Source: Prevotella sp. | Lineage (GTDB): Bacteria > Bacteroidota > Bacteroidia > Bacteroidales > Bacteroidaceae | Reading direction: 5' to 3' | NCBI GenBank assembly: GCA_017483185.1 | Contig: JAFULM010000026.1 | Location: forward strand, 1 to 57,207 | Length of the DNA: 57,207 nucleotides | Shown: piece by piece, positions 1 through 57,207 of the stretch | Layout of the letters: the number at the start of each line of letters is the position of its first letter | Position numbering within the stretch: position 1 is the stretch's first letter | Made by a program: the position numbers and the translations under genes | The notes under the pieces: model-generated | Databases searched by the model: none | What the model was told of the DNA's origin: nothing | The model's input: the letters and a program-made list of their open reading frames with translations, nothing else

Positions 1-230
1 AATGCTGGTAGAGGCAACAAATCCACCTCCGGAAGGGGAGGAAATAGACTAAGGGGGCTTGTCCACGCATACAAATAAGTCCAACTTCTATGTTTCAAGA
101 GGTTGGACAAGATGTTTTATGGTTTAGCGGACAGTAATAGAAAAGATTCCAATAACGCCTGCTCCTGAAAAATTGTCTTACCGATTAAAATTCAAGTGTA
201 GAAAGTGTGAAGTAAATCACATTCTTATAC
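1..230. other. Non-coding left edge with one hairpin
   Basis: I recognise no gene here. An 11-bp hairpin with one G-T wobble lies at 79-89/98-108 (arms GTCCAACTTCT and AGAGGTTGGAC). It is not followed by a clear T run on either strand, so calling it a terminator of a gene left of the window is only a guess. A short GC-rich stretch at about 28-46 could also fold weakly. Confidence 0.35.
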
Positions 231-271
231 TAAAAAAAGGATGCGCCAAATCGTTTGATTTGACACATCCT
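231..271 (-). terminator. Intrinsic terminator of nifJ
   Basis: The arms 238-252 and 257-271 form a 15-bp stem with two mismatches around the loop GTTT. Read on the minus strand the stem is followed by a run of seven T (232-238). It lies about 35 bp beyond the nifJ stop codon. Confidence 0.8.
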
Positions 272-305
272 CTTAGTTTTATAGAGTATTAACAAAAGTC
301 TTTTG

Positions 306-3300
306 TTATGCCTCTTCGCTCCAGTCCATCTTAGTCATGCGGACATAGCTCTGATAACGTTTCTTTGCCATATCTTCGCAAGCCTTGAACAGGTCGGCGG
401 CCTCGTTGGGGAACTGCTTCATAACTGAGAGGAAGCGAACCTCACCCTTCAGATAATCCTGGAAGTTCTCCCATGCAGGTTCCTTAGAGTCGAGTGAGAA
501 CGGATTCTTGCCTTCCTCTTCGAGTGCCGGGTTGAAGCGCCACAGATGCCAATAGCCGCAAGCTACGGCAGCAGCTTCTTCTGCCTGTGCCTTGCCCATG
601 CCCTTCTTCAGACCGTGGTTGATACATGGAGCGTAGGCGATGATAATTGACGGTCCTGGATAAGCCTCAGCCTCACGGATAGCCTTCAAGCACTGAGCCT
701 GATCTGCGCCCATAGCAATCTGTGCAACATAAACGTAACCATAGGTCGTTGCAATCATACCGAGGTCCTTCTTGCGTACGCGCTTACCGGAAGCAGCGAA
801 CTTGGCGATGGCACCGAGCGGAGTAGCCTTTGAAGACTGACCACCGGTGTTAGAGTAAACCTCAGTGTCGAGAACGAGGATGTTGACATCCTCACCGGAA
901 GCGATTACGTGGTCGAGACCGCCGTAGCCGATGTCGTAAGAAGCACCGTCACCACCGATGATCCACTGTGAACGCTTAACGAGATAGTGAGACAGCTCCT
1001 TCAGCTTCTTGCATGTCTCGCAACCCTTGGCAGCACCTTCCTCAATCATCGGGTTGAGTTTGGCGGCAGCGGCCTTCGATGCGTCGGCATCGTCCTTGCC
1101 GTCGAGCCACTCCTGAGCGGCAGCCTTGAACTCTGCGGGCACACCCTCGCAGTCGATTTCTGCCTTAAGCAGTTCTGCAATGCGGGCACGCATCTTCTTG
1201 TTGGCCAGTGTCATACCGAGACCGAACTCGCAGAAGTCCTCGAACAGTGAGTTGGCCCATGCCGGACCCTGACCCTTCTCGTTGGTTGTATAGGGAGTTG
1301 AGGGGATTGAACCTGAATAGATTGAAGAACATCCTGTAGCGTTGGCAACAATCTCACGGTCGCCGAAGAGCTGAGAAATCAGCTTCACATACGGAGTCTC
1401 ACCGCAACCGGAGCAAGCGCCGGAGAATTCGAAGAGCGGAGTAGCGAACTGTGAGTTCTTCGGGCTCTGCTTGATGTCAACCAAATCCTGCTTGCTCTTG
1501 ACGTTCTTAACGCAGTATTCCCAGTTTGCAGCCTCGCCGAGCTCGCCTTCCAGCGGAACCATCTTGAGGGCGGGACCACCAGCCTTCGGATTGCCGGGAC
1601 ATACGTCAACACAGTTGCCGCAACCCAAACAGTCCATAACGCCCACCTGCATGCGGAACTTCATGCCCTTCAGTGCGGCGGGAGCCTTGATGTCGATTGT
1701 GGTAGCGTTCAGACCAGCAGCCTCTGCGTCGTCCATAACGAACGGGCGGATGCAAGCGTGAGGACAAACGTATGCACACTTGTTACACTGGATACAGTTC
1801 TCGGGAGTCCATGTCGGAACGAAAGCAGCCACGCCACGCTTCTCGTATGCGGCTGTGCCCTGCGGCCATGTACCGTCCTCGATGCCCTTGAAAGCAGAAA
1901 CGGGAAGCAGGTCGCCGTTCTGTGCGTTGATGGGACGTACAACCTCGTTGATGAATGCAGGGTCGTTGTTCTCCTTCACTGCGTCGGCGGGCAGGTTGCT
2001 CCATGCCGGATCAACGGTCAGCTCCTTGTATTCGCCTCCGCGGTCAACGGCAGCGTAGTTCTTGTCGACAACGTCCTGACCCTTCTTGCCATAAGACTTC
2101 ACGATGAACTTCTTCATCTGCTCAACGGCCAGATCAACGGGGATAACCTCGGTGATGCGGAAGAAGGCGCTCTGGAGTATGGTGTTGGTGCGGTTGCCCA
2201 GACCAATCTCCTGTGCTATCTTGGTAGCGTTGATATAGTAAACTTTGATGTTGTTGTCTGCGAAATACTTCTTAACCTTGTTCGGCAGGTTTGCAGCCAG
2301 TGTCTCGCCCTCCCAAATTGTGTTGAGAAGGAAGGTTCCGTTCTTGCGCAGACCGCGTGTAACGTCGTACATGTGGAGGTAAGCCTGTACGTGGCAAGCC
2401 ACGAAGTTGGGCGTGTTCACCAGATATGTAGAGCGGATGGGCGTGTCGCCGAAACGCAGGTGAGAGCAGGTGAAACCTCCTGACTTCTTCGAGTCGTAAG
2501 AGAAGTATGCCTGGCAGTGCTTGTCGGTGTTGTCGCCGATAATCTTCACTGAGTTCTTGTTGGCACCAACAGTTCCGTCGGCACCGAGTCCGTAGAACTT
2601 GGCCTCGAACATGCCTTCGCCGCCGAGGGCAATCTCTTCCTTCTTGGGCAGGGATGTGAATGTAACGTCATCAACGATGCCGATGGTGAAGTGGTTTTTC
2701 GGCTCAGCCAGTGCAAGGTTCTCGTAAACGGAGAGAATCTGTGCGGGGGTGGTGTCGTTTGAACCCAGACCGTAGCGTCCGCCAACAATGACGGGTGCGT
2801 TCTCAACGCCGTAGAAGGCCTCCTTAACGTCGAGATACAGGGGCTCGCCGTTTGCTCCCGGTTCCTTGGTGCGGTCGAGAACAGCGATGCGCTTTACAGT
2901 CTTAGGCACAGCTGCGAGCAAGTGCTTAACTGAGAACGGACGGTAGAGGTGGACAGAAACCAAACCAACCTTCTCACCCTGAGCTGTCAGGTGGTCGATG
3001 GCCTCGCGTGCTGCCTCGCTTGCAGAACCCATAAGGATGATTACACGGTCTGCATCTTCTGCTCCATAGTAGTTGAACAGACCGTACTTGCGGCCGGTAA
3101 TTTCAGAAATCTTCTCCATGTACTCCTCAACGATAGCGGGAACGGCATCGTAGTAAGAGTTGCAAGATTCGCGGTGTGTGAAGAATGTGTCAGGGTTCTC
3201 TGCCATACCACGGGCAACCGGATGTTCGGGAGTTAGAGCGCGATTGCGGAACTCACTAAGAGCTTCCTGGTCAATCAGCGGAGCGAGGTCGTCATTCTCA

Positions 3301-3863
3301 AGCATCTCAATTTTCTGAATCTCATGAGATGTACGGAAACCGTCGAAGAAGTTTACGAACGGCACACGGCTCTTGATTGTTGCAAGGTGAGCAACACCAG
3401 CCAAATCCATTACTTCCTGTACTGAGCCTTCGCAAAGCATAGCAAATCCGGTCTGACGTGTTGACATAACGTCCTGATGATCGCCGAAGATACAAAGAGA
3501 GTGAGAAGCGAGTGTACGAGCCGATACGTGGAATACGCAGGGCAGGAACTCACCAGCAATCTTGTACATGTTAGGAATCATCAGCAGCAGACCCTGTGAT
3601 GCGGTATAGGTGGAGGTCAATGCTCCGGCCTGCAGCGAACCGTGAACGGCACCTGCAGCACCACCTTCTGACTGCATTTCCTGTACGAGGACAGTTTCGC
3701 CGAAAATGTTCTTGCGACCTTGTGCTGCCCATTCGTCCACATACTCTGCCATTGTTGATGACGGAGTGATGGGGTAGATGGCTGCCACCTCCGAGAACAT
3801 ATACGAGATATGCGCTGCGGCTTGGTTACCATCACAAGTGATAAATTTCTTTTCTTTTGCCAT
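306..3863 (-). CDS. nifJ: Pyruvate:ferredoxin (flavodoxin) oxidoreductase
   Basis: Single-chain homodimeric PFOR of 1185 aa, the usual length. It oxidatively decarboxylates pyruvate to acetyl-CoA and CO2 in the cytoplasm and passes electrons to ferredoxin or flavodoxin, a central step of anaerobic Bacteroidota metabolism. The N-terminal pyrimidine-binding domain has AAIYPITPSSTMAE near residue 28. Two 4Fe-4S motifs follow near 688 (CIQCNKCAYVCP) and 742 (CLGCGNCVDVCP). The C-terminal thiamine diphosphate domain has GDGASYDIGYGG near 971 and SNTGGQ. The ATG start is directly followed by the usual AKEKKFITCDGN. Only 80 bp separate it from the AAA ATPase gene upstream and I see no clear TAnnTTTG box there, so read-through from upstream is possible but unproven. 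Confidence 0.97.
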   Translation of the reverse strand: MAKEKKFITCDGNQAAAHISYMFSEVAAIYPITPSSTMAEYVDEWAAQGRKNIFGETVLVQEMQSEGGAAGAVHGSLQAGALTSTYTASQGLLLMIPNMYKIAGEFLPCVFHVSARTLASHSLCIFGDHQDVMSTRQTGFAMLCEGSVQEVMDLAGVAHLATIKSRVPFVNFFDGFRTSHEIQKIEMLENDDLAPLIDQEALSEFRNRALTPEHPVARGMAENPDTFFTHRESCNSYYDAVPAIVEEYMEKISEITGRKYGLFNYYGAEDADRVIILMGSASEAAREAIDHLTAQGEKVGLVSVHLYRPFSVKHLLAAVPKTVKRIAVLDRTKEPGANGEPLYLDVKEAFYGVENAPVIVGGRYGLGSNDTTPAQILSVYENLALAEPKNHFTIGIVDDVTFTSLPKKEEIALGGEGMFEAKFYGLGADGTVGANKNSVKIIGDNTDKHCQAYFSYDSKKSGGFTCSHLRFGDTPIRSTYLVNTPNFVACHVQAYLHMYDVTRGLRKNGTFLLNTIWEGETLAANLPNKVKKYFADNNIKVYYINATKIAQEIGLGNRTNTILQSAFFRITEVIPVDLAVEQMKKFIVKSYGKKGQDVVDKNYAAVDRGGEYKELTVDPAWSNLPADAVKENNDPAFINEVVRPINAQNGDLLPVSAFKGIEDGTWPQGTAAYEKRGVAAFVPTWTPENCIQCNKCAYVCPHACIRPFVMDDAEAAGLNATTIDIKAPAALKGMKFRMQVGVMDCLGCGNCVDVCPGNPKAGGPALKMVPLEGELGEAANWEYCVKNVKSKQDLVDIKQSPKNSQFATPLFEFSGACSGCGETPYVKLISQLFGDREIVANATGCSSIYSGSIPSTPYTTNEKGQGPAWANSLFEDFCEFGLGMTLANKKMRARIAELLKAEIDCEGVPAEFKAAAQEWLDGKDDADASKAAAAKLNPMIEEGAAKGCETCKKLKELSHYLVKRSQWIIGGDGASYDIGYGGLDHVIASGEDVNILVLDTEVYSNTGGQSSKATPLGAIAKFAASGKRVRKKDLGMIATTYGYVYVAQIAMGADQAQCLKAIREAEAYPGPSIIIAYAPCINHGLKKGMGKAQAEEAAAVACGYWHLWRFNPALEEEGKNPFSLDSKEPAWENFQDYLKGEVRFLSVMKQFPNEAADLFKACEDMAKKRYQSYVRMTKMDWSEEA

Positions 3864-3943
3864 TTTAATAAATAAAATATTTAAATGAATAAACCAATGT
3901 TTCTTTTTTCAGTTTTTAATTTTATTAAATATTCATTCCTAAA

Positions 3944-5131
3944 TTAATAAAGAAAACCGAACAGCCATAATGGAATTTGACTCCCATGACCAATTTCGGT
4001 ATTATATCGAGCATATATCATGTCTGACGCATATCTTGTTTTGCTGCTATTGTCGGCATTACATATCTTAAATCGTAGTTTTCCATCTACAGTATAATAT
4101 GTTTCTCGGCTACCTTGGTTTACTTTGTGATCCTTCCAAAGAGAATTAACAAAGAAAGTCTCCATTGTATCTTGCTGTTCAATTTTGATGGGATATATCG
4201 CAAACATAAGGTTTGAGTTGTGCATCATAACTTTTGATGGCTTTTTGGGAAACTTTTGGCCTTCCGGATATATAATATTTATGAGTCTTGCGTCTGCCAA
4301 GTATTTAATATAGTTCATAACTGTAGCGCGACTCGTTTCGATATCATTGGCTAATTGGCTGATGTTTGGTGCTTTGGGACCATCAACAGCCAATAGATAA
4401 AACAATTTCTTTATTTTAGTCAGATATTTAAGCTCAATCTGTTTTATGAGAAGAATATCCACTTCTGTCATCATGTTCATTGTCTTCAGAAGATTCTCGG
4501 AATAATTCCTGTGCTCCTGATAGAACGGATAGAAACCGTGATGTATATAATCAAAGAAGTACTTGTTGGGTGATACTTTAGGTAGTATTTGTTTTATGAT
4601 GCGTTCATGATTATTTAATATATCGTCAAGAGTATAAGGCGAGAAGTTATTTCCTGTCTGAAGATTCAAAAATTCTCGGAAAGAAAAACCTCTCAAATTA
4701 TAACTTTTTACGATACCGTTTAATTCCGGATTCTCCTCTTTCAAGCGCATGACACTAGAACCTGTAAATACGATTTTTAGATTAGGATATTCATCATAAC
4801 ATTTTCGTAGTTCCTGACACCAATCATGTTGCTTGAATACTTGATCAATAAGTAAAACCCGCCCTCCATTACGATAAAATTCACCCGCGAAATCGGATAT
4901 GCCACGCCCTTGAAAATAAAAATTATTCATGTTGACATAGAGACATTGGCGGTCCTGAATATCGAAGTGTTCTTTTGCGTATTGCAGAAGGAATGTTGTT
5001 TTTCCTACACCTCTTGTCCCTTTGATACCAATCATACGGTCATTCCAATCTATCTCATCCATAAGGGTGCGACGGACTGACGCATTTGTGTGCTCTACAA
5101 GATTAGTATGAGTTCTGAAAAAAACTTCCAT
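3944..5131 (-). CDS. AAA+ ATPase (AAA_14/DUF4143-type)
   Basis: Protein of 395 aa with a Walker A loop GTRGVGKTTF (residues 38-47) and a Walker B-like GGRVLLIDQ near residue 90, where the usual second acidic residue is replaced by Q. A sensor-1-like IVFTGSS follows. A winged-helix segment around 260-320 (SQLANDIETSRATVMNYIKYL) and a restriction-endonuclease-like C-terminal region complete the layout of the family of orphan ATPases common in Bacteroidota. Substrate and role are unknown in this family; lone members are often variable between strains. It has its own promoter, which faces the divergent ATP-grasp gene. The fold call is firm, the function is not. Confidence 0.85.
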   Translation of the reverse strand: MEVFFRTHTNLVEHTNASVRRTLMDEIDWNDRMIGIKGTRGVGKTTFLLQYAKEHFDIQDRQCLYVNMNNFYFQGRGISDFAGEFYRNGGRVLLIDQVFKQHDWCQELRKCYDEYPNLKIVFTGSSVMRLKEENPELNGIVKSYNLRGFSFREFLNLQTGNNFSPYTLDDILNNHERIIKQILPKVSPNKYFFDYIHHGFYPFYQEHRNYSENLLKTMNMMTEVDILLIKQIELKYLTKIKKLFYLLAVDGPKAPNISQLANDIETSRATVMNYIKYLADARLINIIYPEGQKFPKKPSKVMMHNSNLMFAIYPIKIEQQDTMETFFVNSLWKDHKVNQGSRETYYTVDGKLRFKICNADNSSKTRYASDMIYARYNTEIGHGSQIPLWLFGFLY

Positions 5132-5151
5132 TCCTGTTAATATTAGTGTTG

Positions 5152-5182
5152 CAAAGATAATACTTTATTCTTAATTTGCAAA
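5152..5182 (-). promoter_or_regulatory. Bacteroidota-type promoter of the AAA ATPase gene
   Basis: The minus strand reads TATCTTTG at 5159-5152 and TTTG at 5182-5179, spacer 19 bp, 21 bp upstream of the start codon. It is back to back with the plus-strand promoter at 5190. Confidence 0.75.
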
Positions 5183-5189
5183 GTCTGTA

Positions 5190-5220
5190 TTGCAAAATCT
5201 AAAAAAAAAGAGTAATTTTG
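5190..5220 (+). promoter_or_regulatory. Bacteroidota-type promoter of the ATP-grasp/GH43 pair
   Basis: TTG at 5190-5192 and TAATTTTG at 5213-5220, spacer 20 bp. The leader to the ATG at 5322 is about 95 nt. It contains a 15-bp direct repeat, GTTTGCTGCAAGTCA, at 5248-5262 and 5271-5285. Confidence 0.7.
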
Positions 5221-5321
5221 TATTCCGAACAGGTATAGTTGCAATTTGTTTGCTGCAAGTCATAGCAACAGTTTGCTGCAAGTCAGTTCGATTCTTAAGA
5301 TTTTTATGCAATAAAAGTATA

Positions 5322-6404
5322 ATGACACTACATATATTTAACCCAGAGCATGATTTGGCGTTGGCATGTGATATAGAGAATTATTCACCTCCTGCGTCAG
5401 CTCAAAAATTATATTCAGATTTGGGCTTTATTCCAGCATTATGGGCTGATAACGGAGATGTTGTCATGGTAGAGGACCGGATGTCTGCACTTGACGCTTG
5501 GCGAAATTTGCGGAGGCAGATGACGGGGTATTTGGGTAATTACGATGTGTTATGTCGTAGTGTTGAGTTTGTGACGCCGACGGATATTCATTCTTTACAG
5601 ATTACGACGGTTGACGTGTGGGGATGGGATTGTGCTATACGTCATAAACTTTTAAAGCATGGAATACAAGAAAAATTGCTTCCTGACAAAAAAGGTATTG
5701 TGGCTGTCCGTGAATTATCACATCGCCGCAATGCCTTGAATTTACTCAAGCATTTGAATGGTGATGGCATTATAGGGGAAGGGTTTGTATGTTCCAATTA
5801 TGAGGATGTGGAGCATTTGTTATCCTCTTATCATCATATAGTTGTTAAGGCGCCTTGGAGTTGTAGTGGAAGAGGAATAAGATATGTCGATGGATTCATT
5901 ACATACCATCAGTCCGGTTGGATAAAAAACATGTTAAAAGCTCAGGGGAGTGTAATCGTAGAACCGTATTATAAGAAGGTAAGAGACTTTGGTATGGAGT
6001 TCTTTAGTAATGGCACGGGATGTATTGAATATTGCGGACTTTCTCTATTTGACACGGATAACTGGATGTATAGTGGCAGTGTTTTGGCATCTGAGTCGTA
6101 TAAGACGAAAGTTTTGACCGACTACATATCTCTTGATCTGATTGACGCCGTAAGAAAGAAAATCATGTCTTATCTTGGATTTGTCTATTCCGGACGTTAT
6201 TGCGGCATGTTTGGTGTAGACATGATGGTGGTAGAAGATAAATCAGAGCATAGATACCTCTTGCATCCATGTGTGGAAATTAATCTTAGACGTACGATGG
6301 GACATGCCGCGATAGCTTTGTCTCCGACAGGTAACGACAAACATGGTTTGATGAGAATTGAAAATATAAATAAACATTATCTATTAAAACTAAATTTTTT
6401 ATGA
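5322..6404 (+). CDS. Uncharacterised ATP-grasp-like protein
   Basis: Hypothetical protein of 360 aa. I place the start at ATG 5322 (MTLHIFNPEHDLALA) rather than at the upstream in-frame TTG, because the promoter's -7 box at 5213-5220 lies inside that longer frame and the extra 44 residues are low-quality. The N-terminal FNPEHDLAL and ENYSPPASA motifs recur in clade hypotheticals. The middle has VVKAPWSCSGRGIRYV (around 175-190), which looks like the nucleotide-binding strand-loop of ATP-grasp enzymes. The late part has VEINLRRTMGH, resembling the metal-binding ExN of that fold. The reaction is not known. The stop overlaps the GH43 start by ATGA, so the two are translationally coupled. Confidence 0.75.
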   Translation: MTLHIFNPEHDLALACDIENYSPPASAQKLYSDLGFIPALWADNGDVVMVEDRMSALDAWRNLRRQMTGYLGNYDVLCRSVEFVTPTDIHSLQITTVDVWGWDCAIRHKLLKHGIQEKLLPDKKGIVAVRELSHRRNALNLLKHLNGDGIIGEGFVCSNYEDVEHLLSSYHHIVVKAPWSCSGRGIRYVDGFITYHQSGWIKNMLKAQGSVIVEPYYKKVRDFGMEFFSNGTGCIEYCGLSLFDTDNWMYSGSVLASESYKTKVLTDYISLDLIDAVRKKIMSYLGFVYSGRYCGMFGVDMMVVEDKSEHRYLLHPCVEINLRRTMGHAAIALSPTGNDKHGLMRIENINKHYLLKLNFL

Positions 6405-8050
6405 AACTACCATTATTGCTTGCCTTGGCAACATTACCGTTGATGTCACAGGCTCAGTATCGCTCCAATGCTTGGTGTCCTGACCAAGGAGACGGGACTT
6501 ACATCAATCCTGTTATTAATGCCGATTATAGTGACCCGGATGTCTGTGTCGGAGCCTCCGGTGAGGATTTCTATTTGACAGCCAGTTCTTTCAATTGTAT
6601 TCCAGGATTGCCGATTCTTCATTCTAAGGACCTCGTCAACTGGGAAATTGTCGGTTATGCGCTCAAAGAGCTAAAACCCAAAGACGTTTTTGACAAGACT
6701 GCACATGGAATGGGTGTGTGGGCCCCCTGCATCCGTTATCACAACGGCGAGTATTATATCTATTGGGGAGATCCCGATTATGGTGTCTTCATGGTGAAGA
6801 CGAAAGATCCTGCCGGCCAGTGGGATGAACCAGTGTGTGTCATACCAGGGAAAGGAATGATAGACACGTCTCCTCTTTGGGATGAAGACGGCCGTTGCTA
6901 TCTTGTCAACGGTTGGGCCGGCAGTCGCGCTGGATTCAAGAGTGTTCTTTCCGTACGTGAGCTTTCTGCAGACGGAACACGTGCAATCAGTGACCCTGTG
7001 ATTGTTTTTGATGGTAACAACGAACACCGTACGGCTGAAGGTCCGAAATTCTATAAACGTGACGGCTGGTATTGGATAATGTGCCCTGCAGGCGGCGTTC
7101 CTACCGGATGGCAACTTGCAATGCGTTCAAAAAGCCCATACGGCCCCTACGAGCATAAGATTGTGCTGGCACAAGGCAAGACCGACATAAACGGCCCTCA
7201 TCAGGGCGGTTGGGTTCATACTGCTCAGGGAGAAGACTGGTTCATGCATTTCCAGGACAAAGGTCCTTACGGTCGTGTTGTGCATCTTCAGCCCGTTAAT
7301 TGGGTGAAAGGATGGCCCGTTATGGGCGTGGATAAGGATGGTGATCTTTGTGGAGACCCTGTTTTGCGTTACAAGAAGCCGAACGTCGGCAAAAGCTATC
7401 CTATCCAAAATCCGGTGGAGAGCGATGAATTCAATACGCCTGTACTTGGAAAGCAGTGGCAGTGGCATTCCAACTATAATCAGTTCTATGGCCAACCAAC
7501 ACCGTATGGCTTCTTCCGTCTTTATACGCACAAGCTGAGTGAAAACTTTGTCAATCTTTGGGAAGCTCCTAACCTTTTGCTGCAGAAGACTCCTGCAGAT
7601 GCTTTTACTGCAACGGCTAAGATAAAATTTGCTGCGAAGAAAGAAAATCAGTATGGTGGTATCATAATGATGGGTCTTGACTACAGTGCACTTGTCGTAA
7701 AGAGAGTAGGGGATAAGTTCCAACTTCAACAGATAACATGCCATAAAGCGGACAAAAACAAGCCCGAGACGGTGAAAGTGCTTGCAGAACTGAATCCGAC
7801 AGACAGGGATAAAGTAAATTATGAGCCGGCTATTTATGAAGAAATATACCTGCGTCTTACCGTCAAGGAAGGGGCCAAGCTGCGTTTCTCTTATAGCAAG
7901 AACGGCAAGAAGTTTGAGGAAGTAGGCGACGAATTCCAGATGCGTGAAGGCAAATGGATCGGAGCAAAGTTCGGCTTCGTTGCAGAAGAACCGGCCGGAA
8001 AGGGTGTTACCGGTTTTGTGGATGTCGATTGGATACGTGTGACCAAATGA
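6401..8050 (+). CDS. Secreted glycoside hydrolase family 43 (beta-xylosidase/arabinofuranosidase-like)
   Basis: Protein of 549 aa with an N-terminal signal peptide (MKLPLLLALATLPLMSQAQ), so probably periplasmic. The five-bladed propeller domain carries the expected GH43 acidic residues: a base Asp in YSDPDV (D45), a second Asp in MIDTSPLWDEDG (near 155) and an acid Glu in RTAEGPKFY (near 212). From about residue 340 a C-terminal beta-sandwich follows, as in xylosidase-type GH43 enzymes. Family knowledge points to removal of xylose or arabinose from plant hemicellulose; I cannot assign the substrate from sequence. It overlaps the ATP-grasp gene by 4 nt. No SusC/D genes are adjacent, so it is not in a classical polysaccharide utilisation locus within this window. 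Confidence 0.9.
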   Translation: MKLPLLLALATLPLMSQAQYRSNAWCPDQGDGTYINPVINADYSDPDVCVGASGEDFYLTASSFNCIPGLPILHSKDLVNWEIVGYALKELKPKDVFDKTAHGMGVWAPCIRYHNGEYYIYWGDPDYGVFMVKTKDPAGQWDEPVCVIPGKGMIDTSPLWDEDGRCYLVNGWAGSRAGFKSVLSVRELSADGTRAISDPVIVFDGNNEHRTAEGPKFYKRDGWYWIMCPAGGVPTGWQLAMRSKSPYGPYEHKIVLAQGKTDINGPHQGGWVHTAQGEDWFMHFQDKGPYGRVVHLQPVNWVKGWPVMGVDKDGDLCGDPVLRYKKPNVGKSYPIQNPVESDEFNTPVLGKQWQWHSNYNQFYGQPTPYGFFRLYTHKLSENFVNLWEAPNLLLQKTPADAFTATAKIKFAAKKENQYGGIIMMGLDYSALVVKRVGDKFQLQQITCHKADKNKPETVKVLAELNPTDRDKVNYEPAIYEEIYLRLTVKEGAKLRFSYSKNGKKFEEVGDEFQMREGKWIGAKFGFVAEEPAGKGVTGFVDVDWIRVTK

Positions 8051-8092
8051 TAAATTCGTAATATCCGGAAATAATTTGGTTTGGCCAAATAA

Positions 8093-8142
8093 ACAAGAAG
8101 ACCACCTTTGCTTGTGATATGAGCAAAGGTGGTCTTTCTTGT
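8093..8142. terminator. Bidirectional terminator between GH43 and hppA
   Basis: The 15-bp perfect arms AAGACCACCTTTGCT (8098-8112) and its complement (8122-8136) lie between convergent genes, with further partial pairing outside. Confidence 0.8.
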
Positions 8143-8190
8143 TGTGATATGTTAGTGACAGTTGCTGTCGTTTATGTTTGATCTTAGCTT

Positions 8191-10392
8191 TTAGATGAAC
8201 GCAACAATCAGGCCGGCCATGACGATGCTGACCATCGACATCAGTTTTATGAGGATGTTGAGCGACGGGCCGGAGGTGTCCTTGAACGGATCGCCGACGG
8301 TGTCACCGACGATGGTCGCCTTGTGACAGTCGGAACCTTTGCCGCCGAAGTTGCCTTCCTCGACCATCTTCTTCGCGTTATCCCATGCGCCTCCGGCGTT
8401 GGCCATGAATACGGCCAGCGTAAATCCGGCTGTCAGACCGCCGACCAGCAGACCCATCACACCGGCAACACCGAGCAACAGACCGACAACGATAGGGATA
8501 ATGATGGCCAGCAAGCTCGGGAAAATCATTTCGCGCTGAGCCGAGCGCGTGCTGATTTCAACGCATCGTCCGTAGTCCGGCGTCGCCTTGCCTTCGAGAA
8601 TGCCCTTTATCTCGCGGAACTGTCTTCTGACCTCCTCGACCATTGTCTGGGCAGCGCGTCCGACGGCACCCATCGTCAGTCCGCAGAAGAGGAAAGCTGA
8701 CATACCACCAATGAACGCGCCGACGAGCACCTTCGGGTTCATCAGGTTCACCTGGAAGAAGTTCATGTAGTCAACCATGTTCGCCGTGGCCGGATTGAAC
8801 ACCGCACCCATGTTGTCGACGAACGTCTGTCCCTCGTCGACGGCGCGTATCATCGCAATCTTTATTTCCTCAACGTAGGAAGCCAGCAGAGCCAGCGCCG
8901 TCAGGGCGGCGCTTCCGATAGCAAATCCCTTGCCCGTGGCGGCCGTCGTGTTGCCCAATGCGTCGAGGGCATCCGTGCGGTGGCGCACTTCCTCTCCGAG
9001 TTCACTCATTTCCGCATTTCCGCCAGCATTGTCGGCTATCGGGCCATAAGCATCCGTCGCCAGTGTTATTCCGAGCGTCGAGAGCATACCCACGGCAGCG
9101 ATGCCTATGCCATAGAGACCGCGTGAGATGCTCTCGGCATTCATGGACAGGTCGAAGTGGTTTGCGCAGAGGTAGCTGAGCATGATGGCCACCGATATCG
9201 TGACGACGGGAATCATAGTCGAAATCATTCCCGTTCCGATACCCTTGATGATGACCGTGGCCGAACCGGTCTGCGACGCCTCGGCTATCTTCTGTGTCGG
9301 CTCGTACGTATGGCTCGTATAGTATTCCGTTCCCTGACCGATGATCACGCCGGCCAGCAGTCCCGTGACGACGGAGAAGGATACACCAATCCAGTTGTCC
9401 AGCTCCAGCAGATAAAGGATGAGGAACGACGCACCGGCAATGAGCACCGACGACACGTTTGTTCCCAGTCCGAGCGAGTGGAGCAGGTCTTTCATCGTCG
9501 CTCCCTCCTTTGTCTTGACGAGGAAGATTCCGAGCAGCGAGAGGAAAATGCCCACGGCTGCGATGATCATCGGAGCTATCACGGCACGCATCTGCATGTC
9601 GCCGTTCATGGCGAATGCCGTCGCACCGAGAGCCGCCGTGCTGAGGATACTTCCGCAGTAGCTCTCGTACAGGTCGGCACCCATACCGGCCACGTCGCCC
9701 ACGTTGTCGCCCACGTTGTCGGCTATCGTGGCCGGATTGCGCGGATCGTCCTCCGGTATGTTTGCCTCGACTTTTCCTACGAGGTCGGCGCCCACGTCAG
9801 CGGCTTTCGTATAGATTCCGCCGCCGACGCGGGCGAAGAGAGCCTGCGTCGACGCACCCATACCGAACGTAAGCATGGTTGTCGTGATGGTGACGAGCGC
9901 CATGCCGTCGCCATGATAGAAGTGGCTGAGAACGAGGAACCAGATGGCTATGTCCAGCAGTCCCAGACCGACGACGACAAGTCCCATGACGGCGCCGCTG
10001 CGGAAGGCTATTTTCAGTCCACGGTTGAGCCCCTCGCGGGCAGCGTTGGCCGTACGGGCTGAGGCATACGTGGCCGTCTTCATGCCGAAAAATCCGGCCA
10101 GTCCGGAGAATAGTCCGCCGGTGAGAAATGCGAATGGTACCCAAGGGTTTTGTACCTTCATGACGTAGGCCATGAAGGCAAAGACGAGTGCCAGCACGAC
10201 GAAAACGATGCCGACGACCTTGTACTGCTGTCGGAGATAGGCCATTGCGCCCCGACGTACGTGTCCGGCGATTTCTTTCATTCGCGGTGTTCCTTCGTCC
10301 TCCGCCATCATCTGACGGAAGAAGAACAGGGCCATGCCCAGCGCGACGACTGACGCGACGGGGACAAGCCAAAATGCTGATGGAATGTTCAT
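8191..10392 (-). CDS. hppA: Membrane-bound ion-pumping pyrophosphatase
   Basis: Integral membrane protein of 733 aa with about 16 predicted helices. It couples hydrolysis of pyrophosphate to pumping of H+ and/or Na+ across the cytoplasmic membrane. The signature loops are present: DVGADLVGKVE, DNVGDNVGDVAGMGADLYESY and the C-terminal GDTVGDPFKDTSGPSLNILIK. In the loop LGNTTAATGKG the residue after NTT is Ala rather than Lys, which in this family marks the K+-dependent subclass. That subclass includes Na+ and dual Na+/H+ pumps, so Na+ transport is plausible but not proven. The gene is GC-rich compared with its neighbours. Confidence 0.95.
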   Translation of the reverse strand: MNIPSAFWLVPVASVVALGMALFFFRQMMAEDEGTPRMKEIAGHVRRGAMAYLRQQYKVVGIVFVVLALVFAFMAYVMKVQNPWVPFAFLTGGLFSGLAGFFGMKTATYASARTANAAREGLNRGLKIAFRSGAVMGLVVVGLGLLDIAIWFLVLSHFYHGDGMALVTITTTMLTFGMGASTQALFARVGGGIYTKAADVGADLVGKVEANIPEDDPRNPATIADNVGDNVGDVAGMGADLYESYCGSILSTAALGATAFAMNGDMQMRAVIAPMIIAAVGIFLSLLGIFLVKTKEGATMKDLLHSLGLGTNVSSVLIAGASFLILYLLELDNWIGVSFSVVTGLLAGVIIGQGTEYYTSHTYEPTQKIAEASQTGSATVIIKGIGTGMISTMIPVVTISVAIMLSYLCANHFDLSMNAESISRGLYGIGIAAVGMLSTLGITLATDAYGPIADNAGGNAEMSELGEEVRHRTDALDALGNTTAATGKGFAIGSAALTALALLASYVEEIKIAMIRAVDEGQTFVDNMGAVFNPATANMVDYMNFFQVNLMNPKVLVGAFIGGMSAFLFCGLTMGAVGRAAQTMVEEVRRQFREIKGILEGKATPDYGRCVEISTRSAQREMIFPSLLAIIIPIVVGLLLGVAGVMGLLVGGLTAGFTLAVFMANAGGAWDNAKKMVEEGNFGGKGSDCHKATIVGDTVGDPFKDTSGPSLNILIKLMSMVSIVMAGLIVAFI

Positions 10393-10441
10393 TGCTTTTA
10401 GTTTTGAAAGGTTAGTAATAAAAATAGATTTATGTCTTCTT

Positions 10442-10475
10442 TTAAATAAAAGAGGGCGCGTCGTCCCGCGCCCTC
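10442..10475 (-). terminator. Terminator of the acidic hypothetical gene
   Basis: Arms GAGGGCGCG (10452-10460) and CGCGCCCTC (10467-10475) form a 9-bp GC stem with a 6-nt loop. On the minus strand it is followed by a T-rich tract. It lies about 26 bp after the stop of the gene at 10502-11296 and before hppA. Confidence 0.75.
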
Positions 10476-10501
10476 CTATGTCATTTGTTGAATGGCCTCA
10501 A

Positions 10502-11296
10502 TCAATCGTCGGTGCCGAAGTCGGAGATATCTTCCGCTTCTTCGTCCGGAGAAGTTTCAATATCGAATGTTGTGCGATAGTTGTCTTCCGTGATATCGTC
10601 TTCATCATATTCCGGTTCGTCGTTTATATCCTCTTCGTCATCCCGATCGTTGAAGTTGTCTTCATCCGTAGGGTCATCGTCGCGTGTCTGCAACGTGAGG
10701 CGCGGTTTCTCGATTTCCGGCTTTACTTTTGCGAATATAGCTTCGACCCACATGCCTTTAGCTATTTCCAAGACTTCAAAACCATCGGCTACTTTCTTTT
10801 CATACATGCCGCCCGGTTTGTGGAGTCTGTCTTTGGGAAGGGTTGTGGTAGATATCTCAAATCCCGTCTCGATGATATCTTTTGTACTCTGTGACAGCGA
10901 ATCCCAACCGCCTCCGAAATTGCGGTCCAACACTTCGATGAGTTTTGAGGCCGTAATGTGGTGTATGTTTTCGTATGTCAAGTCACTCACGCGCACGATA
11001 GGACGTTTCTTTACTGCCCATACGGCTTTTTCGTTGGTGCCGTCCACGTGTACGAGTCCCACCTTGTAGTCCAATTTCTCATATTTACCCTTCAGTACCG
11101 GTGAGTCCTCCTTGAGTTCCTCGATCATGAAAGCGGTGCGAATGATGTCTACAAAGTGTCTTTTGTTATCCTTTACGTCTGTGTCCTTGTCTGCGCTCTC
11201 CAGCATACGGAAAATGTCATTTTCTTGAACATCCCAGACGTTGTTTTTTGTCAGTGTCTTCAGCGTAATCGCTTTCTTTGCTACTGGCTCTTTCAT
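10502..11296 (-). CDS. Hypothetical protein with acidic C-terminal tail
   Basis: I do not recognise this 264-aa protein. Residues 1-190 look globular and soluble, with alternating charged helices. Residues from about 195 to the end are strongly acidic and low-complexity (runs of D and E such as DRDDEEDINDEPEYDEDD) and probably disordered. There is no signal peptide, membrane segment or known catalytic motif. Acidic tails of this kind occur in nucleic-acid-mimic and chaperone-like proteins, but nothing here lets me choose. The gene is monocistronic: a promoter lies 34 bp upstream and a terminator directly downstream. Confidence 0.8.
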   Translation of the reverse strand: MKEPVAKKAITLKTLTKNNVWDVQENDIFRMLESADKDTDVKDNKRHFVDIIRTAFMIEELKEDSPVLKGKYEKLDYKVGLVHVDGTNEKAVWAVKKRPIVRVSDLTYENIHHITASKLIEVLDRNFGGGWDSLSQSTKDIIETGFEISTTTLPKDRLHKPGGMYEKKVADGFEVLEIAKGMWVEAIFAKVKPEIEKPRLTLQTRDDDPTDEDNFNDRDDEEDINDEPEYDEDDITEDNYRTTFDIETSPDEEAEDISDFGTDD

Positions 11297-11329
11297 TCTT
11301 CGTGTTCTGTTTATGTGATTTTACAGTTG

Positions 11330-11360
11330 CAAATGTATATACTTTCTTTTTTATTTCCAA
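11330..11360 (-). promoter_or_regulatory. Bacteroidota-type promoter of the acidic hypothetical gene
   Basis: The minus strand reads TACATTTG at 11337-11330 with TTG at 11360-11358, spacer 20 bp. Confidence 0.7.
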
Positions 11361-11563
11361 GTTTTGAGTACCTTTTTTTCTGTTTACTTTCTAAAAATGG
11401 ATATATGATAGCCAATGCCGCAAAACCCTTGTGGCTGAAAGGTGATTTACTGATGCCGGTCTCTTCCGGCAGACAGGTCCGCTATGACTTAATATGCGAA
11501 TTGGCTTTAGTGTTGTCAGGGGGCCGAATCCCAACTGTTAAAAACTGAGAATTATTATGACAA

Positions 11564-11812
11564 AAGCCTTCAAATTTAACACGACTTTCTGAAAAAACAG
11601 TTCTATGGCCGCAAATTCTGCAAAATTTCGCGTGCATCTTTTTCTTCCTGATTAACAGTGTGTTATGTGAATTTTCATGAAAGTGTGCAATCTTTTCGCG
11701 GATTTTTCCGAGCAATAAGGCCCTTATTGCTTTGCAACGGGGCGCTCGTTGCATGATGACGGCGTGCCCGTTGCAAGACAATGAGCACGCCGTTGCAACC
11801 CCGGGAGGCCCT
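11564..11812. repeat. Modular intergenic repeat, copy A
   Basis: The GC-rich core at 11714-11812 is exactly 99 bp, running from an AATAAGGCCC box to a CCGGGAGGCCCT box, with several GCAACGGGGC / CCGTTGC palindromic half-sites between. A tail-like AT-rich module lies at about 11564-11632 in reverse orientation, with ACTTTCTGAAAA as the recognisable block. In this copy the tail sits on the opposite side of the core from copies B, D and E, which the quasi-palindromic core allows. The rest of the 794-bp gap 11297-12090 contains no gene I can support; a small inverted repeat GCCGG/CCGGC lies near 11455-11470. Confidence 0.8.
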
Positions 11813-12067
11813 CCTTGGTCGGATGAAGGGAAAAGACGAAGAGATCAAGAGGGTAAAAATGTCAGAAAACAGCGTTTTAAGCACTTTGTAAAGACATTTT
11901 CGGTGTCATTCTGAAGTGTTAAATTCTTGATGCTTTTCTTACATTTCGCCGGACGATTGGTTTTTCTTCTTTCATACATATAAATAATGTGGAAACTACA
12001 ATGGCTTTTTCTTAGTCCATTCATGTGTCCGACAATCCGAAACGACCAAATATCGCGGCATTTTTTC

Positions 12068-12098
12068 TTGGATTATCCCCGATTTCTCCGTACCTTTG
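12068..12098 (+). promoter_or_regulatory. Bacteroidota-type promoter of rarA
   Basis: TTG 12068-12070, a 20-bp spacer, then TACCTTTG 12091-12098. The ATG at 12108 begins only 9 nt after the -7 box, so the transcript would have almost no leader. Confidence 0.75.
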
Positions 12099-12107
12099 TG
12101 GTCAGTT

Positions 12108-13385
12108 ATGTCACAACCATTAGCAGAAAGACTAAGACCGCGGACCCTCGACGAATATATTGGCCAAAAACATTTGGTTGGTGAGGGGGCGGTGCTGCGC
12201 CGGATGATAGATGCCGGACGCATCTCGTCGTTTATTCTGTGGGGACCTCCCGGAGTGGGAAAGACAACGTTGGCGCAGATTATAGCAAATCGTCTGCAGA
12301 CACCGTTCTACACACTGAGTGCTGTCACAAGTGGTGTCAAGGACGTGCGCGAAGTTATTGATAAAGCCGGCAAGAACCGTTTTTTCAACGAGGCATCCCC
12401 GATTTTGTTTATTGACGAGATACACCGTTTCAGCAAATCCCAGCAAGACTCTCTTCTCGGTGCCGTCGAACGTGGCACGGTCACACTGATTGGCGCCACA
12501 ACGGAAAATCCGTCATTCGAGGTGATACGTCCATTGCTCTCCCGCTGTCAGCTGTATGTGCTCCGGTCGCTCGACAAGGATGATCTCGAAGGATTGCTCA
12601 GACGTGCTGTCACCCAGGATGTCGTTTTGCGCGAACGAAAAATCGAGTTGCGCGAGACAACTGCGATGTTGCGCTATTGCGGAGGTGACGCCCGCAAATT
12701 GCTCAACATTCTTGAACTCGTTGTCGAGTCGTTTGGCAGAGAGTCGGAAGTGGTCATCACAGACGAAGTGGTTGTGCGCAGTCTGCAACAGAATCCTCTG
12801 GCTTACGATAAGGATGGAGAAATGCACTATGACATAATCTCGGCTTTCATCAAGAGCATCCGCGGCAGTGATCCCGATGCGGCAATATATTGGCTGGCAA
12901 GAATGATAGAGGGTGGGGAAGACCCGAAATTCATCGCCCGCCGTCTCGTCATAAGTGCTGCAGAGGATATCGGACTGGCTAATCCCAACGCCCTGTTGTT
13001 GGCCAATGCGGCTTTTGATGCTGTGCAGAAAATCGGGTGGCCAGAAGGACGGATACCGTTGGCAGAGGCAACAGTCTATCTGGCGACAAGTCCGAAGAGT
13101 AATTCGGCATATCTGGCAATAGATACGGCTCTGGAACTTGTGCGTAGCACGGGAAACGAGCCGGTACCACTGCACATCAGGAACGCGCCGACCAAGTTGA
13201 TGAAAGACTTGGGCTATAACGACGGATATAAGTATCCGCATGACTATCCCGGGCATTTTACGCCACAGCAGTATATGCCTGACAATCTTGTCTCGGAGCG
13301 CATCTGGCACGGACAGAACAGTCCGGCGGAAGAAAAACTCCGGCAACGTATGGTGGATTGGTGGGGTGAAAGATACAAGGATTGA
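12108..13385 (+). CDS. rarA: Replication-associated recombination protein A (MgsA/RarA AAA ATPase)
   Basis: 425-aa AAA+ ATPase of the RarA/MgsA/WRNIP1 family, which acts at stalled replication forks and binds single-stranded DNA ends and SSB. Visible motifs are PLAERLRPRTLDEYIGQ at the N-terminus, Walker [11 protein letters not shown], Walker B LFIDEIHRF, sensor 1 GATTENPSF, and the C-terminal tetramerisation region with LATSPKSNSAYLA and YPHDYPGHF. I prefer ATG 12108 over the in-frame TTG at 12096 because that TTG forms part of the promoter's -7 box. A 55-bp gap leads to the dehydrogenase gene, which may be co-transcribed. Confidence 0.95.
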   Translation: MSQPLAERLRPRTLDEYIGQKHLVGEGAVLRRMIDAGRISSFILWGPPGVGKTTLAQIIANRLQTPFYTLSAVTSGVKDVREVIDKAGKNRFFNEASPILFIDEIHRFSKSQQDSLLGAVERGTVTLIGATTENPSFEVIRPLLSRCQLYVLRSLDKDDLEGLLRRAVTQDVVLRERKIELRETTAMLRYCGGDARKLLNILELVVESFGRESEVVITDEVVVRSLQQNPLAYDKDGEMHYDIISAFIKSIRGSDPDAAIYWLARMIEGGEDPKFIARRLVISAAEDIGLANPNALLLANAAFDAVQKIGWPEGRIPLAEATVYLATSPKSNSAYLAIDTALELVRSTGNEPVPLHIRNAPTKLMKDLGYNDGYKYPHDYPGHFTPQQYMPDNLVSERIWHGQNSPAEEKLRQRMVDWWGERYKD

Positions 13386-13440
13386 CACAAATAGAACATT
13401 CGGAAAAACATAACCGGATGGATTTCATAAAAAGACAAAG

Positions 13441-14397
13441 ATGAAGATAACTGTTTTGGACGGATACGGGATGAACCCCGGCGATCTCTCGTGGAAAGCA
13501 CTTGAAGAGTTTGGAGAAGTCACGGTCTATCCGCGCACAGCTCCTGAAGAGGTTTGGGGACGCTGCCGCGACTCGGAAATGCTGCTGACCAATAAGGTCG
13601 TGATAAATCGTAAACTAATCGAATCGCTGCCTTGTTTGCGCTATGTCGGCGTTTTGGCTACGGGATATAATGTTGTGGATATTGACGCCGCTCGTGAGCA
13701 TGGCGTGACAGTGACCAATGTTCCTAATTATAGTACGGACAGTGTGGTCCAGATGACATTGTCGCATATATTGAACATCACAGGGAGAGTGGCCCATTAT
13801 GCCCATCTTAACCGCGAAGGACGATGGAGCGCCGGACCGGACTTTTGCTATTGGGATACCCCGCTGACGGAATTGTCGGGAAAGACTATCGGAATAGTCG
13901 GTCTCGGCAATATCGGAATGAAAGTGGCCACGATTGCACGTTGTCTCGGGATGGATGTTTTTGCTCTTACGGGAAAAGATTCGTCAACATTGCCGGGTGG
14001 TATACAGAAAACGACGTTAGACGGACTATTGGGTGTCAGCGATATATTGACTCTCCATTGTCCGCTTACGGAGAAAACCCGTGGAATGATAAATGCCGAC
14101 AGTATAAGCCGTATGAAGCATGGAGCAATACTCATCAACACCAGCCGCGGACCTTTGGTGGATGAGCAGGCGGTGGCCGAAGGATTGACTACCGGCCAAC
14201 TTGGTGGCTATGGGGCTGACGTAATGTGCTGTGAACCTCCGGCTGCTGACAATCCGTTGTTTTCGGCGCCTAACGCATACATCACTCCACATATAGCATG
14301 GGCAACATTCGATGCACGTCAACGGTTGATGGACACTGTCGTCGCTAACGTTCGTGCGTTCATCGGAGGAGAACCTCAAAATGTGGTCAACGGTTAG
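13441..14397 (+). CDS. D-2-hydroxyacid dehydrogenase (glycerate dehydrogenase/hydroxypyruvate reductase-like)
   Basis: NAD(P)-dependent reductase of 318 aa, normal for the family. The Rossmann motif is GIVGLGNIG (around 150). Catalytic Arg lies in INTSRGPLVDE, Glu in CCEPP and His in TPHIAW. The closest recognisable type is glycerate dehydrogenase (HprA), which interconverts hydroxypyruvate or glyoxylate with D-glycerate or glycolate; other 2-ketoacid substrates cannot be excluded. It lies 55 bp after rarA and 3 bp before the TRIC-family gene, so probably one transcript. Confidence 0.9.
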   Translation: MKITVLDGYGMNPGDLSWKALEEFGEVTVYPRTAPEEVWGRCRDSEMLLTNKVVINRKLIESLPCLRYVGVLATGYNVVDIDAAREHGVTVTNVPNYSTDSVVQMTLSHILNITGRVAHYAHLNREGRWSAGPDFCYWDTPLTELSGKTIGIVGLGNIGMKVATIARCLGMDVFALTGKDSSTLPGGIQKTTLDGLLGVSDILTLHCPLTEKTRGMINADSISRMKHGAILINTSRGPLVDEQAVAEGLTTGQLGGYGADVMCCEPPAADNPLFSAPNAYITPHIAWATFDARQRLMDTVVANVRAFIGGEPQNVVNG

Positions 14398-14400
14398 GGA

Positions 14401-15048
14401 ATGGAACAGGAAATAGCGCTCGAGCCTCTTATTAAGATAATTGAATTGCTCGGAACTTTTGCTTTTGCCATATCGGGGATACGTCACGCTGCTGCCAAAC
14501 ATTTCGATTGGTTTGGTGGATATGTCTGCGGTGTGGCTGTGGCTATCGGTGGCGGAACCATTCGCGATGTTCTTCTTGGGACAACTCCGTTTTGGATGAC
14601 AACACCGATATATCTGATTTGTACAGCGGTGGCACTTTGTGTTGTCATTATTTTTGCCCGTTACATGGAGTTTCTGAATAATGCGTGGTTTGTGTTTGAC
14701 ACGTTGGGACTGGCTCTGTTTACCATTGCCGGTATGCAGAAGAGTCTCGCTTTTGGTCAACCGTTTTGGGTTGCCATCATTATGGGATGTATTACCGGTG
14801 CCGCCGGAGGTGTGATACGTGACATTCTGCTTAACAATGAACCCGTAATCTTTCGTAAAGAGATTTATGCAATCGCCTCTGTTCTCGGTGGTCTGACTTA
14901 TTGGGCTTTGATGGTGGCCGGACTTCCACTCGGTATTACGTCCGTAGCAAGTTTTGCTGTGACATGCGCCATCAGGTTTTTGGCTGTCAGATATCATATA
15001 TCACTGCCTGTTTTGAATGAAGATGTAACGAAGCATGAAAAGCAGTAA
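14401..15048 (+). CDS. TRIC-family (UPF0126/YicG-like) membrane protein
   Basis: Protein of 215 aa with seven predicted transmembrane helices. It contains two internal repeats, each carrying a glycine-rich kinked motif: GGGTIRDVLLG (first half) and AAGGVIRDILL (second half). These are the signature of the prokaryotic TRIC channel family, trimeric monovalent cation channels. A role in this organism is not known. The start codon follows the dehydrogenase stop by 3 bp, which suggests coupling. Confidence 0.88.
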   Translation: MEQEIALEPLIKIIELLGTFAFAISGIRHAAAKHFDWFGGYVCGVAVAIGGGTIRDVLLGTTPFWMTTPIYLICTAVALCVVIIFARYMEFLNNAWFVFDTLGLALFTIAGMQKSLAFGQPFWVAIIMGCITGAAGGVIRDILLNNEPVIFRKEIYAIASVLGGLTYWALMVAGLPLGITSVASFAVTCAIRFLAVRYHISLPVLNEDVTKHEKQ

Positions 15049-15068
15049 TCTTCTGATTGTAAACTGCG

Positions 15069-15152
15069 CATAAAGCCACAAGTGGCACAGATTGACATTT
15101 TGGAAGAAACGCTTCTTCCCGATCGTCCGTCTGTGCCACTTGTGGCTTTATG
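15069..15152. terminator. Long bidirectional terminator with nested hairpin
   Basis: A perfect 23-bp inverted repeat (15069-15091 and 15130-15152) lies between convergent genes. The loop holds a second hairpin, GGAAGAA (15102-15108) with TTCTTCC (15113-15119). Confidence 0.8.
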
Positions 15153-15229
15153 TTTTACGGTTTTTGATGATTTGCCCGTACAACTTCGTTACGATGCAGA
15201 ATCGTGTCCGCTCGCAGCGGAATGTATTC

Positions 15230-16504
15230 TTATTTTTTGACCGGCTTTTTGCTCCAGTCTCTCTGTCTGCCTCCTCTGTCGCGGTTGCCGCCGCGTCTTC
15301 CCTTGTTATTTCCATGATTGCGCCCGTGCTGTGACCTGCTTCGACCGATGACTTTATAATCCGGGCCTTCACCAAGGCCTTCGGGTAGAAGTTTCTTTTC
15401 AATTTCTTTACCAAGGAATTTTTCTATCTGTTTGAACATTGCGGCATCGCGTTCGCTGATGAAGGTGATGGCGGTTCCATCACGGTCGGCCCGTGCCGTA
15501 CGTCCGATGCGGTGTACATAATCCTCAGAATCGTGCGGAACATCATAGTTGATAACCATCAATATGTCATCAATATCTATGCCTCTGGCTACAATATCGG
15601 TGGCAACCAATACGCCCTTTTGGCCGGATTTGAATTCATACATCACTTCATCACGTTCTTGCTGTGTGAGGTCGCTGTGCATTGCGCAACTGTTGATTTT
15701 CATTCGGCGTAATTCCCGATTGATATCCTTGACCTTGTCTTTTTTTCCTGAGAAGATTATCACACGCTGCAACTTGCCTGTGCTGAACAGATGGCGTATT
15801 ATTCCGAGTTTTTGAGTGTCGTAACATACGTATGCAGACTGCTTGATCTTTTCGGCAGGTTTGCTTACTGCGATCTTTACCTCCACCGGATCGTAGAGTA
15901 GACTGTGCGCCAATTGCTGTATCTTGTCGGGCATTGTGGCGGAAAACATGATTGTTTGACGATCCTTTGGCAGACCTTTCGCGATTTGGAGGATATCGTC
16001 GCTGAATCCCATGTCGAGCATACGATCAGCTTCATCCAGTACGAAAAAACTCACACGGCTGAGATCTACATTGCCAGTGCGTATGTGACTGAGCAGTCGC
16101 CCCGGTGTGGCTATCACCACGTCAGCTCCCATTCGTAGGCTTTTCATCTCTTGATCGTATCTGTTTCCGTCATTCCCTCCATATACAGCAACGCTGCTTA
16201 CATTTTCAAGGTAATATCCGAAGCCTTGCATGGCCTGGTCGATTTGTTGCGCCAACTCTCTTGTCGGTGACATTATGATGCAGTTGATGGCGTCATCGGG
16301 AAATCCACCATCATCCAACATGCTCAAAATAGGCAACAGATAGGCAGCGGTTTTTCCGGTTCCGGTTTGAGCCACTCCTATAATATCGCGGCCGTCGAGT
16401 ATCTCCGGAATACATTTTTCCTGGATAGGCGTACATTCCTCGAAGTGCATATCATCTAATGCATCGAGTATGTTATCGTTCAGATATGTATCTTCAAATT
16501 TCAT
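15230..16504 (-). CDS. DEAD-box RNA helicase (RhlE-like)
   Basis: 424-aa ATP-dependent RNA helicase. Motifs in order are the Q motif TPIQEKCIP, motif I AQTGTGKT, Ia SPTRELAQQ, Ib ATPGRLLSH, motif II VLDEADRMLD, motif III FSATMP, motif V VATDIVARGIDID and motif VI HRIGRTARAD. A basic Gly/Arg/Asn-rich tail (GRNHGNNKGRRGGNRDRGG) ends the protein, as in RhlE/CshA-like helicases that act on rRNA and mRNA. It is the last gene of the lon-tgt-lptG/F operon, 3 bp after the preceding stop. Confidence 0.93.
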   Translation of the reverse strand: MKFEDTYLNDNILDALDDMHFEECTPIQEKCIPEILDGRDIIGVAQTGTGKTAAYLLPILSMLDDGGFPDDAINCIIMSPTRELAQQIDQAMQGFGYYLENVSSVAVYGGNDGNRYDQEMKSLRMGADVVIATPGRLLSHIRTGNVDLSRVSFFVLDEADRMLDMGFSDDILQIAKGLPKDRQTIMFSATMPDKIQQLAHSLLYDPVEVKIAVSKPAEKIKQSAYVCYDTQKLGIIRHLFSTGKLQRVIIFSGKKDKVKDINRELRRMKINSCAMHSDLTQQERDEVMYEFKSGQKGVLVATDIVARGIDIDDILMVINYDVPHDSEDYVHRIGRTARADRDGTAITFISERDAAMFKQIEKFLGKEIEKKLLPEGLGEGPDYKVIGRSRSQHGRNHGNNKGRRGGNRDRGGRQRDWSKKPVKK

Positions 16505-16507
16505 TTA

Positions 16508-17728
16508 TTAATTGGGTGCTTTTTTATAACAGTAATATGCAATGAAAGTATATAATATGTTTGGTATCCATGCCGCAAGCATAGGCGGGGTATTGGCGTT
16601 GATTGCAAATGTCGCACAGACAGTTTGCAACAGGATGTATGAGAAACTGAGGGCCATGCCGATGCCCAGATAGAGGCCCATGCCACCCTTTCGTTTGCGC
16701 GAGCTCAGACTCAGACCAATGATCGTGAGGATGAACGACGCGAAGCTGGTAGCTATCCGCTTATGATATTCCACCTCATACTGTACGACATTGCTTGATC
16801 CGCGGTCTTTCTGCTTGGATATGTAGCGCTTCAGTTCCGGACTTGTGAACGTCTCTTGCTGTCCCTTGCTGAACACAAGATCCATCGGTTCCATAATAAT
16901 CATTGTGTCTATTTCCATTCCGGACGTGATGTGTTCGCGCATTCCTTTGAGCGTTCTTATCTTATAGTTTATGGCTTTCCAGTGGTAGCGGCTGTCCGAG
17001 ATCGTATCATATTTGATTACATTGGCTGTCATGTGACTGACAAGTTTCTTGTTTTCAAACTTATCTAAAGAGAAGCCGTAACCAGTCTTGTGCTTATCGT
17101 CATACTGACTGATGTATGCTATGACCCCCTTGTTAACTTGGAGTTGCACATTGCTTGCTGTAGTGTTCTTCTTGCTGTTCTTATATTGCGACTCGAAATT
17201 ATGTCTCACGACCGTGCCTTGTGGTATGATGTATGCTCCGAGATAGAAATTGAGCACCGAGATCAAGGCGGCGGAAATCATGTAGGGACGCAAAAGACGC
17301 TTAAAACTCATGCCACAGGCAAGCATGGCGATAATTTCCGAATTACCAGCCAACTTGGATGTGAAGAATATGACGGCAATGAAAACAAATAGAGGGCTGA
17401 ACAAGTTGGCGAAATAGGGAACGAAATTGGCGTAATAATCGAACACTATCGCACGCAACGGAGCATGATATGTCGTAAATTTGGCCAAGTTCTCATTGAC
17501 ATCAAAGACAATGGATATGGATATGATAAGGACAATAGAGTAGATATACGTACCGATGAACTTCCTTATTAGATATCCGTCAATCTTCTTTATGTAGTTG
17601 AATGGATTGAGGGCACGTAACATCTGAATAGCTTTTGTGTCCTTGCCGAAAAGCCGGAAAAAGCGCAACCACATGAGATGTAGTTTGCGCCACATTGTCT
17701 TTAGCCGGTTGTTGTTGCCTTGTTTCAT
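16508..17728 (-). CDS. LptF/LptG-family lipopolysaccharide export permease
   Basis: 406-aa YjgP/YjgQ family inner-membrane protein. One of its kind pairs with LptB to extract LPS and pass it to the periplasmic bridge. It has three N-terminal helices starting around residue 60, a periplasmic beta-jellyroll-like domain (about 170-320) and three C-terminal helices. The usual YLIRKFIGTY amphipathic segment precedes the first helix. The first 35-50 residues are basic and longer than usual; a start at the Met near 17623 is possible. It lies 10 bp after tgt. Confidence 0.9.
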   Translation of the reverse strand: MKQGNNNRLKTMWRKLHLMWLRFFRLFGKDTKAIQMLRALNPFNYIKKIDGYLIRKFIGTYIYSIVLIISISIVFDVNENLAKFTTYHAPLRAIVFDYYANFVPYFANLFSPLFVFIAVIFFTSKLAGNSEIIAMLACGMSFKRLLRPYMISAALISVLNFYLGAYIIPQGTVVRHNFESQYKNSKKNTTASNVQLQVNKGVIAYISQYDDKHKTGYGFSLDKFENKKLVSHMTANVIKYDTISDSRYHWKAINYKIRTLKGMREHITSGMEIDTMIIMEPMDLVFSKGQQETFTSPELKRYISKQKDRGSSNVVQYEVEYHKRIATSFASFILTIIGLSLSSRKRKGGMGLYLGIGMALSFSYILLQTVCATFAINANTPPMLAAWIPNILYTFIAYYCYKKAPN

Positions 17729-17738
17729 CTCTCCGGAT

Positions 17739-18866
17739 TTATAAACGTCTCATCATGTTGTCAATCACGCTGTGCTTCCATGCCGTGAAATCGCCGCAAC
17801 AGATATGTTCTCTCGCGTCTGAAACAAGTCTGAGGTAAAATGCCAGATTGTGTATGCTCGCTATTTGCATCGCCAATAATTCCTGTGCCTTAAAAAGGTG
17901 GTGCAGATATGCTTTTGTGTAAGTGCGGTCTGTGAAACATCCATCGATATCTATCGGAGTGAAATCGTTCTCCCATTTCTTGTTTCGCATATTCATCGTA
18001 CCTTCGTATGTGAACAACATGGCGTTGCGTCCGTTTCGCGTTGGCATGACACAATCAAACATATCAACTCCACGTTCGATAGCTTCAAGAATATTCCAAG
18101 GTGTTCCCACTCCCATCAGATACCGTGGTTTATCCTTCGGAAGAATTTCGTTGACCACTTCAATCATTTCATACATGACCTCAGTCGGCTCTCCGACAGC
18201 CAGACCGCCGATAGCATTTCCATCTGCACCCTTGTCTGCGACGAATTTTGCAGCCTCGCGCCGGAGTTCTTTGAAAGTACATCCCTGTACGATAGGAAAC
18301 AAGCTTTGATTGTGGTCGTACAGAGGTTCTGTCTCATTGAATCGCTTGATACAACGGTCAAGCCATCTTTCCGTCATAGCAAGGCTCTTCTTTGCGTATT
18401 GATAGTCGCTTTGTCCGGGAGGACATTCATCGAATGCCATCATGATGTCGGCACCGATTATGCGTTCGGTGTCCATGACATTCTCCGGCGTGAAGATATG
18501 CTTTGAACCGTCTATGTGGGAGCGGAATTCACATCCTTCTTCCCGAAGTTTTCTGATTCCGGTGAGCGAGAATACTTGAAAACCACCGGAATCGGTGAGA
18601 ATCGGGTGATTCCAACCGTTGAAACGGTGCAGTCCGCCGGCTTTGCGCAGCGTGTCAAGTCCGGGGCGTAGATACAGATGATATGTGTTACCCAATATGA
18701 TCTGTGCCTTTATTTGCTCTTCAAGCTCGGTAAAATGTACGCCTTTGACACTTCCACATGTTCCTACGGGCATGAATATGGGCGTTTTTATCTGCCCGTG
18801 GTCCGTGGTAATCAGTCCGGCACGAGCATCCGAAGCATTGTCTGTATGTTGCAATTCAAACTTCAT
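17739..18866 (-). CDS. tgt: tRNA-guanine transglycosylase
   Basis: 375 aa, the usual length. It exchanges guanine 34 of tRNA Asp/Asn/His/Tyr for preQ1, a late step of queuosine synthesis. TDSGGFQ, FDECPPGQ, GGLAVGE and the nucleophile region FDCVMPTRNGRNA are present, as is the late His in ASIHNLAFY. The usual CxCxxC zinc cysteines are replaced: the aligned segment reads DIDGCFTDR, keeping only the middle Cys, with Asp at the other two positions. It overlaps the lon stop by ATGA (18863-18866). Confidence 0.95.
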   Translation of the reverse strand: MKFELQHTDNASDARAGLITTDHGQIKTPIFMPVGTCGSVKGVHFTELEEQIKAQIILGNTYHLYLRPGLDTLRKAGGLHRFNGWNHPILTDSGGFQVFSLTGIRKLREEGCEFRSHIDGSKHIFTPENVMDTERIIGADIMMAFDECPPGQSDYQYAKKSLAMTERWLDRCIKRFNETEPLYDHNQSLFPIVQGCTFKELRREAAKFVADKGADGNAIGGLAVGEPTEVMYEMIEVVNEILPKDKPRYLMGVGTPWNILEAIERGVDMFDCVMPTRNGRNAMLFTYEGTMNMRNKKWENDFTPIDIDGCFTDRTYTKAYLHHLFKAQELLAMQIASIHNLAFYLRLVSDAREHICCGDFTAWKHSVIDNMMRRL

Positions 18867-21316
18867 GCTTTCTTTTCCTCCTCTTCAATAACAAAATCCA
18901 ATGGATTTTCCACCATCTCGTCTGTCAATGCAAATGCCCATACATCATTGACGTTCTCAACGTAATGAAATACAACACCACGGCGATAGACCTCCGGAAT
19001 CTCTTCCACGTCTTTACGGTTTTCGGCGCACATCATGATGTCTGTTATGCCGGCTCGTTTGGCTGCAAGGATTTTTTCCTTTATACCACCCACAGGAAGT
19101 ACTTTTCCGCGCAGTGTTATTTCTCCCGTCATGGCCGTATTATGCCGTACCTTGTGTTGGGTGAGTGCAGAGGCGATGGAAGTCGCTATTGTTATGCCGG
19201 CCGACGGGCCGTCTTTCGGCGTAGCTCCTTCCGGTACATGGATATGGATATTCCAATTATCAAAAATCCGATAGTCTATCTTCAGAATGTCAGCATGGGC
19301 CTTGACATATTCTAACGCAAGTATGGCCGACTCCTTCATGACGTCACCAAGATTTCCGGTCAGTGTGAGTTTGGAGCCCTTGCCCTTGCTCAGACTTGTC
19401 TCGATGAACAGTATTTCACCTCCTACGCTCGTCCAAGCCAGTCCTGTGACCACACCGGCGTAGTCGTTGCCCTGATATATATCACGATAATAAGGAGGTT
19501 TTCCGAGCAAACTCTCAATCTCCGCCGGCGTAATCTTGTTATATGGAAGTGCACCGTCCTTGGCCTTCATGAACGCCAACTTCCGGAGTGCTTTGTTTAT
19601 TTGCTTCTCCAACTGACGTACGCCACTCTCCCGAGTGTATTGTTCTATAATCTTTTCGATGGCTTGTTTGCTGAAGTTCAGTTTCTTTTCATCGTCCAGA
19701 CCAGTATTACACTTCTCTTTCGGAATGAGATGACGTTTTGAAATCTCTGTCTTTTCTTCTGTGATGTATCCGCTCACCTCAATGATTTCCATCCGGTCCA
19801 GCAGAGGACGGGGAATTGTGTTGAGGTCATTTGCCGTAGCGATGAATAGCACTTTTGACAAATTATAATCTACATCAAGATAGTTGTCATGGAATGCTGA
19901 ATTTTGCTCCGGATCAAGAACCTCGAGCAATGCGGACGCAGGATCCCCGTTGACTGTATTTTGCGTGATTTTGTCGATTTCATCGAGAATAAATACCGGA
20001 TTGGACGATCCGGCTTTTTGTATATTCTTTATGATTCGACCGGGCATGGCACCGATGTAAGTACGTCGGTGACCACGTATTTCAGCCTCGTCATGCAAAC
20101 CACCTAATGACATGCGGACATATTGGCGTTTCATGGCCGTGGCAATGCTTTTCCCCAAACTTGTCTTTCCGACACCAGGAGGACCGTAGAGACAGATGAT
20201 GGGGGACTTCAAGTCACCACGCAGACTCAAAACTGCAAGATATTCGAGGATGCGCTCCTTCACCTTCTCCATTCCGTAGTGGTCTTTGTCCAATGTCCTT
20301 TTCGCACGGTCCAGATTAAGGTCGTCCTCCGTATATTTTTCCCAAGGCAGAGATACAAACGTCTGGAGATATGTCAACTGTACGTTATATTCCGGACTTT
20401 GAGGATTGAGTTGGTCCAACTTCTCCAATTCCTTAAAGAAAGTCTTTTCTACTTCGGCAGGCCAATGCATATCTGCCGCCTTATCAAGCAATTCCTTCTG
20501 TTCCGGTGAACCTTCTCCATTACCAATCTCGGCCTGTATGTTCTTTATCTGCTGTTGAAGGAAATAGTTGCGTTGCTGTTCGTCTATATCGTCGCGTGTT
20601 CTATTCTTGATGTCTTGTTTGAGACTCTGCAGAGACAACTCTCGGTTGATTATGCGCAGAGTGTTGAACAGACGTTCCTTAATGGATGTCATGGCCAACA
20701 GTGAGATCTTTTCGCTGATGGAGAACAACATGTTGGAGCAGATGAAATTAAGAGCCATAACGTCGTTCTGAACATTCTTTATGGCAAACGAGGCCTCCTC
20801 GGGGATGTCGTCGTTCATCTTCACATATTCAGTTGTTGTCTGTCGCAAATCTTCGATGGCTGCCAAAAACTCATTATCACCTTTGTCCGGAAGAAGTTCT
20901 CTTGCCGGTTCGACCTTTCCAAGAAGATATGGTCTGCGACGGGTTATGTCGGTCAGCTTTAGACGCCCGAGACCCTGTACTATCGCAGTCATGCCGCCGT
21001 TGGGCATGGTCAGCAGTTTGACGACTCTCGCGTAGACACCATATTCATGAAGGTCTTCAAAGGAGGGCTCTTCCACCTCAGGATCCTTTTGGCAGATTAT
21101 TCCTATTATAGTGCCGCTTTTCTCCGCTTTTTTCACAAGTTTCACGCTTGACTCCCGGCCAATCATTATCGGTGAGACTACACCGGGAAAAAGCACAAGA
21201 TTTCTTACCGGAAGTATCAGGGTCGTTTCCGGTAAATTCATGTCAGACAAGTCACTGAAATCACCCTCAATGTCTGCTATCATCGAAAAAGCCTTGTTGT
21301 TATGTTTGCTGTCCAT
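18863..21316 (-). CDS. lon: ATP-dependent protease Lon
   Basis: 817-aa cytoplasmic AAA+ serine protease for damaged and regulatory proteins. The order is the LonN substrate domain (residues about 30-230), a coiled-coil helical region, Walker [11 protein letters not shown], Walker [11 protein letters not shown] and a C-terminal protease domain. The catalytic Ser is in DGPSAGITI and the Lys in the GGIKEK region. It is the first gene of a four-gene minus-strand operon, with a promoter 25 bp upstream. Confidence 0.97.
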
Positions 21317-21340
21317 TAAACTCTAATATATTTTGGGTTG

Positions 21341-21372
21341 CAAAGTTACGCAATAAAATTGAAATGTAGCAA
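21341..21372 (-). promoter_or_regulatory. Bacteroidota-type promoter of the lon operon
   Basis: The minus strand reads TAACTTTG at 21348-21341 with TTG at 21372-21370, spacer 21 bp. No obvious CIRCE-like heat-shock operator is nearby. Confidence 0.65.
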
Positions 21373-21447
21373 TAGAATCCCTTGTTTTTATATGTACGCG
21401 CGCATAAAATAAAAGAGATGACTCACTGCCACCTCCCTAATCTTTTG

Positions 21448-21520
21448 TACGCCTGCAGGGGCTCGAACCCTGGACACCCTGATTAAGAGTCAGGTGCTCT
21501 ACCAACTGAGCTACAAGCGC
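21448..21520 (-). tRNA. tRNA-Lys (CTT), copy 3 in transcription order
   Basis: 73-nt cloverleaf on the minus strand. It has a GCGCTTG acceptor arm, a GCTC...GAGC D arm, the anticodon loop CTCTTAA giving CTT, and the T loop TTCGAGC. CCA is not encoded. It differs from its two upstream siblings by one base in the T loop (G for A). Confidence 0.93.
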
Positions 21521-21543
21521 GTCCGTTACACATTCCGATTTTG

Positions 21544-21616
21544 TACGCCTGCAGGGGTTCGAACCCTGGACACCCTGATTAAGAGTCAGGTGCTCTACCA
21601 ACTGAGCTACAAGCGC
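21544..21616 (-). tRNA. tRNA-Lys (CTT), copy 2
   Basis: 73-nt cloverleaf, identical in sequence to the copy at 21640, with T loop TTCGAAC. It is separated from its neighbours by 23-bp spacers on each side. CCA is not encoded. Confidence 0.95.
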
Positions 21617-21639
21617 GTCCGTTGCAAATCCCGATTTTG

Positions 21640-21712
21640 TACGCCTGCAGGGGTTCGAACCCTGGACACCCTGATTAAGAGTCAGGTGCTCTACCAACTG
21701 AGCTACAAGCGC
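21640..21712 (-). tRNA. tRNA-Lys (CTT), copy 1
   Basis: First copy from the shared promoter at 21732-21763. Same 73-nt structure with anticodon CTT. The three genes form a tandem array probably cut from one precursor. Confidence 0.95.
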
Positions 21713-21731
21713 ATTTCTCGTTTTGCGGGTG

Positions 21732-21763
21732 CAAAGGTAGTTACTTTATTTTGTTCTGCCAAA
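21732..21763 (-). promoter_or_regulatory. Bacteroidota-type promoter of the tRNA-Lys array
   Basis: The minus strand reads TACCTTTG at 21739-21732 with TTTG at 21763-21760, spacer 20 bp. The first tRNA begins about 20 nt downstream of the -7 box. Confidence 0.75.
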
Positions 21764-22199
21764 CTTTTTTCTGACTTTTTTGAAAATAATGATTTTTTTG
21801 TTCGTTTCGCGAGGCTTTGACGTTGCTTGCCTATTTCTTTGTGTAAGAACTTGCGTGTTTAAATGTTTATTTGAATGGCCTATATCCGAAAAGCACCGAT
21901 GAAATCAATGATTTTTTGCAATTCGCGTTTGTTTCGGAGAGATATTTGTACCCGTCGCGCATTGCGCAAAAATGTGCGTATGCGGGCGCAAGAATGTCGA
22001 AGTGAAGGCTGAAAGGGACGGGTGGATATCTGTAACACGAAAGTCGGACGGAGGGGGGTGATTATGAATATTCATTACAAAACTTTGTCAGTAAAATCGT
22101 CCGTTTTTGCTTATTCCGGGTCGCCGGGAGGGCCTTATTGGTACTTCGTGGTCCCGTTTGGTGTGCGAAAAATGACAGGGCGCGGCGCTGTTTTGTTCA

Positions 22200-22591
22200 C
22201 GTAAGGCCCTTATGGCTTTTCAGAAATGCAAAAGTTTGCCGGTTTCTGATGCTCGTTTTTAGGCAAAAGTGCACCCGTTTTAATGTCGTAAGGGCCTTAT
22301 TGGGTCGCAACGGGGCGCTCGTTGGAATGTAACGGCGGCCCCGTTGCAAAACAATAACGGCCCCGTTGTAGAGCCGGGAGGGCCCCACGGCAGCCCCTTC
22401 GCGGTCTTCTTTAAAAGCAAGAGCAGACGACGTGTTTATAAGTATCTATATATCAACGCTTTGAAAAATATGCGGTTTTTCTGCCGAAAAATAGTGACAA
22501 AAATGACGTTCGCAGAATTTGAAAATTTGGATGCATGGCGGAATTTTTTCAGAAAGTACCCCTAAAAAACGGCTTTAAATTCGGAAAAAAG
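22200..22591 (+). repeat. Modular intergenic repeat, copy B (long form)
   Basis: It begins with an outer box CGTAAGGCCC at 22200-22209. The inner box CGTAAGGGCC follows at 22287, exactly 87 nt on. The 99-bp core is 22287-22385 and ends in CCGGGAGGGCCC. A 120-bp gap separates it from the tail module at about 22505-22591, which contains GAAAATTTG, GCATGGCGGAA and TTTCAGAAAGT. A further box (CCGGGAGGGCC) lies upstream at 22124-22134. The whole gap 21764-22677 between the tRNA promoter and the trmN6 terminator holds no gene I can support. Confidence 0.85.
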
Positions 22592-22677
22592 TAAACAATC
22601 ATGTCATGCGTGTTGCTGATAGGATATGGGTAAACGAAAATGTCGGATATATGATGATATTCTCAATGCGTAAAACG

Positions 22678-22733
22678 AACAAGCCCAAATGCACGTTGGT
22701 CATCATATTGACTATTGTGCATTTGGGCTTGTT
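22678..22733. terminator. Terminator of kdsB-trmN6
   Basis: Perfect 17-bp arms at 22678-22694 and 22717-22733, about 30 bp past the trmN6 stop. Confidence 0.8.
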
Positions 22734-22762
22734 GTCTCCGTTGAAATCGGTGATTTTGGATT

Positions 22763-23488
22763 TTATATATTAGCGGATGCCTTTTCTTCCGGAGATAAGT
22801 AGAAGTCGTCGGTCAGGCGCTTATATTCGTTGTCTCCGATAATCATTGTGCGGGTCTCAATGTCTCGTCCGGGATGTTGCCGCGAGTAGGCCAGCAGAAC
22901 GCGCTTGGCCGGCTTTCGTTCGGTCGTCTTGACGTAGCAGATGCGTTTCGGGTGTAGCCCGACGATTGCCGCTGCCGAGTTCATGCTGTCCATGCAATCC
23001 GTTGGTATGATGACCGAAATCTCGCCGCAGTCGGATAGCGTTCGGCCGGCCGCAATCATAAGTTCTTCGTATGTCAGAGAGGAGGTGTGACGTGCAGCCG
23101 TCCGTCTCTCGTCCGGGCAAGTCAGGGCCTCTGTGAAGAACGGCGGATTACATACAATGGCGTCAAAAGTACTGTCGCAAAAGTCCTGAATTGCGATATT
23201 GGCTGTGCCGATGCGGTCGGCGAACGGGGATGTCGCGATGTTTTCTTTAGCTTGAGCGACCGCCTCGCGGTCTATGTCGATGGCTTTGACGATGGATTGT
23301 GGAAATCGTTGGGCCATCATGAGGGCTATCAGGCCTGTTCCGGTGCCGACATCAAGGATTGAAGGGTGGGGAACTGAGGGTGGTACTTCTGCCCATGCTC
23401 CAAGCAACGTACCATCGGTACCTACCTTCATTGCGCATCTGTCATGCCTAATTGTAAACTGCTTGAATATGAAGTAGTTGTTTGACAT
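22763..23488 (-). CDS. trmN6: tRNA1(Val) (adenine37-N6)-methyltransferase-like protein
   Basis: 241-aa SAM-dependent N6-adenine methyltransferase of the TrmN6/YfiC family. In characterised members it methylates A37 of a valine tRNA. The N-terminal FKQFTIRHDRCAMKVGTDG is typical. SAM motif I is ILDVGTGTGLIAL (near 45) and the catalytic NPPF motif occurs as IVCNPPFF (around 110). It lies 26 bp after kdsB on the same strand, so one operon. The family is certain, the exact tRNA target is by homology. Confidence 0.88.
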   Translation of the reverse strand: MSNNYFIFKQFTIRHDRCAMKVGTDGTLLGAWAEVPPSVPHPSILDVGTGTGLIALMMAQRFPQSIVKAIDIDREAVAQAKENIATSPFADRIGTANIAIQDFCDSTFDAIVCNPPFFTEALTCPDERRTAARHTSSLTYEELMIAAGRTLSDCGEISVIIPTDCMDSMNSAAAIVGLHPKRICYVKTTERKPAKRVLLAYSRQHPGRDIETRTMIIGDNEYKRLTDDFYLSPEEKASANI

Positions 23489-23514
23489 GATGTAAAGTAA
23501 AGATATTATCTCGT

Positions 23515-24261
23515 TTAACCCCTTTCGGCAAGTATGCGTTCGGCCTTCTCAAGATCATCAGGAGTGTCAATGCCTACGGTCTCGATATCGGTCAGACCGA
23601 CCTTTATCTTATATCCGTTCTGAAGCCAGCGCAGTTGCTCGAGGCTCTCGGCTATCTCAAGTGAACTTTGTGGAAGACGTGTTATTTCGGCAAGGACGTC
23701 TCTTCTGTAGGCGTAGAGACCGATGTGTTTTAGAAATGGATAAGCTGTTGGCCAATCGCTTGGCTCTTTGCCGCGTACAAACGGGATAATGCTGCGGCTG
23801 AAGTACATTGCATATCCGTTATTGCTAACTACGATTTTGGGCGAATTGGGGTTGGAAATGGCAGTCAGATCGCGACCAAACGGTTTGCCGAGAGTGGCAA
23901 TTTGCGTTTCCTTGTCATCGAAACAATGGCACACGGTCTCTATCTGCGAGCGGTGGATGAATGGCTCGTCGCCCTGCACATTGACCACTACGTCAAAGTC
24001 GCCGCCAATCTTTTCCATCGCTTCCTCGATGCGGTCGGTTCCGCTTTTGTGCTCGGCCGACGTCATGACAGCGCGTCCGCCGAAGGCCTCTACGGCATCG
24101 TATATCCGCTTGTCGTCGGTGGCGACACAGACATCGTCAAGCACCGAGGCGACTTGCCTGTAGACACGTTCAATCACATACTGTCCTCCGAGCATGGCTA
24201 AAGGCTTGCCCGGAAATCTGGTTGAGGCATATCTTGCCGGTATTATTCCTATGAATTTCAT
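23515..24261 (-). CDS. kdsB: 3-deoxy-manno-octulosonate cytidylyltransferase
   Basis: 248-aa CMP-Kdo synthetase. It activates Kdo with CTP for addition to lipid A in LPS synthesis. PARYASTRFPGKPL at the N-terminus binds CTP, NVQGDEPFI (around 95) binds metal, and the C-terminus has GIDTPDDLEKAERIL. It is the first gene of a two-gene minus-strand unit. A -7 box TAACTTTG lies at 24306-24299 on the minus strand, without a clear -33 partner. Confidence 0.96.
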   Translation of the reverse strand: MKFIGIIPARYASTRFPGKPLAMLGGQYVIERVYRQVASVLDDVCVATDDKRIYDAVEAFGGRAVMTSAEHKSGTDRIEEAMEKIGGDFDVVVNVQGDEPFIHRSQIETVCHCFDDKETQIATLGKPFGRDLTAISNPNSPKIVVSNNGYAMYFSRSIIPFVRGKEPSDWPTAYPFLKHIGLYAYRRDVLAEITRLPQSSLEIAESLEQLRWLQNGYKIKVGLTDIETVGIDTPDDLEKAERILAERG

Positions 24262-24346
24262 ACAGCTGTTTGTTTGTATTTTTATTTGTATAGTGATGCA
24301 AAGTTATAAATTATGCCATTATATTCAGTTAAAAAATCTAATCTTT

Positions 24347-24377
24347 TTTGTTGTGTGGGCTTTTTTTACTAATTTTG
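24347..24377 (+). promoter_or_regulatory. Bacteroidota-type promoter of the MORN-repeat gene
   Basis: TTTG 24347-24350, a 19-bp spacer, then TAATTTTG 24370-24377. It lies 25 bp before the TTG start at 24403. Confidence 0.7.
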
Positions 24378-24402
24378 GCATTGTAACTAAATATTTAAAA
24401 AC

Positions 24403-25518
24403 TTGAAATATCAAATAATATCTATATTCCTCATCTTGGCGTCTTCGATGGCTTCCGCGCAGAAGATAACATTGGGCTCATGCTCAACAAAGGACGGTGG
24501 CGAATATAAAGGCGAGATGGTGGGAGGAAAACCACAGGGAAAAGGAAAAGCCGTATATAAGAACGGCAACTGGTATGAGGGAAACTATGTGAAAGGAAAG
24601 CGCCAAGGCTTTGGCGTCTATACGTTTTCGGACGGAGAAAAATATGAGGGCCAATGGTTTCAGGACCAGCAGCATGGCCAGGGTACATATTATTTTGCCA
24701 ATAATAATAAATATGTAGGTTTGTGGTTTCGTGACTATCAGCAGGGACACGGCGTGATGTATTATTATAATGGTGATAAATATGACGGAGACTGGAAGCA
24801 GGACCGTCGCACCGGCAAGGGCACATATACCTTTGCGGGTGGAGCTTATTATAAAGGAGAATGGCTCGACGACAAAAAGAACGGACGCGGATTTTTCGAC
24901 TGGGGCGACGGTTCGACGTATGATGGTCAGTGGGAAAACAACCAGCGCTCAGGCCGCGGCACATTCAAATATGCCGACGGAGATACTTATACCGGTATGT
25001 GGAAGAACGACATCCAGGACGGCAAAGGTATATATAAGTTCAAGAACGGAGACGTTTACGAAGGTGATTATGTCAAAGGCGAGCGCACTGGAACGGGAAT
25101 TTTCAGGTATGCGAATGGCGACAGATATACCGGCCAGTTCTTTGAAGGCGAGAAGCATGGACAGGGAACGCTGGTCTGGAAAAATGGAAATACGTATGTC
25201 GGAACGTGGAAAGCCGACCGACTGGACGGTCAGGGCAAACTGACAATGAAGAACGGCGACGTGTATGAGGGCCAATTCAAGAACGGAAAGAAGGAAGGAC
25301 AAGGTATTGAGCGTTATGCCGATGGCCGAAAATTCAAAGGCATGTTCAAGAATGACAAGCGAAACGGTCCGGCCATAGAAGAAGATAAAGACGGGAAGCG
25401 TTTTGAGGGGTCTTACACAGATGATCTTCGGAATGGCAGATTTGTCGAAAAAGACCGTAATGGAAATATCACGGCACAAGGTGTGTACACCCGTGGACGT
25501 CGTCAGGTTGATAAGTAA
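24403..25518 (+). CDS. Secreted MORN-repeat protein
   Basis: 371 aa made almost wholly of about 14 MORN repeats, each about 23 residues with the core YEGxWxxxxxxGxGxxxxxxG (for example YDGDWKQDRRTGKGTYTFAG). A signal peptide (KYQIISIFLILASSMASAQ) sends it out of the cytoplasm. The start is a TTG: an in-frame stop lies 12 nt upstream and the next ATG is inside the signal peptide. MORN arrays are scaffolds that bind lipids or proteins; no enzyme domain is present and its target is not known. Confidence 0.9.
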   Translation: MKYQIISIFLILASSMASAQKITLGSCSTKDGGEYKGEMVGGKPQGKGKAVYKNGNWYEGNYVKGKRQGFGVYTFSDGEKYEGQWFQDQQHGQGTYYFANNNKYVGLWFRDYQQGHGVMYYYNGDKYDGDWKQDRRTGKGTYTFAGGAYYKGEWLDDKKNGRGFFDWGDGSTYDGQWENNQRSGRGTFKYADGDTYTGMWKNDIQDGKGIYKFKNGDVYEGDYVKGERTGTGIFRYANGDRYTGQFFEGEKHGQGTLVWKNGNTYVGTWKADRLDGQGKLTMKNGDVYEGQFKNGKKEGQGIERYADGRKFKGMFKNDKRNGPAIEEDKDGKRFEGSYTDDLRNGRFVEKDRNGNITAQGVYTRGRRQVDK

Positions 25519-25593
25519 GACGGTTTGGCAAGAATTGTAGAAAGTCGGATTTAATTTGTAAACAGAATATTAACATTTAATCTATTATTTATT

Positions 25594-26040
25594 ATGGTAA
25601 TCGACACACTTGACAATTTGAGTAAATACGAGTCTCTGAACCCGTTGTTTAAGGATGTAGTAGAGTTTCTTAAGAACAACAATCTCAACGAACTCGAGGA
25701 AGGCAAACATCAGATTAAGGGCGGAGACCTCTTCGTGAATATAACCACAGCTAAAGGAAAGACTCCGGAGGAGGCTGTCATGGAGACGCACAACAAGATG
25801 ATAGACATCCAGATACCGTTGTCAGTGGCAGAGACTTATGGATATTCACCTGCTTGTACGTTGCCCGTTGCAGAATATAATGAGGCTAAAGACATTACCA
25901 AGATTCCTGATGTCATTGCAGACTGTTATGTGACATGCCGTCCCGGTATGTTCGCTATATTTTTCCCGCAGGATGGACATGCGCCGTGCATTTCAGAGGA
26001 GCCGGCCATCAAGAAGGCCATATTCAAGGTTTTAGCATAA
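25594..26040 (+). CDS. YhcH/YjgK/YiaL-family protein
   Basis: 148-aa cupin-like protein of the DUF386 family (EbgC/YhcH type). Expected conserved elements are IKGGDLFVNI, ETHNKMIDIQIPLSVAE and FFPQDGHAPC, whose Glu and His residues bind a metal in family structures. Members are linked to sialic acid and sugar catabolism; a sugar isomerase or anomerase role has been proposed. Here it sits 12 bp before glgB and 75 bp after the MORN gene, with no sialic acid genes nearby, so its substrate remains open. Confidence 0.88.
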   Translation: MVIDTLDNLSKYESLNPLFKDVVEFLKNNNLNELEEGKHQIKGGDLFVNITTAKGKTPEEAVMETHNKMIDIQIPLSVAETYGYSPACTLPVAEYNEAKDITKIPDVIADCYVTCRPGMFAIFFPQDGHAPCISEEPAIKKAIFKVLA

Positions 26041-26052
26041 AGATCTGTAATT

Positions 26053-28137
26053 ATGGTTGAAAAAAAATCTGGGGCCAAAACTCAGGTAAAAGCCAAGGCC
26101 TCGTCTAAAAAAGCGTGCAGGAAAGAACCTCAGCATATTGGTCTTGTTCGGAATGACTCTTGGTTGGAACCTTTTGAGGACGCAATAAAGGGGCGTCATG
26201 AACATGCCTTATGGAAAATCAATCAGTTGACACGCAACGGGAAGAAGACTTTGTCTGATTTCGCTACCGGTCATCTCTATTTCGGATTACACAAGACTGC
26301 TCGCGGATGGGTCTTCCGTGAGTGGGCTCCAAACGCTACTGAGATTTATCTTATAGGTGATTTCAACGGTTGGCAGGAACACCCCAAGTACCGGATGAAA
26401 CGCATAGAAGGTACAGGTAACTGGGAATTGAAACTCAGCGAAAAAGCATTGAAGCATGGTGACCTCTACAAGATGAAGGTTAAATGGAATGGTGGTGAAG
26501 GCGAACGCATCCCGGCATGGTGTCGTAGGGTGGTGCAGGATGAGACGACAAAGATATTTTCTGCTCAAGTATGGAACCCGGAGAAGCCTTATGTGTTCAA
26601 GAAGAATAAGTTCAAACCCTCCAAGTCGCCATTGTTGATATACGAATGTCATGTCGGAATGTCGCAGGATGCGGAAAAAGTTGGTACTTATAAGGAATTT
26701 ACAGAGAATGTTCTACCACGTGTAATCGCTGATGGGTACAATTGCATACAGGTAATGGCTATCCAAGAGCATCCTTATTATGGTTCGTTTGGATATCACG
26801 TAAGTTCCTTCTTCGCTCCGTCAAGCAGATTTGGCACGCCGGAGGAGTTGAAAGAACTGATAGACACGGCCCACAAGAATGGCATCGCTGTAATCATGGA
26901 CATAGTTCATTCTCATGCTGTTAAGAACGAAGTGGAAGGTCTCGGCAACCTTGCCGGCGATCCGAACCAGTTTTTCTATCCAGGCGCACGCCACGAGCAT
27001 CCAGCTTGGGACAGCCTGTGCTTCGATTATGGCAAGGATGATGTACTACATTACCTGCTTTCCAACTGTAAATATTGGCTTGAGGAATATCACTTTGACG
27101 GTTTCCGATTTGATGGTGTGACGTCCATGCTATATTATAGTCATGGTCTTGGTGAGGCATTCTGCGGTTATGGAGATTATTTCAACGGACATGAGGATGA
27201 CAATGCAATATGTTATTTGACATTGGCAAATAAGCTGATACATGAAGTTAATCCCAATGCAATAACAATCGCAGAAGAAGTTAGCGGTATGCCTGGCTTA
27301 GCAGCTAAGTTTGAAGACGGTGGCTATGGTTTTGACTATCGTATGGCCATGAATATTCCTGACTATTGGATAAAGACCATAAAGGAACTTCGTGATGAGG
27401 ATTGGAAGCCCAGCTCAATATTTTGGGAAGTAAAGAATCGTCGTTCGGACGAAAAAACCATCAGTTATTGTGAAAGTCATGATCAGGCTTTGGTGGGCGA
27501 CAAAACCATCATTTTCCGCCTTATTGACGCTGATATGTATTGGCATTTCAAGAAAGGTGACGAGAATGAGGTTGCCAACCGCGGCATTGCTCTCCACAAG
27601 ATGATTCGTTTGGTGACGGCAGCGGCCATCAACGGCGGTTATCTCAACTTCATGGGCAATGAGTTCGGGCATCCGGAATGGATTGATTTCCCGCGTGAAG
27701 GCAACGGATGGAGCTATAAGTATGCTCGCAGACAATGGAATTTGGTTGATAACAAGGAGCTGGATTATCACTATTTGGGCGACTTTGACCGTGCAATGTT
27801 ATCCGTGATGAAGAGCATAAGAAACTTCCAGGACAAACCAGTGCAAGAAATCTGGCATAACGATAGCGACCAGGTGTTGGCATTCACACGCGGCGACTTG
27901 CTGTTTGTGTTCAACTTCAGCCCTTCGCGCTCGTTTACGGATTATGGCTTCCTCGTTCCAACGGGTTCGTATGACGTGGTTTTAAACACAGATGCCAAGG
28001 AGTTCGGAGGTAATGGATTGGCTGATGACAGTATGACACATGTTACCAGTTACGATCCGTTGTACGTCGGCGACCACAAAGAATGGCTCAAGTTGTATAT
28101 TCCTGCACGCTCGGCAGTGGTACTGAAGAGAAACTGA
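26053..28137 (+). CDS. glgB: 1,4-alpha-glucan branching enzyme
   Basis: 694-aa GH13 enzyme that cuts an alpha-1,4 glucan chain and rejoins it by an alpha-1,6 bond in glycogen synthesis. The N-terminal CBM48 has EWAPNATEIYLIGDFNGW (around 95-112). Catalytic motifs are VIMDIVHSHAV, GFRFDGV (nucleophile Asp), AEEVSGMP (acid Glu) and SESHDQAL-like ESHDQAL. A basic Lys/Ala-rich N-terminal extension (first about 25 residues) precedes. The length and layout resemble the eukaryote-like branching enzymes often found in Bacteroidota. No glgA or glgC is in this window. Confidence 0.95.
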   Translation: MVEKKSGAKTQVKAKASSKKACRKEPQHIGLVRNDSWLEPFEDAIKGRHEHALWKINQLTRNGKKTLSDFATGHLYFGLHKTARGWVFREWAPNATEIYLIGDFNGWQEHPKYRMKRIEGTGNWELKLSEKALKHGDLYKMKVKWNGGEGERIPAWCRRVVQDETTKIFSAQVWNPEKPYVFKKNKFKPSKSPLLIYECHVGMSQDAEKVGTYKEFTENVLPRVIADGYNCIQVMAIQEHPYYGSFGYHVSSFFAPSSRFGTPEELKELIDTAHKNGIAVIMDIVHSHAVKNEVEGLGNLAGDPNQFFYPGARHEHPAWDSLCFDYGKDDVLHYLLSNCKYWLEEYHFDGFRFDGVTSMLYYSHGLGEAFCGYGDYFNGHEDDNAICYLTLANKLIHEVNPNAITIAEEVSGMPGLAAKFEDGGYGFDYRMAMNIPDYWIKTIKELRDEDWKPSSIFWEVKNRRSDEKTISYCESHDQALVGDKTIIFRLIDADMYWHFKKGDENEVANRGIALHKMIRLVTAAAINGGYLNFMGNEFGHPEWIDFPREGNGWSYKYARRQWNLVDNKELDYHYLGDFDRAMLSVMKSIRNFQDKPVQEIWHNDSDQVLAFTRGDLLFVFNFSPSRSFTDYGFLVPTGSYDVVLNTDAKEFGGNGLADDSMTHVTSYDPLYVGDHKEWLKLYIPARSAVVLKRN

Positions 28138-28225
28138 TAATATCAAAGAAATAGTTCTGTCCGACTGGATAGCGTTGTTTCTAAACCAATAATTGAATAT
28201 AAAGAGGTTTTAATTCTCTTATATT

Positions 28226-29380
28226 ATGAATTTCAATAATCCGAATACTAAGAATAGCACAGCCGTCATTAGGGCGGTTTGTGCTATTGTTTTTTGTATA
28301 TTTACGTTCGTCTACCTTTACTTTTATCAGGCGGATGTACTTGCCGTGGGACAACACGTATTGAGCGGAGGTGCCACTCACTATGACAGATTGATAGGGT
28401 GTGTCATCATCACGTTCTCACTGATGTTGTTACAGATTGGTGTTTATACTCTTTTTAGGCTTGATAAATATTGCCATGCCCTGACATATTTCCCGTCATT
28501 ATTGGTTCTGACATTCATAACGGATATCAGTCAAGACATTGACAGAGGATTTAGCTTCGGCTTTTGGTTATGGGGTGGTCCTTTGCTGTTGATACTATGG
28601 ACCTGTCTATCCTTGTTTGTCCGTAACATCCAGATGTATACCAATGTCACATCTTCCGGGCTTTTCTCACGTGCAATGTGGTCCAATATGGCAATTATGA
28701 TATTTATGTTTCTCTTTACCGGGTTTGTAAGCAACGACAATGCAGTCTTTCATTATCGTATGAGAGCTGAAAAATGCTTATTGAAAAGAGATTATGATGG
28801 AGCGCTTGCTGCCGGAGTGAAATCTTTGGAAACGGACAATAACCTCACGATGATACGCATTTATGCGCTGTCCCGTAAAGAAATGCTTGGCGAGAAGCTC
28901 TTTACCTATCCTATTGCTGGTACGAGTGACGACATGTTGCCACATTCAGGTTCTGCCCATTGCATGATGTATCCCAACGATAGCATATACAAATATATAG
29001 GAGCCAAAACCAACGGATATTTTCGGACAGTTCCTTATCTGAAGGCTTTGATGAGACTCGGTTTAGCGTCGTCTGCCGTGAAGGACTACATATTGTGCGC
29101 TTATCTTATAGACAGGGATCTTGATAGTTTTGTACGCACGTTACCGGAGTTTTATGAAGTGAATGACAATCTTCCGAAACACTACCGAGAGGCCTTGACC
29201 CTATATACCCATCTCAGGTCAAAACCATATATAATATATCATAATACCGTTATGGACACGGACTTTTCTGATCTTCAGGCATTGGAGCGAAAGCATAAGA
29301 CACAAGCAGCGAAAAGCGTAGCTGTTAATGAGATGTATTCCGGAACTTACTGGTGGTATTACATGTATGCCGACAAATAG
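28226..29380 (+). CDS. Hypothetical multi-pass membrane protein (DUF6057-like)
   Basis: 384 aa. Hydrophobic segments lie at about 18-40, 58-80, 88-105, 112-130 and 152-170. A soluble C-terminal half of about 200 residues (KCLLKRDYDGALAAGVKSLETD onward) has a tetratricopeptide-like helical look. It resembles a Bacteroidota-specific family of unknown function; I make the DUF6057 link from memory of the domain pattern, not a search. No catalytic motif is seen. The 88-bp gap from glgB shows no clear promoter. Confidence 0.75.
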   Translation: MNFNNPNTKNSTAVIRAVCAIVFCIFTFVYLYFYQADVLAVGQHVLSGGATHYDRLIGCVIITFSLMLLQIGVYTLFRLDKYCHALTYFPSLLVLTFITDISQDIDRGFSFGFWLWGGPLLLILWTCLSLFVRNIQMYTNVTSSGLFSRAMWSNMAIMIFMFLFTGFVSNDNAVFHYRMRAEKCLLKRDYDGALAAGVKSLETDNNLTMIRIYALSRKEMLGEKLFTYPIAGTSDDMLPHSGSAHCMMYPNDSIYKYIGAKTNGYFRTVPYLKALMRLGLASSAVKDYILCAYLIDRDLDSFVRTLPEFYEVNDNLPKHYREALTLYTHLRSKPYIIYHNTVMDTDFSDLQALERKHKTQAAKSVAVNEMYSGTYWWYYMYADK

Positions 29381-29405
29381 ATATACATGAAGTCTAAAAA
29401 AACGC

Positions 29406-29470
29406 CATGACCGTCGACTGGACTTTCGCTGAATATAAAGTTATTCACACCTGTTCGGTCGGCGGTCATG
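29406..29470. terminator. Bidirectional terminator
   Basis: The arms CATGACCGTCGAC (29406-29418) and GTCGGCGGTCATG (29458-29470) pair over 13 bp with one wobble, between convergent genes. Confidence 0.6.
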
Positions 29471-29535
29471 ACGCTTGTGTACTTATGAACTGCCGCTGAG
29501 TGATTCCGGCACCGGCTGTTCGTATTCTCAAAATA

Positions 29536-30030
29536 CTATTTCCCTTCCATTTCTTTCATTATTGCCGAAGCAGCAAGGATGGCCCTTCGCCAATCAGTAT
29601 CAAGCGAAAAACGTGTCAGGCAATCACCGTTGGCATAATATCCGAGAGTGAGTTCTGTATCTGTGTCATTGAAAAGAGGATTTGAATAGGATGCATCCAT
29701 GAACGCCTTGAGTACTTTTACTTGTTGGGCCTGAGGCATGGTTCTGTATTCAAGCACTTTCTTGAGATAAAGATTGACGAAATTATTCATCGCGAACGCC
29801 TGCTTGTCAAGGAATGTAGCTGTCGAATCCGGCATCTGTTCGCGCATCTTTATGAGCATATAGTCAAGTGCATCTACCTTAAACCGATTTATCTGTTTGA
29901 CAAGATCGTTGGTCAATGGATTACTGACATGTTCTGTCGCTTTTTCTCTTATTTCGTTGTAGACATCCTGTGCTGCAACATTAGTGAATGGAAGAATTGC
30001 CAACATTGATAAAATAAAAATCTTTTTCAT
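29536..30030 (-). CDS. Secreted hypothetical protein
   Basis: 164 aa with a clear signal peptide (MKKIFILSMLAILPFTNVAAQ). The rest is mostly helical, with a C-terminal segment TDTELTLGYYANGDCLTRFSLD. I do not recognise the family; similar small exported proteins are common in Bacteroidales. It lies 19 bp after the ABC ATPase gene on the same strand and may be the last gene of ruvC-ABC-hypothetical. Confidence 0.75.
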   Translation of the reverse strand: MKKIFILSMLAILPFTNVAAQDVYNEIREKATEHVSNPLTNDLVKQINRFKVDALDYMLIKMREQMPDSTATFLDKQAFAMNNFVNLYLKKVLEYRTMPQAQQVKVLKAFMDASYSNPLFNDTDTELTLGYYANGDCLTRFSLDTDWRRAILAASAIMKEMEGK

Positions 30031-30049
30031 ATTTCTCTCATTATTATAA

Positions 30050-31534
30050 TTATATATGACGTATTAGTGTCTTTTTGTGATCTATGCAAGTCGGAAGTTC
30101 TTCCTCGTAGTGTGTCACCATAATCATTGTTTTGTTCTTTCTGCGACAAAACGCATTGATGATATCCTTCACCAGTTGCCCGTTTCTCTCGTCGAGACCA
30201 TGAAGGGGTTCGTCAAGAATGAGCAGCTCCGGATCTTTGACAAAAGCGCGAGCCAAAAGCACGAGCCTCTGCTCACCGCTTGATAATTTCAAAAAGGGCC
30301 GATCCGCCAACTCTCTGATACCGAATATGTCCATCCACCACTGACACACATCATAGTCTGTAGCCTTTGGCTTGACGTAGAGTCCCACGGAATCATTCAG
30401 TCCGCTGGCTACAATCTGTATAGCCGGCAGGTTCTTCCTGTATGCCCGGTGCATTTCTGGAGACACATATCCGATATGCCGTTTGATATCCCAGATGCTT
30501 TCGCCAGAACCGCGTGCATATCCGAATAGAGTGATATCACAGGCATATCCTTGAGGATTGTCTGCACAGATGAGTGAGAGTAGGGTACTTTTTCCCGAAC
30601 CATTCTGTCCACCTAACGCCCAACGCTCACCATTTGCCACCGTCCAATCGAGTCCATCGAGGATGACACGTCGGCCATATCTTATAGATACTGCTTTCAT
30701 ATCGACCACCACGTCTGCGTTGTAGTCGTTGTCGCGGTATGGCAAATCTGTGATAGCTTTTGCTGCATTGTCACTTAAAACATGTTCAGGAAGTGACATG
30801 CGGTCTGTCATAAAGTTAGCTAAAGTCGTTTTGGAACTAACAATCATATCGCTAACCTCCACCACATGGGTTATAAAAGGGGGTATGTCTGAGACCTTTG
30901 ATAGTATGGTGATTATCTGCAGATACCCTTCCGAAGCTATCGTTGTGAGCAATTCATTCAACTGAATACGCGTCTCTGTGTCGAGACCAATGAACGGATT
31001 GTCAATGATAAGTACTCGAGGTTCTGCCAACAAGGTTTTGGCCAACTGAAATTTGCGAAGTTCTCCACTTGACAAAAGGATGACATGCTTGTCCAGTAAT
31101 GACTCTAACTGAAATATCTGATAGAGATGTCGTTGATGTTCGCGACGTTCCAGACTGTCATTCCCGTATGTATTGTATGCCCGTTCGAGCAGTTCGCCGA
31201 CACGAGGTGTATTTTCATCAATTTCCTGCTGATTCCATCGTTGCTGAAGATAGTAGGTGCTGTCATAATCGCCATACGAATCTCTAAATGTCACATAGCG
31301 AATATTATCCGCCGCCATCTCTTTGGTGCTTGGTCGAAAATCGTATTTCGGATCACACATCAGTAGCGGATGACGTCCGATAATAATATCGACAAGCATC
31401 GACTTGCCTCCTCCGTTTGGCCCGACGATGGCAATATGCTCACCGTCGAGAAGTTCAAAGTTAACCGGCCGAGCCATACGCCATTCCGGCATACGGGCAA
31501 CACCGTTGCTTATGCTTATTATTTTTTGTTGCAT
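30050..31534 (-). CDS. Tandem ABC ATPase (ModF/PhrA-like)
   Basis: 494 aa with two fused nucleotide-binding domains and no membrane domain. Domain 1 has Walker [14 protein letters not shown], signature [13 protein letters not shown] and Walker [12 protein letters not shown]. Domain 2 has [27 protein letters not shown] and [13 protein letters not shown]. The layout matches ModF/PhrA-type proteins, linked elsewhere to molybdate uptake or photorepair, rather than ABC-F translation factors. In domain 1 the residue after the Walker B Asp is Asn rather than Glu, so that site may be slow or inactive. The start is set at the Met 16 nt inside the end of ruvC; the longer frame overlaps ruvC by 52 nt. 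Confidence 0.85.
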
Positions 31535-32079
31535 ATCCTTCCCTGATTTTTGTTGATGAAATCCTTCCATCCCCGATAATGAGCCTGTGACTCTGGCCGA
31601 CTCATTTGTAGATAGTGGCAGTAGGCTGCCCCCAATGCGTCAGTGGCATCCATAAAGTCCGACATATCACTGTCTGGAATATGCAACATGCGCTGCAACA
31701 TTCCGGCTACTTGTTCTTTAGAAGCCAGCCCCTGGCCCGTTATAGCCATTTTTATCTTCATCGGAGCATATTCATGTATGGACAATCCGTGGTTGATGGC
31801 GGCAGCAATGGCTGTTCCTTGCGCTCGTCCCAACTTGAGCATCGATTGTATGTTTTTTCCGAAGAAAGGTGCTTCTATGGCCATTTCATCGGGGAGAAAG
31901 GCATCTATTATACCCGTAACACGCTCAAAAATATGTCCGAGTTTCAGATAGGCATCGCCAAATTTGCGAAGGTCGATGATACCCATTGTTACCAATGATG
32001 CCTTGTTGTCCACAACTTTCAGTACACCATAGCCCATAATATTTGTACCAGGGTCTATTCCGAGTATTATTTTCTCCAT
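31519..32079 (-). CDS. ruvC: Crossover junction endodeoxyribonuclease RuvC
   Basis: 186-aa Holliday junction resolvase. The catalytic acidic residues are visible in [13 protein letters not shown] (N-terminus), IEAPFFGKN (middle) and [12 protein letters not shown] (C-terminal third). The family is 160-190 aa. It overlaps the ABC ATPase start, suggesting co-transcription. A -7 box TACTTTTG (32095-32088, minus strand) lies 8 bp upstream of the start codon, so the leader would be very short. Confidence 0.95.
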
Positions 32080-32249
32080 AGCGCAGACAAAAGTACAACA
32101 AAATAACGAGTTAATAGATACTTTTTCTCTGAAAATAGTGTCAAGAACGTATGTACATAATATAAGGTATGCTTGTACTTTGTGATTTACCGTTTTCTAT
32201 ATCATTTAATACGCTATCTACACCAGTTCATATACAATCCTAATAGCCA

Positions 32250-32836
32250 TCATACTCCATTCCCAAGAGCGTTCATCACATTCTCCGCATATTTCTTTCC
32301 GATAGGCAGCCGCTTGTCCGTCTTCCACAACGACACCTCCGACCGCGTAAACTCGACAATGCGGTTCTTAGCCACGACGAACGAGCGGTGAATACGTATG
32401 AACTCGCCCTGCGGAAGCTGCTCCTCCACGCTATGGAGCGGGATTTTGGAGAAGACGGAAGAGCCGTCGGCGAGATGCGCCTTGACATAATTGCCTATTG
32501 ATTCGACGTAAAGGATTGTATCCACCGACAACGTGACATTCCTGTATTCGGATTTCAGCACAATCTGGCGCGCGACCGATTCCGAGACATGGAGCAGGTC
32601 GTGCATCCGAAAATCAGACAGCACGGCTGTGGAAGCTGGCGGGCCAGCTCGATGCCCGACATACCGTTCAACTCTATGTCAAGCAGCACAATGTCGGGTT
32701 TCCACTCCCGTATGCGCTGCATCCCGAGGCGCGGAGAGCTGAATGTCTCCAGCGTCACATCTCCGCGCCGTTCACAATAACGGCTGACGATATCCAGTGC
32801 GATAGGCTTGTCATCAATGGCTACACATCTCAACAT
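32250..32836 (-). pseudogene. LytTR response regulator with internal deletion and frameshift
   Basis: The frame starting MLRCVAIDDKPIALDIV is a response-regulator receiver with the acidic pair and phospho-acceptor Asp (IVLLDIELNGMSG). It runs only to about GIELARQLPQPCCLIF and ends at a stop at 32555. A LytTR DNA-binding domain (VLKSEYRNVTLSVDTILYVES through GNYVKAH and FIRIHRSFVV) is complete but in a different frame, 32250-32624. The receiver half with beta4-alpha4-beta5 and its conserved Thr and Lys-Pro, about 45-50 residues, is missing at the frame change. This is a deletion not divisible by three, and the gene cannot make a normal regulator. It overlaps the end of the kinase gene. Confidence 0.85.
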
Positions 32837-33807
32837 ATACTTTCTGATTTCAGTTCGAGACATACGCGGAACGTCCCGTCCTTGGCGGATGAACCGACCT
32901 CCAGCGTGTGATTTTCCGGGTAGAGAAGTGCCAGACGGCGCCTGCAGTTCTCTATTCCCATGCGCTTCGACGCCTCCGTCCTGCGTTCAAAGACCGAGTT
33001 CTCGACCTCAAAGCGGAGCGTTCCGCCGGCCTGTGTCATACGGATACGGATGAAGCACGGCTCATTTGAAGAGATGCCATACTTGAAGGCGTTCTCCACG
33101 AACGTGATCAGCATCATCGGCGGAACGGCCATTGCCGCGTTCTCCGCCCGATACATAAAACTGACTTCGGCAAAGCTGTTAAGGCGCAGCTTCTGCAGAG
33201 CGACATACTGACCGATATATTCCGCCTCTTCCTCAAGGGGAATGAACTCGCGGTTGGCGTTGTTATACATATATTTCGTCAGGTTGATGAAGCGTTCGAG
33301 CGCCGCTTCCGTCCGGTCCGAGCGGGTTATGAGCAGTCCGTAGATGGTGTTGAGCATATTGAAAAGGAAGTGAGGATTGATCTGCGCCTTATACAAAGCC
33401 AGCTCCGCCTTGTTCCGCTCATATTCCACCTCCTCGCGTGCCATCCGCTGACGGTACGCCTCGTTCAGCATCCCGACGGCAAAACAGAACACCGTGACCA
33501 CGATGTAGTGGAGCCAGACAGCCTGCCGGTTCTGCCTCATACCCCATTTCACGACAGATATATCCTCCATCTGCTGCCTCAGATGATAGAACGGCGAGGT
33601 GATTTCGTATGACGAGAACAGGAACGTGACGGCCAGCGATATCGCCAGCACGGCCAGCGCCAATGTCCTGCGGCGGCCGGCGTTGAACAGGCCGGGGATG
33701 ATGAAGTATCTGTATGCGAAATAGGTGACATACAGCCACCCGGTGAATGTCGCGAAATAGACTGGCTGCGTTCCCCACCATCTTTCCACCGGAAACGCGA
33801 ACAGCAT
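32830..33807 (-). pseudogene. LytS-type sensor histidine kinase, 5'-truncated
   Basis: 325 aa with four hydrophobic segments (the first cut short), then the His_kinase domain with the phospho-acceptor in YKAQINPHFLFNMLNTI and the N box VENAFKYGI, and a G-box region near RMGIENCRRRLALLY. The reading frame stays open upstream of the marked start (encoding ITFCFVFLPLMLFAFP, a typical first helix) until it meets the RND pump gene on the other strand near 33835-33860. There is no ATG there and no room for a promoter. The catalytic part is intact, but the gene has probably lost its own start and expression signal. Confidence 0.75.
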
Positions 33808-33832
33808 CAACGGCAGAAAGACGAAGCAGAAG

Positions 33833-36559
33833 GTGATGTCGATGTATAGAGTATCGCTCTATTCGCCTGACGACTCGTATGACTCAAACTTCCTGACCAA
33901 CTATCTGAAGATCAACATCGAGCCGCAGCTCTCGCGCATCGCCGGAGTGGGGGACGTCAACATCTGGGGCGCAAGCTACTCCATGCGCATCTGGCTCGAC
34001 CCGCAGCGGATGGCCCAATACGGTCTGATGCCGTCTGACATCAGGGCCGTGCTCGACGAACAGAACATCGAATCGCCAACAGGCACGCTCGGAGCAGAGT
34101 CGAAGAGCACGTTCCGCTACGTCCTCAAATACCGCGGACGCTACGAAAACGAGGAGGACTATGCAAACATGGTCATCAAGTCGCTTCCTGACGGTAGCGT
34201 GCTGCGGCTCGGCGATGTCGCGAAGGTCGAACTCGGAGCCGAGAACTACAACATGCTGAGCCAGACGAACGGCCATCCGGGTGCCAACTGCATGACGGCA
34301 CAGACCTCCGGCTCAAACGCCAACGAGACCATCGAGGAGATGAACCGCGTTCAGGCTGACCTTGCCGCCTCGCTGCCGAAGGGCATGGTGCTGACCGACA
34401 TCACGAGCACGAAAGACTTCCTTGACGCCTCCATCTCCAACGTCGTCGAGACGCTCGTCGTCGCCATTCTGCTCGTCGTGCTCGTGGTCTATCTCTTTCT
34501 CCACGATTTGCGTGCAACGCTCATCCCCTCGCTGGCCATCATCGTCTCGCTGCTCGGAACATTCGCTTTCCTCTACGCCGTTGGCTTCAGCCTCAATCTG
34601 CTGACGCTTTTCGCCCTCGTGCTGGTCATCGGTACGGTGGTCGACGACAGCATCGTCGTTGTCGAAGCCGTCCAGGCACGCTTCGACGAGGGTTGCCGCT
34701 CCGCCTATCAGGCTACGGTCGAGGCCATGAGCGGACTGACATCGGCACTGATGACCACGACCATCGTCTTCATGGCCGTTTTCATTCCCGTCAGCTTCAT
34801 GGGCGGAACGACCGGCACGTTCTATACTCAGTTCGGACTGACGATGGCCGTCGCAGTTGCCATCTCGCTGCTCAACGCGCTGACGCTCAGTCCCGCCCTG
34901 TGTGCCCTCATCCTCCGTCCGCGTGTTTGCCAGTCGGACGGCCGCAGACCCGGCTTCTCCGACCGGTTCCACTACGCCTTCAACCGTTTCTTCCGCCATG
35001 TGCTTCAGAAATATATGGGTGGTGTCTCGTTCCTCTTCCGCCACAGGGCCGTTGCCTTCGGCAGTCTCGCAGTGGCGTGTGTCGCCCTCGTCGTGCTGCT
35101 GAACACGACGAAGACCGGCCTCGTGCCGCAGGAGGACATGGGAACCATCAACGTCAACGTCCAAACCGCCGCCGGAACGAATCTCGACGAGACGGGCCGC
35201 ATCATGGACGAGATTGAGGCGGCCATCAGGGACATTCCGCAGATAAAAATCTACTCGCGCATAACGGGTAAGGACGCCACGCACAACCAGTCCGCTTCCG
35301 CTGGCTCATTCACCATCCGTCTGAAGAACTGGAGTGAACGCACCGAAAAGGGTGACGACGTCAACTCGGTCATGAGAGAAATCTACCGCCGCACGGACGG
35401 CATAAAGGCGGCGTCCATCCGCGTCTCCACCCAGCCCATGATTTCCGGCTACGGCATGAGCAACGGTTTTGAACTTTACGTACAGGACAAGAAGGGCGGC
35501 AGCGTCGACGACCTGTTGAAATACACCAACACCTTCATCGACGCTGTGAACCGCCGGCCGGAAATCTCACGCGCCTACACCACGTTCGACACGAAATATC
35601 CCCAATATATGGTCGAAGTTGACGCCGCTCTGTGCAAGCGCAACGGTGTATCACCGTCCGACGTACTCAGCACGCTGACGGGATATGTCGGCGGCAGCTA
35701 TTCGAGCAACCTCAACAGATTCACCAAGCTCTATCGCGTCATGGTACAGGCATCACCGGAATATCGTCTCAACACGGAGGCATTGGACAATCTTTTCGTG
35801 CGCGGCAGCGACGGAGCGATGTCTCCCATCTCACAGTATCTCACGCTGATACCACGGGTCTACGGCTCAGAAAGCCTGTCCCGCTTCAACCTTTTCTCCG
35901 CCATAAGCGTCTCCGGAGTTCCGGCCGACGGCTACAGCTCCGGTCAGGCCATACAGGCCATCCGCGAAGTGGCCGCGTCGACATTGCCCGAAGGCTACGG
36001 ATATGAGTTCGGCGGCATGTCCCGCGAGGAGGCTTCCACCGGCAGCTCCACCACAACGATGGTGTTCGTCGTCTGTATCGTGTTCATCTATCTCATTCTC
36101 TGTGCCCTGTACGAGAGCCTTATGATACCTTTTGCCGTCATTCTCTCAATCCCGTTCGGACTTGCGGGCAGCTTCCTGTTCGCCAAGCTGTGGGGACTGG
36201 AGAATAACATCTACATGCAGACGGGTCTCATCATGCTCATCGGACTGCTTGCCAAGACGGCCATCCTCCTCACTGAATATGCCTCCGAGCGCCGCCGTCA
36301 GGGCATGTCCATAACCACGGCCGCCCTGTCTGCCGCCAAAGCCCGTCTGCGTCCGATTCTCATGACCTCGATGACAATGGTTTTCGGTATGCTCCCGTTG
36401 ATGTTTGCACATGGAGTGGGGGCCAATGGAAATATTTCCGTAGGTGTTGGAACGGTCGGCGGTATGCTCTTCGGTACGGCCGGACTGCTGTTTGTCGTTC
36501 CCTCGCTCTTCATCGCCTGTCAATACATTCAGGAACGCTTTCGATCAAGTCGGAGGTAA
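33833..36559 (+). pseudogene. RND-family multidrug efflux pump (AcrB-like), 5'-truncated
   Basis: 908 residues aligning by eye to AcrB-type pumps from about residue 140 on; a full member is about 1040-1060 aa, so the missing part equals the shortfall. GVGDVNIWGASYSMRIW matches the porter domain, TVVDDSIVVVEAV carries the TM4 Asp pair of the proton relay and GLLAKTAILLTEYA carries the TM10 Lys. The first transmembrane helix and PN1 start are lost. The only start is a GTG at 33833, with no promoter. No membrane-fusion or TolC gene is present on either side. GC is high, but several intact genes here are similar. Confidence 0.85.
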
Positions 36560-36633
36560 TAACAAACGTGAACAACTTTTATATCTGAAGTAAATTTTAC
36601 CAGTCGTTTGCATTGTATAGTTTTAAATTTCAC

Positions 36634-36641
36634 TACCTTTG
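36634..36641 (+). promoter_or_regulatory. -7 box of the mntP promoter
   Basis: TACCTTTG lies 10 bp before the ATG at 36652. A TTG at 36613-36615 gives an 18-bp spacer, slightly short of the usual 19-21. Confidence 0.6.
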
Positions 36642-36651
36642 CATCCAGATT

Positions 36652-37227
36652 ATGACTCTTTTAGATATTATATTTCTTGCAATCGCCTTGGCTATGGACT
36701 GTTTTACCATATCCATAGTCAGCGGTGTAATTATGCGGCGCTGCGAATGGCCGGTAATACTGCGAATGAGCGCGTTTTTCGGCCTTTTTCAGGCCATAAT
36801 GCCACTCCTCGGGTGGTTAGGTGCAAACTACTTCAGTGTATATATTGAGTCCATAGACCATTGGATTGCCTTTGTACTGCTCGCTTTCATCGGAGGGCGG
36901 ATGGTCAAAGAAGCCCTCGGACCGGAAGAAGACATTCACTTCTCTCCCACACGGTTCTGCACCCAGCTCTATCTCGCTGTGGCTACCAGCATCGACGCTC
37001 TTGCCATCGGAATATCATTTGCCTGTCTCGGATATTCGAGATGCTCGCAATTGGCTGTCCCGCTGACTGTCATAGGCGCCGTATCGTTCCTTTTCGGTGT
37101 GGTAGGAAGCGTGCTCGGCGTGCGCTGCGGACGTGCAATATCTCGCCGACTGCGTCCTGAGCTTGTTGGCGGAATTATCTTGATACTCATTGGAGTGAAG
37201 GTTCTCGTGAGCCACCTCATGGAGTAA
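36652..37227 (+). CDS. mntP: Putative manganese efflux pump MntP
   Basis: 191 aa with six predicted helices arranged as two repeats of three. Each half has the acidic signature: AIALAMDCFTISI in helix 1 and VATSIDALAIGIS in helix 4. These match the MntP/YebN family, which exports Mn2+ from the cytoplasm. The start is set at 36652, because the longer frame from 36613 would cover the promoter. Bacterial MntP is often controlled by a Mn riboswitch or MntR; I see neither in the short leader. Confidence 0.92.
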   Translation: MTLLDIIFLAIALAMDCFTISIVSGVIMRRCEWPVILRMSAFFGLFQAIMPLLGWLGANYFSVYIESIDHWIAFVLLAFIGGRMVKEALGPEEDIHFSPTRFCTQLYLAVATSIDALAIGISFACLGYSRCSQLAVPLTVIGAVSFLFGVVGSVLGVRCGRAISRRLRPELVGGIILILIGVKVLVSHLME

Positions 37228-37283
37228 TAACCCATTACGATACAGAGAAATACAGCAAAACATTGATTTAAAATACATAACAG

Positions 37284-38321
37284 ATGAAACTATCAGAGAA
37301 CAGGAGCAGCATGCTCCACGGAATACTGCTCATCACGCTATTTTCATGTGCCGCATTCTATATCGGCGATATGAACATGATGAAGAGCCTGTCACTGAGT
37401 CCGATGATTGTCGGCATAATTCTCGGCATGCTTTACGCCAATAGCCTACGCAACAATCTTCCAGAGACATGGGTGCCCGGAATCTTATTCTGTTCCAAGC
37501 GCATATTGCGCATCGGTATCATTCTCTATGGGTTCAGGCTAACATTTCAGGACGTCACGGCAGTGGGCTTGTCGGCGGTTTGCATTGATGCCGTAATAGT
37601 CACGACGACAATCTGCGGCGGAGTCATTATCGGCCGTATGTTGAAAATGGACCGTGACATCGCCCTACTGACCTCCGTCGGCAGCGGTATTTGCGGAGCG
37701 GCGGCGGTTCTCGGCGCAGAATCGGCCATAAGAACAAAACCATACAAGACAGCCGTGGCCGTTGCAACCGTGGTCATCTTCGGTACATTAGCTATGTTCT
37801 TCTATCCTGCGCTTTACCGCAGCGGCATCATCGACCTTTCACCGGAAGCAATGGGCATATTCACCGGTTCGACGATACATGAGGTCGCCCATGCCGTAGG
37901 TGCTGGCAACGCCATGGGGCCGGTGGTTTCTAACTCTGCCATCATCGTCAAGATGATACGTGTGATGATGCTCGTACCCGTATTGCTGGTTCTCAGCTAC
38001 AGCGTGGCCCGTGCCGCCGTGAAAGCCGGAATGGGCAAGGAGGCTGACGGAGGCAAAATCTCCATCCCCTGGTTCGCTATTCTCTTCCTTGTCGTTATCG
38101 GTTTCAACTCCTTTGACTTGCTTCCGGCAGAACTTGTAGACTTTATCAATACTTTTGATACCTTCCTGCTCACAATGGCCATGACAGCTCTCGGAGCGGA
38201 GACGAGCATAGAGAAGTTCAAGAAGGCGGGACTCAAACCGTTTGTCTTGGCCTTCATTCTCTTCCTGTGGCTCATGACAGCCGGTTATTTGATGGCCAAA
38301 TATTTGGTGCCAATATTCTGA
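37284..38321 (+). CDS. YeiH/UPF0324-family membrane protein (putative sulfate exporter)
   Basis: 345 aa with about ten predicted helices. Family motifs include GMLYANSLRN near residue 48, LTSVGSGICGAAAVLG in the middle and STIHEVAHAVGAG. The family (UPF0324/PSE) is called a putative sulfate exporter on thin evidence. It lies 56 bp after mntP and is likely co-transcribed. Confidence 0.88.
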   Translation: MKLSENRSSMLHGILLITLFSCAAFYIGDMNMMKSLSLSPMIVGIILGMLYANSLRNNLPETWVPGILFCSKRILRIGIILYGFRLTFQDVTAVGLSAVCIDAVIVTTTICGGVIIGRMLKMDRDIALLTSVGSGICGAAAVLGAESAIRTKPYKTAVAVATVVIFGTLAMFFYPALYRSGIIDLSPEAMGIFTGSTIHEVAHAVGAGNAMGPVVSNSAIIVKMIRVMMLVPVLLVLSYSVARAAVKAGMGKEADGGKISIPWFAILFLVVIGFNSFDLLPAELVDFINTFDTFLLTMAMTALGAETSIEKFKKAGLKPFVLAFILFLWLMTAGYLMAKYLVPIF

Positions 38322-38398
38322 TAAATTGTTCAATATTGTTACAGATTGAATATCTGTCTGGAGACCTATAGATTCACGTTAAATTAATAATAGGAATG

Positions 38399-38430
38399 TT
38401 GGATAATATGAAAAATAATCATTATCTTTG
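38399..38430 (+). promoter_or_regulatory. Bacteroidota-type promoter of fucO
   Basis: TTG 38399-38401, a 21-bp spacer, then TATCTTTG 38423-38430. Confidence 0.7.
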
Positions 38431-38461
38431 CAAATATTATTACTAATCAAGCAAAAAATAC

Positions 38462-39616
38462 ATGGTAAACAGATTTATTTTAAACGAAGTTTCATACTTC
38501 GGTCCCGGTGCACGCAAGGAATTGCCGGGAGTTGTAGCCCGTTTCGGATACCAAAAAGCTTTGGTCGTAACAGACAAGGGGCTAATGAAATTCGGTGTGG
38601 CCAAGATGGTGCTCGACGTGTTGGAAGAGGCAGGAATTGCATACGAGATATTTGACGACGTCAAGCCGAATCCCACTGTGACTAATGTTAAAGACGGTAT
38701 TAAAGCCTGCAAGAACTCCGGTGCCGACTTTATTGTGGCTATCGGTGGCGGTTCTGCTATGGACACAGCAAAGGGTATAGGTATCGTCTGCAACAACCCC
38801 GAGTTTTCAGACATCGTTTCGTTGGAGGGTGTGGCAGATACAAAGAAGAAGAGTCTACCCATTATAGCTCTGCCGACAACGGCAGGAACGGCAGCCGAGA
38901 CAACTATCAACTATGTCATTATTGACGAACAGAACCAGAAGAAGATGGTCTGTGTTGATCCCAACGACATTCCTGCTGTTGCTATTGTTGATGCCGAACT
39001 GATGTACTCTTTGCCAAAGGGCCTGACTGCATCTACAGGTATGGATGCCATGACCCACGCCATTGAGGGTTATATAACCAAGGCTGCATGGGAAATGAGT
39101 GATATGTTTGAAATAAAGGCTATCGAGATGATTCACAAATATCTGCCCATCGCCGTAAATGATCCGACCAACCCAGAGGGACGCAATGGCATGGCTGTGG
39201 CCCAGTATATAGCAGGAATGGCTTTCTCAAATGTTGGTCTTGGTGTCGATCATGGCATGGCTCATCCGATGAGCGCTCTTCACGACATACCGCATGGTGT
39301 GGCATGTGCAATCCTTTTGCCGACAGTGATGCGGTTTAATGCCCCTGCTGCAAAAGAGAAGTATGTCGAGATAGCCAAGGCTTGTGGCGTCTATAAGGAT
39401 GGCATGACTACAGACGAGGCAGTGGATGCTGCATGCAACGAAATAGCTAACCTCTCTCGTATCGTCGGTATCCCAGAGCATCTCAGTGAATTGGGCATCC
39501 ACGAGGAAGATATTCCCGCCCTCGCCGAGCAAGCCATCAATGATGTCTGCACTCCGGGAAATCCACGCGAAGTGACTAAGAATGATATTATAAATATATA
39601 CAAGTCTATCCTTTAA
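38462..39616 (+). CDS. fucO: Lactaldehyde reductase / 1,2-propanediol oxidoreductase
   Basis: 384-aa iron-containing (group III) alcohol dehydrogenase, very close in length and sequence to FucO. It reduces L-lactaldehyde from fucose or rhamnose breakdown to 1,2-propanediol with NADH. The NAD-binding motif is AIGGGSAMDTAKGIGI. Metal ligands lie in VDAELMYS (Asp), THAIEGYI (His) and the GVDHGMAHPMSALHD stretch (two His). PTTAGTAAETTINYVI matches FucO rather than general Fe-ADHs. Fucose or rhamnose catabolic partners are not in the window. It is monocistronic between its promoter and a strong terminator. Confidence 0.93.
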   Translation: MVNRFILNEVSYFGPGARKELPGVVARFGYQKALVVTDKGLMKFGVAKMVLDVLEEAGIAYEIFDDVKPNPTVTNVKDGIKACKNSGADFIVAIGGGSAMDTAKGIGIVCNNPEFSDIVSLEGVADTKKKSLPIIALPTTAGTAAETTINYVIIDEQNQKKMVCVDPNDIPAVAIVDAELMYSLPKGLTASTGMDAMTHAIEGYITKAAWEMSDMFEIKAIEMIHKYLPIAVNDPTNPEGRNGMAVAQYIAGMAFSNVGLGVDHGMAHPMSALHDIPHGVACAILLPTVMRFNAPAAKEKYVEIAKACGVYKDGMTTDEAVDAACNEIANLSRIVGIPEHLSELGIHEEDIPALAEQAINDVCTPGNPREVTKNDIINIYKSIL

Positions 39617-39656
39617 TTAAAGAATCGTATTCCTAAAATCAAGGATAGATTATATT

Positions 39657-39743
39657 AAAAGCCGAAATGGATGAATTCTGGGCTTTACGTTGTTCCTCTT
39701 ATGGTTTGATGTAAAGCGGTCGAAACAGTCCTTTTCGGCTTTT
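39657..39743. terminator. Bidirectional terminator
   Basis: An 11-bp perfect repeat, AAAAGCCGAAA (39657-39667) with its complement (39733-39743), encloses an inner GCTTTAC/GTAAAGC stem. It lies between convergent genes. Confidence 0.8.
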
Positions 39744-39757
39744 ATTATTCTGAGAAT

Positions 39758-40501
39758 TTATTCTCCACCTTTGTTTACTCCATATCCGAACAGAGCAAAA
39801 TCGCCTTTGAGGGGATCGTCAGGGAAAACCTCGGCCATGCGGGCTGTCAGTTTTCGGGCGGCGTCCATTGAGCCGGAGCGGCTGTTGAGCAAGCCGAGAC
39901 GGCAGGCTTGTTGAACTACGTGTGTGTCCATTGGCATAATTAGAGTGCGCTTGTCAATGATGTCGTTCCATAGCCCGAGGTCAACAGGTGAATTGTCGCG
40001 CACCATCCATCGTAAGAACATACATACGCGTTTACATGCAGACTGCGTGTTTTTAGGGATGATGACTTCGATGCCTTTGGTTGCAAAAAAGTTACAGATG
40101 GCGGCTACAGCCGAATAACCGTCAGTGGCACTATTGCGAACAAAGTCTCCGATGCTGCCGTATTCGTTGAGCATATCACTGAGAGCATGGAGAAATGTAT
40201 TCATCGTACGACACGTGTAAAGACGGTAGTAGCATTGCTCGTCGGCGGGAATGTCTGTGTCAAATCGCCTTTCAGCCACCCAATCAAAAACTTTACCGTT
40301 GGAACAGTCCAGGATATACTGTATTTTTGGGAAAAATTGTTTCCTACTGCCATAGCTCAGACAGGACGCAATGAAAGCCATTGTCTCTTGATTGAGACGT
40401 CCTTCTACCATGTGCATAAATCGACTCGGATCTGCTTGAAGAAAGCCGGGAGTTTCGTAGCGTAGAGCATATTCTTTCAGTAAAATATCGTTATCGTCCA
40501 T
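39758..40501 (-). CDS. TIGR02757-family (DUF2400) protein
   Basis: 247 aa from ATG 40501. It is mostly helical, with SCLSYGSRKQFFPKI near residue 50, MFLRWMVRDNSPVDLGLW and the PMDTHVVQQACRLGLL stretch. These recall the helix-hairpin-helix DNA glycosylase fold, in which an Asp in a similar place is catalytic. The family is common in Bacteroidota and has no firm role; a base-excision link is inference from the fold. The longer frame to 40540 would run through the uxaB terminator. Confidence 0.85.
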   Translation of the reverse strand: MDDNDILLKEYALRYETPGFLQADPSRFMHMVEGRLNQETMAFIASCLSYGSRKQFFPKIQYILDCSNGKVFDWVAERRFDTDIPADEQCYYRLYTCRTMNTFLHALSDMLNEYGSIGDFVRNSATDGYSAVAAICNFFATKGIEVIIPKNTQSACKRVCMFLRWMVRDNSPVDLGLWNDIIDKRTLIMPMDTHVVQQACRLGLLNSRSGSMDAARKLTARMAEVFPDDPLKGDFALFGYGVNKGGE

Positions 40502-40523
40502 CACTCTTGCTTTTAATTTTAAA

Positions 40524-40564
40524 AAGACGCAAAGCCACAAGATTCTCTTGCGTCTTTGCGTCTT
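40524..40564. terminator. Terminator after uxaB
   Basis: Arms AAGACGCAAAG (40524-40534) and CTTTGCGTCTT (40554-40564). On the minus strand a short T run follows. It sits between uxaB and the next minus-strand gene, so it may attenuate read-through. Confidence 0.65.
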
Positions 40565-40650
40565 AACTCTATTATGACGAGAATATGTTATTCTGTAGCC
40601 GGTAACGTTCGCAGGCTATCGTGACATATTCCCATGTCGATGTCTTTGAA

Positions 40651-42090
40651 TTAGAGAATACTCTTCACTGCCTCCAACATACCCTTCTCTTGGATGAGAT
40701 CAAGGTACTGCTTTACGAGAGCGTTGAGACCGGTCACGTTGTTGAGGTCTTCGCTCCAAATTGACGTAGCACCAAGAACACCGTCGGCAACCTTCTGTGT
40801 GTCACCCGTAGCCCAAAGGTTCTTCAGCAGATCCATAATGTCCTGTGCGTCGTTCGGAACAATTTCCGTTCCGTCTTCGCGCACGCCACCCTTATAGTAT
40901 GTGATGATGGCGGCGAGACCGAATACAAGTCCCTTGGGCAGCTCGCCCTTACGCTCCAGATATGTCTTTACTCCTGGCAGGTCGCGTGCGCAGAACTTCG
41001 GGAAGGAGTTGAGCATGATGCTCGTCACCTGATGGTCTACGAACGGGTTGTCGAAACGCTCCAGCACGTCAGCGGCAAACTTCTCCAACTCCTCCATCGG
41101 GAGGTCGAGAGTCTGCATGAGCTCTTCAAACTGAACCTTATGGATGTACTTGCCGATAACCTCGTGGTTGCAAGCGTCGCGCACGATGTTCACGCCGCTG
41201 AGGAATGCTACCGGTGAGAGAACTGTATGCGGGCCGTTGAGCAACGTCACCTTGCGCTTGTGATAAGGCTCCTCTGACGGAACGAACAGGACGTTCAGAC
41301 CGGCCTTGTCTGCGGGGAACTCCTTAGCTATTTCTTTTGGAGCCTCGATGACCCAGAGGTGGAATGTCTCAGCCTGTACGACAAGGTTGTCGCGATAGCT
41401 GACCTTCTCCTGAATCTCGGCAATCTCCTTGCGGGGGAAGCCCGGAACGATACGGTCAACGAGCGTAGCATAGACGCCACAACTGTTGTCAAACCACTCC
41501 TTAAACTCCTTCGGCAGTTTCCACAGTTCGATATACTTGTTGATGCAATCTTTCAGCACATGACCATTGAGGAAGATGAGCTCGCAGGGGAATATGATGA
41601 GTCCCTTGGTGGGGTCACCGTTGAAAGTCTGCCAGCGGCGATAGAGCAACTGAACGAGTTTGCCCGGATAAGAAGAGGCGGGGGCGTCTTCGAGCTTGCA
41701 ACTCGGGTCAAATGCGATACCGGCTTCAGTCGTATTGGAAATTACGAAACGGATTTCAGGCTGGTCGGCCAGAGCCATGAAAGCCTGATTCTGTGTATAT
41801 GGGTTCAGTGCGCGGCTGATGACGTCGATACGCTGGAGAGTGTTGACGGGCTGGCCGTTCTCGCGTCCCTGAAGGTTGACATGATAGAGGCAGTCCTGTC
41901 CGTTGAGCCATTCAACCATACCACGGTCAATAGGCTGTACGACAACCACAGAACCGTTGAAATCTGTCTTCTGGTCCATGTTCCAGATAATCCAATCTAC
42001 GAACGCACGGAGGAAGTTTCCTTCTCCGAACTGAATGACTTTCTCAGGCATTACGCTCTTAGGCGCAAAATGTTTGTTTAATGGTTTCAT
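40651..42090 (-). CDS. uxaB: Tagaturonate reductase (altronate oxidoreductase)
   Basis: 479-aa NAD-dependent enzyme of the mannitol/polyol dehydrogenase superfamily. It reduces D-tagaturonate to D-altronate in galacturonate (pectin) breakdown. The N-terminal Rossmann start is VIQFGEGNFLRAFVDW, with SNTTEAGIAFD after it. The catalytic region is RKVTLLNGPHTVLSPVAFL (around 275), with Lys and His. Usual companions uxaA, uxaC and kdgK are not in the window, so it acts with unlinked genes. Confidence 0.93.
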   Translation of the reverse strand: MKPLNKHFAPKSVMPEKVIQFGEGNFLRAFVDWIIWNMDQKTDFNGSVVVVQPIDRGMVEWLNGQDCLYHVNLQGRENGQPVNTLQRIDVISRALNPYTQNQAFMALADQPEIRFVISNTTEAGIAFDPSCKLEDAPASSYPGKLVQLLYRRWQTFNGDPTKGLIIFPCELIFLNGHVLKDCINKYIELWKLPKEFKEWFDNSCGVYATLVDRIVPGFPRKEIAEIQEKVSYRDNLVVQAETFHLWVIEAPKEIAKEFPADKAGLNVLFVPSEEPYHKRKVTLLNGPHTVLSPVAFLSGVNIVRDACNHEVIGKYIHKVQFEELMQTLDLPMEELEKFAADVLERFDNPFVDHQVTSIMLNSFPKFCARDLPGVKTYLERKGELPKGLVFGLAAIITYYKGGVREDGTEIVPNDAQDIMDLLKNLWATGDTQKVADGVLGATSIWSEDLNNVTGLNALVKQYLDLIQEKGMLEAVKSIL

Positions 42091-42158
42091 AATAATAAAT
42101 TATAATGTCTTAATTCTTAGATTTTATTCTGATTTGTTGTTTTGTCGTAATTATACCG

Positions 42159-42190
42159 CAAAGATAATGTTTTTTTTCAAAAATGACAAA
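42159..42190 (-). promoter_or_regulatory. Bacteroidota-type promoter of uxaB
   Basis: The minus strand reads TATCTTTG at 42166-42159 with TTTG at 42190-42187, spacer 20 bp. It lies about 70 bp upstream of the start codon. Confidence 0.75.
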
Positions 42191-42475
42191 TAAGCGGCAA
42201 ATAAAAAAATAAAGAACTTACGCAAAGGTTTACGGATGTGCATATATTATATAAGGTGGAAAACCAGATGTAAATATTGTATGCATAGCCTTGGCAGGAG
42301 CAAAGACGTGAGTATGGTTCATCCTCTTGACACTCTGATTTACGCAAATACAACCGCCGTTTTTGTAAACATTGTTGCAAAAAAAATCCATGACAAATGA
42401 AAATCGTAGTTTTACGCGTTCTAAAGACGTTCAAACCGTTTTAAATTTTGACAAAAACACGGCGGTTTTGCCGTA

Positions 42476-42764
42476 AGGGCCTCCCGGGGTCGCAACGGCA
42501 GCCCCCTTGCACTCCAACAAGGCCGCCGTTGCAACGCAACGACAACTCCGTTGCAGACCAACGGGGGCCTTACGGCAGAGAAAAAATGACATTTTGAGGC
42601 GGAAAAAGCAGCTTTTTTGTGCTAAAAAACTGCACACATCGTGATTTTGCGGTGCAACTATCTTGTTTACAATTAATTACACTTGCACGCGCTATTCTGA
42701 AGAATTTGCGACCGTTGGCAAATTATTTTGGAAAGTGGGGCAAAATGGAGGCCTTTAAAGGCCT
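42476..42764. repeat. Modular intergenic repeat, copy C
   Basis: The 99-bp core at 42476-42574 is delimited by GTAAGGGCCTCCCGG on the left and GGGGGCCTTACGGC on the right, with CGTTGC palindromic half-sites between. It is the most divergent core. A tail-like module lies about 120 bp to the right (about 42696-42760), with GAAGAATTTGCG and TTTTGGAAAGTG matching tail blocks of the other copies. It ends in a perfect 16-bp palindrome, AGGCCTTTAAAGGCCT (42749-42764), followed by five T, which looks like a plus-strand terminator. I support no gene between 42191 and 43170. Confidence 0.75.
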
Positions 42765-43006
42765 TTTTTAACACTTTTTGTTAAGTATTTTGTGAAAAAT
42801 CGAGAAAAGAAAAATCCCGCAGAAGTAAAGCAGGAAGTGTGAATCATGACAATATCAGTAATTAATATCTTAGGGATTAATAGGCCTGGATGAAACCAAG
42901 ACATCAGGATATTTAGCAAATAAGTGTTTGAACATATTGGAAATAAAAACTTCTTCTGCAGCAAAGAAAAACGTTTGCTTATAAAGGATTATCAATAGGA
43001 TTTGAG

Positions 43007-43014
43007 TACCTTTG
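43007..43014 (+). promoter_or_regulatory. -7 box upstream of the COG2509 gene
   Basis: TACCTTTG in good context but without a TTG at the usual distance; it is 156 bp from the start codon. Confidence 0.45.
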
Positions 43015-43170
43015 CATACAAATAGCAGAAACTCTTTTCCGTAACATAAGAGAAGCATTATGCACATCAGCATTTTACGAAAAGGGATTAAAATATGTTG
43101 ATATGACTCATTGTGCATCTGCGCACTATCTGTCGGCAAAGATACATACATTAATATATAATATAAAGAT

Positions 43171-44739
43171 ATGTTGAAGGAATATCAGATACGGGTGATG
43201 CCGCAGGTGGCCGCCTCCGAAGACAATATAAGAGACTATGTAGCGCGTGAAAACGGTTTCGACGCGCGCACGGTGAAGGCCGTGAGGGTGCTCAAACGCA
43301 GCATCGACGCCCGTCAGCGGACAATCTTTGTCAACTTGAAGGTGCGTGTCTATATCAACGAACAGCCGACGGACGACGCTTTCGTGCGTACAGAATATGG
43401 CGACGTCAGCAACAGCCGTCGGGTGATTGTCGTCGGCGAAGGTCCCGGAGGCCTCTTTGCCGCCCTGCGGTTGATAGAGTTGGGACTGCGGCCGGTGGTG
43501 ATTGAGCGCGGAAAGGATGTCCATGAGCGCAAAAAAGACCTGTCACGGATAACGAAGACGCAGCAGGTCGACCCCGAGAGCAACTACTGTTTCGGTGAGG
43601 GTGGGGCAGGAGCCTACTCTGACGGAAAGCTCTATACACGCAGCAAGAAGCGCGGAAACACGGAGAAAATTCTCAATGTCTTCTGTCAGCACGGCGCGTC
43701 GACGGCCATATTGGCCGACGCCCATCCCCATATCGGCACCGACAGGCTGCCGCGGGTGATAGAGAACATGAGGAACACGATATTGAAATCGGGTGGTGAA
43801 GTCCATCATGAGACCCTTATGAAGCGTCTCATCGTTAGCGATGATGAGGTTGGCGGGGTCGAGGCAATCCATCTTCCGACGGGCGAGCAGCTCACGTTCC
43901 GCGGTCCGGTCATTCTCGCCACAGGTCACTCAGCCAGAGACGTTTACCGCTATCTCAATGAAGAAAAGGTTGAGATTGAACCCAAGGGCATTGCCGTCGG
44001 TGTCCGGCTGGAACATCCGGCTGAACTGATTGACCGCATCCAGTATCACAACAAGCAGGGCCGCGGGCAGTATCTTCCTGCTGCGGAATATTCGTTCGTT
44101 ACCCAGGCCGACGGCCGTGGCGTCTATTCGTTCTGCATGTGTCCCGGCGGTTTTGTCATACCGGCGGCCACAGACCACCGTCAGATTGTCGTCAACGGAA
44201 TGAGCCCGAGCTCGCGTGGCGGACGCTGGTCAAACAGCGGCATGGTCGTCGAGACGCGGCCGGAAGATGTCGAGGGCGACAGTCCGCTGCGAATGATGCT
44301 CTGGCAGGAGCAGATGGAGCGAGACTGCTGGCAGCAGGGCAACATGAAACAGACGGCACCGGCGCAGCGCATGGCCGATTTCGTGAACAACAGGCTGAGC
44401 TACGACCTTCCGAAGAGTTCCTACGCGCCCGGACTCATCTCGTCGCCGCTTCACTTCTGGTTGCCCAAGACGGTCAGCTCGCGCCTTCAGCAAGGCTTCC
44501 GGACGTTCGGTCGGATGAGCCACGGCTTCCTGACAAACGAGGCCGTAATGATTGCCGTCGAGACCCGTACGTCGGCTCCGGTACGTATTCTCCGCTCTCC
44601 GGAGACGCTGATGCACATCCGTCTGCGCGGATTGTTCCCCTGCGGCGAGGGTGCCGGATATGCCGGAGGTATCGTCTCAGCCGGGGTCGACGGCGAACGC
44701 TGTGCGGAAATGTGTGCAGAATATATAAATAGTCTATGA
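43171..44739 (+). CDS. FAD-dependent dehydrogenase (COG2509-type)
   Basis: 522-aa flavoprotein. After about 85 residues of an N-terminal alpha/beta domain comes the dinucleotide-binding motif VVGEGPGGLFAAL (around 88-100), then VVIERGKDVHERKKD and FGEGGAGAYSDGKLYTR, which is typical of this family. The C-terminus has LFPCGEGAGYAGGIVSAGVDG for FAD. Members are annotated only as NAD(P)/FAD-dependent oxidoreductases and no substrate is known. It stands alone, with pheT on its own promoter downstream. Confidence 0.88.
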   Translation: MLKEYQIRVMPQVAASEDNIRDYVARENGFDARTVKAVRVLKRSIDARQRTIFVNLKVRVYINEQPTDDAFVRTEYGDVSNSRRVIVVGEGPGGLFAALRLIELGLRPVVIERGKDVHERKKDLSRITKTQQVDPESNYCFGEGGAGAYSDGKLYTRSKKRGNTEKILNVFCQHGASTAILADAHPHIGTDRLPRVIENMRNTILKSGGEVHHETLMKRLIVSDDEVGGVEAIHLPTGEQLTFRGPVILATGHSARDVYRYLNEEKVEIEPKGIAVGVRLEHPAELIDRIQYHNKQGRGQYLPAAEYSFVTQADGRGVYSFCMCPGGFVIPAATDHRQIVVNGMSPSSRGGRWSNSGMVVETRPEDVEGDSPLRMMLWQEQMERDCWQQGNMKQTAPAQRMADFVNNRLSYDLPKSSYAPGLISSPLHFWLPKTVSSRLQQGFRTFGRMSHGFLTNEAVMIAVETRTSAPVRILRSPETLMHIRLRGLFPCGEGAGYAGGIVSAGVDGERCAEMCAEYINSL

Positions 44740-44798
44740 GAATCGGTTTTCCTATATTGTGTTATGCGTAACCCGTATTATAAATAATGTGCTAAAAC

Positions 44799-44829
44799 TT
44801 GCGTATCTGATGAATTTGTTGTACTTTTG
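44799..44829 (+). promoter_or_regulatory. Bacteroidota-type promoter of pheT-yebC
   Basis: TTG 44799-44801, a 20-bp spacer, then TACTTTTG 44822-44829, 37 bp before the start codon. Confidence 0.75.
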
Positions 44830-44866
44830 CACGGCATTTTTATACGTATAATAAAAACTCATTATA

Positions 44867-47329
44867 ATGAATATTTCCTATAAATGGTTAAAGGAATATG
44901 TTGACTTTGAGCTCACTCCCCAGGAGGTCTGTGACGCTCTTACGTCAACAGGACTTGAAGTTGATGCGCTCGAAGAGGTGCAGAGCATCCGGGGCGGACT
45001 GAAAGGACTCTATGTGGGCAAGGTGCTCACTTGCGACATCCACCCCAATTCGGACCATCTTCATGTGACGACGGTTGACCTCGGTCACGAGACTCCGTCG
45101 CAGATTGTCTGCGGTGCGCCGAACGTGGCTGCGGGCCAGAAGGTCATCGTGGCTGACCTCGGATGTGTGCTCTATGACGGTGACAAAGAGTTTGTCATCA
45201 AGAAGTCGAAGCTGCGCGGCGTGGAGAGCTGCGGAATGATTTGTGCCGAAGACGAAATCGGTGTCGGTACGAGCCATGACGGCATAATCGTTCTGCCGGA
45301 GGATGCTCCCGTAGGACAGCCCGCAGCCGAATACTATAATCTGGAGAGCGACTGGCTTATAGAGGTAGACATCACGGCCAACCGCGCTGACGCACTGTCA
45401 CACTGGGGCGTAGCCCGTGACCTCTATGCGTGGTTGAAGCAGAACGGATATGAGACGTCGTTGCATCGTCCCGACTGCAGCGCCTTTGCCGTTGACAACA
45501 CGGACCTGCCTATCGAGGTGACGATAGAGAACACGGAGGCATGCCGCCGATATGCTTGCCTGAGCATCACGGGATGTGAGGTGAAGGAGAGTCCGAAGTG
45601 GTTGCAGGACAAGCTGTCCGTGATAGGTCTGCGTCCGATTAACAATATCGTCGACATCACCAATTATATAATGATGGCTTACGGTCAGCCGATGCACTGC
45701 TTCGACGCCGACATGGTCACCGGCCGTCATATAGTCGTGCGCACCCAGCCCGAGGGCACGAAGTTTGTGACACTCGACGGCGTGGAGCACACGTTGGGCG
45801 AGCACGACCTGAGCATCTGTAACGCTGAAGAACCGATGTGTATCGCCGGCATATTCGGCGGTAAGGGCAGCGGAACGTATGAGACGACGTGCAACGTGGT
45901 CTTGGAGAGCGCCTATTTCCATCCGACATGGATCCGCAAGAGCGCACGCCGCCACGGTCTCAGCACTGATGCGTCGTTCCGTTTCGAGCGCGGCATCGAC
46001 CCCAATGGCGTGATATATGCCCTGAAACAGGCTGCCATACTCTGCAAGGAACTGGCCGGCGGCAAGGTGTCGATGGAGATTCGTGACGTCTATCCGACGC
46101 CGATGGAGAACCCGAAGGTCACTCTCGGCTTTGACTATGTGAAGACGCTGATTGGCAAGGAGATTGCCAATGAGACGATAAAGAGCATCTGCGAGAGCCT
46201 CGAAATGAAGGTGCTCGGCGAGACGGCCGAAGCGCTGGAGATCGAGGTGCCGGCATACAGGGTTGACGTGCAGCGTCCGTGCGACGTCGTTGAGGACATT
46301 CTCCGTATCTACGGATATAACAATGTGGAAATACCGACTCAGTTGAAAAGCTGTCTTGTGGTTAAGGGCGACGAGGATATGAAGCACCGTCAGGCCGATA
46401 CCGTGAGCGAGCAGCTTGTTGGTAGCGGCTTCAACGAGATATTGAACAACTCGTTGACCAAGGCAGCCTACTACGAAGGCCACAACATGTTCAAGCCCGA
46501 AAACTGTGTGAAGATTATGAATCCGCTCAGTACGGACCTTAATGTAATGCGCCAGACGCTGCTGTTCGGCGGTCTGGAGAGCATTGAGCACAACATCAAG
46601 CGCAAGAATGCCAACCTCCGCTTCTTCGAGTTCGGAAACGTCTATACATTTGACCCAGAGAGGAAGAACGCCGACAATCCCATTGCAGCATATCGCGAGG
46701 ACAATCACCTGGCGCTCTGGCTCACCGGCAAGCGCGTGGAAGGCTCATGGGCACATCCCGACGAAGACAGCACATTCTATGAGCTTGAGGCATACGTCGA
46801 GAACATTCTGCGCCGCATCGGTGTGCAGCCGGGAATGACGGTACGCAAGAAGAGCGACAACGACATCTTCTCTACCGGCATGACGATAGAGAACCGCGGC
46901 GGAAAGAAGCTCGTGGAGATGGGTGTGCTGAGCAAGAAGCTGCTGAAGGCCGCCGACATCGCCGCTCCCGTATATTATGCGGAGCTGAACTGGACGTCGC
47001 TGATGAAGGTCGTGCGCAAGAACAAGGTGCTCTACACGGAGATAAGCAAGTATCCGGCCGTAAGCCGCGACCTGGCGCTGTTGCTTGACAACGGCGTGGA
47101 GTTTGCCGCCATCGAAGAGATTGCACGTCAGACGGAGAAGAAGCTCTTGAAGAAAGTCGAACTCTTTGACGTTTACGAGGGCAAAAATCTGCCGGCGGGC
47201 AAGAAGAGCTATGCCGTCAATTTCATTCTGCAGGATGAGACGAAGACGCTCAACGACAAGCAGATTGACGCCATAATGAACAAGCTTATAACGAATTTAA
47301 AGAATAAACTGGGAGCAGAGCTCCGCTAA
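44867..47329 (+). CDS. pheT: Phenylalanyl-tRNA synthetase beta subunit
   Basis: 820 aa, a full-length beta chain. The N-terminal MNISYKWLKEYVDFEL start is typical. A tRNA-binding EMAP-like domain (about 40-150) carries HPNSDHLHVTTVD and IVCGAPNV. The B3/B4 editing domain, a B5 domain (KVTLGFDYVKTLIGKEI), the catalytic-like core and a C-terminal ferredoxin-fold anticodon-binding domain (YPAVSRDLALLLD onward) follow. It pairs with PheS, encoded elsewhere, to charge tRNA-Phe. yebC follows after 14 bp. Confidence 0.97.
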   Translation: MNISYKWLKEYVDFELTPQEVCDALTSTGLEVDALEEVQSIRGGLKGLYVGKVLTCDIHPNSDHLHVTTVDLGHETPSQIVCGAPNVAAGQKVIVADLGCVLYDGDKEFVIKKSKLRGVESCGMICAEDEIGVGTSHDGIIVLPEDAPVGQPAAEYYNLESDWLIEVDITANRADALSHWGVARDLYAWLKQNGYETSLHRPDCSAFAVDNTDLPIEVTIENTEACRRYACLSITGCEVKESPKWLQDKLSVIGLRPINNIVDITNYIMMAYGQPMHCFDADMVTGRHIVVRTQPEGTKFVTLDGVEHTLGEHDLSICNAEEPMCIAGIFGGKGSGTYETTCNVVLESAYFHPTWIRKSARRHGLSTDASFRFERGIDPNGVIYALKQAAILCKELAGGKVSMEIRDVYPTPMENPKVTLGFDYVKTLIGKEIANETIKSICESLEMKVLGETAEALEIEVPAYRVDVQRPCDVVEDILRIYGYNNVEIPTQLKSCLVVKGDEDMKHRQADTVSEQLVGSGFNEILNNSLTKAAYYEGHNMFKPENCVKIMNPLSTDLNVMRQTLLFGGLESIEHNIKRKNANLRFFEFGNVYTFDPERKNADNPIAAYREDNHLALWLTGKRVEGSWAHPDEDSTFYELEAYVENILRRIGVQPGMTVRKKSDNDIFSTGMTIENRGGKKLVEMGVLSKKLLKAADIAAPVYYAELNWTSLMKVVRKNKVLYTEISKYPAVSRDLALLLDNGVEFAAIEEIARQTEKKLLKKVELFDVYEGKNLPAGKKSYAVNFILQDETKTLNDKQIDAIMNKLITNLKNKLGAELR

Positions 47330-47343
47330 AAACAATTATTCCA

Positions 47344-48072
47344 ATGGGAAGAGCATTTGAATATCGTAAAGCTGCAAAGCTGAAGAGATGGGGACACATG
47401 GCCCGCACATTCACAAAGATTGGTAAGCAGATTGCTATTGCGGTGAAGGCCGGAGGTCCGGAGCCGGAGAACAATCCGACCCTGCGCGCTATCATAGCGA
47501 ACGCCAAACGCGAGAACATGCCGAAGGATAACATCGAGCGTGCCATCAAGAACGCTATGGGCAAGGACCAGAGCGACTACAAGGAGGTTACATACGAGGG
47601 ATACGGCCCTCACGGTGTAGCTGTGTTTGTCGAGACGCTGACAGACAACACCACACGTACCGTGGGTGACGTGCGCTCGGTGTTCAACAAGTTCAACGGC
47701 AACCTCGGTACACAGGGAAGCCTTTCGTTCCTTTTCGACCACAAGAGCGTGTTCACATTCAAAAAGAAGGACGGTCTGGATATGGACGAGATGATTCTCG
47801 ACTTGATTGACTACGGTGTTGAGGATGAGTTTGACGAGGACGAGGAGTCTGGCGAAATCACCATCTATGGTGACCCGAAGAGCTTCGGCGAAATCCAGAA
47901 GCATCTTGAGAGCGAAGGCTTTGAGGTGACTGGAGCCGAGTTCACACGTATTCCCAACGACCAGAAGGAGGTGACGGCCGAGGAGCGCGAGACAATCGAG
48001 AAGATGGTTGAGAAGCTCGAAGATTTCGACGACGTGCAGACTGTCTACACAAACATGAAACCGGAAGAATAG
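47344..48072 (+). CDS. YebC/PmpR-family protein
   Basis: 242 aa with the family start MGRAFEYRKAAKLKRWGHMA and motifs NPTLRAIIANAKRENMPKDNIERAI and YEGYGPHGVAVFVE. Characterised relatives act either as DNA-binding regulators or as factors that relieve ribosome stalling at proline runs; which applies here is open. A Glu/Asp-rich C-terminal third is normal. Its 14-bp distance from pheT fits a translation-linked role. Confidence 0.93.
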   Translation: MGRAFEYRKAAKLKRWGHMARTFTKIGKQIAIAVKAGGPEPENNPTLRAIIANAKRENMPKDNIERAIKNAMGKDQSDYKEVTYEGYGPHGVAVFVETLTDNTTRTVGDVRSVFNKFNGNLGTQGSLSFLFDHKSVFTFKKKDGLDMDEMILDLIDYGVEDEFDEDEESGEITIYGDPKSFGEIQKHLESEGFEVTGAEFTRIPNDQKEVTAEERETIEKMVEKLEDFDDVQTVYTNMKPEE

Positions 48073-48107
48073 AAAGAATTAAATCAATAGCATTATCAAT
48101 TGATACC

Positions 48108-48159
48108 AAAAGAAAATTCCACCCGACAAAGACTTCTTTGTCGGGTGGAATTTTCTTTT
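48108..48159. terminator. Strong terminator after yebC
   Basis: A perfect stem of about 24 bp (48108-48131 with 48136-48159) around a 4-nt loop, with A-rich and T-rich flanks on either side. It can serve yebC and the convergent lipoprotein gene. Confidence 0.9.
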
Positions 48160-48199
48160 TTCCGAAGATTAATACTTCATTAATTTACAAATAAAAACT

Positions 48200-48589
48200 T
48201 TATTTATAGTCCTTTTCTGTGAATGTTCTTTCAAACAAGATGCGTCCCGTCTGGCTTTCGGAATGATATGTATAGGCAAAGTTGTAGCCGGCATCCTTAT
48301 ATGCCTTTATCGCTGTGGAGTTTCTAATCTGTTCGAGCAGCACTTTGGCCGGATCTATCTGTGCCACAATTTCCGGATTGTCGGCATTTCCACTTAATGT
48401 ATAATAATAGTGCATCGTGTGTGTCGAACGCTCAAAGACAAGGCTGTCGATCGTCGTGTTATCTGCGATTTTGGCCGGACAGTTCTTTTTGTTGTAGTTC
48501 TCCACTTCTTGAGCACATCTGTCTTCCAAAGATTGCTGGCACGCAGAAAGCATGACGGCCGCGATGAGTGTACATACAATATTTTTCAT
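48200..48589 (-). CDS. Small lipoprotein, unknown function
   Basis: 129 aa from ATG 48589 (MKNIVCTLIAAVMLSACQQ). The lipobox LSAC marks it for lipidation, and the mature part is about 110 residues. It has two more Cys and a repeated YYYTLSG/YHSE pattern of beta strands. I do not recognise the family. It lies 38 bp after the YjbR-like gene and is probably co-transcribed. Confidence 0.78.
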   Translation of the reverse strand: MKNIVCTLIAAVMLSACQQSLEDRCAQEVENYNKKNCPAKIADNTTIDSLVFERSTHTMHYYYTLSGNADNPEIVAQIDPAKVLLEQIRNSTAIKAYKDAGYNFAYTYHSESQTGRILFERTFTEKDYK

Positions 48590-48627
48590 AAATGATTTAT
48601 TATGTCGAGTTAGAAAAAACAACTTTA

Positions 48628-48996
48628 TTATTCTTTTATCTCAAGAATTTCCGGATGATCCGTCTTGAAGGATTTTGGTAGCTTTTTGACCACCTCACTA
48701 TAACTATGGCGTATGAGGGCCGTAATGAAACTATCGGAGAGGCTTCCCCGCAGTCTTAACTGGTTCCAGTATTTCTTGTTCCAATGCCAGGCAGGGGCAA
48801 TCTCTGCGTAATGTTCGCGCAGTTCGGTAGCATAGTCAGGGTCGCATTTCAATGCTGTATAATCCTCGCCGTCCAGACCTATGCAGACAAAAATCTTACC
48901 TCCAACTCTCAGCAACAGATTGTCCTCACCGAAAGCCATATCTTCCGTCGTGCATGGTAGTGACAGGCAGTATTCTCTGATTTCCTCTATGTTCAT
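48628..48996 (-). CDS. MmcQ/YjbR-family protein
   Basis: 122 aa of the DUF419 family with the start MNIEEIREYCLSLPCTTEDMAFG. Family markers are FGEDNLLLRVGGKIFVCIGLD and the late HWNKKYWNQLRLRG. The fold resembles a double-wing DNA-binding domain, and some members are annotated as DNA-binding, but a function has not been shown. It has its own promoter just upstream. Confidence 0.88.
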   Translation of the reverse strand: MNIEEIREYCLSLPCTTEDMAFGEDNLLLRVGGKIFVCIGLDGEDYTALKCDPDYATELREHYAEIAPAWHWNKKYWNQLRLRGSLSDSFITALIRHSYSEVVKKLPKSFKTDHPEILEIKE

Positions 48997-49091
48997 GTCC
49001 TCACTTTTGTTTCTTTCGCAGTTGCCAATATTCGCTCCCGGGCCATTCGGTGCGTGGTACCACGATGGATATTCTATTTTTTTGCGTATTG

Positions 49092-49123
49092 CAAAGGTAC
49101 AATAAAAAAACGGGAGTTTGCAA
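49092..49123 (-). promoter_or_regulatory. Bacteroidota-type promoter of the YjbR-like gene
   Basis: The minus strand reads TACCTTTG at 49099-49092 with TTG at 49123-49121, spacer 21 bp. Confidence 0.7.
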
Positions 49124-49285
49124 GTTGATTGGATAAAAAGGGAGTTACGAAAATAAATACATAAAAATATGTGACAAAATCTTGTTCGGGATTTTGCTTA
49201 AAATTCGCTATTTTGAAGCCTTTTTCGAGTGTTTTCCGACCAATAAATGAGCAAATATATGCCAGAAAATATGTCCCCGTTGAGT

Positions 49286-49672
49286 CATAAGGGCCTCCCG
49301 GCTCTTCAAAAGCGCAAAAGTTCAAGAGTTTTTGGCAATGAAAAATGTGCAAAAATGCGGTCGTTTTTGAGCAATAAGGGCCTTACGGTGTTGCAACGGG
49401 GCTGCCGTCATGTTGCAACGGGGCGCTCGTTGCAATGCAATAAGGGCCCCGTTGCAGAGCCGGGAGGGCCTCACGAGCACCCTCTCCACGCCCTGTTCAA
49501 AGATGACGGCCGCCGATGCTCATATAAGTAACTAAATATCAGACGATTGCGAAAACGGAGATTTTTTCGTCAAAAAACAATCTTGATTTTTACCTTCGCA
49601 GGAATTGAAAATTTGACGGCATGGCGGAAAAATTTCAGAAAGTGCCCCTAAAAAACGGCTTCAAATTCAGAA
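49286..49672 (+). repeat. Modular intergenic repeat, copy D (long form)
   Basis: The outer box CATAAGGGCC (49286-49295) and inner box AATAAGGGCC (49373) are 87 nt apart. The 99-bp core is 49373-49471, ending in CCGGGAGGGCCT. A 120-bp gap leads to the tail at about 49591-49672, with GAAAATTTG, GCATGGCGGAA, TTTCAGAAAGT and AAAAAACGGCTT. The core is 97/99 identical to copy E. It fills the gap between the YjbR-like and engB promoters; I support no gene in 49124-49851. Confidence 0.88.
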
Positions 49673-49851
49673 TTTTCAGGACAATGCTGCTCCTGATAGC
49701 ATGCCGTGGGCGATGTCATATCTCATGTGTAATCACTCCGACACGTCAAATTGCTGATAAGCGATATTGTTTTCGTGTCACACCTGATGGATTCTTGCAT
49801 CGGAATATTCACCTCTAATATGTCGGAAAAGCAGCAAATCTCTCTTTTTAT

Positions 49852-49882
49852 TTTGTTATTCGTCTATTTTGGCGTAAATTTG
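49852..49882 (+). promoter_or_regulatory. Bacteroidota-type promoter of the engB operon
   Basis: TTTG 49852-49855, a 19-bp spacer, then TAAATTTG 49875-49882, 21 bp before the ATG at 49904. Confidence 0.75.
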
Positions 49883-49903
49883 CAGACAAAACGAGATTAC
49901 ATT

Positions 49904-50524
49904 ATGGACATACGTAATGCAGAATTTGTAATAAGTTCACCGATGGTGTCAATGTGCCCCAAAGACACCAAGCCGGAATATGCTTTCATCGGGCGTTCCA
50001 ACGTAGGCAAGTCGAGTCTGATAAATATGTTGTGCAACAACAAAAAACTGGCCAAGACGTCAGCGACACCGGGAAAGACACTGCTTATCAACCATTTCAT
50101 CATAAACAAGGAATGGTATCTTGTGGATCTGCCCGGATATGGTTTTGCCAAACGCTCCAAAAAGGAGATTGCCAAATTGGAGCAAATGATAAACGGCTAT
50201 ATACTCCAACGGGAACAGTTAGTAAACGTCTTCGTGCTTGTGGACATACGTCTGGAAGCTCAGAAGATAGACCTCGAATTCATCAATTGGCTCGGTAGCA
50301 GCAGTGTGCCGTTTGCCATTGTCTTCACCAAGGCCGACAAACTGAATACTTCAAAGATACAATCGAATGTCGCTGCCTATAAGCAAGCACTTCAGACTAC
50401 ATGGGAAGAGTTGCCGCCGATGTTCATCACGTCATCAGATAAGAAAATCGGACGGGACGAGCTGCTCGACTATATAGGCGGTATAAACAAGGATTTGGGC
50501 GTGGAAAGTAAGGCCAAACGTTGA
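49904..50524 (+). CDS. engB: Ribosome biogenesis GTPase YsxC/EngB
   Basis: 206-aa TrmE-Era-EngA-like GTPase that assists assembly of the 50S ribosomal subunit. G1 is [13 protein letters not shown]2 lies in SATPGKT, G3 is DLPGYGF, G4 is FTKADK and G5 is ITSSDK. ATG 49904 is chosen because the open frame upstream runs through the promoter and has poor composition. It is the first gene of a six-gene plus-strand operon. Confidence 0.95.
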
Positions 50525-50547
50525 TTCCGATTTCAAAACGACAGAAC

Positions 50548-52341
50548 GTGGCAAAAGAAATACCATATTTGGACGTACAGAACCTGAGCAAAAGATTTGG
50601 TGCTCTGGTACTCTTTGAAAATATCAGCTTCAGCATCGCCGAGGGGCAGAAAGTCGGTCTGATAGCAAAAAATGGCACGGGAAAATCCACTTTGCTTTCC
50701 GTCATATCGGGCAAAGAGGGACACGACTCGGGCAGCATCATCTTCAAGCGCGACCTGAAGGTCGGTTATCTCGAACAATCACCCAAGTTTGATCCGGACG
50801 AGACAGTGCTTGACGCATGTTTCAACCACAATGGTGAAGACGAGAAAGTGCTCAAGGCCAAACAGGTGCTCACGCAGTTGAAGATACGTAACCTATCGCA
50901 GCCTATGGGGCAGCTCAGCGGCGGCCAACAGAAACGTGTGGCTTTAGCCAACGTTCTGCTGACAGATCCGGACCTGCTGATACTCGACGAACCGACCAAC
51001 CACCTCGACCTCGAGATGATAGAGTGGTTGGAGGGCTATCTGTCGCGTGGCAACAAGACCCTGCTGATGGTCACTCACGACCGATTTTTCCTCGATCGCG
51101 TGTGCAGTGTCATCCTCGAACTTGATGACAACCGTATATATACCTACCGCGGCAATTACAGCTACTACCTCGAGAAGCGTCAGGAGCGGCTTGACGCACG
51201 TCGGGCAGAAATAGCCCGGGCCAATAATCTCTATCGTACGGAGCTTGACTGGATGAGACGCATGCCGCAGGCACGTGGTCACAAAGCGCGCTATCGGGAA
51301 GAAGCATTCTATGAATTAGAAAAAGTTGCCAAGCAACGGATGGAGGAAAGACAAATCCGTCTGAAGTCAACCAACGTCTATATTGGCAGCAAGATATTTG
51401 AATGTCAGTATATATCCAAGGCTTGGTCGCCGGAGTGCGTCATAATGAAGGACTTCTATTACAACTTCTCGCGTTACGAGAAGATGGGCATTGTCGGCAA
51501 CAACGGCACAGGCAAATCGACATTCATCAAAATGTTGCTCGGTCAAGAACAGCCGGATGCGGGCCGTATCGTTATCGGCGACACCGTCCGGTTCGGTTAT
51601 TTCTCTCAAGAAGGATTGAAGTTTGACGAAAATCAGAAAGTCATAGATGTCATAACCGACATTGCCGACTATATCGACATGGGAAGCGGACGCCACATGA
51701 CGGCCTCACAGTTTCTCCAGTACTTCCTGTTTACTCCCGAACAGCAGCATAATTATGTCTACAAACTGAGTGGGGGAGAACGGCGCAAACTCTATCTTTG
51801 CACGGTTCTGATGCGCAATCCCAATTTTCTTGTACTCGACGAACCGACCAACGACCTCGATATCGTAACCCTCCAGATACTTGAAGAATATCTGGCCGAC
51901 TTCTCCGGATGTGTCATTATTGTCAGCCACGACCGCTATTTCATGGACAAAGTCGTCGACCACCTGCTGGTCTTCAAAGGCAATGGAGAGATAAAAGATT
52001 TTCCCGGGAACTATACACAATACCGGATGTGGTCTTCATTGGAATCAGAGAAGACGGCAAAGAAGCCGGTCGTGGAAAAGAGTGAGAGGCCAACAGGGCG
52101 GCGGGACGGAGTGGTTGATACGCGCAGGAAGATGTCATACAAGGAAAAAATGGAGTTCGCACGTTTGGAAACAGAGATTGCTGCCTTGGAAGAAGAACAG
52201 CAGCACATCGAAGAAGAGTTGTGCAGCGGTACTCTCAATGTGGACGAACTGACCGAAAAGAGCAAACGTTTGCCGCTCCTGAAAGATGAACTCGACGAGA
52301 AGAGCATGAGATGGCTCGAATTGAGTGAAATCGGGAACTGA
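50548..52341 (+). CDS. ABC-F family ATPase (Uup-like)
   Basis: 597 aa from a GTG at 50548; a TTG at 50521 overlapping the engB stop is the other option. Two ABC domains lack membrane segments. Domain 1 has [12 protein letters not shown], signature [13 protein letters not shown] and Walker [13 protein letters not shown]. Domain 2 has [24 protein letters not shown] and [12 protein letters not shown]. The inter-domain linker (about 225-285) is basic and helical, and a C-terminal coiled coil (about 530-597) is present, as in Uup-type ABC-F proteins that act on the ribosome or DNA. It is followed after 14 bp by recR. Confidence 0.92.
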
Positions 52342-52355
52342 GCAAAAGGACTGAT

Positions 52356-52973
52356 ATGGAACAACAATATCCTTCAAAACTATTGGAAAGAGCCGTCGGC
52401 GAATTTGCCAAATTGCCCGGCGTAGGCCGCAAGACAGCCCTACGTCTGGTACTTCATCTGCTCCGACAGGATGCCGATGAAGTGGGAAAATTTACCGAAG
52501 CCATCGACAGAATGAAGCATGAGATAAAGCATTGTGCCATTTGTCACAACATCAGCGACACGGACATATGTCCGATATGTGCCGATGGACGACGTGATAC
52601 GTCCACAATCTGTGTCGTGGAAAACATTCAGGACGTGATGGCGGTGGAAAACACGCAACAGTTTCGTGGTCTCTATCATGTTCTTGGCGGCATCATTTCG
52701 CCGATGGACGGCATTGGACCGGGAGACATTGAGATTGACTCTCTTGTCGAACGGGTGGGACGTGGTGACATAAAGGAGGTCATCCTGGCTCTCAGTTCCA
52801 CGATGGAGGGCGACACGACCAACTTCTACATATCCCGTAAGCTCACTTCGTTTGAGGTGAAACTGAGCGTAATCGCTCGCGGAATATCCGTAGGTGACGA
52901 ACTTGAATATACCGACGAGGTCACACTGGGGCGGTCGATACTGAACCGTGTACCGTTTGAAAAGAATAACTGA
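52356..52973 (+). CDS. recR: Recombination protein RecR
   Basis: 205 aa, standard for RecR, which works with RecO and RecF to load RecA at gaps. The helix-hairpin-helix is [17 protein letters not shown] (near 22), the zinc finger has [16 protein letters not shown] (around 57-72) and the Toprim domain begins [13 protein letters not shown] with GIGPGDI later. The stop overlaps the next start by one base (TGATG). Confidence 0.96.
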
Positions 52974-53407
52974 TGAAAAAAACACGTAAACATTTGACCT
53001 CCATATTTTGGAGCATACCGGTTGCTGGGGCTGTCTTGGCCTTACTGTTTGAGAGTGATTCGATTGTACCGGGCACGATGGCAGGTTCGGTTGATGCCGA
53101 ATACATATCTCAGTCGATTATGGTATTGGTCACATTGGCCGCCATTCCGGGAGCATTGCGATTGTTCAAGACCCCGAAGGTAATGGCAGACCTCAAGACA
53201 TGTAAAGAATTGGCCCTGCAGAAATGGGGCACGACAAGACTCTGTATGATTGGAGTACCATTCGTATTGAACGTTCTCATGTATTATTTGTTCATGAGAG
53301 CGTCATTTGGTTATCTTGCCATCATTCTATTGATATGTCTGATTTTTGTCTACCCGACAAAGGACCGATGTGCTGCTGAGTTACAAAATGATACAGACAA
53401 AGAATGA
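52973..53407 (+). CDS. Small four-helix membrane protein
   Basis: 144 aa with four predicted membrane helices (about 11-27, 47-65, 92-110, 112-128), a cytoplasmic-looking loop KTPKVMADLKTCKELALQKWG and a charged C-terminus. I do not recognise the family. It overlaps recR by one base and the glycosyltransferase by ATGA, so it is translated as part of the operon. Confidence 0.8.
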   Translation: MKKTRKHLTSIFWSIPVAGAVLALLFESDSIVPGTMAGSVDAEYISQSIMVLVTLAAIPGALRLFKTPKVMADLKTCKELALQKWGTTRLCMIGVPFVLNVLMYYLFMRASFGYLAIILLICLIFVYPTKDRCAAELQNDTDKE

Positions 53408-54597
53408 AACTCACTGTCATCATAGTCAACTATAACGTCAAATATTATGTCGAACAGTGTCTCAACAGTTTGACAAAGGCTCTCGCCGGCATAGAAAACG
53501 AAATTTTTGTCGTCGACAACCATTCCCAAGACGATTCAGTGGCGTACCTGAGCCAACGTTATGCCCATATCCACATCATCGACTGCAATCACAATCTCGG
53601 TTTCGCACGGGCCAACAACATCGCTATCAATCAGTCGACAGGCGAATATGTCCTGCTACTCAACCCTGACACATTTGTGGCCGAAGACACTATCCGCAGT
53701 GTCCTTGACTTCATGGACAGCCATCCCCAAGTCGGTGGAGTAGGGGTGAAGATGCACAACCCAGACGGAACTCTCGCAATGGAGTCACGGCGTGGTCTGC
53801 CCACACCGATGACATCATTCTACAAGATGTGCGGTCTCTGTGCGCGTTTCCCGAGAAGTCGCCGTTTCGGACATTATTATATGAGTTATCTCGGATGGGA
53901 CTCGCCTGAACGCATAGAGATTGTCAGCGGGGCGTTCTGTTGTTTGCGGCGCACGGCGGTGGAAAAAGCGGGAAGTCTTGACGAAGACTTCTTCATGTAC
54001 GGAGAGGACATTGACCTTTCCTACCGACTACTGAAAAGCGGTTATGAAAATTGGTATCTGCCTTATCCGATACTCCACTACAAGGGCGAGAGCACTCACA
54101 AGACTTCGTTCCGCTATGTCCACGTCTTTTATCAGGCGATGCTCATATTCTTCCGAAAGCACTACGGCCACTTAGGAGTATGGATAACGTTGCCCATCAA
54201 GGCGGCAATATACGCCAAAGCCATGATGGCTTTGCTGCGCATGATACCCCACAACATACGCAAGTCATTGGGATTTGTAGACAAGAGTAACGTTGTCGGC
54301 CACTATATATTCGTCGGAAGCAGCACGATGACAGCCCACTGCCAAACCATTGCACGTCGAGTTGGACTTTCGGCAGAATTTCATTGTGTCGACGATGGAA
54401 ATCCGGAAAGCGCTCGAAAAGCTATTGCCGATGCCGTATCAGGCTCATCGCTTACTTATGTGGTCTACGATACGGACTTATTCGGATACGGCATGCTGTT
54501 GGAGATGATGGCTGCCGAGCCCCACCCGAGGGTTCTTCTTGGAACATACAGTGGCAAGACAAAAATCATAATAACACCAGACGATATAATAAAGTGA
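53404..54597 (+). CDS. Family 2 glycosyltransferase with extra C-terminal domain
   Basis: 397 aa. The first about 270 residues are a GT-A glycosyltransferase of the rhamnosyltransferase type: VIIVNYNVKYYVEQCLNSL at the start, VVDNHSQDDS, HNLGFARANNIAI, LLLNPDTF (metal-binding Asp) and DEDFFMYGEDIDLSYRL. It lacks long membrane helices. From about 295 a second, Rossmann-like segment (HYIFVGSSTMTAHCQTIARR through KTKIIITPDDIIK) is fused; I do not know its role. The substrate is likely a surface glycan, which is inference. Confidence 0.88.
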   Translation: MKLTVIIVNYNVKYYVEQCLNSLTKALAGIENEIFVVDNHSQDDSVAYLSQRYAHIHIIDCNHNLGFARANNIAINQSTGEYVLLLNPDTFVAEDTIRSVLDFMDSHPQVGGVGVKMHNPDGTLAMESRRGLPTPMTSFYKMCGLCARFPRSRRFGHYYMSYLGWDSPERIEIVSGAFCCLRRTAVEKAGSLDEDFFMYGEDIDLSYRLLKSGYENWYLPYPILHYKGESTHKTSFRYVHVFYQAMLIFFRKHYGHLGVWITLPIKAAIYAKAMMALLRMIPHNIRKSLGFVDKSNVVGHYIFVGSSTMTAHCQTIARRVGLSAEFHCVDDGNPESARKAIADAVSGSSLTYVVYDTDLFGYGMLLEMMAAEPHPRVLLGTYSGKTKIIITPDDIIK

Positions 54598-54613
54598 CAA
54601 AAATACAGACGAT

Positions 54614-55117
54614 ATGCCTGAGATAACTCTTCGTGCCATCGAGCCGGAAGACCTTGAATTGCTTTACAGAATAGAGAATGACATGCTCCTGTGGAACATC
54701 GGGACGACCAATGTCCCTTACTCGCGTTACGTTCTCCATGACTATGTCGCCCATTCATCCGGTGATATTTATACCGACAGACAGGTCAGACTCATGATCG
54801 AGAATGAGGCGAGAGAGGTCGTGGGTATTGTGGATATAATCAATTTTGATCCGCAGCACTTGCGTGCCGAAGTCGGCATTGTAATCGAAAACCGTCACAG
54901 GAGGCAAGGCTATGCCCAAAGGGCCCTCGAACATATTGCAGAATATTCGCTCAATGTCCTCCATCTCCATCAGCTCTACGCTCTGGTCGATCTGAACAAC
55001 TCCGCTTCACTAAATCTCTTTTCCAAAGCCGGATATACCGTTGTTGCCCGGATCGGAGACTGGCTTTATGACGGGAAGCAGTTTCATGATGCCGCCATGA
55101 TGCAAATCCTATTGTGA
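54614..55117 (+). CDS. GNAT-family acetyltransferase
   Basis: 167 aa with the RimJ/SpeG-like layout. ITLRAIEPEDLELLYRIEND begins the fold, VVGIVDIINFD forms beta4 with AEVGIVIENRHRRQGYAQRA providing the acetyl-CoA pyrophosphate loop (RRQGYA), and the late NNSASLNLFSKAGY is typical. The acceptor is unknown; polyamines or protein N-termini are the usual ones for near relatives. It is the last gene of the engB operon, and its stop codon lies within the terminator stem. Confidence 0.88.
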   Translation: MPEITLRAIEPEDLELLYRIENDMLLWNIGTTNVPYSRYVLHDYVAHSSGDIYTDRQVRLMIENEAREVVGIVDIINFDPQHLRAEVGIVIENRHRRQGYAQRALEHIAEYSLNVLHLHQLYALVDLNNSASLNLFSKAGYTVVARIGDWLYDGKQFHDAAMMQILL

Positions 55118-55175
55118 CAAACCGGCACACGTATGAATCCGTCGTATCTTTCGGACCGTACGTGTGCCGGTTTGT
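55117..55175. terminator. Bidirectional terminator
   Basis: Perfect 17-bp arms at 55117-55133 and 55159-55175 between convergent genes. The left arm starts at the last base of the GNAT stop codon. Confidence 0.85.
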
Positions 55176-55196
55176 TATTGATTGCTCTGGATGTCA

Positions 55197-55871
55197 TCAA
55201 CTGCGTTGCATCTCGCGCAAAAGCTCTTTCTGTCGCTCGCTCAGACCAGTGGGCAGCTTCACATTGTATGTGATAATCAAGTCACCATACGTTCCGTCCC
55301 CTCTGTCATACCCCTTTCCACGTAGTCTGACTTTCGTACCGTTTTGAGTCTCCGGCTTCACCTTGAGCTTGATGCGGCTGCCGTTGCTGAGTTGGATGAC
55401 CACCTCACCGCCAAGCATCGCCGTATAGAGGTCGATGCCGACATTGGCGTTCATCTCTCCGCTGTTGCTCCGCATGCTGTCAGTAGCGGCGCGCTGATGT
55501 CTTGCACGTCCTCCGCCCCCGAACATCTGTTCAAAAAACGAGCTGAAACCATTGCCACCCATATTGAATGACGAAAAATCAAAGCCGTCAAACGGAGAAC
55601 CGCCCCCTGTTTGACCGTAGTTGCCGGCGGAATTGAACATGTCTGCGTTGCGCCATTGCTCACCATACCGGTCATATTTGCTTCGTTTCTCCGGGTCACC
55701 GATGACATCGTAAGCCTCCTGCAAAGCCTGAAACTTAGCCTTTGCCTTCGGATCTTCCGGATGAAGGTCCGGATGAAACTGTTTCGTCCGCTTCAGATAC
55801 GCCTTCTTTACGTCCTTCTGCGGGATGTCCTTGGGGACACCGAGGATTTTGTAGTAATCGATAAATGCCAT
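55197..55871 (-). CDS. Short DnaJ/CbpA-type co-chaperone
   Basis: 224 aa. The J domain (residues 5-70) has the HPD motif in FHPDLHPED and activates DnaK. A Gly/Phe-rich linker (about 80-125) follows. Then comes a single C-terminal beta domain, NVGIDLYTAMLGGEVVIQL through GDLIITYNVKLP. CbpA proteins usually have two such domains and about 300 residues, so the first (substrate-binding) one appears absent. There is no zinc-finger region. I see no frameshift; it looks like a natural short form. Confidence 0.9.
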   Translation of the reverse strand: MAFIDYYKILGVPKDIPQKDVKKAYLKRTKQFHPDLHPEDPKAKAKFQALQEAYDVIGDPEKRSKYDRYGEQWRNADMFNSAGNYGQTGGGSPFDGFDFSSFNMGGNGFSSFFEQMFGGGGRARHQRAATDSMRSNSGEMNANVGIDLYTAMLGGEVVIQLSNGSRIKLKVKPETQNGTKVRLRGKGYDRGDGTYGDLIITYNVKLPTGLSERQKELLREMQRS

Positions 55872-56149
55872 AAATGAATCTCCTTTCCTTATTGTTTTAT
55901 TTGTGTTTCAGTATTCGTCCTGCCCGCCAGATTGTCACATGCCTTTTCCTATTCGGTTTTGTGGCAGTGCCACATATTCGCCAGACATGAAGTTTGATGC
56001 TGGCAGTTTCGGGCAGGATTACTACCTCATGAATAGCAAAAAACATGCCGAAGCAGAGTGATAGACAGAGATTTATTTGACATAACCCATCATACGGATG
56101 TCCGAATTGACGTCCATGCCTCTCCTTCATGACCTTTTGTCCTCTTTTT

Positions 56150-56535
56150 TCTGAATTTAAGCTCAAAATCCGGAGGCACTTTCTGAAAATTTTCAGCCAC
56201 GCTCCCAAATTTTCAATTCCTGCGCAGGTCAAAATCGAGGCCGTTTTCCGACTGAAAAATCACTGTTTTTGCAATCTGTTCATTCTCAACCGTTTATGAA
56301 CGGCGTCAGTTCTCCCTCCCCTTGGGGAGGGCCGGGGAGGGGCTCCGTAAGGCCCTCCCGGCTCTGCAACGGGGCCCTTATTGCATTGCAACGAGCGCCC
56401 CGTTGCAACATGACGGCAGCCCCGTTGCGACCCCGTAAGGCCCTTATTGCTCAAAAACGACCGCTTTTTTGAACGTTTTTCACCATCAAAAACTCTCCGA
56501 CTTTTGTGTTTCAGAGAAGCCATAAGGGCCTTACG
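56150..56535 (-). repeat. Modular intergenic repeat, copy E (long form)
   Basis: Read on the minus strand, the outer box CGTAAGGGCC ends near 56535 and the inner box lies 87 nt on. The 99-bp core is 56448-56350, ending in CCGGGAGGGCCT. A 120-bp gap leads to the tail at about 56230-56150, with GAAAATTTG and TTTCAGAAAGT. The gap holds an added perfect hairpin, CCCTCCCC/GGGGAGGG (56314-56331). A further TAAGGGCC-type box lies at about 56590-56603. The gap 55872-56850 has no gene I can support. Confidence 0.88.
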
Positions 56536-56850
56536 GCATGACCTCGGTCTCAAAGTCGTCATTCTGTCGCATGCCCATCGGCACCAACGGGGCCCTTACG
56601 GCTATCGGAAAGCTCTCAAACCCGCAAATTTCGAGCAATTTCCCATACATGGTTTTGTAAACAAATTTATGGCTCATCCGGCATTTCGAAATTATATTAT
56701 TGATTTTCAATAACGGAACAAAGCCGTCATCAGAAAAATAAATGTTTGGCTATATATCCTTTATAAAGACAACTTGCATATATAGTTTTTAAAACTAAAA
56801 AACGAAGAAAACATTGTTGAATAGCACGATGTGCCGATTTTTTTAATAAT

Positions 56851-57021
56851 TTTGCATTTGCTACTCACCTTATCGAGCAAGGCACCGATCTGAAGATTGT
56901 GAAAGAGCTTATGGGGCATAATAGTATCCGTACAACCGAGATATACGTCCACATCGCCGACACATTCAAGAGCAAAATCAAAAGTCCGTTGGACGACATT
57001 CTGGAGGAGGACGGACTATGA
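56851..57021 (+). pseudogene. Tyrosine recombinase (integrase), C-terminal remnant
   Basis: 57 residues beginning FAFATHLIEQGTDLKIVKEL and including LMGHNSIRTTEIYVHI. They match the last part of the XerC/D-like integrase catalytic domain: the conserved His in LMGHNS and the nucleophile Tyr in TTEIY. The tail DILEEDGL ends at a TGA at 57019-57021. Upstream the frame hits a stop at 56818-56820 and has no start codon, so the catalytic Arg and most of the gene are absent. It is a remnant of an integrated element. Confidence 0.85.
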
Positions 57022-57103
57022 ATATACTTAAAGAAAATAACAGCCAAATCCGCTGTTAGCATTACGTTATCCGCAATAGTAAAACAATTAAAAATTAAAA
57101 GAT

Positions 57104-57207
57104 TATGGCAACAACAGAAGAAAGAGACATCTTTAATAATGAGTATGTTCAAATTTACACAAATGGTTCTGGTAACATTGTTCTGCTCTTCCAAAATGAG
57201 GTTGAAA
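57104..57207 (+). CDS. Start of an unidentified gene, cut by the window end
   Basis: An open frame of 34 codons from ATG 57104 (MATTEERDIFNNEYVQIYTN) runs past the window edge. An A-rich stretch (AAAAATTAAAAGATT) precedes the start, as is usual for Bacteroidota. Too little is present for a function. It follows the integrase remnant by 82 bp and may belong to the same former mobile element. Confidence 0.5.

What the first reader, a model, noticed from the sequence alone, without database searches (positions are those of the whole stretch)
11564..56535. Five-copy modular intergenic repeat with a core of invariant 99-bp length
At 11714-11812, 22287-22385, 42476-42574, 49373-49471 and 56350-56448, a GC-rich core of exactly 99 bp runs from an AAGGSCC-type box to a CCGGGAGGSCC box. 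Between lie imperfect palindromes built from GCAACGGGGC and CCGTTGC half-sites. Sequence between copies varies, but length does not, which suggests a structural constraint in DNA or RNA. Five copies in 57 kb fill almost all long intergenic gaps. I know no named element of this layout. Function is open: non-autonomous mobile element, structured RNA or protein-binding array.
Basis: partly seen in the sequence, partly recalled or inferred. Interest (0 to 1): 0.8.

Follow-up and report, generated by a model that had tools for sequence, protein, structure and literature searches.

The report
Five-step DNA ladder in dispersed repeats
A Prevotella-like bacterium carries over a hundred copies of a short dispersed DNA element with five symmetric sites spaced exactly 22 letters apart; the letters change freely but the spacing almost never does, which suggests an unknown protein grips the DNA there.

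Summary
The '99-bp core' is part of a 107-bp array of five 19-bp dyads with 3-bp spacers, an exact 22-bp period; 99 = 4x22+11. In this genome 95 of 95 loci found by array searches and 20 of 20 loci fetched for an element-end motif carry it; about 150 copies are estimated. Units stay in register in 171 of 172 distinct arrays from three species, although arrays differ strongly (mean identity 0.67). The array sits inside dispersed elements (383-398 bp in one family, about 510-525 bp in another). At rarA the window copy fills a 799-bp gap that is 66-189 bp in 20 of 23 relatives; two close species share the insertion. Other Prevotella-type genomes carry similar 22-bp arrays with other half-site words. 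Neither five small hairpins nor one long hairpin shows covariation, so RNA or cruciform structure is not supported. Best reading, inferred: a phased ladder of double-stranded DNA sites for an unknown dimeric protein, spread by a non-autonomous element. No Rfam, plasmid, phage or viral-contig match. Nearest published relative in kind: BrickBuilt of Porphyromonas gingivalis.

The parts
11536..11943 (+). Copy 1: element (408 bp) between the end motifs TGTTAAAAACTGAGAATTATTATGACA (11536-11562) and TGTTAAATTCTTGATGCTTTTCTTACA (11917-11943), same orientation; between a 264-aa ORF and rarA
   Evidence: gap short in 20 of 23 relatives at this site
11712..11818 (+). Array 1: five 19-bp dyads, 22-bp period
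22285..22391 (+). Array 2
22074..22598 (+). Copy 2: approximate extent of the type A element, judged from the conserved end sequences
   Evidence: ends by eye
42470..42576. Array 3 (extent of its element not determined; not among the 95 arrays)
49371..49477 (+). Array 4
49171..49683 (+). Copy 4: approximate extent of the type A element
   Evidence: ends by eye
56344..56450 (-). Array 5
56138..56662 (-). Copy 5: approximate extent of the type A element
   Evidence: ends by eye
49288..49297 (.). Extra dyad 87 bp outside array 4 (also 22202-22212 for array 2 and 56523-56533 for array 5); 87 = 4x22-1

Best explanation
A dispersed, non-autonomous element (383-398 bp in the family with clear ends, about 510-525 bp in type A) carries a fixed ladder of five two-fold-symmetric double-stranded DNA sites 22 bp apart. 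Shown: geometry, copy number, insertion at a site that is short in most relatives, register kept while letters diverge, independence of the two halves of each dyad. Inferred: a homodimeric DNA-binding protein (not identified) occupies the five sites side by side; 22 bp is close to two helical turns, so the dimers would line one face of the DNA. The half-site is degenerate, so substitutions are tolerated, whereas a shift would break the phase. The filled ladder would act on the DNA of the intergenic region (bend, insulate, silence or anchor it) rather than through a transcript. Spread by an unknown transposase or recombinase.
For: Exact 22-bp period. 95 of 95 loci, found by BLAST with array 2 or by a 27-base pattern, fit one ungapped 107-bp model, 92 distinct sequences; a free MAFFT alignment of 46 arrays under 85% identical (mean 0.67) opened no gap. 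Each dyad scored on its own is best in register in 171 of 172 distinct arrays of G000 (92+19), G060 (32) and G061 (29), while the distance from the array to the end motif takes several values (137-181 bp before, 44 cases; 40-181 bp after, 49 cases). 20 of 20 loci fetched for an end motif have the array, 86-134 bits vs a null maximum of -56. Halves assort independently: pairing 77.7% vs 78.1% shuffled. Arrays of 22-bp dyads recur with other words in G062 and G063, exactly five units in 10 of 20 and 12 of 20 loci. End motif: 60 in G000, 0 in 35 other genomes.
Against: No binding protein was identified and no binding measured. In G062 unit counts run from 4 to 9, in G063 from 2 to 6, so five is not universal. 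One G061 array (L164) has a unit out of register and one G000 array (L091) looks 1 bp short in its last dyad. Orthologous arrays give no clear indel deficit against their immediate flanks: free alignment opens 10 gaps in the arrays (all in 2 of 10 pairs) where 9.2 are expected; net length change is seen in 0 of 10 arrays, 3 of 20 adjacent windows and 20 of 31 farther windows, so the array is not separable from the inner part of the element. Letters are no better conserved than flanks (0.874 vs 0.86-0.87) and at rarA less (0.64-0.66 vs 0.75-0.80). Decayed arrays would be missed by the searches. Gene orientation could be called for only 13 of 92 arrays.
Confidence: 0.45

Rival explanations
1. 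Selfish cassette: the five sites are needed only for mobilisation, as binding sites for a transposase or recombinase supplied in trans; resident copies have no host role.
For: Two-ended copies have starts 356-357 or 369-371 bp apart (18 of 42 end clusters), so array and ends keep fixed places; genome-specific amplification (465 hits vs at most 4 in each of 59 relatives); multi-site ends of this kind are known from Tn7 and Mu (recalled).
Against: The array is central, not terminal; several flank families share it; copies that stayed in place since species split keep 107-bp net length in 10 of 10 pairs, though their inner flanks do nearly as well.
Confidence: 0.28
2. Structured RNA: five tandem hairpins or one long hairpin acting in transcripts of neighbouring genes.
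For: Dyads are self-complementary (77.7% of arm cells pair); unit 1 mirrors 5 and unit 2 mirrors 4 (75.1%). In 19 type-B-like arrays units 2/4 (z +3.1) and 1/5 (z +2.1) pair slightly more than shuffled, among 45 tests. Within unit 1 one slot pair is coupled (47 vs 33.8 +- 4.0).
Against: No covariation in either fold (448 and 223 of 500 shuffles at least as high); no consistent G.U over A.C bias (type A 137 vs 192, type B 98 vs 68); no Rfam match.
Confidence: 0.1
3. Single-stranded DNA hairpin site used by a HUH/tyrosine transposase, REP-RAYT style.
For: GC-rich palindromes, intergenic, high copy, species-specific, like REPs (abstracts of PMC2817692, PMC3733652).
Against: Y1 transposase (PF01797) found in only 2 of 5 carrier genomes (G000 is 74.7% complete); no pairing constraint.
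Confidence: 0.08
4. Neutral relic: a minisatellite-like array hitch-hiking in a MITE-like carrier, with length kept because the copies are young or indels rare.
For: Substitution as fast as flanks; adjacent windows change length almost as rarely as arrays (3 of 20 vs 0 of 10); some G062/G063 arrays show identical tandem units, so duplication happens (L196, L225).
Against: Register kept in 171 of 172 distinct arrays despite mean identity 0.67 among divergent G000 arrays; dyad grammar and 22-bp step shared by several species with different words.
Confidence: 0.2

Closest known systems
BrickBuilt of Porphyromonas gingivalis (PMC4596501; abstract and sections 3, 5, 7 part 1 of 2, 8, 13 read)
   Same: Intergenic MITE-like element with a leader, an internal array of about 22-23 bp period and a tail; species-limited; its authors report no Rfam match.
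   Different: BrickBuilt has 1 to 22.8 direct repeats of one 23-nt sequence and IS5-like terminal inverted repeats, 19 copies; here five diversified dyads at 22 bp, direct-oriented end motifs, about 150 copies (estimate).
BIMEs / REP elements with RAYT (PMC2817692, PMC3733652; abstracts and outlines seen)
   Same: Mosaic GC-rich palindromes, high copy, extragenic, species-specific, reported protein binding.
   Different: No strict five-step ladder; RAYT genes do not track these arrays.
Neisserial intergenic mosaic elements with dRS3 dyads (PMC9778887; passages seen)
   Same: About 20-bp dyads with constant arms and variable centres, hundreds per genome, modular.
   Different: dRS3 dyads flank RS repeats and are not stacked at a fixed 22-bp step.
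Plasmid iterons and partition-site repeats (recalled, not looked up)
   Same: Phased repeats bound side by side by one protein.
   Different: Single replicon sites, not dispersed through a chromosome; iterons are not dyads.

Membership tests
MITE | Non-autonomous, short, dispersed in many copies | tested here: met
   G000: 95 loci (92 distinct arrays), 20 more (19 distinct) and window array 3; about 150 estimated
MITE | Terminal inverted repeats | tested here: not met
   Type B family: a 25-27-bp motif in the same orientation at both ends; none seen by eye for type A
MITE | Target-site duplication | tested here: inconclusive
   None seen by eye in the 8 type B and 10 type A copies aligned
MITE | Empty site in relatives | tested here: met
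   One site tested: rarA gap 799 bp vs 66-189 bp in 20 of 23 relatives with both genes; 333, 880 and 900 bp in the other three
BrickBuilt | 23-nt direct repeats in variable number and IS5-like TIRs | tested here: not met
   Period 22, five units, units dissimilar; definition from PMC4596501 sections 5 and 7. Sequences were not compared directly
REP/BIME-RAYT | Presence of a RAYT (Y1_Tnp) that tracks the repeat | tested here: not met
   PF01797 in 2 of 5 carrier genomes
REP/BIME-RAYT | GTAG or CGTC tag beside the palindrome | not tested
   No scan made
Structured RNA family | Compensatory changes in the stems | tested here: not met
Structured RNA family | Match to a curated family | tested here: not met
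   Rfam at gathering score: only tRNAs in the window and in 7 sampled loci
Protein-binding site array | Phased symmetric sites with independent half-sites | tested here: met
Protein-binding site array | A protein that binds them | not testable with these tools
   Needs DNA pull-down or footprinting

The most novel reading that the evidence does not exclude
These arrays are chromosomal anchoring or insulating sites of a new kind: a five-rung DNA ladder read by a dedicated protein mainly through spacing and symmetry, with a rapidly changing half-site vocabulary that co-evolves with the protein, built into genomes by a mobile carrier and then kept by the host at well over a hundred intergenic positions.
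Probability: 0.2. Interest if true: 0.85.

Novelty: new variant of a known kind. Interest (0 to 1): 0.6.

Why it matters
Interspersed bacterial repeats are usually explained as hairpins or as decayed mobile DNA. Here letters drift while a five-step, 22-bp register stays, and the two halves of each site do not co-vary, which separates DNA geometry from RNA pairing in one data set. If a protein reads this ladder, roughly 150 positions in a 2.5-Mb genome could be occupied, including the five clear long intergenic gaps of this window, with consequences for expression and chromosome folding in Prevotella-type bacteria.

Tried and rejected
RNA structure: within-dyad, unit-to-unit and long-hairpin pairing, wobble bias and Rfam gave no support, apart from a weak units 1/5 and 2/4 excess in type-B-like arrays and one coupled slot pair in unit 1. 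The idea that perfect palindromes are avoided (self-pairing z negative in 10 of 10) failed a direct count (34 of 230 vs 31.0 expected; 5 of 115 vs 6.0). A first long-hairpin count used a register two columns off; the correct one is.

A claim I withdrew: one search printed 'indels 0' for ten orthologue pairs, but that figure was written into the script because arrays were compared without gaps. Measured freely, arrays get 10 gap openings in 2 of 10 pairs, as many as near flanks predict; net length change is the fairer measure and separates array plus inner flanks from farther windows, not the array alone. For this I lowered the best explanation from 0.5 to 0.45 and the novel case from 0.22 to 0.20, and raised the neutral relic. 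The register claim now rests.

Array inversion relative to flanks: apparent flips came from the near-symmetry of the array. RAYT mobilisation: not supported. Autonomous copies were sought only through end motifs in 1.3-kb loci, which were not scanned for genes. End motifs as promoters: no consistent match by eye. Gene-orientation bias: spurious ORFs covered 69 of 92 arrays, a second approach could of 92. Plasmids, phages (one type A element as query) and viral contigs (one pattern): no match. Gene context of the rare arrays in G064-G066 was not pursued.

Literature: 7 of 10 searches used. Four were open and returned no element of this layout other than P. gingivalis repeat papers (BrickBuilt among them); three were aimed at known relatives. 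Subscription papers are mostly not held.
Full report
What is there. Scanning for dyads showed a ladder: in the first 95 genome loci distances between dyads pile up at 22 (142), 44 (88), 66 (55) and 88 (39). Each array is five 19-bp dyads separated by 3 bp, 107 bp in all; 99 bp is 4x22+11. A model grown from three window copies fits 95 of 95 loci without a gap, at 99.6 bits or more, one array a locus, 92 distinct sequences. Thirty of these loci came from BLAST with array 2, ten from further BLAST places of that call and 55 from a 27-base pattern at 0-1 mismatch. They include four of the five window arrays; array 3 was read by eye. Among 46 arrays chosen to be under 85% identical the mean identity is 0.67, and MAFFT, free to open gaps, opened none.

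Register. Because the model is ungapped, I scored each dyad on its own at shifts of -4 to +4. All five are best in register in 92 of 92 and 19 of 19 distinct G000 arrays, 32 of 32 in G060 and 28 of 29 in G061; the exception is unit 4 of L164. One more, L091, looks 1 bp short in its last dyad by eye but did not reach the 2-bit limit. The stretches between array and end motif vary: before the array 137 bp (17 cases), 149 (15), 150 (5) and five other lengths, after it 86 (21), 87 (14), 181 (10) and four others. Part of this variation is family structure.

Grammar. The outer dyads have the centre GGSCC and arms built from two three-base slots, mostly {CCG, CAA} and {TAA, CGG, GGA}, in all six combinations; in the inner dyads the arm is mostly CAACGG (308 of 570 halves) with a variable centre. 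Left and right halves choose words independently: of 10 slot pairs, 8 have fewer complementary words than expected, one is level (23 vs 22.7) and one is higher (slot 2 of unit 1, 47 vs 33.8 +- 4.0). Some near-identical arrays differ by whole half-site words; how these are exchanged is not known.

Copy number. The 27-base pattern at up to 3 mismatches gave 465 hits in G000 against 1 for the reversed control; the other 59 relatives had 0-4 each, like their controls. In 399 genomes of the family a related pattern gave 559 hits in G000, 99 in G391 (the same places as G060), 7 in G174 and at most 3 in the rest, 110 genomes having any hit. Capture-recapture with two baits, arrays (95) and type-B end motifs (42 clusters, 26 shared), gives about 150 arrays. 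This assumes that end-motif copies are caught like the others.

The carrier. Flanks fall into families. A 25-27-bp motif, TGTTAAA...TKACA, lies near the array in 37 of 92 loci, 49 hits against 1 in shuffled flanks. In type B both ends carry it in the same orientation; 18 of 42 end clusters have two motifs, starts 356-357 (11) or 369-371 bp (7) apart, hence elements of 383-398 bp. The window copy at rarA is 408 bp. Type A copies are about 510-525 bp by eye. The motif pattern occurs 60 times in G000 and not in 35 other genomes. As an independent test I fetched 20 end-motif loci without a known array: all 16 unsampled and 4 of 7. All 20 hold the five-dyad array, 86-134 bits against a null maximum of -56, 19 of them distinct.

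Insertion. A 264-aa ORF and rarA are divergent neighbours 799 bp apart in G000. Of 31 relatives with rarA, 29 gave loci and 23 of these show the neighbour; 20 have gaps of 66-189 bp, the others 333, 880 and 900 bp, and the two long ones look like coding sequence, not arrays. The sequence next to the neighbour gene is kept in G000, and the extra DNA lies between it and rarA. G060 and G061 (rarA 92% identical) have the array at the same place, gaps 729 and 810 bp; in G062 and G063 (82-83%) the neighbour was not found. So this insertion predates the split of the three close species. Only this site was tested.

Other carriers. A pattern scan of the named-genome collection returned 33 stretches. 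Counts at up to 2 mismatches: G060 (uncultured Prevotella, CAMVUM) 99 vs control 0, G061 (uncultured Prevotella, CAMWVS) 92 vs 0, G062 (uncultured Prevotellaceae RUG11619) 376 vs 0, G063 (Prevotella sp. MGM1) 61 vs 1, G064-G066 6, 19 and 16. G391, which has G060's hit places, is in the window's genus. Single hits in unrelated organisms were not followed and may be chance. In G060 and G061, 35 loci each (some overlapping) fit the five-unit model at 71.9 and 90.6 bits or more. In G062 and G063 exactly five units were scored in 10 of 20 and 12 of 20 loci; the range is 4-9 and 2-6. Words differ: GCATTT and GCGTTT in MGM1, CAACGAG...CTCGTTGGGGTT in G064-G066.

How it evolves. Ten orthologue pairs between G060 and G061 were picked by hand from the best flank matches, the last two less certain. 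Array identity is 0.874, flanks 0.86-0.87. Free alignment of array and flanks together opens 10 gaps in the arrays, all in two strongly diverged pairs and cancelling in length, where near flanks predict 9.2. Net length changes occur in 0 of 10 arrays, 3 of 20 adjacent 107-bp windows and 20 of 31 farther ones; with gap-averse scoring 0, 3 and 17. So the array and its inner flanks are length-stable together, and ten pairs cannot single out the array. At rarA, G000 against G060 or G061 gives array identity 0.64-0.66 and flanks 0.75-0.80; the array keeps 107 bp under gap-averse scoring, while permissive scoring moves 4 bp to the flank.

Structure tests. Five small hairpins: paired cells 77.7% against 78.1% in shuffles, covariation 0.223 against 0.232. 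One long hairpin in the right register: 75.1% against 75.3% and 0.221 against 0.220; cells changed on both sides 125 against 116.8. Wobble pairs do not exceed A.C mismatches consistently. Of 45 unit-pair tests within families, 2/4 (z +3.1) and 1/5 (+2.1) in type-B-like arrays and 2/5 (+2.0) in G063 stand out upward, 3/3 (-2.1) in type-B-like arrays downward. RNA folding is therefore not what keeps the ladder, as far as pairing can tell.

Mechanism. What remains is geometry on double-stranded DNA: symmetric sites, independent degenerate halves, fixed 22-bp phase near two helical turns, and in some copies an extra dyad 87 bp away. I infer a dimeric protein bound five times in a row. The protein, the effect on neighbours and the mobilising enzyme are unknown. 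A selfish role and a neutral relic remain serious rivals.

Known relatives. BrickBuilt in P. gingivalis is the nearest in kind (PMC4596501): MITE-like, intergenic, internal 23-nt array, but variable in number, made of direct repeats and with IS5-like inverted ends. REP/BIME and NIME resemble it in being mosaic palindromes. None, as far as I read them, has the fixed five-step ladder. Hence new variant of a known kind.

Noticed in passing
window 21443-21730: Three near-identical tRNA genes in tandem on the minus strand, 96-bp unit.
   Followed up: no
window 48108-48159: Perfect 25-bp inverted repeat with 2-bp loop just after a YebC/TACO1 gene; possibly a terminator.
   Followed up: no
window 15069-15152: Inverted repeat with 40-nt arms, 85% complementary, 4-bp loop, between ORFs.
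   Followed up: no
window 56308-56345; also L012, L021, L054, L060, L070, L071 beside the array: A second GC-rich palindrome (CTCCCxxxGGGAG type) sits next to the array in several type A copies.
   Followed up: no
flanks of L031, L069, L071, L082: Another palindromic repeat, GGTCGCGACGGGTCGCGACC, outside the elements.
   Followed up: no
L196, L219, L225: MGM1 and G062 arrays with identical or near-identical tandem dyads, up to 8-9 units in G062, so the ladder can expand.
   Followed up: partly
L282, L296: In two relatives the rarA gap holds about 900 bp of apparently coding DNA instead of an array.
   Followed up: no
L323: Upstream of rarA in MGM1, with another neighbour, lies a short run of MGM1-type dyads.
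   Followed up: no
L014, L082 left ends: Just inside the type B left end the minus strand reads GAGACATTTGTA, similar to the IS5-type TIR GAGACCTTTGCA listed for BrickBuilt; not kept in all copies.
   Followed up: no
L175 versus L160: In one orthologous array unit 3 looks turned round between species.
   Followed up: partly
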